Shown here one piece after another: positions 1-64,000 of a DNA stretch of 64,000 bases. Numbering within the stretch: the stretch's first letter is position 1; the number at the start of each line of letters is the position of its first letter. Made by a program: the position numbers and the translations under genes. The stretch is from NCBI GenBank assembly GCA_000310025.1, contig FN648564.1, forward strand, positions 400,869-464,868. The letters are read 5' to 3'. The DNA comes from Ectocarpus siliculosus. Taxonomy: Eukaryota > Sar > Phaeophyceae > Ectocarpales > Ectocarpaceae. The notes beneath the pieces were generated by a model. The model saw nothing but the letters and a program-made list of their open reading frames with translations, made no database searches and was not told the DNA's origin.

Positions 1-1188
1 ATCTCTCTCTCCAAGCTCGTGCTGGGCAGCGATAACCAAACCTGATTGGTAGGCTCGTGGTTTTGGAGCAGTCGATCGTTGATCGCCCACACCTGTGCGT
101 TTGCCCGCAAGTGTACGGTGCTATTGGCCGAGTACCTAACCTCGGTATTCCCTCGCAGCTTGAGTCAAGCGGGAACTCGGCGTACTACTGTGAAAATATC
201 GCACAGTGGTAGCGTTCATTCTGTCCTATTCATTTGTCGCCTGTCGTTTTACCTCGGGGGATACGTCTCTCCATCTCTCTCTCTTCTGTCTGTCTGTCTG
301 TCTCTCTCTCTGCGCTTCTTGAGGGGGGGGCAGAATAGGGGTGATGACGCTGGCTCTTTTTCTCATACATCGATCCAACATAGAGAAAGAAAATAACCTT
401 CCCGCCTGAGGAACCTAGTAGTTAGTACTAAATATCAGTAGAGGACACCATCAAGAGGCGTCGTGCGTGCTGGCACGTTCAGGTTTGCTACTGGAGCTGA
501 AATATCGAAGGTCGCGGCAGCCTCTGAACACACTCCGAAATCTGCGCTGGATCCAAGCGGCATCCAACACTTGTCACAGCCGTGCTCACCGCCACGGACC
601 GTAAACCCCTGAACGGAGGCAGCAGTAGCTAGTGGCATCAGCTACTGCTGTAAACCCGCGATTCAGGAGATTGGGGTCAGTGGCGGCGAGCACAACCAGT
701 AGAAGACGCTCTGGGTGCCGGTATAATTTGCGGAGATTTTCGGAGACTGTGGGTCGCTACAACGACGCTCGATATCACCACCACAGAAGCAGATTTGAGC
801 GCGCCAACACGCACCCCCCGCTGCTATAGGATGAAAGGATGTCCTCTTGTGGCGTAATACTATGCACCAGGTTCCTGGCAACACAGAGCTTGTTTGAGCG
901 CCTACCATTTTGGCTCTTTTGACTTGAACTTAGAGTGGTGTCATTTTTTTGCTTAATTCCAAAAGTGGCATGTGGAGGTAGACGCGTGAATCAGCGATTT
1001 CTGTTTTTCGCTATGCCTTCCGACTGGTCTTGTGTCTCTCGTGTGCCATTTCTGATGCTCCTGCGTTTGTTTTCAAAATTTGTCAACATCAAAGTTCGTG
1101 TTCTGCCATCCATTGAGTTGACCATTTCACAATGATCACCCGCTCTTCGCCACCCCCTCGACAACCCCCCCCCCCCCACACTACGCAG
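1..1188. other. No recognised gene; 5' side of the first DUF7918 copy
   Basis: No coding exon could be supported here. The first four exons of the plus-strand DUF7918 gene that begins at 1189 should lie upstream, but motifs of those exons (Y-T-V-x-V-R-N, V-D-G-Q-K, the K-L-E-E-I start) were not found on the plus strand. They either lie before base 1 or are lost. A pyrimidine-rich, TCTG-like stretch lies at about 268-312. Confidence 0.5.
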
Positions 1189-1427
1189 GTGTCTCGAAAG
1201 TTTGTGCGCGCGGGAGGAAACGAGGTGTTTGAGGGGATTCCCACTGCACAAGGCATCCAGGAGCTCCTTTTCTCCCTGCCGAGGTGCGTCCTGACTTCCG
1301 CGCCCGCTCCCTCCCTACGTGCGGGCCGTCGGAACAAACGCGTTGGAGGCGCGCAGACGGCCTTTTGTTGCGTGGGACTCTATTCAAGCGTTTTTCGAGG
1401 CTACTTTCTTTCGCTCTCTCACACACA

Positions 1428-1490
<63 letters not shown>

Positions 1491-4400
1491 GGCCGCTCTC
1501 TCCCTCTCTCTCTCTCTCTGCCGCTCTTTCTCTCGCGCCCAAGTCTCCATGTTTTTTGGTAGCGTCGACCATGCTTTCCTGTCGACCAAAAAATGCACGT
1601 TACAAGAACAACAATCGAGACCGCTGTGTGCTCGCGTGTGTTTTTTTTTTACCATCGACCGCGCTAACCGGCTGACGAATATAAATCCGTCAGTGTCAGC
1701 GGGTAAAATCATGGTTCCCTGGAAGGGGGCCAAATTCGAAAAAAGTGTAGTGCGCTAAACGAGAATGCCAAGATCACTCTCTGCATATTGTTTCACAGAG
1801 ACACACATCACAGCGTGCGTGCTTGTGTGGGTGGCTGTTTCGTGCTCGTCTTGTGTGGGCTGCAGGTTTACCACTTTGAAGGAAAAGCAGGGCAACAGCG
1901 GCGGACGGGCGCTGAAGGAGTCAGGCACGAGTGAAATTGGGGCGGTCAAGATTGTGTGGAACGACTGTGTGAAGACCGGCACGGGGTGAGCGAGCCCTCC
2001 TTTCTCCGCGCGCAGATGGCAGTCGGTGCTGTTGCTGTCGTCGTCGTTGTTGTTGTTGCTGTTGTTCGCCCGTTCTCTTTTTTCCCCGCATAAATGTTTT
2101 TACGGGTGCTTTTGGGCTATGTTTGGGCAACAAACGCTGATTTGGCGAAACACCTTCAACCCTGCGAGTTATCGAGTCAGGTATCGGCAGCAGGAGTGTG
2201 GGCTTTCCAGGTGGCGTTTCACGGCGTACTGGTTTGCAAGGAACCGGTCACGCCAAGCACCCCAGTCATGGACGCGCCCCAAGCCCGTCTCGTGAACGAT
2301 TAGCGGGGGGTGTTGTGAATCTTCAGGCAAAAGGAATGAATGCCTCAGGGCGCTTGTCGGCTGGTGCAACGCTGTGCGAGGTTGTTTGGCATATTCTCTG
2401 CGACAAGTGCCTTGTGCCTGAGTACACGCCCCCTCAGCCCCCTCTCCGCCTTGTGGCCGATGTTCTTTTTGCGCCCCTGGCCTGCCCCTCCCGGTCGCTC
2501 TCGTTGCACACCTACACCGTTATTTTCGCTTTGCGCGTCTCTGCCCCCCGCCCCCTCCGACTCCAACCCTCCGCCCCCCCCTCCCCTACACACACCGGTC
2601 CTGTGTTACTCACCCCCGTCGTTTCGTCCCCCCTGCCTCTGTCCGTCTGTCTGTCTATCTATCTGTCTGTCTGTCTGTCTCCCTCTTGTCTTGCAGGTTC
2701 TCGTCCCATTTCCAGGAGTACTCAACGACCTCGTTCACGCAAGCGAACAAGTCGGACGCGAAAGCGACGGGAGCAGGTGCAGGAGGGGGCAGCAGCGAGA
2801 AAGCCTTCGCGTCCACAACCAGGCACGTGGCTACCGGAGCTGTTGTCTATTGAACCCTGCTGGAAGGGTTTCGTCTGTCATGTAGCAGTACGCAGTCTTT
2901 GCGGTTGATGGGGCCGGGCGGGATGCCATGTGGTTGTCAGTTTTGGCATCTAATAAGCGTCCGTTGACCGCACGCATCCCGTTGGACAAGGGGGTTCCGT
3001 CGCTAGCGTTGTGTAAGTTATCCCTCCCCCTCCCCCATACCCAAGGTGAAAGCAATCAGTTTCTCACCGTTTTCCTTCAGTGCAAGTGAGCCGTGGAGCT
3101 ATGGCACCGGTGGGTGCATCCACCACAATCCACCCCCAACCCCCTGCTCCCCATACGGCACCAGAAGATGCAGCGATCGCAAACGCGGGTGCGACTGCTC
3201 CGTGCCCAATGGCGGCAAGCTTGCGGTATGAAGGACATACACCCCCCGGCGCGCATTCTCCTAGCACCCTCGCTGTGTTTGCTAGTTGTAGGGGGTGTCG
3301 TTAACGGCTGTGCCGGTTGTTGCATCAACTGGGGTGTGTGCTCTCAGCTATTTGACTGGCGTGCTCTCGTTACTCTCCCCAGGGGTAGGCACTCTATCGG
3401 ACACACGTTCCGTATGCCTACTCCGAAGCCCGTCTGTTCTTAGTATTGTGCGCTCTCCCCAACTCGTTCTGTTTTAAATGATCTAGAGTGTTCTCCGATT
3501 GTCTGGAGTAATCAATTCCGAGAGCGATTCTGTCTCCGCCCCTTGGCCCCGTGTCGCCCCCTCCTACCCCCCTGCACCCCCGACCCACTCCCATGTAACC
3601 ACCTGGCTTTCCGTCCTCAGGGCAGGCAAGGTCCTCCGGCTGAATGAGGCAAGATCCTGCACGGTGACGAGGTTCGATACCGTCGGAGAGCCGTGGGAAG
3701 CGCGCTTGTTGTACCGCACAGAACACCACTTACAGGCAAGCAAGGAACAGGGTCCATGCAAGCATAGTTTGCAGGGGGTCCAGGTGGCGGGGAAGAGATG
3801 TAATTCATTTCGTGCGTGCCAAGCGGGAATGCGATTTCCGTCGAAAACTGAGGGAAAAACCCAACGGGAGCGATGTTTATGCGAACGGCTGTTGTCCGAG
3901 CAAGGGAGACGGCGGTGACCATCCCTTTTTACGGGCTAAAGGAGTCGTAGGGTCGGCACCGAGTTACTCGTCGACACGCGGGTGTTCACGGAGATAATAG
4001 GGGAAATGATGGTATCTACTGGTAGCAAGCGGCACAGACTGGGGCGTTTGACTTGGCAGCAGGCGGTAGTTGGTAGGGTCATTATGTTTCTGCTAGGCCA
4101 GCGTTGGTTGCTCGGCCTTTGGGCCTGAACCTTGCGGGGGTAGTTGGGGTGAAAATATGTTCCGTTTTCTTCCTACCACGGCCATTGACGCGCCGCCATG
4201 GAACAGAAACACCCGGCCGCAGAATTTCCTCCCACTCGATACGAACACCCCACGTCGCCGTTCCTAGCTCGACATGTTTTGTTGTGCTCGCTCCCACCAA
4301 CACCAGCTTGTGGCATCGGAAGCGTCAAGCTTTTGGTGGTTCCTGAGAAGGAAAAGAGGCCGCGCGAGCAAGCAGCAATCGTACCTTCCCTCTTTGCCAA

Positions 4401-4812
4401 CCTCTTGCTCCTGGCGCTCTCTCTCTGTGCGTGCGCCTTGCTTTCTCCGTCTGCCTCTTTATCTAGGGGCTGGCTGGCTGGCTGTGTCTGCGCCGTGATT
4501 GCTTCCTCATCGTATGTCTGCGTGCGTGTGTACGTATGTAGCATCGACCGCGTTAACCGGCTGAGCTTTTGGAATATGTCTCTCTTCCCCCCCTCCCCCG
4601 GACTCTGATTTTCGCGAACGAAAAAACAGGACATTGGCGTCCTCGGAACAAACGAAACTGCGGCACAGGAGGCCGAGCGAAAGGCGAAGCGCGCGAGGCG
4701 GCGGAAGAAGGCCAAGCTGCAGGGCGGCCCGTCCCCGCCCCCCGTCCCCGTCATGGAAGACAACTCCCCACCCCCGGTAGCCTCGATCGACGTAAAGTCT
4801 GCTGCTTTGTGA
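1189..4812 (+). CDS. DUF7918 family protein, copy 1 (5' end missing)
   Basis: Unknown function. The exon model is 1189-1283, 1866-1985, 2697-2822, 3621-3735, 4630-4812, giving 212 aa of C-terminal protein that ends at a TGA. Exon order and content match copies 2 and 3 in this window: F-E-G-I-P-T with E-L-L-F; then T-T-L-K-E-K followed by I-V-W-N-D-C; then a glycine/alanine-rich linker; then G-K-V-L-x-L-N-E-A-R-S-C, G-E-P-W-E-A and L-Y-R-T; then a basic and proline-rich tail. This order is that of fungal DUF7918 proteins, recalled rather than searched. All junction phases agree. Two donors are GC rather than GT (after 2822 and 3735), and the intron 3736-4629 is absent from copies 2 and 3. Exons 1-4 are not seen, so the locus may be cut by the window edge or be a truncated copy. 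Confidence 0.72.
1431..1530. repeat. (CT)n microsatellite in an intron of DUF7918 copy 1
   Basis: Nearly pure CT dinucleotides, broken by a few CG and CCG steps, lie in the intron that follows exon 1189-1283. Confidence 0.95.
1653..1675 (+). repeat. Dispersed 23-nt motif, site 1
   Basis: CATCGACCGCGCTAACCGGC followed by TGA, preceded by a GT/T-rich run. Near-copies lie at 4542-4564 on this strand and at 19158-19180 and 19342-19364 on the other strand. Confidence 0.6.
2641..2686. repeat. TCTG/TCTA tetranucleotide run before an acceptor
   Basis: GTCT and ATCT tetranucleotides fill the end of the intron before the exon that starts at 2697 and form its polypyrimidine tract. Confidence 0.8.
4542..4564 (+). 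repeat. Dispersed 23-nt motif, site 2
   Basis: CATCGACCGCGTTAACCGGC followed by TGA, again behind a GT-rich run, inside the last intron of DUF7918 copy 1. It differs from site 1 (1653-1675) at one base. Confidence 0.6.
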
Positions 4813-6110
4813 AGGCGTGCGGGACCGATGCTTGGCAGGGGGCGATGAGATGAAGACTTGGTTGCCCCTGGTAGAACCTGAGCCAGAATGGGGAGAGTCA
4901 AACACAGACCGTCTGTTGTTCTGTGTCGTTGGGAACCAGACGCGGTTGCTGCTTGACATGGCAGGAGAGGGGAGGGGAGAGACGAGAGAAGGATCAAGGG
5001 GGCGACGATGCACTTATGTGAATCTCAAGGATAACACCTCCTCCTTGGCTATCTGGCGCTCCGCGGCTTTGGATCTTGACTTGTCACATTCACTGGTAAC
5101 GGGAGATTCGCCTGGGGTACGCTCCGTTGGGTTATCGCCGCAAGGCCCATGAATCAATTTGAGCCCTTCCGCTCACCCCTCTGCCCCACGCCCAATCTTT
5201 GTTCGTTTTCGGGAAAGCAAACAAAACAGGAGGAGTTGGTTGTAGAAGGGTGAGAATTGGTTACCACGCTTGGACAGCCTGCTCCTCGTCAGTGCGGAAC
5301 AGTTTAGTAATGTGTGCGTTTGAAGGTATTCATCGTGTAGGCAAAAGTGTGGAAAACGCGTTTGTTTACGCACGATATACAGAGCTGCGATATGCAAGAG
5401 TGTGTGTGAGGGCTGGTACCCTTGGCTAGAGTTTGGAGAAGAGAGATTACGAATATTATACTTCTTGAGTTCTGGAAGGTAATATCATGGTGTTCGCTGT
5501 TGTCTCAACCTTCAGAGCAACCCGCTCATAGACGCTGAGCTTGCTCGGTTCAGAGGTAGTTGAAAACAACTTTTGTAATCACGCACACGAACGCCCCTTC
5601 ACTCGCGACAAAGGCCCGAATAAACTGCACCTGCTACGCGCCGATGCGAAGCAAAACAGTTAGTCGTTGCGGCATAATGCTGCATGTACCTACTACACAG
5701 CGGGCGTGACCAAAAATAATTCCATAACTAAGTTTCAAGGCAACGCTTGGCATCTCTCAAGAAGAATACGAAACACTCGGACGCCAGGTAACCTTATGGT
5801 TGGTTGTGTTTTCAGCACGTTGCCCCACGACTACGAGACGCACCGCCCTGAAAGGATGGTCCCCACGCGAACGAAAACACTGTGTTACGCCCGGTTCAAC
5901 GCAAAGAAGCGAAAAAGCACCGTCGACGGACGATCATTTCGATCAACGAGAAATGCAGTAACTGTTCCACACCACAGTCACCGTCACAGTTGGCGCAATT
6001 TTCCTGTCCCTGTCTTGTTCACGCGTTTGCGGCGACCGACCGCTGTCGTAGGCAGTTGCTTCGATCTCGTCTTCAAACCTGCAACAGGGATAAACTCATT
6101 TTGAGCAGTG
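4813..6110. other. Intergenic sequence without recognised genes
   Basis: This follows the stop of DUF7918 copy 1 and precedes the 3' end of the minus-strand TPR remnant. Open frames are short, and none shows a family motif or a convincing splice pattern. Confidence 0.5.
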
Positions 6111-6642
6111 TCAGGCCTTTCGCGCAATACATGGTGCATGAGGCTTTCTTACACGACCGCCCAGCTTTGCACGAACCTTTTTTCGCACAACTTCCAGGTC
6201 GTTCCGAGTGCTGACTGTGTTTGGGTGGATTTCCCCAAGCTTCTTCGTACGGATTGCTAGGGCCTTCTCCAACAGTGCAATCGCCTCCATGTACTTCCCC
6301 TGTGGAAACTTGACCAGTACGAACACCGCATGTCTGAACACGTGGGGGTAAAAAACCGTTTCGTTCACCCAGAGGAGGAATACGTTGTTTGTTCCAGAAA
6401 CATCTAGAAGCATCGTTTGGCTCTCACCTTCCTCTCCAACAACCCCGCCTGCTTGCTGAGCACCATCATGTACAACCACAGGGCGCCAAGAGAACTCTAT
6501 TGGAACGTTCTGGCGGCTCTCACCGGTACTCTCAACAACTCCGCCCATTTGAGGTCTGTAGCGACGATCAGGACCGTACACTTACTTTCTTGTCGATAGC
6601 CAAACAGCGTTTGAATTTTGGCTCGGCTTCCTCATACTTACC
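6111..6642 (-). pseudogene. TPR protein 3' end (two exons, likely a gene remnant)
   Basis: Two minus-strand exons, 6586-6642 and 6111-6299, join in frame through a 286-nt intron (GTAAGT donor, CACAG acceptor). Each starts with a tetratricopeptide helix: G-K-Y-E-E-A-E-P with C-L-A-I-D, then G-K-Y-M-E-A-I with A-L-A-I-R and E-I-H-P-N-T. This is the kinesin-light-chain-like TPR type that brown algae carry in many copies, often one repeat per exon. The frame ends at a stop after a basic tail. No further TPR exon is seen upstream: the acceptor of the 57-nt exon abuts a perfect inverted repeat, and LINE debris follows. The upstream gene is therefore missing, and a broken copy is more likely than an intact gene. 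The known role of the domain is protein-protein binding. Confidence 0.6.
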
Positions 6643-6649
6643 CTGGAAT

Positions 6650-6748
6650 ACAGTTGACCTCATGGCAGGGTGTTGTATTTGTGCAAGTCGGATCTCTTAA
6701 AGAGATCCGACTTGCACAAATACAACACCCTGCCATGAGGTCAACTGT
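6650..6748. repeat. Perfect 49-bp inverted repeat with 1-nt spacer
   Basis: Bases 6650-6698 and 6700-6748 are exact reverse complements around a single A at 6699. The symmetry stops abruptly on both sides (T at 6649 and T at 6749). It lies 8 nt outside the acceptor of the TPR exon, between that exon and a truncated LINE end. A transcript would fold into a very stable hairpin. A snap-back assembly artefact or a short inverted duplication at a repaired break are alternatives. Confidence 0.95.
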
Positions 6749-6751
6749 TAG

Positions 6752-7135
6752 GGCAAAATGTGAACGCGGCTCCGAGTGCGAACACCGGGTTCCATGTAGT
6801 TGCGGAATGTCTGTTGTACAAGGAGAGGAGATTTTATGTGACTGAGCATTGGGGAAAGTATTAGAAGATGCAGGGAGATGTTTGAGGCATGGAATACCAG
6901 CTAGGTAGCTGTTCGGGGCATAGCACGTGGGTTGAAGAGGCGGGACGTAATATCGATAGGACAGATATATAGGCACACCGTTTGTGAGACGCCTTTTTTT
7001 GGTAAAGTAAGAGGGAACGATTGGCCATCGGTATTTGGTGTCCTGTGGGAACAACACTCCGTCCTCTTGAGGACGCGTGGCCAATGGTCTAACCACTAAG
7101 ATATGCAAAACATAAGAGTACGCCCCGCCCCCCCC
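6752..7135 (+). mobile_element. Truncated LINE 3' end (same family as 34.15-35.44 kb)
   Basis: The sequence aligns along its length with 35070-35435. It starts in the cysteine-rich C-terminus of the LINE reverse-transcriptase protein (C-E-R-G-S-E-C-E near 6757). It runs through the shared stretch around GTTTGAGGCATGGA, the shared non-coding CGATTGGCCATCGGT and a tRNA-like piece ending in GCAAAACATAAGAGTAC, then a C-run. Frames are broken, so this is a dead 5'-truncated copy. Confidence 0.75.
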
Positions 7136-7159
7136 CCTCCGCACCAGTATTATTTTATT

Positions 7160-7650
7160 ATAGATTGCCGTGTGCCCACGGCTGCTTCCCCATTTGATTT
7201 TTTGACCCATTTTTTGCTGAATGAATTCGAACAACAACGCCGGCACTGCATACAGGAGTAACAACACAGCAGCAGTAGTAGTAGAGTGTGGAACGGAAGC
7301 CCGCGAATAAAACCTGGAAAAAGGAACGCACGCACGCAAGCAAGCGTGGTGCGAAAAAAAAACAGATGATATCTCCGAACCAACCGCAAAAATACGCATA
7401 ATATAAGAAGAAAAAAAAGGCAAATGGAAAAACCGAGTTGCTTGCGTGAAAAGAACCCCTAAAAATCAGCATCAATCGTAAAGAAAGGAAGACGATAACA
7501 ACAACAGCTAATAAGGGAAACGTACATACTACAACGGAATGAGACCACGCCGTAAAGAAGGGGAGGCAGCTATGTAAGACGGCTGAGAAACAAACCGGGA
7601 AAAAAAGCGCGCACGCACGGACGCACGCGTGGCGCGGAGTGTAAAAAAAA
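7160..7650. repeat. Dispersed repeat, long form (short form at 12308-12405)
   Basis: The left edge carries GATTGCCGTGTGCCCACGGC and the right edge an AAAGCGCGCACGCACGGACG block. At 12308-12405 the same two edges are joined with about 390 bp missing. Inside, an A-rich unit with CGCACGCACG near 7320-7400 recurs in diverged form near 7600-7680. Confidence 0.75.
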
Positions 7651-10085
7651 ACTAGCAATATCAAACCGAAACAATTGCGTGGCATAGGTGGTGCTAAAAA
7701 TATAGAAACAATAAAAACAGCAAAAAATATCCATTATTATTTTATTATTTGAAACGGAGATCCCCCTCCTCGTCGCTGATCTGAACCTACCTGCCGGTGG
7801 GTGGGGTCACCGGACACCCCGTCAGTCACCCCTCACCACCTTCATGAGTTCTTCTCTTGCAGCTGCCACTTTTTGGGGAGTCTGTTCTTATCCGAAGGCG
7901 CTTGTGAAACCACAAAATACGGGTTCGTGTTCTTAATACCACGCCGGAACTGAGCACGTGTTCTTACGACCAAGTTCTTAAATTTTGAATTTTTCGAGGC
8001 TGCATTTCTTAACTGCGAAGTTCTTAAGTGCGAGCGCCATCTGTATATATAGAATACACATAATTAGCGCGTTGTATTGCACTTCGCAAACAAACCCCGT
8101 TCAACCCTCCCGTAGCCAAGCCCTATACTCAACGTGTCAAGACTATTTATTCCCTATGCAAACTAAATCACAACACACGAGGCGGATGCTAAGCAAACCA
8201 GGTGTATGGTAAAACACGCCCGAAACGAACATTAACAAGGCAAAGTACCGCAGGAGGGGAGGGTAGAGAAGGGCTCTTCTGTGTGACCACGGGTTGGAGT
8301 AAACGGCACTATTAATAGTGCTGTGAGCGCTGGTTTGAAGTGAAGACACACAAAAAAAAAAAATCGTACATTCGAAGCTACTCAGATAACCAAACTGATT
8401 GAAAATCGAAAAATGAGAGAAAAAAACAAACGGGCGTAACGAACGGCGAAGAAGGCAATCACACAAACCAACCTTCCCGACACATGCAGAACAGATACGT
8501 ACGTACACGAAGGAACACGTGGTGACACTATTTGCGGCACACACAAACACCAACTTCATGGACGTTCTCTCGTGGCACGATCGCATCCGATTCTCTGTTG
8601 GCGCCGCAATGATGGGGACTCTCAGACTACGCGGGGGGGGCGAAAGTGGTCTACAGTTCAAATCTTAAACGCTAGAAGAAACACACACACATGGCTCTCG
8701 ACTGACTGAAAGGGTTGCCGCGGCGCCGCCTCCTTCGAACCGAGACTTAGATGGTGCAAGCGGCAGAACGAGGCGTCACCTTTCAAGTCTACTAGGGGCA
8801 CTCCTACACTACGTGTTGCATGGCGACAACTACACAAAACAATTCCACAACGTACACACGCCCAACCCAAATCGTTAACCGTCAAACGAACGTGGAGCTA
8901 ACAAGAACGCGCACAACAACACCGTCCTACGGCAACCCCATCCCATCGAAGGCGAGATAGAGTTTTCGCACGATTTTCAGCGGGGACAAAAGGAAATATT
9001 TGCGAAAAATCGTCGTTGTTCCGAACCGGGTCGTGGCTATCGGGAAGACTGCACCAACCACACCCCCTTTCAAAGCCAAGTAGTGCAGATGCCATGCGCG
9101 CTACGATAAGTGACTACCACCCTGTGTACGACACGCAGCGGGAGTACAGAGGCATCGACCACAGAGGGTGAGCGACGAAAAAGCCAAGCCTTACCGCTAT
9201 GCGTTGAGCACGCGCGCAAGCTCGACACCTGGCCAGAAGAGCTTGTTTGCGTGACTCCAACAGATTGGTCCCTTATCCGACCCATACGAGCCTCTTCGCC
9301 AGGAGAGAACAGCTATCAAGGTACCGAGGGCGCCAGACTCAAGATCAAGACGCGATCAGACGAATGACCAAGTGCATCATTCAAGGATAGGGGAGGATAA
9401 TGCCCCGCGTACCCCCTGGTACACTGTAAGTCCAGACAACTGGACAGAGAGACGAGCCCCAACTTCACGCGAACGGACACAGCAAATCGTACCAAAACCA
9501 AGAATTTCCCGACAGCAGTAACTAGACAGAGCACGGCGCTGCCCCACAACGTCGAATAGGTTACGAGCCTGGCCGGGATATCAGGCAGCAAGCCCCCTCT
9601 CCTGCAGTCCCCCAACCTACTTTCTTCCCCGTTTCTCGCCGGCGGGATAGGAGGGAAGTGGTGGGTGCAGGATGCGACCTACGTGACAACCAACGGAGAC
9701 GAAGCCGGATGACGTCGGTGTCTCTCCCGCCCTCTGGCCCAAAACTCCTTCCGGTAGCATGCACCCTTTTGATCTCGCCGTCGCTCAATGCTTGCTCTAC
9801 TCTTGGGCTCTCCAAAGATTGCCACGAATATTCTCTGCCCCTCTCCTGCTGCTGCCGCTGCTGGTCCCGTTCAACTGGTATTGTTTCAACTTCAAACATC
9901 AAGCACCATGTTCCTGACTCTCGGTGCTGTAGGTGTTACTCCCGGCGCTGCTCAGCAGTCCTGGTTCCACAGCTCTTGCCTGTGATCCCTGCCGCAGCTG
10001 CTGCTGCTCATTAATCGGTCCCGGATCAGCCTCTAACCAAGTAACCAAGTTGTCTCGTCCTGCAGTCTGTCTCTCGGTTCTGATT
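7651..10085. other. Non-coding stretch, including duplicated 3' flank of DUF7918 copy 2
   Basis: No exon was recognised. From about 8680 to the stop of copy 2 the sequence aligns in patches with 19730-21143, the 3' flank of copy 3. Shared pieces include the zone near 9120-9340 against 20200-20420 and the GCAGGATGCGACCTAC block at 9667 against 20741. Conservation of this flank marks the duplicated unit, and part of it may be 3' UTR. Confidence 0.6.
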
Positions 10086-13000
10086 TCAACCCTCGTCCTC
10101 ACCTTCCTCGGCGGCTACCGGAGGCGGCCCGTCCACCAGAGACACCGGGACTGGCGGGGGAACGAAGGCTCCCCCCGCCGCCGCCTCTTCCTGCAGCTTG
10201 CGCCTCTTGCGCCGCGCGAGTCTCTTCCTCCTCCGCTCCGCGACTTCCTGCGGGCTCGTATCCTTGGGTATCACACCTATCTTCTCGAGGTAGTCTTTGG
10301 TGCGGTACAGAAGGGTCGCCGACCACGGCTCCCCTTCGTACTGGTACCTGTTCACGACACAGGATCTGGCCTCGTTCATCCCGATCACCTTGCCCGCCCT
10401 GGGTGCGGAAGAACAAAATAGGGGAGAAAATAAGAAGAGCTTTGAGACCGTCGCCCGAGATGCGCGACAGCGGCGGACTCCTGTAGGTGAAATGTTGTAA
10501 CGTGAGAGTCGACGCTAAATAAACAAGCGATAACAGCGGGCGTGCAACCATGTGCTTTCTTCGCGTATGGCTCCGGTCGCGGCAACGGCGGTGGCGCGGG
10601 ACGTGGGGTGGCGAACAGCCATGGTGGTCGTGGTGGCGGGGGATGCCACACTTGTTGTGAAGATACCACACTCGTTGTGATGAACTCCGCGGTACTCTGC
10701 AAAGCCTCTGGTGGTAGTCGCCCTAGCAATCCCCATTAATTCACCACCATAATCACGCCTGGAACGCCAAACAGAAGCGCGTGTGGTATCCCCCGTAACC
10801 ACGACCACCACGTCCGCCACCGTGGCCGTCGCAACCGGAGAGGCAAACAAACCACGCCTAACGCAGCTCTTCCTCTATTTTTCCTCTATGCGTACGGGAG
10901 AAAGCGGGAAAAGTGGGCACCCGGATATGTTCGTTTTGTCGCCAACCTTGTGGTAGAGGCGAACTTCTCCCCCTCCCCTGCTCCCGCCCCTGCGCCTCCA
11001 GTGCGTTTGGCGTCGGTCTTGTTGGCCTGCTTGTAGGAGCTCGCCGCTGCGTACGTTCGGTAGTTGTCCGCGAAACTGCGAAAAGGGGTGGGTGGGCGGG
11101 GTGGGCGGGGTGGGGAGAGAAACAGGCAGAACAGCGCAGAGAACGAAGGTAGCGTTAAACTACTTCCGTAGCTCACGAAAGGTAAACTCGTCGGCGACAC
11201 AGACACGCAGGGATATTAGCGAAACTACATAGAGAAGGAGAATCGTACAGTACATTTTGCACGTTTGCCGATGGTCAAGAGGCGGCAGAAAGAGATAGAG
11301 AGAAGGCAACACACCCTCGAACGCACGCATGTTTGATTCAACGTAGCTCGGCCCTACCACGGTAGGGGGGGTTGCCTGCTTTAGGTACACTCTTGCGTGG
11401 CACCCTTCGAACCTACGCCTTTGTTATGGACGATGGAGGGAGCTGTTCCAACTTCAGCAACATCGCCATTCGGAGACAAAACCAAGCCAGCCGCCGTCGT
11501 TTCCGACCACAAGCTACACAATGTTGTCGGTAAGGCACGTCTAGCTTCAAAGGAGAGGCAGAGCTGGCCCGGGATCGCTTCTGCGCAACACCTACCAGGC
11601 CAGGTTGGCTACCTGAGATACCATTGGGTCCAGCACCAGTGGCCTCCGTATCCCTCGCTGTATTTTCCGACACCGGCGAAGAGGGGAGGGCGAGTGCTAC
11701 TTGCTGCCTCTCACAACCCACGAGAGCAGAGGAAACTCCACAAATTGCCAGATTGAAGAGCAAAACGGGTCTGTACACCGTCGCCATCTGCGCCGGTGTG
11801 GATGTGCTTGACGATACAAGCAACCTAAACAACGAAACAAATCACTCACTCTTTGCCGACCAAGGCGCAGTCGCGCCACACGACCTTTATCGTCCCGAGC
11901 TCGCTCGCTACTGCGTCCGGCAGTGACTGTCCACCGATTTCCTTTTCCCTCAGGGTGGTGTACCTTCCGCGCGGAGAGGCAAAAAATAAAGAGCTCAAGC
12001 AAGTGAGAACAGAGGCAGGCCAGACTTTGTTTGCGACTACTTCAACCGCCGTGCCTTCCAACATGGCGTGTTCATCATCGTGGTATCGCATCGTCCACCG
12101 TCTCATTTCTGCAGCGGCCATCTAGTGAACCACGTGAGTAGTGCACAGCAAAGAAGACAAGCAAACAAGTATATCACGAGTGAGTGGTCTTTGGTGATCC
12201 ATCTAAAGCTGCTTGAGCTCATGGAGACGCTGTGGGATGGGCGGGCCCACGTACGCCTTTCTCGCCGTAACGCCGTACCGGCCAAGGAGGGAAACTCCGA
12301 TAACACATAGATTGCCGTGTGCCCACGGCTGCTTCCCCAATTGATTTTTTTTGACCCGGGGAAAAAGCGCGCACGCACGGACGCACGCGTGGCGCGGAGT
12401 GGTTGCTCCAAAAGAATAAGATCCGTTGGGAGATGGTGGTGGTGGGGAACCTTACCGGTTTTCTCGTCGTTACTACTTTGGGCGCTGAAAAAGTTGCGGG
12501 TTCTTTCCTTGTCGTTCGTGCCACAAATTGTCTTGGCTTTCTTCTTAGGGGGCATTGCAAGGGGAACAGACACGGTCGACGCGGCACACCATAATATGTC
12601 GTGATATGGATGTATGTGCGGGGCGACGACATCCGAACACGATCTTGCGTAATTTGCGTAACGCTTTGTTTGTTCGCGTGCCCCCTCACATGTGGGTTGG
12701 TGTTGTTCCGCTCCTTGCTGACACCAGCGTGTCGACACCCCAAAACACAGCAAAGTCATAACAATGGACACAGTGGATACATGCAGCAGTAGTGTGGAAT
12801 GTTGTGTTTGGGGGCGGTGCTGCTGCTGTTGTTTGGTCCGAAAAGAGGAAAAACGCGAGAAATTACGCTTTTGTGCATGTTGGCGCAGACCAAAACAGTG
12901 AGTTTAGAACGCTTGACATATATAAACGATTAGTGGTGAGTGCACAGAAGCCTGTGATGCTGTAGAAGTTTTGTCCGAAAAGATTGTGCACGTTGGGACA

Positions 13001-16000
13001 GGCCAACGCAGCCAAAACGGTGAGTCGCGGAACACACATGAAGGCCGTTGTTGGTGTTGTTTCGCTCCTTGCTGACACCAGCGTGTCGACACCCCAGTGT
13101 GTGGCAGCACACAGTAGCGTGGGAGCACATGTGCGAGCACACAGCACACACAGCTGTACATTAGTGTGCAATGTTGTTTGTTGTCTGGTGGGGAAAAGCT
13201 TTCATCCAGACCCACGCCTGCACACAGCAGTACTGCGCTGGGGTCGCTGCCATCATCGCGACAACAAGCTTTCATCCAGACCCACGCCTGCGCACAGCAG
13301 TACTGCTGCTGTATTGCAGCGAGATTGCACGCTCGTGGTGGGAGACAGCAGTCAGTGTAGAACGCACGACATCTTGTGGGAGCACATAACAATGGACACA
13401 CGCAGCAGTAGTGGTGAATGTTGTGTCTGGGGCCGGTGCTGCTGCTGTTGTTTGGTCCGAAAAGAGGAATAACGCGAGAAATGACGCTTTTGTGCATGTT
13501 GGCGTAGACCAAAACAGTGAGTTTAGAACGCTTGACATATATAAACGATTCCAATTCCTTGAGCGTCTCTCAAGCAAGCAAAAAGTGTGACAACGTTTGA
13601 CTTGTTGTAACTATAGAAGTGATTACATGCTTTCACTTGTTAAATGTGTCGATTTCCATTACATGTTTCACTTGAATACAGTATGGATCTCGATCAGTTT
13701 TTTTACTTGATTAAAGTATGGATTTTTGTCAGTTTTTTTACTCGATTAAAGTATCGAAATTTCGGACAGGATTTCTTTATTGCTTTTTTCGGAATTGCGC
13801 TGGCTCAAACCCCAATTTTGCAATTGGGGAAAAAAATGGCGTCGACGTCACCCATGAATGTGAACCGACATAACAGCCGGGGCAATTGCACAGGTTCCTC
13901 GCCTTCACCGAACGGTATCAGAAAAATAAAAACGGCACACACTGCTGGACGCTCGTGTCGCTGAAGCAGTCGTCGCACCCCCGGTCTGCGCGCTATCTCG
14001 GCGCACATGGAGGCCAAGCCCTTGACCGTACTCATCCTGAACAAAACATCGTCGTGCCAAAAAAACATTTAAGAACCGCAATGTGGGCGCAAATCGGGTG
14101 TGCATTTCATTCACATAGGGTTGCTACACACCTGGGTAGGGAAAACAGCAGCTCTTGGATGCCCTCTTCCGTAGGGATTCCCTCAAAAATGACGCTGTCG
14201 CCGGCGGGTACGTACTTTTCCGCGACCTGTTCCGCATAGACGGATTCGGAGAAGAGCAAGAGACCCGAGCTCGTATCAATCCCTTGCTTTAACTCTGGAA
14301 AATCCTAGATGACATTCGAAGTGGTTCAGGTTCTGGGGAGGGAGGTTGTACGCCGTTTCGCTGCCATTTGAAGGTTGGGGAATATAATTTTGTCGTTTCG
14401 AGGGGTGTCTGGAGCGCTGAAATACAAAGGATTGCCGGGGGGTACAACGTCCCCCGCCTCAGGGCGAAGCGATACTCACCGCCGTTGTGTCAGCGCCCGT
14501 TGCCAGTCCCTCTAACCCAAAGACAACGTGCGCGTAGTTCGCACACGAACGAAACCAAAGGCAGACACCGCGCTGTAGGTCGTTCTTTCATCGCCAGCTC
14601 AGACAATCGCGGATTGGTTGCCGAAACAACACAGTGCCCGTGACCGAAAACAAGAGCTTGCTGGACAGCTCGTGTGCGTGCGACCGGGCGAAGGACGCCA
14701 CCCACAGCATGTTTACTACCACGGCGCCACGCGCTTCAAGAGGGAGAATCCCATGCCACACAGATGGAAGTAGTACTCCGCTGACCTTCTGGCCGTCGAC
14801 GTATAGCTGGGCGAAGTTTCCTTTGCCCGAGTTGTTCCGCACGGCCACCGTGTACGGACTCTGTTTCGAAGTTGTTGAGGACAGCGTGCATGGTGTTCCA
14901 CGCCAGTTAGTAGGCATACACGCGCGCAGCGCCCCGGGCACAAAAACATGGTAGCGCGCACGCAAGGTGTGCAGAGGACGATCGAGCTTTCAGAAAAAAA
15001 GCCGCGGTTCAATGCGCACAATGGTCACAAAGACCAGTACTACGCCACGTCCTTCACAGCAGTAGCTTGTAGGATGGGGGGGAGTCAGCGGTTTCGCTGA
15101 AATGTACGCATCAGCCAATAATGCATTGTTTGTGAACGATGGTTCTATGGCTACCTCCGAAAGGTACTCACCACGGGCCACTTTTGAGTGTTGCTCTCCC
15201 TAGCGCCGAGCCCCTTGACCTCTTCCGTGTAGACGACGCCGTAGGAAACCTTGGAGCTTCATGGAGAACAGGAGGGGGGTGGCAATGCCGGGGTGCGTTT
15301 GAATGAGATTATGCATCATCGCTTTCGAGGCGGAGCAGAGGGGGGGGTGGCTCATTCGTGTTGGCAGAGGGAAGGTTGTGTGATGAGTGTGCGGCAACCT
15401 GTCGGGAATCTGTCGGGAAGTGACTCGCCGCCTACGTGCTCTGGTAAGAATGCCAATGCGTGCGCGTGTCGCTCATTTAAACACGCAGAGCCGCAGGGAT
15501 TTTGCCACAGGATCCTTCGGCTGTCGAGTGTTTCACTTTTGCGAACCCCTTGCACTAAGCGGAGGAAATAAATTGCGACGTGCACAATAGGCACCTCCAC
15601 CTCACCCTCGAGCGTTTCGTCGCCACGGGTGTGTTGTCTTGCTTCAAAACAAGCTTCCTATGACCCACCTGACATTACGCCGTGCTCCATCAATGCCTGG
15701 AATATATGCCGGGATGAATGAAAATATATCAGAGGCACAGGCAACATATGCGCGGTGCCTTGGAGTATCGCCTATTCTGTGAAAAAAAAAATTAACAAAT
15801 GAACGATTCCAACATGCCTACCACAACACCCATACACACTCAAAGCACTGCACTACTTGTAGCAACGCACGCAAAGGTGATCTTACAAGAGCATCATCTG
15901 GATGTACGTCTTGCCGTCCTTGTGGCTGATCTCTTCGAGCTTCTGGCCGCCCACCTGTAGAAACCAAGAGATGAGGAAATGACGGGCAGCGGCAACGTAG

Positions 16001-18251
16001 ACGTAAGGCCTACATACCACGGGGAACATATTTCCAGCGAACACAAAAGAATAGCATTCCGAAACCTAAAAGCGAGGGTAAGGTACGGAGGCTCGCTATC
16101 ACGGAAGCCTGAAAAGAACGTTCGCCGAAAAAAGACTGCCGCTCAATTTAGGCTTTCCGAGATCGGAAGGTCAGGCAGAACAGTGAGAGTGCTGTATCGC
16201 CACCCAGAACGCTAGCAACAGGTGTCGAAGTCACTTCTCACCATATTACAAGGCTGCGCCGGCAAGAATAACCGCTGCGAGTCGTCCTTTTTTCATCTGA
16301 CCAAGCTGGGGTGTGTGCTGTTCTCATGTTCCCTGTAGCCACCACGAACAAACGCAGCTTGTCGGCTCACGTATATCCCAGGACAAAAAAGCATTTGATC
16401 AGGGGTAGCAGCCACAGCTCGCGGGGAATAGCGCTGTACAGCTGCTGCTGCGTCACTCTGTGCAGAGAAACCACCGAAAACCCAAATCGGTGGGGGAACG
16501 TACGTATGACGTCTATCGTACGTGACACAAGATATCCCACCCCCTGTACCGATTTTTGAAGCTCGAGTACACTGTACTCGCCCCGGTGGTCAAGTGGTAA
16601 CCTCGAAACCGCGAGTCGCAAAGTTGTGAGTTCGATTCCCCATGGGGTGAAAAATTACCAATTTGCGGATGAAAGCTATATAGCTGCAAAAGCTCGTGAG
16701 TGCCAAATTTCGACGTTAGAACCGTTGACGAGGGAAAAGGACGGCTGGACCCTTCTCGATAAAAAATAATTTTCAGCACGCACCGCAGGAGGAAGGTGGG
16801 GCATGAAAAGAAAAAGAAGAAAGAAGAAAGAAGAAAATAGCCCCGGTGTTTACCCCCTCCTGCGTGACCCTGGATGGTTGTAGTTGTGCGAAAAAATACA
16901 CAGAAAAGTGCAAGTAGTACTCATCAAGACACACGAAACACGTGTAGACTAAGGCACACACTAAAATGGGAGAACTGCTGTCGCCATAATAAAAAGGACG
17001 AAAACATACGCACAACACACTCCAGTCGAAGAGGATGCGTACACCCAGCGAGACGTTGTCGGAAAGCTCTCGCCGAGACGGTTCCCGCATCACCATTATC
17101 GGCACCGCCACTCTTTGTGGTGTGGGGCAACCGATCCTTGAAAATGGTCCGGGGGGTGTGGTACTGTATTTTGTGTCATCTACAGCGTACAGCAGTCACC
17201 TACGGTACTGATGGTATGCACACGCCAACCGCCGTTCGTTCCAGGAGCCTGCTATTGTTTTGTTGTTGATGACTCGGATTCAATATTCAATAGTCGACAT
17301 GATCCGCCCCAAAGCATCGCAGAGACATAGACTACCGCAAGGTATTGGGTCGGCTACCCCGCGGCTCATTACCCTGCCCCATCTACAGCAAAGATGTACC
17401 AGGTTGGTTGCAGCCAAAAAGAAAAATCTTTCTTTTCTTTTCTTTTTTTTTCGTACAATAGACTACTGCTGTCTGCTCCATGACAAAGGTAGGCTGCTGT
17501 GCATGTCTCTTTCGGGCGTTTTACAATCGGCAGCAGTACCACATGTGCGAGGGTAACCACGCATTTACCTGAGTCCGGTGGGTCCTTTCACATAAGACTT
17601 CCTGCATAATTTTAGTTTACTGACAGGGCAGAACGCATAGCGGTCCAAACTGGTCTGTGCATCCTATTCATCGCTGCCGAAGACTCACAGACTCACACAA
17701 TTCGCCGAATCTTGCAGACTGAACGCTACACCTTCTTGTACTGTAACACAACGAATCCATCTCTACCCACAGACGAGAGCACAGGATAGAGTAACAACGA
17801 AACCTAGCGTTAGCGGAGGCGCTAACTACAGTAGTACTGCTGTGATCATTCCCCGAGCGACATAAACTTCAAGGGACTTCCATCTCATCAATTTAAAATT
17901 CAAATCATGGCAGCGCGCGAGGGGGGCGCGAATGTGCCAGACTGCTGTGTAGCTCACGGCATCAGTTGGAAGCACGAAAACAACAGGAAACGGCACACGG
18001 GAGAGAGTGGCACTGCTGTACTCCAGTGTTAGGAGATGCGGAGAGGGTGGGCATCGCATGTTTGTGGCCGCACACGTGCCATCGCTAGACAGCAGTAGAG
18101 GCGCCACAGACCGCATACGACTCTATATACAACGCATATCACGGGAGAGAGGAGGGTGTGTCTCCTTCTGACAGCCAACTCACTGACGAGCACACTCAAA
18201 CGTACCACTTACCACGACACGGAACTCGTTTTCACCCTTCCCATCACGCAT
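10086..18251 (-). CDS. DUF7918 family protein, copy 2 (complete)
   Basis: Unknown function. Eight exons read 18251 down to 10086: 18213-18251, 15887-15954, 15172-15256, 14786-14860, 14132-14226, 11850-11963, 10947-11075, 10086-10398. They give 305 aa with every phase matching. Landmarks: residues 1-64 start with M-R-D-G-K-G-E-N-E-F and include K-T-Y-I; 65-89 hold P-Y-T-V-A-V-R-N and Y-V-D-G-Q-K; 90-121 hold F-E-G-I-P-T and E-L-L-F; 122-158 hold L-G-T-I-K-V-V-W; 159-202 are a G/A-rich linker; 203-305 hold N-E-A-R-S-C, P-W-S-A-T-L-L-Y-R-T and I-G-V-I-P, then a basic run that could be a nuclear signal and a proline-rich end. DUF7918 proteins share this layout (recalled, not searched). No signal peptide or membrane segment is seen. 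The first exon codes only 13 residues, but copy 3 repeats it exactly in length. Confidence 0.82.
12308..12405. repeat. Dispersed repeat, short form
   Basis: The edges of the 7160-7650 repeat (GATTGCCGTGTGCCCACGGC, then AAAGCGCGCACGCACGGACG) are joined directly here, inside an intron of DUF7918 copy 2. Either this is an internally deleted copy or the other gained about 390 bp. Confidence 0.75.
12690..13555. repeat. Nested direct-repeat block in an intron of DUF7918 copy 2
   Basis: A segment of about 145 bp at about 12790-12932 recurs at about 13411-13551 and ends in TTGACATATATAAACGATT both times. A second motif, CTTGCTGACACCAGCGTGTC, occurs at 12714 and 13071. A third unit of about 40 bp, starting AGCTTTCATCCAGACCCACG, occurs near 13197 and 13267. 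No coding domain is seen. The layout could be a small non-autonomous terminal-repeat element or a local amplification. Confidence 0.8.
16578..16650 (+). other. tRNA-like sequence (tRNA pseudogene or SINE head)
   Basis: A seven-base acceptor-like stem (CGCCCCG with TGGGGTG, two G-T pairs) encloses an A-box-like TGGTCAAGTGG and a B-box-like AGTTCGATTCC at tRNA spacing. The T-stem does not pair and the anticodon loop has the wrong size, so a working tRNA is unlikely. A tRNA-derived SINE or tRNA pseudogene fits better. Confidence 0.5.
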
Positions 18252-19157
18252 GGTGCCTTCGTTTCTTCTGGCTGACTGGATAGAGCCGGGCAGCAGCAGT
18301 CGACACAGCGACAAATCAAATAACAGGACAGAGCGACACAGCCACAGCAGGACTTCGGAGCAGCGAAAGACAATAGGGGTCTCTCTGATGAGCAATAGTG
18401 GGAGGGGGGGGACCTTGTTAAATGGTTCATGTTTTATTGTGTGCCCCCGCTGCCCACACACCAAGCACACACTCGCCACACACACAAGAGACAAGTGCAC
18501 AGGTGCATACAATGCAGGTAGCATGGTGAAGGTAAATCTCCCCCAGGATGCATACACGTACAGTATCCCAACGATACAACGTGCCTACTTCGTGCAACTC
18601 TACCGTCACAAGGTGCTAACTACGAGGTGCAAACTTCAAGAGGTACCAGGACACCAACCACATCTTCACCAACGAGTTAAATCGAAGTCGTATCTTCCGA
18701 CGATCGTAACACTTTTCATCATATATTCTCATCAGCACGACAAGAGTATACCCCCCACGAACCGTCTGCGAGTAGCGACCATCGTGGTCTAAACTCTGCC
18801 TCAATCTCCACCGGCAATATCAGAGTCTCGACCTCGTGCCCTGGTGACTGAGATGTCGACGTAGCGAAAGTCTGTATGTAGACAACGCAAATAAATCAAC
18901 TTGTTTGTTGCGGAATGTAAAGAAAGGGGGACGACGGAGAGAGTTTAAGTATGATGCGCACGCGGAAATTTACAAGTTAAGTCTACAGTTGTAGGTTGAG
19001 CCCCTTCTAAAAAACTCGTGTACCGGCGGGAAAATTGTTGCGATGAACGCCAAAAATAGGAGATCACCCATGACCAATGAAAGCGTGTTCGTTCGCAGTT
19101 GACACTTCTGACACTTCGTTCGCTATAATACAGGTAGGTACATACCATCTCAACGAT

Positions 19158-19180
19158 CAGCGGGTTAGCACGATCGATCC
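19158..19180 (-). repeat. Dispersed 23-nt motif, site 3
   Basis: The reverse complement reads GGATCGATCGTGCTAACCCG followed by CTG. It is related to the motif at 1653 and 4542 and is again preceded on its own strand by a GT/T-rich run. Confidence 0.45.
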
Positions 19181-19341
19181 CAACAAAAAAATACACACGG
19201 ACACAAAGAATATACCTGCACCGACTTCCTTGTGCCCAGCCTCCCGTGCGCCCCCCCGCATCGGGTGACCTACCTAATGGACTTGTAAGGCGTCTCGTTT
19301 GGGTGTTTTGTCGGCCAGGGGTGGCGTCATTCAACCAATTG

Positions 19342-19364
19342 GTCAGCCAGTTCGCTTGGCCGAT
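19342..19364 (-). repeat. Dispersed 23-nt motif, site 4 (most diverged)
   Basis: The reverse complement reads CATCGGCCAAGCGAACTGGC followed by TGA. The ends agree with site 1 and the middle has diverged. Confidence 0.4.
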
Positions 19365-21143
19365 GCTAACGAAAAGCATGCGCACGATGCTAATAAAAAA
19401 GAATTTGATACTACACACCCGAAACGGGGCACATTCGTAAATTCGAAGCGTACACATAAAGAGAGCTACCGCAGGTCTAAAATTCACGACACGGAAATAT
19501 TCAAACAAACTGAACAACAAGGAAAAAAGGGGGAGAAAAAACAAGCATACCGACCGGCACAATCTAATCACACTGGGCAACTTTGGCAATACTGTTTGGA
19601 GCACAAAATAGGTTCTCGTGGCGCGATCGTTTTCTGTTTTGGCGCCACAAATGATGAAGAAAGTTATGACTACGAGGGGACCAGATTGGTTTTGAACTCT
19701 TGGCGCTGTAATACATGCGACATACAACTTTTGAACGATGACTGAAAAGGTCACCGCGGCGCAGCCTCCGATTACCGAAACTGGAGACGGCGCGAAGCGG
19801 CAAACAAGACACACACTTGGCGGTCGCGTCTCAAGCCGACGAGGGGCGCTCCTAAATCACTTTGCTTGGTGACAACTACGGGCAACAACTACACACCACA
19901 TGCTCAATAACCGTTGACCGTCAAACGAACATGGAGCTGGCAAAACTACAACGCGCAGTGGTTGCTGCTCGACTGATAAAACCGTTCCTACGACAACCTC
20001 CCTCCCATTAGAAGCCGATATATCATTTTCGCACGATTTTTGGCAAGGACAAAAGACACAAGATATGCGAAATAACTCCCGTTGTACCGACCAGGTCGTC
20101 ATATCCTGGAACAAACCGCGCAGGGAAGGCCGCCCAAAGCACGCTACGTGCCCCCCTTTCAATGCTTACCAATGCAGATGCCATGCGCGATACCAGCGAA
20201 TGCCGTGGACGACACCCAGCGGGACACTACAGGCATTGACCACAAAGGCGAGCGCAAAAAAAGGCGAGTCTTAACGCTATGCTTTGGGCACGTGCGCTCG
20301 GCGCCTGGCCGGAATAGCCTGCTTATGTGACTCCAACAGGTTTGGTTTTCCTTAACCCACCCACGCGAGCCTCTTCGCTAGGGGAGCAGAGCTATCAGAC
20401 TGCCACAGAGGGTGTAAGAGTCAAAAATTATACAAGATGCAGTCAGAAATACCAGCAAGAGAACTTGCTAAACCAAAAGGATAGGGGGGGACAATGCCCG
20501 CCGTCCCCCCGGGTACACTGGAAGTCAATACACAAGTTCACGTCGGTAGACACCGCAACCGGCACCAAAACCAAAGGTTCCAGCCAGCAACACCTAGACG
20601 CATGTAATTCGAGCACGCTGCTGCCCTATACTAAAACACCGAATAATTTACTATCTAGCCTCGCCGGGACCCCAGCAGCAAGCCTGCCGTCGCTCAATCT
20701 ATTTTTCCCGTTTCTCACTTGTGGCGGCAAGCAGTGGGTGCAGGATGCGACCTACCCAACGACCCACGGAGAAACCCACAAGCTCGATCACGTTTGAATA
20801 CCCTTCATCGCGGATGCACACGGATTTGCCTTCGCCATCGCTCCGTACTTGTCCGGTAACTCTTCTCTTCGGCTCCCGGCGGTTACACCGAATATTCTCT
20901 TCCCGCCGCCTGCTGCTGCCGCTGCTGCCGTGAACTGGTTCGGATTCAGTTCAAACAGTAAGCACGATCTTCCAGACTCTCGAGGTGTTACCCACAGTGA
21001 TGTTGAGCAGTCCTGGTCCCAGAGCTCTTCCCTGGGTTCCCTGCCGTAGGCTCCACTTCCTGCCGCTGCTTTTCATTCATCGGTTCCGGTTCAGCCTCCA
21101 GCCAACTGACTCTCGTCCTCCAGCCTATCTCCCGCTTCTGATT

Positions 21144-21560
21144 TCAGCCTTGGCCCTCGCCCCCCTCGGTGGCTACCAGAGGCGGTTCGTCCACCAAAGA
21201 CACCGGGACTGGTGGGGGACCAAGGGCCCCCCGCGCCGCCGCCTCGTCCTGCAGCATGCGCCTCTTCTTGCGCCGCGCGATTCTCATTCTCCCCAGCTCG
21301 GCGACTTCCTCCGGGCTCATGAACGGTATGACGCCGATACCTTCGAGGAATGATTTAGTGCGGTAGCGCAGGGTCGCCGACCACGGCTCTCTGACGTACC
21401 GGTACCTGTCCATGACACAGGATCTGGCCTCGTCTAGCTTGAACACCTTGCCTGCCCTGGGAACAGGAAAAAAAAAAGAAAGGGAGAAAGAAAAAATCAA
21501 CAACACAGCTTCGAGACCGTCACCCGAGATGCGCGGCAGCGGTGGGCTGCTCTGGGTGCG

Positions 21561-21591
<31 letters not shown>

Positions 21592-24500
21592 CGTTGGTGG
21601 TGTTGTCTTCACATTAAAAACCGTTCCGATCTCTCTACATAGTACCTTCAGCTGTCCGTACTAACCAAACACTTGACCGAGCGACTCCCGTGGTCAACTG
21701 TAGGCTAACTTATCTAAGAAAGATATAAATTTACTCAAATAAAATGGACTCGAAACAACGACGGATGGTCTGGGGCCCTCCGCTCCCCTCTACACTACCG
21801 CAGAAATGAACTGGAGTTCAACATCACGGGCCAGAGAGAGAGGTACCATCCCCTGGTTCAATCTTAATCTTGGTACTGCACAGAGAAAGAGAGAAGACCA
21901 TCCGGGGAAGAAAAGAAAAGGACAACAGAGATAGAAAACGAAAAAGAAAGAGGAACGAGGTAGGAAACGAAATATTTACAAAAAACTAACAAAAACAGAC
22001 ACAGAAAAATAAAAGGCAAACGCCACAATGATAAGCGAACAGACACTATCAGGGCCACCAGCAACAGCCAAGGCTATCATCACTCGTGGGGGGTTGATGC
22101 AGATGTGCAATCACGGGGAGGGGGGGGGATCAGCGAAGGATTTCAATTCGGCCTATTTCGCTCCACGCGGTATGCCTCTTCTCGATTATTATATTTTTTC
22201 GCCGTCTCGTCCGTCTCCTGCCCCCCTCTCACGCCCTTCGTTGTTGTCATATCTGTACTGTTGCTGATCTCCTTGTCTCGTTTGAGCGCTCGTCGTCGGC
22301 TATCCTCCTCTTCGTCCTTCTGCCTGGCGATGATAAACATCTCAGTTCCTTTCCGTACCCCCGTATGCCATGGTGCCCCCCGCTCCCGCGCGCTGCTTCC
22401 GTCCAAACCAATTTCGGGACTCCGAACGCACATGGCTGGTCGTCCGTGGATTCGTGTGTAGCCCTGAACGCCTTGAAATCGCCCTTCTGGCACGTCAGTC
22501 AGTTCTGCTCCGGGCATCCCTTGCCTGGGTCTCCCCCACCACCTGTTCGTCGAACATGGGCCGTTTCGGGAGTCGCCGGTCCGGCTGCTTTGCCATTGCT
22601 CTCGCGCACAGTAGGCGCCGTTGCCAAACAGTGGCTTCCACGCTCTGGCACCAGACCTTCTTCAGGGTCTCGGCGTAGGAGGGTTGCCGGTAAGTGCCCT
22701 TCTTACGCTGGTACCCCAAAACTCGTAGAGGCCGGTGGTGTATCGACCGCAGCAGCCAGTAGTGGTCGCCACATGGGGCCCATGTCATGCAACCGTACAC
22801 TAGCGCCTCCATCGCCCCCGCCTGGAGCAGGCGGGTCTTGAATCAAACGGTGCTTTGGGTCTGTCGAAGAGCTCCCGGCCATATCTCCTGACGCACGCCC
22901 ACGCTGCTCTGCTCCTGTATTTGATCTCCCGGGTGACGTCGCCGTTTTCGTTGACGAGGCCACCTAGGTGCAGGAACTCAGTCTCTGGGTGTACCTCTGC
23001 CCCGCTGCTTCGATAATCAGCGGCGACGGTGGGGGGAGCGGTGTTGGCTGCTCCTCCTCCTTTACGCGCATCAGGAGTGTCTCCTTCTTCTCCGACACCG
23101 TTAGCCCGAACTGGTCATCATTCTCGCCAGTCCGCCGTCGGACTTCGATACAACGCCGGCGTCATCGGCATACAGCATCCCCCATACCGCCTTCCGCACT
23201 TGGTCAAGTGGCGTTCCCGGCCCCGCCCCCGTCTCCTCCGCCAGGTGCTCCAGGTTCCGCAGAATTACATCCTCCTCGCTGAATCGAGAGACAACGACCT
23301 CGAGAGCCGCGGGGCAGAAGATGTTGAACAGTACCGGGGGCAGCACACGCCCTTATCGCAAGCCCTGTGTGACCCAAAAACAGTCCGACAGCTCTCCATC
23401 GTCCATGCGCACCCGGGCTCGCATTCCGTTGTATTCCGTTGTGGAAATGGCGGATGGCGGTGATCGTCTCCGCGGAAATCCCGGCCCTGGCCAGCATCTT
23501 CCACAGCAGCTCTCGATCCACCGAGTCATAAAGCTTCTGTAGGTCGTTGAGGCACATAAAAGCAATACTTTCCTTCTCCGCCCCAGCTCCTGGAGTCGGC
23601 GAACGACGAACAGCATGTCAACGGTGGATCGCGCAGGTCGGAATCCGCACTGCTCCTCCGGAATGATGTTGTTGGCTTCGCAGAAGGAGCTTTATTGGTT
23701 GGTGGTGATCTTGATGGGGACTCTGCCTACGTTAGATAGCAGCGAGATCCCCCTGAAGTTGTTGCGATTGGACCGGTCACCCTTTCTTGTACAGCACTTT
23801 GACCGTTGCGTCCTTCCACTCTTGCGGGATCTCTCCTCCTCTCCTCACCTTATCGAGGAGGGCATGGAGGTGCCCCCGTACGATGGGTCCGTCGCCATCG
23901 ACCTTGAGCAACTCGGGAGGAAGGGAGTCATGACCGGGTGCCTTCTAGTTCTGCAGGCCTTTCGTTGCCCGTCCCACCTCCTCGAGGTCTGATGTTGAGG
24001 ACGGTGCCGAAGAATATCGCCCCCCGCTGGAGGATGTCGTCTTTGTTCCGGAGCAGCACGCCATTCACGTCTGCGACGAACTGCTGTCCTCCCGCTTGTC
24101 GCCCGTTGAGGCCCACCGACCTCTTGAGGTGTTTGTAGAGTCCTCTCACGTCTCGATCGTTGTAGATCGCTTCGAGTTCCGTCACAACTCTGTTCAGGTT
24201 GGCGTAGATGCCCGTTTCCACTGCTGCAGCCAATCCTGTACAGGCTGCTTTGAGGGTCCTCCATGCTGTTGAGTTCCGTTGCCAATCATCGTGCGGCGCG
24301 CTTCCCGCCGCTTGGTGATAAGGGCCTCTTCCAATGCTGCTCTCGTCTCTGGGGTCTCACACCACTCCTGCGTGTATCGTCTCCGCGGTCCCTCGGGTAC
24401 GGTCGTCCGTGCTGCTTCGAGGAGAGCATTGGTAAACCTCGGTCGCTATCTCCGGGGTGGTGGTCGCGTACTCGCCCAGTCGTTGGTCGAGGTTGAGGAG

Positions 24501-27500
24501 GAAACGGTCAGTCACCGCCCATCGCGTTGCTTCGACCTGTAACTCCCGCTGGCTGAACTGCGTCTGCTTCGGTTTGGTCCGAACCGCTCGGTTGTGGGCG
24601 AGTCTGCACCGAGGTTGACGATAGCTATCACCATGTTGTGATCTGAGTCCTCCTTGGCTGGGCGTGCCGGCTGGGGGATGACAACCACGTTCGACACCCG
24701 GCCGTGGTGTGCCTGCCGCGTTAGGATGTAATCGAGGCGCTTCCAACCGTCCCTGACACACCGTTGTATTTGTGACATATAGAATATGTTTGCCATATTC
24801 CGCCCTTGGCTGTCTCAAAGAAGGCGTTCGTGATTGGTAGCTTGTTGTCCGTTGCGAAGGTTAGCAACAGCCTGCCATTGTCGTTCAGCTCATCACGCCC
24901 ACGTGTGCCCATGACCCCCCCGTCCTCTCCATCCATCCTCTCTCCTGTCCGCGCATTGGCGGCCATCAGGACCACACACACTCTTTGGAAGGGATCCTCC
25001 GCACGAGACCGTCAAGCTTTCGCCAGACCGTTTTTCTCTTGGTGTCGACTGTGGCGACATCGGTTGCGGCGTATGCAGCAACGAAGTTGACCACTCCGCG
25101 GTGGCCCGTCATCTCAAACCTCACGGCCATGAGGCGTTCATCGTCATACAGTTCGCGGTGAAAGTGGAGGTTTTGCATATTGACTCCTGAACCGCTATTC
25201 CCACACCATGGACTTCAGCAGAACAACCGGGAACCCGCTGATTCGAACACCGTTTGACCTCGCCTCTTGGTCTCCTGCTGCCCCACCGCCGGTACGTCTT
25301 GTCTCGCTGCCTATTGTGGGATGCTCTAGGATCGCCCATATCCATTCGCCCCGTTTACAGCCAGAATCCGCACAGGTTGCTACCCTAAGAAGTCGACCCT
25401 GCTGTCTCTTTCGGGCGGCGCGTGCTGCGCTCTTAGCCAGCCTGCGCTCCGCCCGTCCCTCCTTTTCCTCCTTTCCCTTTTTTAATATGCTTTCTTTATG
25501 GCTTTGGGGGCTCTCGGGCTAACGTAAACGTTACCTCGGTGATTGCCTTTCGTCCCAGAGAGTTTTCTTCCAGTTCTGGAGCGGTGTGGCCCTCCAGCTC
25601 TGGAGTATTTCCTTCTCTCTCTCTGGTGCATACCCCCACGGTTTGTGGTGACTCTGCCACCCTCACCGTGCTCTCTGCTGCTGCATAGCCCCGGTGTCCA
25701 AGCCGGGGCATTTGGATTCAGTCTTATTTTGAAGCTACCCAAGCTGGCTAGGTCACGAACTACCCCGATCTCATGACAGCAGTTGTTCCCGACCGTCAAA
25801 CTCAGGTGCCTGCGAGAAGAAAAAACGTTTTGACGTGAGAGCTAAACGCTAATGTGGCAAACGATAACGACGTGGGCGTAGGAATAGGTGGTTTCTTTGC
25901 CTATGGCTTCGGTCGCGGCCAAGGTTGGTGGTGCGGAATGTGGGGTGGCGGACGGTCATGGCGATCGTGGCAGGCGGAGATACCACACTTCTTGTGTGTT
26001 GCACTTCGCGGTATTCTGCAAACGTTCTGGTGGTAGTCACTCTTGCCATTCACCACCAGAATTACGCCCGGAACGCTGAACAGAAGAGTTGAATTCCCCG
26101 AAACTACGACCACCATGGCCGTCCGCCACCCCACGTCCCGCAGCACTACTGTTGCCGCAACTGGAGAGGCACAGAAACCACCATTTTTCACGCCCAACGA
26201 AGCTCTTTGCTTGGATTCCTCCTCGACATCACTTCTTCGATGCATGCGTACGGGAGAAAGCGATAGAAGAGACCCGCCGCATGTGGTCGTTTCATCGCTA
26301 ACCTTGTGGTAGACGAGAAGCTCATGCCCTCGCCCGCTCCCGTCCCCGCGCCTCCGGTGGCCACGGCGTCGGTCTTGTTGGCCTGCTTGTAGGAGCTTAC
26401 CGTGGCGTACTCCCGGCAGTTGTCCGAGAACCTGCGAGAAAGAGAGAGAGCGGGGGAGGCAGAGATCCAGAGAGAGAAAGGCGCAGAGAACGAAAAATCG
26501 TCGGGGACGCACACTAAAGATACAGCGAACACATGTAGAGAGAGCTGTTCCAACTTAAGCGGTGATATCATTTGCGACCAGAGTCAAGCCATTCGCCGTC
26601 GTCTTCGACCACAAACTACACATGATGCTGTTGGTGGGGCATGTCGAGGTCCAAAGAAGAGCGGACCCAGGACCGTTGCAATCACATACCCAGGCTAGGT
26701 AGGCTACCTGAGATACCACTGGTCCAACAGCCGTGGTCTTTGCATCCCCTACTTGTCTGTTGAACACTGACAACACCCGGGGAAAAGGGAAGAGCGGGAG
26801 CTACTCTCTGCTTCATACGAGACGGCAATAACTAACGAGAGCAGACGCCAACTCCACAAACTTCCACGTGTATTTCGACACCTCGCGAACTGCTAGTTTG
26901 AAGGTAAAACAGGTTTGTTTTGCATCTCGTAGTCAAAACACCGTCGCTAGATTCACCGGGGTGCGTGCGCCATGTCAAGGTATGTGAGTGCTCAGGTGTC
27001 TTGCGGAGGCGTGCGTGCGGGGGGACTTGACAAAACGATCAACTATGCACGAAATAAACAGAAATCACACTTACTCTTTCCCGACCTTGACACAGTCGCG
27101 CCAAACGATCTTTATCGTCCCGATCTCGCGCGCTATTGCATCCGGCAGCGACTTTCCACTCATCCCACGTTCCTTCACGGTGCTTTTCCTGTCTCGGAGG
27201 GGCGAAAAGACCGAGATGCTAAAACCGCAAGGATGCGGGTCTTGGCATACGGGTACGAAAAAAAATCGGGCTCCACGTGATCACGTCGATTGTCGCACAA
27301 GTATCGTTCACTTCGCACAGGGGTGCGAAGACCCCAATACCTTCGGTGCGGTCGGGCGATACCGCGAATGGCATGCAGCTTTATCATGGGCAATTGCTGC
27401 TGTACGTTGGCACCGTGACGTTGCTCATGTGCAAGTCAGGTAATTGTTTTATTCCTAAAACGTCTTGCTGTTTGTTGATATTATCATCGAGTTTGGCAAA

Positions 27501-30500
27501 CGGTATCGACTCCAATAACAAGAACGCGTACAACCCGACTACCGACAAAGATACCGGGAGACAATTCGTTACCTGGTCAAGAAGGTATGGCAGGAAATGA
27601 CACACACCCGGTAGGCCACTACGGCGTTCTTTGTTCGTGGCACCAAACCAAACCTCTTCTCTACAGGCCACAACCCGCTGAAATTGCAGCATTCTAGCGC
27701 CGACCTGCTACCAACTGATCCATATCAAATGTCAACCGGCAAACACAAAAAGCGTTGGTCGTGTTGTGATCTTGTTGCTTCAATACGGTACACACGAAGT
27801 GGTGGTGTGAAAGCGGCGAAGTGTTCAGGATCGTACATATCGGATTCTCGGCACGGGGGTGCGCGTTCACACCCCACATCGCCGATTTATTGTATTCAGA
27901 ATCGCACGGATCGGAGTCGTCGCACGGATTGTCAGGTTCTTTGTCACGGATCGGCGTCTTGGCGCCCCTGTGCGACAAGCAAAGACGAGCGCGCAGCAGG
28001 GCGCCAAGACCCGCATCCTTACGGTAAGAAGAGGGAAAACGACACAACAGCGTAAATACACCCAGGCAAAGAGGGACTCAGCCGGGCACACACTTTAAAT
28101 CAGCGTGAAGAGAGTCAAGCTGAATAGTCGACGCCCACTTTCACCCGGCCGAGCCACAAGAATCGCGGTGCACCTGCCTGCCACGGCTAATATTCTCTGT
28201 ACGTATCACCCGATTTTCCGAAATGCGCCTTGCCCTGGCGTCAAATGACACCCTTCCATAGGCCATTTTTCTGCAGTAATCACTTCACTTTACCAGGTTT
28301 CTTGCCATGATGTAGACTTTAATATTGTCTGACGTGGTTCGGGTCTACCGGTGGTGTAACCAGGGTTCCGCCGAGCGACCGTGCTACCTTCCCTACCGAA
28401 CCAAGGTTGTCTCGCATCATTTGCGTGCAAACCTCTGCTAGTTGATACAGAATTCGTGCTCTCTCTGGTTGTTCGAGGTTTGTTTTTCCGAGTGTTGCTC
28501 TGTCCTCGTGCCACCTCGCTACGTTTTTTCGCTGTGTTTCACTGCGCCCTTCGTCATTGGGAATTTCAAGGGACATTTCTACCACCGCAGCTATTGCCCC
28601 TGACCTCGCCCATGTTCATGATGATTTGTGTGGTAACGTGTGTGCCTCTCCTCTCCTCTCTGTAACCACACATCCACCCATTGCTCTTCTGGAATGTTTG
28701 ATGCATGTTCTGCTTCGGCCGGCTTGTCAATCATGCTGCCTTCGACCAATGGTTGCCCTCATTTCGGCTGGAAGATTCGCGTTTTTGGTGTTCTTTGGTG
28801 GGAACGGAACCTGATTCCTTAGGAGGAAATGGCCGATGGAAGGATCCCATCTCCCGTCAGGGCAGAGTACGCTTCAGAAGTAGGGGTGGCAGTGCACCCC
28901 GGGCTTTTTGTGACACGGCAGGGTGAATGTTAGCGTCGGTCAATCAGCTGTAAGGCTCAGTTCAAAATGAATGAACCCAACTGAGTCGCTATGTGACCAG
29001 AGTACACTCTATTTTGTGGTTTACCCTGTGTGTTGTTTACCCTTGTAGCATCGATGCGTTCATCATCATGGTGTTGTGTCCCCCGTCGTTCTTCTAAACC
29101 ACGTGAGCGGCGCACTGCACAGGAAGACAAGCAAGAACTTAAGACGATGAGGCGTTACTTGGAGGTCGATCTAGAGATGCTTTATAGTCACCACAGCCTT
29201 TTCGGGCACCTTGCCTGCGCAGTACAATACAAGCACTTACTGTCCGATGGAGTCCGAAGTTTTAGCTGCACGTATCCTGAAAATATAGTCTTCCAGCTAA
29301 TCTGGCATCCTTGTCAAGCGGTCGCTACTCTGGTCAGGTCCTCGGCACCTGGGGAGGGCAAACAGCAGCTCTTGAATTCCTTCGCGGGTAGGGATTCCCT
29401 CAAAAATGACGCTGCGGCAGCCTGGCACGTTCTTTTCGGCGACCTGCATGGGTAGATGGGTTAGGAGATGAGGAAAGAGATATGAGCAAGCATCATCCCC
29501 TAGCGAAAAAACCTGACTTGAACACCTAGGTGGCGTTCAGTGTGGTCGTTTCCTGCGGGGGCAGGTTGATGCCAAAATTTTGTTTGGTGAGGAATCTTGA
29601 GCCCTGACATAGGGATGCTTGCCCGTTTCGTAAACGTGGGAGTAGAACGCCCCCGGTGCCGGCAATGTGAATTCCGTTGCCAGCTCCTACCCCAAAGGTA
29701 TCGTGCGCGTACGTCGCACACAAAATGGAAGGGCTTGTCTAAAATGAAAAGAGGCTCCCAAAGTGAAAGCAGCTGCTTTGACGCTACACACCAGGCTCCG
29801 AGTTTACGACCAGAAGAGCGTTGCGCCAAAAACCAAGACGGTGCTGCCCCTTTCCCACCCGGACGAGGCAGCCACACCGTAGCCCATGACCAAAATGAAC
29901 GTTTTCTGGAAAACTACGTGTGCACCCGGGCGAGAGACGAAACCAATTATTTTACGTTCTAGCACAGCGCGGCGACGCGCGCTTCAGGTGGGAGGTTCCA
30001 ACGCCACACAGAAAAAAGCACAGGACTGACCTTCTGACCATCGACGAATAGCTGGGGGAAGTTTCCGTTGCTCGAGGTGTTCCTCACCACCACCGTGTAC
30101 GGGGTCTGTTTGGCATTGTTGGTGTTAGCGTTTTTGGTGTTCAACGCCAGTTAGCACCCACCCACACCCGCGCAGAAACAAGCACCGTTCCGACCAGAAA
30201 AAAAAATGGTAGATCGCACGCGAGGTGGGCAGAGGAAAATCGACCTTTCAGTCCAAAAATGCTTCCAGTCCAAAACAGGTTGCGGAATAACGTGTACCAC
30301 ATTAACTGCAAATTACCATGCAGAGGTTGCAGGGAAACTATTGCCCGCACGCATGTCAAAGCAGCAGCGAAAATGGTGGGGTGCTGCTCAGTAGTGACGC
30401 TCAACCGTAAGCGTCAGCCAATTTGGAAAAGTATGAAACCACTTGACGCGATTCCACCGGCACGAACACGGGAAGTCGGCACTACTCAACCTGCGCTACG

Positions 30501-31577
30501 GAGCCGCCCACTCTTTGTACAAAGATGGTGCAGTATGACCCCGCTCGGCTACCTCCGAAAGGTCCTCACCACGGGCCACTTTTGAGTTACGTACTTCCAC
30601 AGCGCCGAGCCTCTTGATCTCTGACGTGTACATGACATCGTAGGAAACCTTGGAGCTTACAGAAAACAGGAGGGGGGTGGCAACGAGGGGTGCATTTGAA
30701 TGATGATTACGCATCGTGTTGGAGGCGGAGCAGGGAGGATGGCTTGTTCGTGCTGGCAGGGGGGGTTCTGTGATGGGTGCAAAGTGCCCTGTTGGGACGG
30801 ACGCGCTGAACACGTTCTTTAGTTGGTGAATATCCCGTCATTCTAGGTTGTCTTGCTTGGACATTCTCATTCAGCTTCTTGAGATTCAGACTTCCTACCC
30901 CCAGCAATGAATGCTTGTATACGCAGGGTTGGAAGCAAACAGATCGGAGGCACCGGCAACACATGCGTTGAAACCCTGTCTTGCAGTATCGTCGACAGTA
31001 CGCTGCGTCCAAAAGACACAAAAATCAACCTTCCCAATACACTCACGTTGTAAGTAGTGATCTTACCAGAGATCCATCTCGATGTAGGCGTTGCCATCCT
31101 TGTGGCTGATCTCTTCGAGCTTCTGGCCGCCCACCTGTAGATGCCAAGAGATGAGAAGTGATGCGCGCAACCACATGTACTTCGCAATGTAGTAACTTTT
31201 GCACGTTCTCTCTCTGCACGGACCGCGGCGCTACCACCGCGGTGAAGATTTCCACGCATTCCCGCTGAGCCCTGTGGGTACTTTTTAGGACTTCTCTATG
31301 ATTGTTGTGCTGACATCGCAAAACCCGGAACGTCCAAACAGGTTTACAACCACCGGATCTTTAGCAGGCTGGCGCGGAAGCTTGGTATGCGTTCAATTAA
31401 ATGGGAGCGCGCGAAAGAGAGTGTGCGCACCACATGGGAGAGAGTGAGAGTGTCAGGAGATGCGGACGTAGCGAGGATGATATGGCATGCTTGCGGCCCC
31501 ACACACCCCACACATCTGCGGGCCTGCCTCTCACTCACCACTACTTGGAACTCGTTTTCGCCCTTCTTATCGCGCAT
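21144..31577 (-). CDS. DUF7918 family protein, copy 3 (complete)
   Basis: Unknown function. The exons are 31539-31577, 31067-31134, 30595-30655, 30031-30105, 29349-29443, 27075-27188, 26303-26431, 21144-21456, giving 297 aa with an open frame throughout. Exon lengths equal those of copy 2 except the third (61 against 85 nt). At the donor homologous to that of copy 2, a one-base length change would shift the frame; an internal GTACGT donor just upstream restores phase 0 and is used in this model. Landmarks: M-R-D-K-K-G-E-N-E-F; N-A-Y-I-E-M-D; P-Y-T-V-V-V-R-N; F-V-D-G-Q-K; F-E-G-I-P-T; I-G-T-I-K-I-V-W; D-E-A-R-S-C; P-W-S-A-T-L and Y-R-T; I-G-V-I-P; then a basic and a proline-rich tail. A decayed LINE lies in the last intron (4.8 kb). 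DUF7918 assignment is as for copy 2. Confidence 0.8.
21561..21590. repeat. (TTG)10 microsatellite
   Basis: Ten TTG triplets followed by TCG and TTG, in the last intron of DUF7918 copy 3. Confidence 0.9.
22495..25345 (-). mobile_element. Decayed LINE retrotransposon (endonuclease plus reverse transcriptase)
   Basis: Read on the minus strand, fragments follow the order of a non-LTR retrotransposon. The apurinic-like endonuclease runs from about 25345 to 24560, with V-H-G-V-G-I-A-V, V-A-A-Y-A, a D-D-E-R-L strand, R-G-R-D-E-L-N-D-N-G, R-L-D-Y-I-L and the S-D-H-N catalytic motif. Reverse transcriptase follows, with D-L-Q-K-L-Y-D-S-V-D-R, a P-P-V-L-F-N-I-F strand and the Y-A-D-D active site at 23161-23172. 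Then comes a C-terminal region with R-R-L-L-C-A-R and L-P-K-R-P-M-F. The frame changes many times and stops interrupt it, so it is dead. It lies in the last intron of DUF7918 copy 3 and in the same orientation as that gene. No intact 3' tail or target-site duplication was recognised. Confidence 0.85.
28319..28614 (-). other. Orphan open frame with coding-like composition
   Basis: A minus-strand frame of about 98 codons, opening after a stop upstream and ending at 28319. It is helix-rich and polar, with P-N-D-E-G-R-S-E-T-Q-R-K and Q-L-A-E-V-C-T-Q-M-M-R-D-N. It lies inside a large intron of DUF7918 copy 3 and has no counterpart in copy 2. The family is not recognised. It may be a fragment of a mobile element or an inserted gene piece; chance is not excluded. 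Confidence 0.25.
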
Positions 31578-31792
31578 GGTGCCTTTGTTGATATGTCGAC
31601 TGGAGAGATTGAGAAACAGCGAACAGCGAACAGCGACAAAGGAGGCAGGAGCGAGCAACAGCAGCATACAGCAGTGACTCCGCAGGACACATGTAGTGGC
31701 GAGAAATGGGAGGTACCTCTCGCATGGTAAAATACTGCTGTATGGTGTGCGGCGCAAACATTTGCAGTCTCACCCTTGTCCCAATACAAACG

Positions 31793-31857
<65 letters not shown>

Positions 31858-32507
31858 GAGGGGGGGAGGGGGGGGGCAGAGAGTAGCCCCTTCTGAACAC
31901 ACACGCTCGTCCGAAGACGGACCACATGGTGAAAATATCCAACGAAATCCTGCCTGCCACGCGGACATGTTGTGACTTTGGTGTGGCAGATACCTCCCTC
32001 CCCAGCGCCTCGAAGTAGAGTCCTTTGTGCCTTTCCCACGTTCCCATGTAGAGGAAAAGGGTATGTCGAGTAGTGTTACCAGGTACCAGCTGGTGACGTG
32101 CCGGCTTGCCGCAGAAGGGGCGGCGAGAAAGAGAACAGCGAGATCGATTTTATGACAGTCCCGCGAAGACCCCCCGCTACGACTCGTCATCAACGCCCCC
32201 CCAACACCCAACACCTCCCCAAACAAACGGAGCACGTGGACTGTGGCGGGCACTGCGTGCTTACGCAATCACTGCAGCATCTTCGTAACGTTCCGGTGCT
32301 GTGCCGTTGGGCAGGTATAAGCAGATAATCGGCCATCAGGGAATCTCAGTTGCCCCAGTGTACATCGCACACAGCGGTGTACAGCAGCGTGTAGCAGTGT
32401 ACATGCAGAGTATTTGCGCACGGAAACGAGAGCAGGAGGCAAGGTGGGAAAGGAAGGGCAACAGCAGGGCTACTTTTCAGTGAGAAACTTGACAGCGCAC
32501 CAGCTTA
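31578..32507. other. Spacer between DUF7918 copy 3 and the C3orf33-like gene
   Basis: The two genes diverge from this 0.93-kb stretch, so it should hold both promoters. It contains the duplicated leader of copy 3 near 31578-31690 and a (GA)n tract at 31794-31857. No TATA-like element was placed with confidence. Confidence 0.5.
31794..31857. repeat. (GA)n microsatellite
   Basis: Almost uninterrupted GA dinucleotides followed by a G-rich stretch, in the divergent spacer between DUF7918 copy 3 and the C3orf33-like gene. Confidence 0.95.
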
Positions 32508-33982
32508 ATGGAGAGCGGCGACCAACACAACCATGCGCGGGGAAATGGAGTTGGCGGCGAAATGGGCGCCAAGGCGGCGGCGACAGCAGCAGGAGGCGCA
32601 CCTTCGCAGCCTTCGCCGCGCAAAACCGAGGGAGTGCTTGCCACGATATCCATCAAGATTAACGACAATCTCGGGTTATTCCGGTGGGCTGAGGGCGATT
32701 ATTAAAACAGTTGTAGATATGCCCATAGCGGGAAGGATGCCTCATACGGTCTTGGCGTCTTGGCACGCGCAGTAATAAATTCTTGGTACTTGAAGTAGTA
32801 GTTTTTGTCAGTGATTCGAGTCGTCTTGAGCGCCTACGTCCCGCTCTTTTTCTCACTCAGGAGCGTTCCCTCGGGTGGCCAGTTCTGTGAACAATTCCGA
32901 CAGCAAAAACAATCTGCTGGCCATTACAGAGCCTCCCGGGAACGACCGGGGATCGTTGACTTGGATTGGGCAAACTTTCTGAAGGGCTGAACTACCGCAT
33001 CCGACCACACCCCCAGCGACGGATGCGTGCCTCAGAATGTGTCGGAATGCGCATGCACATTTCCATATCTGAGCAGAACCGTTCCAGGTGCCTCGTGCAT
33101 CTCATGACTGTCCCTGCCTTGCCACCTCCCGCGGGTCTCGGTTCGGTTGCTCGCGTTGCTGCTGCGGGGTTTGCCAGGGCTGGCACGGCGACTATGATGG
33201 TGGGTTCGGCGCTGGCCATCTCTTTTCTCGTCTACCGCCGGGGTGTGCACGTGAGGCTTGTTTGGGGATACCCTTCAGACATGTGTTGACGGCGGCGTTT
33301 CAAGAACTATTGTGCGCAAATCAGCTTGCTTCGATTATTGTCTCCGTCAATGTAGAGACATCTTGAACCGCCGGAGGCTCTCGTAAGCATCCTCCCCACA
33401 CAATATTCGTCCTGTTCCCGTCAGTGCCATTGGTGAGGTTGGTACATAGCAAACACTTGAGATGCACCTGTTTTCTCTTACATGCAACACTCGCTCACAC
33501 GGCCCCTACATTCAGGGATTTCGTTCGGCCGCTCAGGTGCCCGCGTCGTATTTCGAACGCCGAAAAAGAGTGCGGGTTCGAATAGCGCAGATTTCCGAAG
33601 CACCTGCAGCGCCTCCAACCTTCGACGGTCCTCCGAAAGACGGCCGTGGTCGTATCGACGCTGCCGGAGTAGAAATCCTCACGGCCAGACCCAAGGGTAC
33701 AGACGGTGGGTGGGACGACATGTCTACCCATAATTTTGTAGGTGGCGTTTTTGAGAGACCGTTTTCCTGCCACCGAGGTATCGAAGTCCACGTTCGACGG
33801 CCAGTAGGCACACACCAATGAATGCACGAAGTCGATGCATCGTTGCGTGTAGTATGTTTGTCCGCAACACCTCTGCAGATGCTTTGTTAGGCGTGGTGCT
33901 TGCATGTTTGAGCCGACGTATTTTGCCTATGCTGCTAGTTGTCAACGGATGCACGTTTGTTATCGCGACTAATCGATTACGT

Positions 33983-34021
<39 letters not shown>

Positions 34022-36873
34022 CCACCAGACAGACCACAATCCCCGAGAGTAGAGGAAGAGAACAATCGAATTACACACGGATCGATCCAACCGGCACAAG
34101 TGACTGTCGATCCTGAACAGGCAACACCGACACCACCTTTTCCAACCCCCCCCCCCCCCACTAAAAAATTTACTGAAAAATGGAGATTGTCTGCCCACGT
34201 TAAAAAAAATGTGCCCTCCTGGTATACAACGAGGACAGGGAGGAACCCGTAAAATACAGATGGGAATGGGGGATCGAGGAAATTGCGGTAGTGGACCAAT
34301 ACACATACCTCGGAGTAGAGATCGCAAAAGACTGCTCGTGTAATGCACACATGTCCAAGGTAGTGGAAAAGGGCAAAGCACGAGCAGGGAAGCTGCACCC
34401 AATACTCGCAAACCGGCACCTCGATACACGCATCAAATTGACGGTTTTGAAGAGCGTAATTGTACCGCCGCTAGAGTACGCCGGAGAATAATGGGAAGGA
34501 AGTAAGAAGGTAGTGAAAGAACTCACGGCGGCGCAGATGAAAGCAGCGAAAATCATCCTAGGATGCTCCAAGCCCACAAGTTATGCAGCCGTCAGGGCAG
34601 AAATGGGGATCCAATCCCTACGGTCGGGAAGAGACGCAAGGAAGCTGACATGGCAGTATCGCATGTGCGGGATGGGAGAGGAGAGGTTGCCGAGAATAGT
34701 ATGGGAGGCTAAGTGGGCAAACAAAAAGAGGGGTAGACAACCCACGGAATGGGTCAAGGTTGTAGAGGACGTATGGAAGGGGTTCGACATAGACGAAGAT
34801 GAAACGCTGGAAACGGAGGGTCTACAGGGGTTCAAGGAGAATATATCTGTTGCTTGTGCCGAGAGAGAAGAACAGGATTTAAGAAAAGAAACCAAGGATA
34901 AGGAGGGTCTAGAAGTGTACGGAATGTTGCAAGAAGGAATAGGGTTCAAGGATTACCTACATGTACCAATGGATGCAGGGACAAAGCAAATTCAGGACCA
35001 GGGATATAGGCCTTCGAGAATGTCGACGAAGACATAGGACGGTAAACGACGAAGACGACAGGTTCAAATGTGATTGCGGCTTCGAATGCGAAGACCGTGT
35101 TAATGTAGTCGCGGAATGTCGGCTGTACAATAAGGAGAGGGAAGTGTACATGACTGAGCTGGAGAAAACACAAGGGAGGTTCAGGGGGATGTTTGAGGCA
35201 TGGATTAGAGAGGAGAGGGCGGTAGCTGTCCTGGGGAATAGGAAATGGTTTGAAAAAGCGGGAAGATATATCGTTGGGATAGATAGACTAGGAAGACATT
35301 TTTGAGCCACCTTTGGCAAAGTAGGAAGGAACGATTGGCCATCGGTGATCGGTCCTGTGGGAACAATGCTCCGTCCTCTCGAGGACGCGTGGTCAATGGT
35401 CTAGCCGCTAAGGCATGCAAAACATAAGAGTACCCCTCCCTCCCCCCCCCCCCCTGACTTCAATACCCCGCTTGCTTGGTGTCCTTGACCGCTTCCACTC
35501 CCTTCCTCAAAGTGCTGCTGCACGCGGAGCACATCACGCTCCCCCGGCGCCTCCTCCGCCTTCCGCCGCGGTCCCTTCTCCCGAGCGCTGGCGGCAGCGA
35601 TGCTGCCACCTTTACCCTGAGGCTTTGCGGGGTTTCGGCGGAAAGTGAAGGCGTTCTGCTTGCACGAAAGGAGCTGGTGAAGCCTCTGGTGGGGGTTTAC
35701 TGTGATGCCGAGCTTTTGTTTCGGGAGCAGAGGTCAGCGGCTTCTCCGAGCGCGACTTCTGGGGTGGGTTTCGGCATCGGAGCGACCGAACAGGTGACTG
35801 GAGAGACAGACCCTGTCCAATCGATACTGACGCCAGAAGTAGCAGACTGGTGGACGTTTGGTGGGTATCAATGCACACCTGCAGAGCTGGCCACCCCTTT
35901 CCGTGGTCAGATTCTCACCCAGCCTTCGTGTCTAGTCTCTTGACCGGTTCACAGTCAGAGCCCCGGCCACTGTGCTTCACATTATGATATTCTCGAATAC
36001 ATTTTTGAGTTGGTTTTGTGCTTGCCCTGATGAACAATTCTGCTACCTTGTGTCTGTCGCATGCTGCCATGTTTGTTTACAAACAAAGCCCGTTTAGGCT
36101 TTTGATACCCGTCCCAGCGCCTGAATTTCTCTTGATTTCATGCTCGAGAATCCCGATGCTTCAGCTTTCGGAGATATTACCCGGTTGTTCGAGGCCACCT
36201 CCTTGTGTTGGACCTGGAGACCTGCAATCGGAAGACTAACGCATCGGCGCTCGTCCCAACGTCCCCCCGAGACCTGCCGCGTGGACCAGAATGTTGTCCA
36301 GTACACACCCTGTGCCTTCAAAAGTCGAACCATTCCTTTTGCGATATTTGTGTGCAGGTTTCTGGGCCTGTAGCCGTATGTCACATCCACCGACGGAGGG
36401 GCGTGCTCTGGCGGGACATGCTACAGTCTCGAATCGACCCCAGGGCGGGGTTCGGAGAGTACATTATTTCCCAGGGCCTCGCGAGACTGCGCGAGGAACA
36501 GTGGTGGGCCGCGGCGGACTGCAATGGCCTCAACCCTGCCTCGGCAGCAGTGGCAGCAGCAGTAAGACCAGCAACGTCTGCCGCGAGCGCTCAAACGCAT
36601 CGCCATCGGACCGGCGCTGCAAGCACGGGTTGGGGCGGGGACGATTCCGAGCAGCCTTTCCCCGCACTCAAACGCCTCCTGGAGGACCGCGAGATATTCG
36701 TTGCGGCTGAGGGAGACGCAAAGCGGGCGAGTAGAGGGCTTTGGGATTTGCCGCAACGTGGGGAAGAGGGCGGTCGAAGAGACAGCCCAGCGGCGGGCAG
36801 GGCGAAGGGTTTGACCGATGGGGTGGCGGGCATTGCACGCGTATTAACGGGTTTGTTTGGCCGGTGGCGATGA
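32508..36873 (+). CDS. C3orf33-like protein with SNase-like OB fold, one membrane segment
   Basis: Exons 32508-32683, 33178-33250, 33516-33705, 35513-35793, 36358-36873 give about 411 aa. The match to animal C3orf33 is from memory and runs along the protein. An amphipathic N-terminus carries A-T-I-S-I-K-I-N-D-N-L-G-L-F-R (residues about 45-59), and a membrane segment follows with M-M-V-G-S-A-L-A-I-S-F-L-V-Y. Then come V-P-A-S-Y-F-E-R-R at the start of the OB fold, A-E-H-I-T-L-P and L-R-L-C-G-V in the fold, V-A-V-C-H-I and G-E-Y-I-I-S-Q-G-L-A late in it, and R-G-L-W near the end. Staphylococcal nuclease catalytic residues were not identified, so a nuclease activity is not claimed. The start ATG opens exon 1. 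Exon 3/4 and 4/5 junctions are the least certain: an alternative donor for exon 4 is at 35763/35764. Intron 3 contains a LINE fragment (34152-35435). The protein is longer than the human one (about 294 aa) through a low-complexity C-terminal stretch. Confidence 0.68.
33986..34020. repeat. (GA)n microsatellite in an intron
   Basis: A run of GA dinucleotides in intron 3 of the C3orf33-like gene, shortly before the LINE fragment. Confidence 0.95.
34152..35435 (+). mobile_element. 5'-truncated LINE: end of reverse transcriptase, Cys-rich tail, tRNA-like 3' end
   Basis: The frame starts in the late reverse-transcriptase region (K-W-R-L-S-A-H-V, then L-L-V-Y-N-E-D-R), passes Y-T-Y-L-G-V-E-I and L-E-Y-A-G-E, and ends with a cysteine-rich knuckle (C-D-C-G-F-E-C-E-D-R-V, then V-A-E-C-R-L-Y) at about 35070-35150. 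Breaks are visible: an A-run shifts the frame near 34206, a TAA interrupts at about 34489, and frames change again near 35030. After the last stop, about 130 nt of tail contains TGGTCTAGCCGCTAAGGCAT, which resembles a tRNA D-arm/A box, then a C-run. The copy at 6752-7135 shares this tail. It is inserted in intron 3 of the C3orf33-like gene, in sense orientation. Confidence 0.8.
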
Positions 36874-38512
36874 CGAGTCGTGATATCCTAGCCTGACCCC
36901 AAGGTGCTAAACAACTCGTGCGGATCATGCGCATATGCATCGCAACGGTACTTGCACAAACCCGTTTTGTTTTATTTTCACAGAGAACGAAGCCGTCAGG
37001 GCTCAACTAGGAATTTGTCCCTGCGGGTGGTTGAGCAGCTACGAATCGGTACTACGTGCTTTCGCTCCAATGCTCATTCTGCACTTGACACGGTTGGTGC
37101 AATGAAGAGGGATTGGTGGGTGCGCGTAAGTGTAAGGACTACGTTGCGTAGGTGCTGGTTACAAGGGGGTCGTTTTTTTGCTGCTTGGGTACGATAAAAC
37201 AAGACGTCGCGGCGATTGCGTTTGGTGTAGGTCCTGACTAGAAGTACATTGTAAAGTAGTTCATGCAGCTGAGTAGATTCCCGACGGTGTCGAACTTTGC
37301 TAACGCGAGTGGGGGCAATAAGTCCGGTACTGTGCACGTACAGATGTATTGACGCCAACGAAAAAGAGTAACCCAACGACGGAACAATTTATGTACTGTG
37401 TTGTATGATCGGGTTCTTGGTGTCTTCGGACGCATCCATTGCGGATTTACCCTACCAGCACGTAGTTTATTGTTGCATGGTGTTGCGTTTGCGCATACCG
37501 CGTTAGTCAGATGACCAAGCGTTAGTCAGATGACCAATGGAAGGACGTCGTTGCCCACGAGTATATAATCAGAAGGGCGGCCCACTGTGAAGCCTTTGAC
37601 ATGTGTATCCCCTTCAGGGTTTCTTAAGGGTTTTCGTTCTGTGACAACCTTCTGCAGTAATTTTGTGCCCAACATCATATCTTGCTCAAGTGTTTGCTAC
37701 ACCTACGGGTAGAGATACTCCTGGCGCGGAGCTAGAGGCCACCTTGGCACTTTCCTTGTTCTTTTTCAGTAAAGTATCATTTAAGACTCCACTCCAGCGC
37801 CAAGATTAATTGAACGGTCGAAGTGCACGGATGGGGAAAGTCTTGCCGGCAATGTATTGAGCTCAGACGATCAGCGCGTGTATGGACCCTTTGTTTGGCA
37901 CGTGTTTTTCGCCCCTTGGAGAAGAAACAAGGACGAAACAGTGATACCGTAAGGCTTCACTTCACGGCTGCCGCGGTGCTACGAACAGGCCCACAGACAC
38001 ACGATCAACGATGGTGATACATGATAAATTACATGTGCACAGGCGGCCTAATTGGTACGAGCGGCGAGACGTTTGCACTCTCGATCACCTGCATGTACTG
38101 TACTTCTGTAGATCAAGGACAGTGAAGTCAGGACGAAAATTACACACGCATGATCGCTTGGAGCTGAGCGACTTGAACAGGGCCCGTCGTTTGAAGCACA
38201 GGGTATCTTTTTCTGCAGGCGATATTGACAAACAGCTGCCAAATTCAGGATGAGAGTGTAATAGAGTCGGCAAATATTGCATGCGGCGGAATAGGTGTCG
38301 TTTGGTACGATCACCGATCCAGTCGGGTCGGCTGGTCTGTTGCGTGGGAGGTACGCGGCTGCTGTCGATACCGTGTGGTCAAGTCCCACTGGGGCTTCCC
38401 CAGCCATCACAGCAGTACGGTTTGGGGAATCTTGTCTGTATGCGACATCTAGCCATGTCTTAGGTGCGTTGACGTTTTCACCTTTTCACTGCCGACATCT
38501 CTCTGCGCCGAC
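36874..38512. other. Intergenic sequence without recognised genes
   Basis: No exon with family motifs or convincing splice pairs was found between the C3orf33-like gene and the next plus-strand gene. A small direct repeat, CGTTAGTCAGATGACCAA, occurs twice near 37500-37540. Confidence 0.55.
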
Positions 38513-41500
38513 ATGGCGCAAGGACCGGCCGGCAACGGCTTCAGCTCCTTTAAAGGAGACAGCGATAATAAGCATGGTGCCGACAAGATTCTCACAGCGG
38601 GCCCGAGTACATGGCAGTCGGCCCAGACCAACTTGGTGAGTAGTCTTGTGACGAGAAAACGCCCTCAACAGTGAGCTGGTGTACTCGTTTGAGTCTATTG
38701 GAATGTACAATAGTCTAGAGTACATGTCGTGGTTGTCGTATGGTCGGAACCTGACAAAAAATTGGGATGTAAATGGCTGAATTGCTTTCACATCGAATGG
38801 TACGTGTCTTTGGTACATAATAACCGAGTTTGTATATTTGTAGGATGTTTTTGTAAGGTACTCGGCTGAGACTACTGTATGACCGTTGCAGTATGCGGCA
38901 TTGATGAACGAGGTGATGCAGAACGCAACAATGTGCCGATTCAATATGCGACTTTCCCCCTGACAAAGAAAATTCCCTGGCAGCGCTTTCTCAAATACAC
39001 AATGTAGCCTGGTGTTCAATGCTGAAGCAATCAAATGGTCTCTCTCCGCTCCACCTATGCTTTCAAGGTGCATGAGCTGCGGTGTCTGGTGCATGCCAGG
39101 GATATGGCCCTTGCCGAACAGCGAGCGCGACATGTCAAAGAGTCGATCCTTGTGCGGGAGCAGCAACGAACTTTGGCAACAGACGACCCTGTGTTTATTG
39201 GGAAAACGGCGAAGCTGCTTCGAGCTGCGGATGATGTCGCTGGCGGGCCAGCAATCAACTCGCCTCTTTCCGTCTCTCCGGTCACGTCACGGCCCGCCTC
39301 TCCCATCCTAACCGCCGCTAATCAAAACGCGGTTGACCATTCTCTGGAGGATAGCACCTGCTGCGCAAAAAGAGGCGATGGGTTGTCATCGGAACGTGAC
39401 ACAATGGCAGACACCAGTAAGCCTCCTGACACAGACGATCTAACCGATTCGAACAACGGAAACGGGACAACTCTCGCCTTCACCGGGTGTAGAGGCGGAA
39501 CGGCAAACGACAACAACTGGGAGTCTCGAAAGGGATCTCCTCCATCGCCATCTATCATTGCCGCCAAGAGCAATGAGGAGAGCACCGCGAGGACGTGCTC
39601 ACGATGCGTTAAACTGCAGCACGAGCTTGTCACGGCACTGACGGATCGCACTCTAGTCGAAGCGGAGCTCGTTTCTTTGCGGAGAGCAAGTTCATGGGTT
39701 GATACGGGATGGGAAGGCGAGTCCGCTGGCGGTGCTGTCGATCGGAAGGAACTCGGTGATCTACACACGGGTGGACCAGGTGGAACTGTAAGGGTAGTCG
39801 ACGACGCTGAAAACAATGCCCCGAGGTCACCCTGCGAAGAACTCGGCAACAATGACCAAGGTCTTGACCTTCACGTCGAAATAGAGCGTTTGGAAAGCCT
39901 GGTGTCCCGTGCCGACCAGGGTGCGCCTCTTTCCGATCTCGATGCAATAGCCGTGGACAGCGAAGGGCTGCAGATGCAGGTGTGGCGTGTTTTGAAGCTG
40001 GTGGTTGCATCCAATTTGCTTGTTCGTGGGCGAGGCGCGTGTATCCAACATTTTAATCACCTCTGAGATTGTGATTGGTAGTCATCCAATAGCTTTTGTG
40101 CTAAAACAGCGATCGAACATGCTTCTTTCAGCAGCGCCACCAAATATTCTTGTCTTGGCGCGCCAGGAGTCCGTTCTGCACTCAGAAGAAGACGAAGATA
40201 GCAGCAGCAAACCGCCGGGCCTTGCCGCCTCGTTGTCGGCGACTATCGCGAGACGCGCTCGCCAATTCGAGGAACTGTCTCGGCGGCGCCTCTTGCGACT
40301 GGGAGCTGAGGCTGACCTTCGAGCAGCTCGTGCAAAGCTCGACATGCTCTTGCCCACGGCAACGATGCCGGCGCCCACGCCAGATATGGCGAAGGGTGAC
40401 ACGGAGCGGCAAGGGGCCGGGGTAACGCCTCTACAGCAAAATGGTAGTATCCACCGTGACGTCATCCAAGAAGAAACAGGGAGCGGAGCAGGTCAACATT
40501 GTGACACCAAACAAACTTCGAAAAAAGGGGGCGAGTTCCCACCAACAAACGCCGTTCCACCGAAAGGAGGTCAGGGTTCCTCGGCGATCGGACGGGGAAG
40601 ACGTGGTCGAGGACGAAGCAGTGGCGGTCTGCAGTCTGAGCGTGGTGCCGTATCTAACCGCGAAAAACTCAGCGGTCGAGTCCAGGGTGTTGCTGGCCCT
40701 CCCAAGCAGGCGCTCGGCTCTCGAACTGCCGATGAAGGGACGACGACAACGCGTAAGGCAACACCACGAACGCAAATTGAAGATGGTCGCCATCCTTCTC
40801 AAAAGGATGCTGGACCCAAGGCCAGGCTCACGAAGGGCAGTGGTAAGAAGACAGGGGGGCCGACGAATGACCGTCAAAAAATAGTTGTGGTAGAGAAGGA
40901 GGGCCAGGAAAAGCTGCGAAACTCTCCACCCCAGCCCGACACCAGTAGGCCACACGAACGCGATGATCCGAACAAAGTCACGGTCAACGACAACGCGAAG
41001 CGTTTAAGTGTTTCCTTAGTAGAGGGACAGCTGCAGGGGGAGGGAGAGGCTTCTAAGAGCTCCCTCACCAAAGATGGCAACCAAGCACCTGGAGGGGACG
41101 AAACGACAATACGAGAGGCCGAAAGCTCTTTGACTGGCGGAAATGGCTGCGCTAAGGCTGATCCTACGGTGGGAATCGTGGCGAATGCTTCAGAACCTCC
41201 CCCACCCACTGTGCCCACCGAGGTTAAGAACGATGTTGGAGACGGGAAAAGAGGGGCCATGACGCCCACGAAACACGGACGAGCTAAAGGGACAACGAAA
41301 CAAGATCGCGGGAAAGCTGCACGTTCATCGCCCAGCAAACTTACAAAGGGTGCCGTTGTCCGAAAACCACCGAACCGGTTAACCGGAGAGAAAGCTAAGA
41401 CAAAATCTGCTTCGACGGCTGAATCGGCGGCCCCTACGCGCAGCCTGACGGCCACGGAGGAACAACAATTCTCCAGGGAGACTGCAACCGAAGATGCCAC

Positions 41501-42089
41501 GGGCTCTTCGCTTCCGACGTCGGCCCCAGTAGACCCAGGCGTTACTGTAGAGGAGATGGAGGATGTGCAGAAACAGGAAGGGAGGGCTGAAAAACACGGC
41601 GACTCGCTTTGTGGGACACAGGAGGAGTTAACTTGCCTTGACACCACGCACAAAACGGCCGGAGACGAGGGAGTCGAACAAGATGTAAGGGCGAGGGGTC
41701 CTATCGTCAACGAAGAAGGCGTGGACATACCGGCCACTGGGGCGTCAGCCCGAAGGGAATCCATTTCCCAGGAGAAGCGAAAGCTCGCAGGGCCGGCCGA
41801 TGGAGGAGAGGCCGGAGACAACTTGGTCACAGAGGATGGAGATGGTACAATAGAGGGATATTGTGGTGGTGGTGCCGTCGTTGTGTCGGAGGATGCAGAT
41901 CCTGGCCGTACCGTCGGCGGTGCTGATCTCCATCTTCGGGGTGTTGTAGATCTGGCCGAGGTGCTGCGAGTTGAGGTCGACAAGCTGAGGTTGGAAAAGG
42001 CAGAGCTTGAGGATACCATAGCTCAACTTAACGTGGCAGCCGCTCAGCTGTACCTCGTGGAGTATGAGCAGATGAAGGTGCGGCATTAA
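38513..42089 (+). CDS. Large unknown protein with coiled-coil ends and a disordered middle
   Basis: Not a family I recognise. The exons 38513-38635, 39068-39979, 40110-42089 are all phase 0 and give 1004 aa. The first exon starts at an ATG (M-A-Q-G-P-A-G-N-G-F) and ends at a GTGAGT donor. The second follows a strong polypyrimidine acceptor. The N-terminal part (residues about 42-90) is helical and charged (V-H-E-L-R-C-L-V-H-A-R-D). A C-S-R-C-V-K-L-Q-H-E-L segment near 225 and a basic helix near 365-420 (A-R-R-A-R-Q-F-E-E-L-S-R-R-R) also look like coiled coil. The middle is rich in K, T, P, E and G and probably disordered. The last 50 residues form a leucine-rich coiled coil (L-R-V-E-V-D-K-L-R-L-E-K). 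No signal peptide or membrane segment is seen. A scaffold or cytoskeletal role is possible but only a guess. A 5' exon further upstream cannot be excluded. Confidence 0.62.
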
Positions 42090-43029
42090 GGATACTGATT
42101 TATCGCGGGATGTGCTAGGGGCCACCAAACAAGCATGGATATTGACATGAGGCCGATATATTCATGTAATGTTTCACCCCATGTGCCCGACTTGTTCAAA
42201 GCGCGGGGGAAAGCGGAAAGGTAAAACTGTAGTAAGGAAAAATGATATGCCTTCCATGACGGTTGGAGGGAGTTCACGCCTCTCCCCCCCGGTTCCGCGT
42301 AAAGTAGACGACAGCACGTATGATGCGCTAAACGATAAAATAATACCATTTCTCACCCCTTAATCTGGCCACTGTTCACTCAGGCGAAGTGCCGTCAGCT
42401 GAAAAGGGTTGTTTTCGGGCCTGCTTCTAGACCGGCCAACGCGGAATCGGCGTATGGCCACTCATGCCAAGAAGTAATGCACCGATTGAAGGTGATTGGC
42501 GTCAAGTTCTTCCGACGAAGGATTGGCGGCGTGATGGGAGAGAAGTTTTTCCCGGACGGTCTGGCCAGGGCGTTAACACTCATCGGTCGACCGCGGATGA
42601 CGCAGGGGTCGCAAACGGCGCCCGTAGATCGACTTGGGCCACTCTCACGAAATGGAGGCTCTCCAGGTTTACCCAGAAGCAGAGACGTTCACGTCCAGGT
42701 TGCCGGGGGTATCGACGTGGAAGACGAGCCTTTGATGGAACAGCAGGTCTGGCTGCTGTTTGGATCAACATCGTGTAGACCGTGGCTTGTACAAAAAAAC
42801 AGGACGTGAATGTAGTCTGTAGCTTTGGGATGGGTCTTACCAGAAATGAGGGGGTACCGTCGATGAGTGCCCATTCGCGATGATGCCTGATGCTCCGCGT
42901 TTATGGTATCTTCGTGGCGGCTTCTTCCGCACTACGGCAGAACCCCTCGCAGCTGTCGGTAATACGCTCCCTGGCATGTTGTCGTCTTGCAAAGTAGTCT
43001 AGGCCAAGCCCGAGAACGAGCGAGCAGTA
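42090..43029 (+). other. Spacer with two possible small exons
   Basis: An ATG frame at 42169-42363 (64 aa, with C-P-T-C-S-K-R-G and many lysines) and another at 42477-42809 (110 aa, starting M-H-R-L-K-V-I-G-V-K-F-F) read as plausible protein. The second has a CAG|GTTGCC donor candidate near 42701. It could be a 5' exon of the gene that follows. Neither shows a known domain, and a transcript would be needed to place them. Confidence 0.25.
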
Positions 43030-45724
43030 ATGGCATCGACCCTAACGATATGGCTATTTCAGCACAGCCTCCCCTCCGCATTCCTACTTCAACGAAGTCC
43101 TACCAAAACCCCAGTCCGATCGCAACGCACTCTAAAACATCGCCCGCACCGCCAGGTGTACGGTCTGCTAGGCAAACTAGATCTCCTGCTGAAGCGACGC
43201 GAAGACGTGCTGTGGGCGTACCATCGAGAGGCAGAGGAAGGAGCCCGAGAGGCCAGGGCCCTCCTTGCTTCAGCTGCAGCTCAGCACCACCCAGGCCAAG
43301 CTTGGGGAGTGTCTCGCCCGCCAAATGTCCGACAACTTATCGGTGGACGGGAGGGGTGAGTCCCGGCTCCTTCCGTGCTGTCGTCGTGCGAGCTTGCGGG
43401 GGAACGCGCTTGGAAGGAAGAACTGAGTATGCCACGCGAGAGATACGCTCTGTAGAAGTAGACCATGGGCTTCAGCCCCGCAGGATTCACGCTCATGCGC
43501 GAAGCACAGTAAACAATCAGCGTGACAGCCCTTCTCCCCCTCCCCGCCCCAAATCGCTTCGGTTCTTGACTTGTCTTGAACTACCCGTAAACCAGCCCGG
43601 CGGGAGCACCGCGACCAGCCATCAACCCAACGAACCTTCTCTTCACGGCCGCCGTAGTCCTTGACAGCGTGGCAGCAGCGGCCGCTGGACCCACCCCAGA
43701 ACCTACCGTCTCATCAGCACCCACCCCAGAGAAAATTCCTTCAGCTAGTGGTGGCAGCGAGAGCCGTCGGCAGAGGTACTCGCCAGCAGAAAAGGCGCTT
43801 CTGGAGCTTGCAGACGAAGTAGTCGCTGCGCTCGACGTGGAGCAGCGGCGATCGGACGCTTCGGCCGAACGCCGACGCCTTGCGGTGGATAGGCATAACA
43901 ACTCCGGGGACAGCCGATTTCAAGCACTGGGGCGGCCACCGCTAGGAGTGCCTCCTCTGATTTGGGCAATGGAGATCCACCTGGTAAGTGGGAGGCTGTC
44001 TTCGTTGTTGCCACCTTTCGTCATTTTCGGGCAACTTCGTTATAAATAACTCTTTGACATGTATTCTCTGCACCTGCCCCTCCCCTCGACTTCGATAGGT
44101 GGGAAAGCTAGCCAGGGCGTTTAGGACCGCGGTTGAGGCGCGTGGATTCGAGCGAGAGGTGGAAGACGCGAACTTGGTGGCGGCGGTCACGCTGGGACGA
44201 TCGTCGCCACCCTCATCCAATGGCGGCAAAAACGATTCCGGTCCCCCCTGGCACCTGGAGCATCGTATGTTGTCCGTTCTTCGGGGAGACGAGGAAGAGG
44301 AGAGGGAGCGCCTACAACGGGCCCGGCGTGAATTTGAAAACACCGAAAGTTGCACGATGGCCGCCAACAACCAACGGGAGCAGCAGCGGTTCGGATGGGG
44401 TGCTGATACCTATTCCCCGCGCCGGATTTACCGTCCCATGACGGGCAATGTTGGGACGGATGAAGGCCAACCGAAGTATGGCTCATCCCCGACAACCTCG
44501 CCGAGGAGGAAAGAGGGCCTCGCGCGAGGACAGCAGTCCAGACCTGACTCGACAAAGGGTCGAACCGGTGTCCGAGACGGCCGTCACGCCTCCACCTTCA
44601 ATCGGCCCGGGACCATGGCGCGTGGTTCTACCTTTGAATCCAAAGCTAAGCAGCAGTGCAGCAGCAGCAGGACCGTCGACGGAAACACTCGAGATCTCCA
44701 GAACCAAGATCAGCGTGAGCAGCAGCGACAAGACTCGGCCGCGGTTGCTCGCGTTGAGGCCGCAGTTTTCGACACTGTCAGGCCGTCCCGTCTGCACCCC
44801 AGGCCAGGCTCGGCATCGTTCGAGGGCCGTAGTGGCCGGGTCGGGTTCTACGAAGGGTGCAGCACCTTGGCGGCGACTGAACGCCTTCGTCCCCAAAGTG
44901 CGCGCCTACCCGAAGCGCATGACAAGTTTCTAGGTGAAGGAGGAAGAACCACCGTTGGTGGCCACACGGGGGCTTCCCACGCCATGCCTTCGGATGCTCA
45001 TCGCAGCGGGCGGCGGGCGTTCGAAGGCAACTCGACATCTGGACCAAACGGGGAGGAGCGGCCGGTACGCACGACTATGACCACCGTCGCTCTCACCGCG
45101 AACACCACGGCCCGCCGTCCTGCCAGCGCTGGCGGGCGCGTTGTGGACACACGCACCTGGTCTTCAAACAGCAATGTGGTCGAAGCAGGCACCGGCGTGT
45201 TTCGCTGCCGTCCAAACAAGACGACTCGTGCGGCTGTTCGGTTTGAAGCCTCTGCCACTGAAGGTGGCGTATCATCTTCGCAGCTCGTTCCGACGCATCC
45301 TGGGGCGGTCCCCCAGTTCCTGCTCCGGAAAGAACGGGAGTTGTTGGAGGCCCACCGGCATAAGCAGGCGGCGGTGAATGGGCGATTTGAGGTCGTCCCC
45401 GACCAGGGCGACGATATCGGTGGTTGTGGCGACGAGGGTGTTTCCGGATATGCTGCTGGGGGCTCGGGGGGTGATATTAAATCAGATAGACGAGTTATGA
45501 ATGCATCGGAGATTAGTGATCGGTGGGGTAGAGAGATAGGCGACACGCTTGAGCAAGGAGGTGACGGTGGTAGCGGCGCCTACGGCGGCAGGGTACTGTT
45601 GTCTTCCGTGAGGCTGGAGGATTCTATGGACGGGGAGGGATTGATGCCGGATGCCGGCGAGCAGGCTTTCTTTGACGCTTGGAAGCCGACGGGGTACGAT
45701 ATCGACCTCAGTCGGTACGACTGA
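43030..45724 (+). CDS. Unknown basic, disordered protein with R-P-x-S-A motifs
   Basis: Not recognised. The model 43030-43355, 43668-43983, 44099-45724 keeps phase (2, then 0) and gives about 755 aa, ending Y-D-I-D-L-S-R-Y-D before TGA. The first part has a helical stretch with L-L-G-K-L-D-L-L-L-K-R-R-E-D. The second exon carries S-P-A-E-K-A-L-L-E-L-A-D-E-V-V. The long last exon is polar and low in hydrophobics, with three R-P-x-S-A motifs (R-P-G-S-A, R-P-Q-S-A, R-P-A-S-A). Such motifs recur in flagellar and cytoskeletal proteins, so a flagellar link is a weak guess. The 5' end is uncertain: the first exon could instead start at an acceptor at 43155/43156, with upstream exons near 42.5 kb. 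It lies about 0.9 kb after the preceding gene on the same strand. Confidence 0.55.
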
Positions 45725-46632
45725 TGTGAATGCATTCTGAAAGTATGTCGTGGTTTTATGCTCATCGTCATGGTGGTGTTTGCTGCCACCTTTCTTTCGC
45801 GCCATATGGTGGCTCCGTTTCGCACGGTGGGTAGCACCTCCTATGTGAGACACGTACAATACCTTGCGCCTCGTACCAAGCGCAGATCCCCACCGTGTTG
45901 CGACCCTCTGCCCAAAAGGACAAGAGGGTAGGGACGTGCAACTAACTACAGGCACGTTGTGCTCCTATTGCATGCCCACCCTTTATGCGGCTGTTCCATG
46001 CGGCAACTACTGCTTCAAAGTGTTTGTTACAATCAAATTGCAACGTACATTTTCATGTCAACCTTCAAGCTGCGGTTCTCCCTGGTACCAAAAAAATAAT
46101 AAAACTATTGTACTCACACAGAGTGCGTGGACTCCATCATGATGGCACCCCGGCAAACATCCCCCGTCTTGGGGCTCCCTGTGACCCAGACCCTCTGTAC
46201 AAAGAAAAGAACGGTAGTACTGTAAATACAGCAATCAGTAGTTAGTGCGTCCTCTCCTTGACGATAGGCAACCATATCCAAAGCACATTCATAGAGTTTT
46301 CTGCAAACAAACGAGGCTGACGCATGCTTCTTCCATATAATATATATCCCATCGCCCATTCACGTGCGTTGAGCGCAGAAAGGACCATTGACGGACGCAC
46401 ACTGGGTACAGCCGATCTCGTCCACAGTCATGTCGGCTGCTGTGACATGCAGCGCGGCGCAACTTCTTACCTTCTTGGATCGGTAACTTCTTGGATCGTG
46501 CCGGGTACTCCTGCTGCTGTATCATACGCGTACAACAATCGACGGAACCCCCCGAAATCTCGCCGCGTCATTGGTGTCATGGTTGGATCCGCCGTGCATC
46601 ATACACGCACACACACACGGAACGCTGGCACT

Positions 46633-55291
<8,659 letters not shown>

Positions 55292-57186
55292 TTGATTCAC
55301 GGCCGCTGTCTGATTGGCTCGATATGCCGCGCTGCGTCCTGTTGTCGATGAATTTATGTTGCTTTGTTTCTCTGGGTAGCTCGCCTGGTGCTGCTTGATA
55401 TTCGTTGTGGTTCGACATGCCTCCATGCGAAATGACTTGATTGGTGGCCCCTGCCGCTTGGTCTTCGCTTCGGTTAGAGATGCTCTACGCGAATCAGCGT
55501 TCCTTGTTACAGATGGTACTGGTATCAGGGGGTGCGAGTTCTGAAATGATGAATGTATTTGTTTTGTTTTGGCACCTGCTGCAGGCTTGTTGCTGCTGTG
55601 TGAGCATATTGATTGCATCAGTATGTCCATGTATTGTTTCGGTTGTTCGTGTGTGAATTGTTGGGGGTTGTTATGCCGTTGCGCTGTCTCGTCGACCTAT
55701 ATCCCGCCGCAGCTCTGTCTTTTTTGTATTGTGCGGTCGTTTTCCTTCATAAGTGAATGTTTCGAAGTCCATGGATATGTAAGCAAGCATCAACGTCGGC
55801 GGAACGGATTAACTCGGTGTCCACTCATTAATTAGCTGTTGAACTTGACGTCCAGTTGGCATCCGCTCTAGATCCAAGTCGCTAGGCTCGTGCCGCATTT
55901 TTTAGCAGCCCAGAGAGGCAGACACGGCAGAGGTGTGTAGCCTTGCATGTACTGCCCCTACTCTGTCTCTCTCTCTCTCTCTACACGCGAGATGTGATGA
56001 AATACTTGTAGTTGTTTACTTTTTTTGTGCATGAATGTTTATTTCGTCTGTAATAAACATGAGCATTGGTGCAAACTTGGGCAAACTCTGCGTCTGTGTT
56101 TCTATGCATACGTTCAGGTTATTTTTCTTGACTTGTCTAGTCTCCGGGTTTCCTCGTCCTTTTTCGATGGAGACCGGATACTGTTCTGGTTGGCAAATCT
56201 GTACGGTATGTTTCGTTGCTTCGCTATAGGCCGATGGTGTGTACAGCAAACGGGTTTTGTGTGGTGTACGCGATCATCCGATTTGTTTTCGGCATCGATC
56301 TACACCTCCTCTCCTTAACTCTTTTATTTGCTTGGGTGTACCAGCCAGGGTCACACAAGAGATCTGAAGGATTCTGCCCCAAGCCCCCCCCTCGTCGAGT
56401 ATCACAAACACCAACAGAGGACCATCGGCTCTCTGAACAAGACCTCCTATCACCACAGCCTACTGTTTGAATGCGATTGCGACATGGGGTGGACCCGAAG
56501 ATCTTAGTGGAGTAGGAGCTGTTTCGGCACACTTTGATTGGTTCTGGGCCTCAATCTAGTTGAGTGCGGAAGGGTGGCATAGAGGAGGGGGAATCACGCT
56601 CCCACCTTGTCTCGTCATACCGATCGAGTCCAACAACAAGGATCTTCACGTATATTTGGTATGTGACACGAAGATGCCAAAGGCCGTCCTGCTAAGACGC
56701 CAACCAGATCATCGGGGCTCTTGCCTCGAGTATCGTCCAATGGATGTCACCTGCCTACCTGATTACTCTACCTTGTACAGCAGCAACACCGTTACGCATG
56801 GAGAAAAAAATAACCCCCCATGTCCACATCCAACTCCCGTCACACTAGCACACCCCAAGGAGACGTAGATACAGGGGGAATCATTCGAAGGGGGGGGTTA
56901 TGATTCATCCTACATGGGATTTGCCAGGAATTTATCGAAGATGAGGCTCCTCACAACCCACCTCCACACGCCCCCCCTGTTGTGTCAACATCTGGTTGGC
57001 AAGAGGTTTATCAAAGTTGCCCACACATCAACCAAATTGTTGTGTACGACTCTACTTGCTCGGTGGTCTTTTCCCCTGCGAAGTGTTGAGCATCAAGTCC
57101 TGGAAACCTTGCCACGCTCGTGTTAACCACTCCAATCTGTTTGGTGGGCTGTTGTTAGAAGCGCAGCGAGACAAGGTTGACCCCAC
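55292..57186. other. Intergenic sequence without recognised genes
   Basis: This holds the presumed 3' UTR of the FAD monooxygenase and then sequence with no supported exon. A short (CT)n run lies at 55966-55982. Confidence 0.55.
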
Positions 57187-57189
57187 GAC

Positions 57190-57276
57190 CTTGATATATA
57201 CCAGAATTGGAGAGGAGAGTAGGGAGCAGGAAGAGAGAGCATGGAGCCCTGTGAGGGCTCCGTCTCCCAACTGCCC
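57190..57276 (+). repeat. Possible LTR-type promoter fragment (left copy)
   Basis: ACCTTGATATATAC, a GA-rich stretch, TGGAGCCCTG and GTCTCCCAA occur in the same order and similar spacing as at 63913-64000. The first element looks like a TATA box. The two could be LTR pieces or two copies of a short repeat. Confidence 0.4.
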
Positions 57277-57551
57277 TACCAACACATATCCACGTACCCC
57301 CCAGGATCTCCGTGGATCTGTATCGAAAATCGAGTACCCCGAACGGCGTCCCTGCTCAGTACTCGATACGATCTAGGGAACTCTCCACACACATATCCCC
57401 GTAAAACCAACGGTCTAGACTATGTAAATAGTGCAGCAGAAAGGGTCCCGATGTCCCGATCATCGTTAGGTAGATGGTCAACACTCATCACAGCAAGCGA
57501 AGAGCCCTTGCTCCAAAGAAGGAGGCGCACTCGAACTCAACGCCGATGAAG

Positions 57552-57851
57552 CTACCGCACGCGAAACAGCAGCCGAATTCCCAAGGTTAATCGAAGACAC
57601 AGAAAAGAACTCTCTCCATTCACCTCAGGCATGTGTGCTATCACACGCTTGTCGAACGAGTCCCACATGTCGTCCAAGCAAGAGTCATGCCGCCCACACG
57701 GGGCCTCAATGGTGAGCTGCTCAACCTTATCAGCTGCCCAGACAAAACCGGAAACTGCTTCAACATGGAGTCCCGAACAGCTGTTTGCACTTGCGCATTC
57801 AAAGACTTGAACGGGTGATGAGACCATGACAGTTTCAGTCAAGCCTTCCAC
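57552..57851 (-). other. Open frame at the end of the minus-strand repeat region
   Basis: A frame of 99 codons with no recognised domain. It is listed only because it continues the run of minus-strand open frames from 62.7 kb down to here. Confidence 0.2.
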
Positions 57852-57969
57852 TGACGAATGTACTCTCCGAAGGTTTCCCCGTTAGGCACTCAAAAACTAC
57901 GAAGACGATCAATCCCCGAGCTCTTGTCTTGGGAGTCCCATGCGCCCCCAGTTTCTGGATGAAATATGT

Positions 57970-58287
57970 TTACGTCGAGGGTCCCTCTGGGTCCTTGTGC
58001 AGATGAGCTTCTACCTGCTGGAAGATGGCATTAAGAAATTCCATGGAGGTACGGTTGGTTGGTTGACCTTCAACGACAGTAGCACCGACACGTTTGCGCA
58101 ACAACGGAAGCCATCCGTTGACCAAGGTGGTAGAATGGAAGTTATGTTGACGCTTGACATCGGTTTTGGTGAGGATTTCTGCGACGACGAGCTGGCAGCT
58201 AGACGCGAAACGAGCAAATTCGTCAGGATCGGGACCAAGGGGCAAACGGTTAACACCATCAAGTTGTTCCGGCTTCAGCTTGTCCAT
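57970..58287 (-). CDS. Unknown open frame, possible mobile-element protein piece
   Basis: About 105 codons with balanced, globular composition: L-K-P-E-Q-L-D-G-V, D-P-D-E-F-A-R-F-A, L-L-R-K-R-V-G-A and F-L-N-A-I-F-Q-Q-V-E-A-H. It resembles a small helical domain such as a Gag-like capsid piece, but no signature is decisive. It lies downstream of the frame at 58453-59163 on the same strand, in a different context of stops. Confidence 0.3.
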   Translation of the reverse strand: MDKLKPEQLDGVNRLPLGPDPDEFARFASSCQLVVAEILTKTDVKRQHNFHSTTLVNGWLPLLRKRVGATVVEGQPTNRTSMEFLNAIFQQVEAHLHKDPEGPST

Positions 58288-58452
58288 CTTGTCTTGAATA
58301 TGGATTATGTCTGCCTCTGCAACAGCGGCGTCCGCAGCATCCAGGGCGTCCTTCCTCGCTCTGGCGCCCGTGGAAGACCCTTGCTCGGCGATGTGACGGG
58401 GTTTCCTGCCGTTGAACTTGTGTCTGTCGCAAAGGACGTGCGCTGAAGGGTG

Positions 58453-59163
58453 CTAACGAAGGTTGTTGCAAAGAAGGCTAAGAGATGGTGAGGTTCCACC
58501 CGGGTGTTGTTCTGATGGAAAAGCACTGGCCGACGCTACCGGAAACGGAGACGACGACGCCCTCGAAGCAGGCTGCACGACCAAAGTCTGGACCGCTGGC
58601 GCTGGCGTCACCGCTGCTGATCCTACCGATGCGATAAGGCTGGCGCCTACGACACCGCTGCCGCCCCTGTATAGACACCACACGAGAGGCAGAAGCTCCA
58701 GAAGCACTCGAGGCTTTGTCGCGTGGCAATGCAGGATCCGGCCGTTCCGAAAACAAACGGGGCGCTGCACGCTAGGGGAGGGATTCTGGGGTGCGGTCGG
58801 TTGTGCATCCGTATCGGCAGTAGCATCCACAACATGGCGAGGTGTCTGTGTCCAAAAGAGAGTCAGAACTCCCTCCAACAGCATTTCAGTACGTGAGGCC
58901 CAAGGCGAAGTGTGCGATGCAGCTTGGCGCGGTGACTCAAGACGTTCATCCGGAGTCAAGATAGGTGTGTGATGCCCATCGGCGACGTTTGTAGGGGCAT
59001 GACTTTTCACAGAGGCTGAGTGTTCTCGCAGTTGCATGTTGGCAAGCCTTCGAGCCAAGGAACGCACAGATGGTTCTCCTACAGCAACAGGCTGGCGGGA
59101 AATAGGCGGTGGAGAATCGTGGAACCCTTCATCTGATCCGCCCTTTTCTTCACTCAAATACAT
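58453..59163 (-). CDS. Unknown open frame downstream of the RS-repeat frame
   Basis: A frame of 236 codons, starting about 25 nt after the stop of the large frame at 59188, with an early S-E-E-K-G-G-S-D-E-G and R-S-L-A-R-R-L-A-N-M-Q-L-R. The later half is alanine/serine/valine-rich without a domain I recognise. It could be a second cistron-like frame of a mobile element, or the large frame continued after a frameshift. No splice pair joining them was found. Confidence 0.3.
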   Translation of the reverse strand: MYLSEEKGGSDEGFHDSPPPISRQPVAVGEPSVRSLARRLANMQLREHSASVKSHAPTNVADGHHTPILTPDERLESPRQAASHTSPWASRTEMLLEGVLTLFWTQTPRHVVDATADTDAQPTAPQNPSPSVQRPVCFRNGRILHCHATKPRVLLELLPLVWCLYRGGSGVVGASLIASVGSAAVTPAPAVQTLVVQPASRASSSPFPVASASAFPSEQHPGGTSPSLSLLCNNLR

Positions 59164-59187
59164 ATGGCTATAAAATCTACTCGCCTG

Positions 59188-61674
59188 TCACCGTTGCTGT
59201 GCTTCCTCTTCCGACCGGTACCACCTTCCACTGCCACGGCAAGTGGCCATGCTGCGGTCCTCGGTCCGGTTCCTGCTCCGGCTGCGGTGGCATCTAGACG
59301 TAGACCTGTTAGTCCTGCTCCGATCCTTGCTCCGGCTCCTGCTCCGGTTGCGGCGACGTCCAGACGTAGACCTGTTAGCCCTGCTCCGATCCTCGCTCCG
59401 GCTCCTGCTCCAGCTGCGACGACGCCCTGGCGGAGACCTGTGGGTCCGGCTCCTACCGGCGCTCCGGCTTCTGCTCCTGCCGCGGCGACGTACGGGTGGA
59501 GACCTGTTGGACTGGCGACGATCCTCGTTCTCGCTGTTCCTACCGCCGCGATGACGCGCAGCCGTAGACCGGGTACTATCCGTCGGAGGCTGATCCCCCC
59601 AACGCTCGCTGCCGGGCTTCCTCGAAGGCGCAGCCGTAGACCGGGTATTGTCCGTAGGAACTTGATCCCCCCAACGCTTGCTGTTGGGCTTCCTCGAAGG
59701 CGCAGCCGTAGTCCGGGTACTGTCCGTCGCAAGTTGATCCCCCCAACGCTCGCTGTCGGGTTTCGTCGAAGGCGCAGCCGTAGACCGGGTGTTGTCCGTC
59801 GCAGTTTGATCCCCCCAACGCTCGCTGTTGGGTTTCCTCGAAGGCGCAGCCGTAGACTGGGTATTATCCGTCGCAGGTAGATCCCCCCGACGTTCGGTGC
59901 CGGGCTTTCTCGAAGGCGCCGTAGACTGGGTATTGTCCGTAGGAGGTAGATCCCCCCAACGCTCGCTGCGGGGCTTCCTCGAGGGCGCTGCCGTAGACTC
60001 GGTATTGTCCGTAGGAGGTAGATCCCCCCAACGCTCGCCGCGAGGCTTTCTACCCTTGACACCATCTCCGGAACCACGACCGGAGGCCGATTTATGACGC
60101 GTGGAATCCTCATCCGACGTAGAAGACGCCGGTGCCGCAAACTCCGAGTGGTTGCGCCCCTCGCCCAAGCCACTGCTCAAGTGAGAAGAATCCCGCTGGG
60201 GCGTATTGCCGTAGTTCGGGCAGGTGAAATCACTCTGGTTTGTGGTTGAGGCCGCGCGGTTGACAGGCGGCTGTAAACCACCACCCGGTGTGACCAGGGA
60301 AGATCCTTGAGGTCCATCGCGGAATGTAGCCCGTCGTAGAGCATGTGCAAGCCTGAAAACGTTCTGCTGCTGGAAGGGCGTGAGTTTCTTGATGAATCCT
60401 TTGTTGAAGAGGGTGCCGAAGGTAACCTGCGAGATGGGTGTGGGGCGAACGGCATCCAGGACGAATTGGCGACAGGCCCCCCAGGCAGTGTCCGCGTCGG
60501 GTTGGTCTTGGTCGTGGAACGTGACATCGCGAGAGGGCATCCCGACGCTGCGACGAAGGAACGCGATATCCGCCGACTGCCTGTCGTATGGCGCAAACAC
60601 GTCCTCTTCGCGCACACCGTCGGGGTCCGGCCTGGAGGTTCCACCGAGAGTGACCGAAAACTGCGGGGCGTCTACGGCCCGCCCTGACTCCGTCGCACCT
60701 GTGCCCCTGCTAGAATCAACAGATGCTTGAGCGCGCGGCACACGAGGATGCCCAACGGGACGAGGGTGGGGCGACGAGAGGGGCGGGCGCGGCGAGACAG
60801 CACTCGGAGAGGGCGAAACGGGGGAGGGAAACAGAGGTGGTGTACCAGGCTCCTCCGGAAGAACGCCCGCTCGTAGCCTGTTAGTTCTAGCCATGATAGC
60901 TTGCACCTGGCGAAGACGTTCTTCAAACTGCGCTTGTTCCGCAGCCGCTTTCTCCTCCACCGCTGCCGCCGTTGCTGTTGCATCCGCTTCCTCCGCCGCT
61001 GCTTGCTTCGCTGCCGCTTGCTTCGCCGCCGCTTGCTTCACCGCCGCTTGCTCCACAGCCACTCGCTCCGCCTCCGCTCTCGCCGCCGCTGTTGCCGCTG
61101 CTTCCTCTGCAGCCGCTTTCTCTGCCACCGCCTCCGCCTCCGTGTCAAGATCCTCCGTCAAATGCCCGTGCCAGTGTTCGCTGAGTTGGAGCAATGCGTC
61201 GTAGTCATCGGGGGGCAAGCGTGAAATTTCCTCCTGCGACATATCTAGGTCGAAGGGGGGAATGGAACGAGGGACATCGGACGACAAACACGTGGACACA
61301 ATATCTCGAAGAGTGATGTCTCCGTCACGAAAGGCAGCAGACAGGTTCTCCGAAGACGCATCCTGAAGCAAGGCCTTCACCCCAGGCAGACGGGAACGGG
61401 GGCGGCGCCCAATCCTCGACTCGTCCTTCTCATCCTCCGAAGAGCTACCCGAGCCTCCCGAGGACCGCTGGGGGCGCCGGTCTTGTTGCTGGTCCTTCTC
61501 GTGCTCGAAGTCCACCAATTCTTGTTCCTGGCCCGACATGCGCTCCTCTTTTTGTATGGGGACAGGGTCGGGGTTAGGGCAACCGCTATCGGCGGGAGAA
61601 GCAGCAGTAATGCCAGGAATAGCAGAAACAGGTACAGGCCCCAATGAAACTCGCAGAAATCCACGTGACAGCAT
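59188..61674 (-). CDS. Large unknown protein: Ala-rich coiled coil, W-G-D repeats, RS tail
   Basis: One uninterrupted frame of 828 codons from an ATG at 61674 (another ATG at 61539 gives 783). In order: an acidic, serine-rich start with S-G-G-S-G-S-S-S-E-D-E-K; a segment with D-M-S-Q-E-E-I-S-R-L-P and L-S-E-H-W-H-G-H-L; an alanine/glutamate coiled coil encoded near 60900-61150; a proline-rich linker; a globular-looking part with F-G-T-L-F-N-K-G-F-I-K-K-L-T-P; seven 24-residue repeats around S-E-R-W-G-D and T-D-N-T (59557-60055); and four to five 22-residue RS repeats with R-S-R-S-R-S. RS tails are known from splicing factors, and basic tails also occur in retrotransposon Gag. Its neighbours are other orphan minus-strand frames and LTR-like repeats, which favours an element. 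Function is unknown. Confidence 0.5.
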   Translation of the reverse strand: MLSRGFLRVSLGPVPVSAIPGITAASPADSGCPNPDPVPIQKEERMSGQEQELVDFEHEKDQQQDRRPQRSSGGSGSSSEDEKDESRIGRRPRSRLPGVKALLQDASSENLSAAFRDGDITLRDIVSTCLSSDVPRSIPPFDLDMSQEEISRLPPDDYDALLQLSEHWHGHLTEDLDTEAEAVAEKAAAEEAAATAAARAEAERVAVEQAAVKQAAAKQAAAKQAAAEEADATATAAAVEEKAAAEQAQFEERLRQVQAIMARTNRLRAGVLPEEPGTPPLFPSPVSPSPSAVSPRPPLSSPHPRPVGHPRVPRAQASVDSSRGTGATESGRAVDAPQFSVTLGGTSRPDPDGVREEDVFAPYDRQSADIAFLRRSVGMPSRDVTFHDQDQPDADTAWGACRQFVLDAVRPTPISQVTFGTLFNKGFIKKLTPFQQQNVFRLAHALRRATFRDGPQGSSLVTPGGGLQPPVNRAASTTNQSDFTCPNYGNTPQRDSSHLSSGLGEGRNHSEFAAPASSTSDEDSTRHKSASGRGSGDGVKGRKPRGERWGDLPPTDNTESTAAPSRKPRSERWGDLPPTDNTQSTAPSRKPGTERRGDLPATDNTQSTAAPSRKPNSERWGDQTATDNTRSTAAPSTKPDSERWGDQLATDSTRTTAAPSRKPNSKRWGDQVPTDNTRSTAAPSRKPGSERWGDQPPTDSTRSTAARHRGGRNSENEDRRQSNRSPPVRRRGRSRSRSAGRSRTHRSPPGRRRSWSRSRSEDRSRANRSTSGRRRNRSRSRSKDRSRTNRSTSRCHRSRSRNRTEDRSMATCRGSGRWYRSEEEAQQR
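59240..59515 (-). repeat. RS-coding tandem repeat (about 66-bp unit)
   Basis: Four to five units that code 22 residues each, built on R-S-R-S-R-S and D-R-S-R-T-N-R-S, form the C-terminal end of the frame at 59188-61674. Confidence 0.8.
59557..60055 (-). repeat. W-G-D-coding tandem repeat (72-bp unit, seven copies)
   Basis: Seven near-identical units, one with a three-base deletion. Each codes 24 residues around K-P-x-S-E-R-W-G-D and T-D-N-T-x-S-T-A. Length changes are in threes, and the frame stays open. Confidence 0.88.
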
Positions 61675-61719
61675 GCAGCCAGTGATAAAAGCTTGATGCA
61701 CAAGGTGAAGCGGATCAAA

Positions 61720-62226
61720 TCAAGCAGCAAACGCATCCAAAATGACACCGTGCCGCAAGCAAACGACCGTAGAGGCTAGCACAAAAGTACCCGTGTTGGA
61801 CGGACATACGAGGTTGTCCGACCAAAAGGTGCGCAGCGCAGCACGCCGCTCTACAGTAACCATTGCCGAAGTGCGAGCACAAACTGGTGGGGGTTTACGT
61901 GGAAAAAGATTGACCAACTCATGGTCTTTGATGGTGAACGATTCTCCAAAAAAGAGTTCCAGGTAATAACGGAAAATGGAGGGAAGACGGGTGTCGTTTA
62001 GCACGCCAAATTTCCGCACGCACAGCGCCCGCCAACTCTGAGTAAGCGGAGTCAAATCTGAGAGCACTACAGGAGAATCCGCAGACATGGGCCGGTATGA
62101 TGGCACAAAAGCAGTAGCAGTAGTAGATGCGGGAAGCATGCTGTCATCTCTAGCACCACTACGCATGGCCAGCACCTGAGGCCGCTGTGTGCAAAGCTCG
62201 TCCGCCACTGCAATCACTTCATGCAC
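61720..62226 (-). CDS. Unknown open frame upstream of the RS-repeat frame
   Basis: A frame of about 168 codons on the same strand as the large frame and ending 19 nt before its widest possible start. It has globular composition with V-R-K-F-G-V-L-N-D-T-R, F-R-Y-Y-L-E-L-F-F-G-E-S and N-L-F-P-R-K-P-P. No family was recognised. It may be the N-terminal part of the same protein separated by a frameshift or intron, or another frame of a mobile element. Confidence 0.35.
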   Translation of the reverse strand: MHEVIAVADELCTQRPQVLAMRSGARDDSMLPASTTATAFVPSYRPMSADSPVVLSDLTPLTQSWRALCVRKFGVLNDTRLPSIFRYYLELFFGESFTIKDHELVNLFPRKPPPVCARTSAMVTVERRAALRTFWSDNLVCPSNTGTFVLASTVVCLRHGVILDAFAA

Positions 62227-62368
62227 CGATGAAACTGAGATAATAGCTCGAGAAGAACGGCGACTGTAAGAGAAGTCCCCTGCGACATCTCGACAACCTC
62301 CTATCGCGCATGCTTCGCGAGGTCCCAGTCTCGTAGAAGCTTGGCAAATGCATCGAAAGTCGCCATCT

Positions 62369-62677
62369 CTACCAGAAGCGCAAAGAAGGAGAACGATGTG
62401 CCAAACCTAGTTTCTCGTGAAGTGGTGAGACCTCATAACAGGCGGCCAGCGGCTGCAGAGATGGGAGTCCAAGCGACAACGGCAGGGAGAGTCCTGCCTC
62501 CAGCACTCGCTTAGCGTTGATGCCGCTGACGCCAAATACTAAGGTGTACCGATTCTGGTAAAAGTCAATCGACAGATACCCTGCGAATCGGGTCCGCTCT
62601 AACACTCTCCACCCACAGAATTTACCCTCAACTGGGAACCTCTTGTGGCCAGGACGGGTAAGTCGATTAAGTATCAC
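62369..62677 (-). other. Unknown open frame at the head of the minus-strand region
   Basis: A frame of 102 codons with G-K-F-C-G-W-R-V-L-E-R-T-R-F-A-G-Y-L. The composition looks like protein, but no domain is seen. It is the first of the consecutive minus-strand frames that run to 57.5 kb. Confidence 0.25.
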
Positions 62678-63912
62678 AGAGTCTTTGTAGGATCGACTCC
62701 AAAAGAGGTGCTCTCAGGACTGACACACGTTGGTGTCCTTGGGAAAAATGTCCCAAGTCAGGAGAAAATGTGCCCCCAAGGAGTTCAAACAAGTATCCTG
62801 CCGCTAACCCCAAATAAGGAGCACAAGCCGTAGATGGTAGCGTTGTCCTAGGGAACGGAAAAGGGAAATGTCTTGATGCTCTTACTCCACGGTCGTGTAG
62901 GATGGGAAAGGTGCTTGTTTTGCCGAGAGAAGGTCTGAGATGAAGTAAGGATCCAACTTCCATCCCAGGGGGCACGCATAGCGGACAATGCTGATGTGGT
63001 ATGAGTACCATGGAGGTATACCTCCTGACCATCCCACATCCTATCCTAAATAAGATATACCCTGTTCATGTCAACAGCCACACTCCTTAACAACAGCCCC
63101 TCCTGCCGGGACATCCTCCCAGAACAACATGATCAGATCAAAACCCTCAAAGCAATGTTCTTCGGGTACAACAAGAAACCAAAGTCCAGACGCCAAACAC
63201 CGACAAAATATATTGTAACGCCACAAACACTGCTTTACGTCGGCAGGAATCTATGGCAAGACATTCCCCCCCCATGATTGTCGATGGCAGTGCAACCAGC
63301 AGATGATGTCGCGCGACTTCCACGAATTATGCATACCTAATACTTCCAACCCATCAAAGCAAAAACAAGATGCAAGCAAAACGCCAAAACAACGGCGGAA
63401 ATGAGCTGCCAGAAAAGAACAGAAGGAACACGAAAAATAGAGTACCCAACGCGGTCCGGTCAATACCGCCAGAAGTACAATACATCTTCCCTGGTAACGC
63501 CCCCCCTGCTAAACACAACAAAATGTGACGCATGCCCAAGAGAAAAACCAACAACGATAGCCACGCTGCAGCTAGAAATGGGGGCAACCAACGTAGCGCC
63601 AAATATTTTCAACGCAAACTCATGACGAATTCGCCGCGGACGCGAAAAGTTTCTTTAGACAGAGACTTTGTCAGAAATCCGTTTGTTGAAGGCCTGATCG
63701 CACCTGAATTACCATTAATGCCCCCCGCACTACACGCTCTCGGACAAAATGGTGTCGATTGTCGATGTGTTGTGATTTCGGGGTAGTAGCCGCGATATTT
63801 CTCGCAAGTGAAAAGCCCCAACAATATCCTCGTGATCTAAAGATCGTGCTTGGAGGAGGACAGCTTGTTGTCACAAGCTCGGGAAGCAAACCGTTCATCC
63901 CAAGGACGTTGA
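62678..63912. other. Sequence without recognised genes
   Basis: Short frames only. No domain, RNA gene or splice-supported exon was found before the TATA-containing repeat at the right edge. Confidence 0.5.
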
Positions 63913-64000
63913 TATATACATGGTAGTAGAAGAGAGAAGGGATTCGAGAGAGAGAGAGAGAGAGAGAGCGTGGAGCTCTGCTGGCGGGGTCGTCTCCCAA
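63913..64000 (+). repeat. Possible LTR-type promoter fragment (right copy, cut by window end)
   Basis: ACGTTGATATATAC, a GA-rich stretch that is a pure (GA)n run here, TGGAGCTCTG and GTCTCCCAA parallel 57190-57276 in order and orientation. The repeat continues past the window. Confidence 0.4.

Follow-up and report, generated by a model that had tools for sequence, protein, structure and literature searches.

Four paralogous multi-exon genes lie at one locus of a brown-algal genome, arranged as two tail-to-tail sister pairs, and very probably form a real protein-coding family. Their proteins, of about 300 residues, would be distantly related to DUF7918 (PF25534), a domain of unknown function known mainly from fungal proteins. 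Judged from the sequences, this remote homology is probable; real genes and DUF7918 kinship taken jointly have a somewhat smaller, still favourable chance. The locus was studied in a window, i.e. the whole stretch of 64,000 nucleotides that was analysed (bases 400,869-464,868 of contig C464), within a genome of 189 Mb and 492 contigs.

Layout and copy number of the cluster

The initial annotation had described three paralogues at 1189..31577, one of them inverted. These genes are real: tblastn with the window exons revealed three paralogues with exons inside the window, one on the plus and two on the minus strand, and exons are present at both ends of the interval (1189-1283, plus strand, ...FEGIPTAQGIQELLFSLPR; 31577-31539, minus strand, MRDKKGENEFQVV). 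The family is larger than claimed, with a fourth paralogue (copy 0) located left of the window on the plus strand (C464:380918-387812). Copy 1 occupies 1189-4812 of the window on the plus strand, its 5′ part lying left of the window, while copies 2 (18251-10086) and 3 (31577-21144) are encoded on the minus strand; the left flank holds exon 2 of copy 1 as well as further copy 0 sequence. The cluster spans about 52 kb in the strand order + + - - (copies 0, 1, 2, 3). The description of one inverted gene among three is correct within the window, but because copy 0 lies outside it on the plus strand, the overall layout is that of two sister pairs placed tail to tail, copies 0/1 on the plus and copies 2/3 on the minus strand.

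Two spliced protein models were searched against the genome in six frames, and matches at E<=0.001 occurred nowhere but on C464 at about 384-433 kb; 24 candidates were scored in each search, and very diverged copies could escape. Within the cluster region of this contig lay 18 of the 21 matches listed in the first search (cut-off E 10) and 22 of the 23 listed in the second, and the four listed matches outside it had E values of 0.26-1.4. The local expansion proposed earlier is real but modest, comprising four copies at one locus. For the EsV-1-7 repeat family (PF19114), at least 150 matches were obtained in the same genome (150 of 880 candidates scored); the available part of one report describes this family as expanded in brown algae, patchy in other eukaryotes and also present in viruses (PMC7457493). 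Taken with the intron style and size of the genome, these matches point to a brown alga as by far the likeliest host. A chance match (E 0.79) that contains one TGA lies near 124442 on contig C478, beside an open frame of 12,841 aa.

Descent of the family from a domesticated or captured transposon protein is very improbable. The surroundings are rich in repeats, with dispersed repeats of 0.4-1.3 kb and retroelement remains in one intron, which would suit such an origin:

22495..25250, minus strand: retroelement remains, LINE-like by eye (by-eye reading), in the last intron of copy 3, outside the gene proper

However, the family matches at E<=0.001 all come from a single locus, the four copies are multi-exon genes, and their proteins show no transposase, RT or PHROG match. 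Also, the tandem unit of copies 0/1 takes in introns and flanks, as in ordinary segmental duplication. For one open frame of the retroelement, at least 150 matches were recorded genome-wide, counting the frame itself (150 of 431 candidates scored). Since these relatives are found on many other contigs, C464 is not a stray contig. Three frames of the element yielded no match in Pfam at E 0.01. The intron that carries it (21457-26302) measures 4.85 kb, compared with 0.55 kb in copy 2.

Several further features were recorded in the window. Intron 5 of copy 2 contains a 162-bp direct repeat (12770-12931 and 13389-13550; 93.8% identical). A 1.3-kb repeat at 34163-35449 has an inverted partner, 89% identical, about 61 kb to the left, and a 0.4-kb piece of it lies at 6756-7137. 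The frame 6111-6581 (minus strand) matches the tetratricopeptide family TPR_12 with E 1.7e-6 and 28.6 bits, just under the cut-off of 30.1, and the frame 46321-46962 (plus strand) shows an FAD-binding motif (DAO, E 1.7e-6) and may mark where an oxidoreductase gene begins on this strand. Tandem arrays with units of 66 and 72 bp (72-bp unit x6.8) at 59250-60038 overlap a long open frame of 843 aa (59188-61719, minus strand) without a Pfam match at E 0.01.

Splice architecture and protein-level constraint

The following exons were modelled in the window, given as position, strand and description.

1189..1283, plus strand: copy 1 exon 5 (FEGIPT exon), ag acceptor and gt donor; homologous in 4 of 4 copies
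1866..1985, plus strand: copy 1 exon 6, gene model
2697..2822, plus strand: copy 1 exon 7 (Gly/Ala-rich loop), gene model; gc donor
3621..3735, plus strand: copy 1 exon 8 (EARSC..EPW..YRT), gene model; gc donor
4630..4812, plus strand: copy 1 exon 9 with basic segment, proline-rich tail and stop, gene model
18213..18251, minus strand: copy 2 exon 1 (MRDGKGENEFRVV), placed by tblastn and gtaagt donor
15887..15954, minus strand: copy 2 exon 2, gene model
15172..15256, minus strand: copy 2 exon 3, gene model
14786..14860, minus strand: copy 2 exon 4 (YTVAVRN..LYVDGQK), gene model
14132..14226, minus strand: copy 2 exon 5 (FEGIPT exon), gene model
11850..11963, minus strand: copy 2 exon 6 (LGTIKVVWRDC), gene model
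10947..11075, minus strand: copy 2 exon 7, gene model
10086..10398, minus strand: copy 2 exon 8 with domain end, basic segment, tail and stop, gene model
31539..31577, minus strand: copy 3 exon 1 (MRDKKGENEFQVV), gene model
31067..31134, minus strand: copy 3 exon 2, gene model
30595..30655, minus strand: copy 3 exon 3, modelled shorter, gene model; gtacgt donor
30031..30105, minus strand: copy 3 exon 4, gene model
29349..29443, minus strand: copy 3 exon 5 (FEGIPT exon), gene model
27075..27188, minus strand: copy 3 exon 6, gene model
26303..26431, minus strand: copy 3 exon 7, gene model
21144..21456, minus strand: copy 3 exon 8 with domain end, basic segment, tail and stop, gene model

The models of copies 2 and 3 are complete, with eight exons each and lengths of 305 and 297 residues. 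In copies 0 and 1 the last exon is divided by an extra intron; the model of copy 0 has no exon 1, and that of copy 1 has no exons 1, 3 and 4, the sequence reading N at exons 3-4. Exon 1 of these two copies was looked for and not found. The phases after exons 1-7 are 0,2,0,0,2,2,2 in copies 2/3 and the same in copies 0/1 wherever seen, and thus the shared exon order and junction phase claimed before were borne out at every junction that could be compared between copies. The claim of shared exon length holds for exons 2 and 5 (four copies) and for exon 4 (three copies seen), but not for exon 3, which has 61 bases in copy 3 versus 85, for exons 6 and 7, which differ between copies by whole codons (114/120 and 129/126), or for the last exon. 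A model of copy 3 that placed one more exon between exon 4 and exon 5, and that had no Pfam match at E<=1, was abandoned: exons 4 and 5 join in phase in copies 0, 2 and 3, and the candidate exon is not conserved. Over all copies, 21 of the 26 donors are GT and five are GC, and all 28 acceptors are AG; since junctions were chosen by hand to fit splice signals, these counts are a consistency check and not independent proof.

Coding constraint was estimated as dN/dS by the method of Nei and Gojobori in nine comparisons, with Fisher tests on rounded counts, and the ratio was below 1 in all nine. For copies 2/3, all exons gave dN 0.186 and dS 0.378 (ratio 0.49; dS 0.38-0.40 across comparisons), and for copies 0/1, exons 5-9 gave dN 0.087 and dS 0.155 (ratio 0.56). 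Ratios were thus 0.49-0.56 within pairs and 0.24-0.42 between pairs, where dS reached 1.17-1.52, near saturation. Nonsynonymous changes per site were fewer than synonymous ones in copies 2/3 (Fisher p 4e-5) and in copies 0/1 (p 0.042). Nucleotide identity of copies 0/1 was 0.89-0.97 in six exons and 0.76-0.87 in four introns, that of copies 2/3 0.78-0.87 in eight exons and 0.45-0.75 in seven introns; the exon and intron ranges do not overlap in either pair, the intron alignment being rough with some lengths differing several-fold. At the protein level, identity is 71% between copies 2 and 3, 55% between copies 2 and 0, and 54% between copies 2 and 1. Matches at a single locus, splice phases and higher identity in exons than in introns support the earlier reading as an algal cluster of paralogous genes with conserved exon architecture.

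Decay of the cluster, with some or all copies being pseudogenes or only partly functional, is an improbable alternative, for which several details could speak. All GC donors fall in copies 0/1 (5 of the 12 donors seen there, versus 0 of 14 in copies 2/3), and it is these copies that have no recognised exon 1. With the donor of copies 0/2, exon 3 of copy 3 would gain one base and cause a frameshift, which the model escapes only with an alternative donor; the last intron of the same copy harbours the retroelement, and dN/dS within pairs is about 0.5. On the other hand, none of the four models is interrupted by an internal stop within the sequence available, and the ratio below 1 in copies 2/3 has a Fisher p of 4e-5. 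Open frames, splice signals, conserved phase and dN/dS below 1, as in an intact gene family, were found throughout, in complete form for copies 2/3 only. The copies look like real genes that have been constrained at the protein level, copies 0, 1 and 3 perhaps showing some wear.

Remote kinship to DUF7918

The initial annotation had assigned the domain layout of the proteins to DUF7918 and proposed a sensitive profile search as a check. Copy 2 at full length matched PF25534 with E 0.029 and 14.8 bits (residues 121-247 on model positions 109-227 of 228), and trimmed to residues 1-251 it matched with E 0.013 and 15.9 bits (82-247 on 62-227). The trimmed match places 166 residues on 166 model positions and reaches position 227 of 228, leaving the first ~60 positions unmatched. 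A hand-made consensus gave E 0.016 and 15.7 bits (81-246 on 61-227), and with the C-terminal part of copy 2 alone E was 0.08 (105-158 on 173-227). No match to PF25534 was obtained with the N-terminal 125 residues alone, with copies 0 and 3 (full and trimmed) or with copy 1 (partial). Neither any copy nor the consensus reaches the curated cut-off of 27 bits; the proteins fail this curated test and are not filed as DUF7918 members. The proposed layout is thus weakly supported by the collinear match of copy 2 and the consensus, but not by the other copies, and the profile search returned the family below its curated cut-off. A PF25534 search of the raw genome found no match; this result is uninformative, as exons are short and 0 of 14 control genomes were matched.

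Taken by itself, this E level is that of chance, because Pam16 reaches E 0.010-0.023 on copy 2, as good as DUF7918, and one control reaches 0.025. Among ten control sequences (nine local shuffles and one reversal), none matched DUF7918 and four matched some family, the best being DUF169 with E 0.025. The matches to Pam16, NTPase_P4 and DUF4784 were rejected as chance, being far under cut-off and found in one copy each, and both objections also apply to DUF7918. What distinguishes DUF7918 from these three is that its name was fixed ahead of any search. For this preset name, one of 24,736 families, the single-family E value is 0.029/24,736, or about 1e-6, and about 5e-6 when counted for four copies. 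Remote homology to DUF7918 is raised above chance because the family was named beforehand and the match runs in register almost to the model end.

A brown-algal orphan family, with real genes unrelated to DUF7918 and a profile match due to chance or shared composition, is the less likely reading. It would account for a match that is restricted to one of four copies and below cut-off, and for the equal E values of unrelated families on copy 2 and on one control. It would also agree with the searches for other relatives: viral contigs of IMG/VR (38 pattern stretches) and prokaryote genomes of GTDB (102 pattern stretches) contained no confirmed relative, the PDB gave three matches by phmmer (best E 0.86) and one by profile (E 2.3), all at chance level, and PHROGs and NCBIfam, searched with copy 2 only, gave no match at E<=1. 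Against it stand the naming of the family before searching and the extent of the trimmed alignment described above. We therefore keep distant kinship to DUF7918 as the preferred reading. A literature search by the name 'DUF7918' only returned no mention of the domain under this name.

Protein parts, proposed history and comparison with known systems

Residues proposed as invariant were kept only in part. FEGIPT and YRT are conserved in 4 of 4 copies, but EARSC is EPKSC and EPW is KPW in copy 0; GIQELLF, K-x-V-W-x-D-C and PW are also kept in all four. Exon 7 is Gly/Ala-rich. Directly behind the domain, all four copies carry a basic stretch at the same place, with K/R at 8-11 of the best 18 residues, followed by a proline-rich, partly acidic tail in which PPV is kept in 4 of 4 copies. 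None of the Pfam, PHROGs, PDB and NCBIfam searches linked the proteins credibly to an enzyme family.

An inverted (tail-to-tail) duplication may have produced two genes, each of which would then have been duplicated in tandem. This order, inverted first and tandem later, is suggested because dS is about 0.15 between copies 0/1 and 0.38-0.40 between copies 2/3, and more than 1.1 between pairs. Residues ~1-250 could form a compact, non-enzymatic binding domain of DUF7918 type, in which exon 7 would make up a Gly/Ala-rich loop. The conserved Arg/Lys-rich stretch might serve for nuclear import or for contact with nucleic acid, and the tail might bind a partner, so that the whole protein would be a nuclear adaptor. 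This mechanism, predicted from sequence composition, is tentative. Slightly more doubtful still is the wider proposal that brown algae have long possessed, or gained by lateral transfer, a relative of a domain known mainly from fungi, and that they retained it and expanded it locally into a set of nuclear adaptors.

If the kinship is true, a domain known mainly from fungi also occurs in brown algae, which would provide a second lineage for finding the function of DUF7918, and the sites conserved in 4 of 4 copies (FEGIPT, GIQELLF, K-x-V-W-x-D-C, PW and YRT) become targets for comparison with fungi. If it is false, the cluster represents an ordinary small, lineage-restricted gene family. The interest of this small, ordinary-looking local duplication depends on the DUF7918 kinship, which is still unproven.

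Compared with PF25534, the cluster differs in its scores (14.8-15.9 versus 27 bits, with matches of copy 2 and the consensus only), in its origin from a brown alga instead of a fungus, and in its Gly/Ala-rich exon 7. The likeness lies in the weak collinear match of copy 2 to positions 62-227 of 228 and in a domain that takes up about 230 residues towards the N-terminus. Tandem and inverted clusters of paralogues occur in eukaryotes, and the genes described here resemble them in having duplicated locally while keeping their introns and phases, in which respect nothing is unusual.
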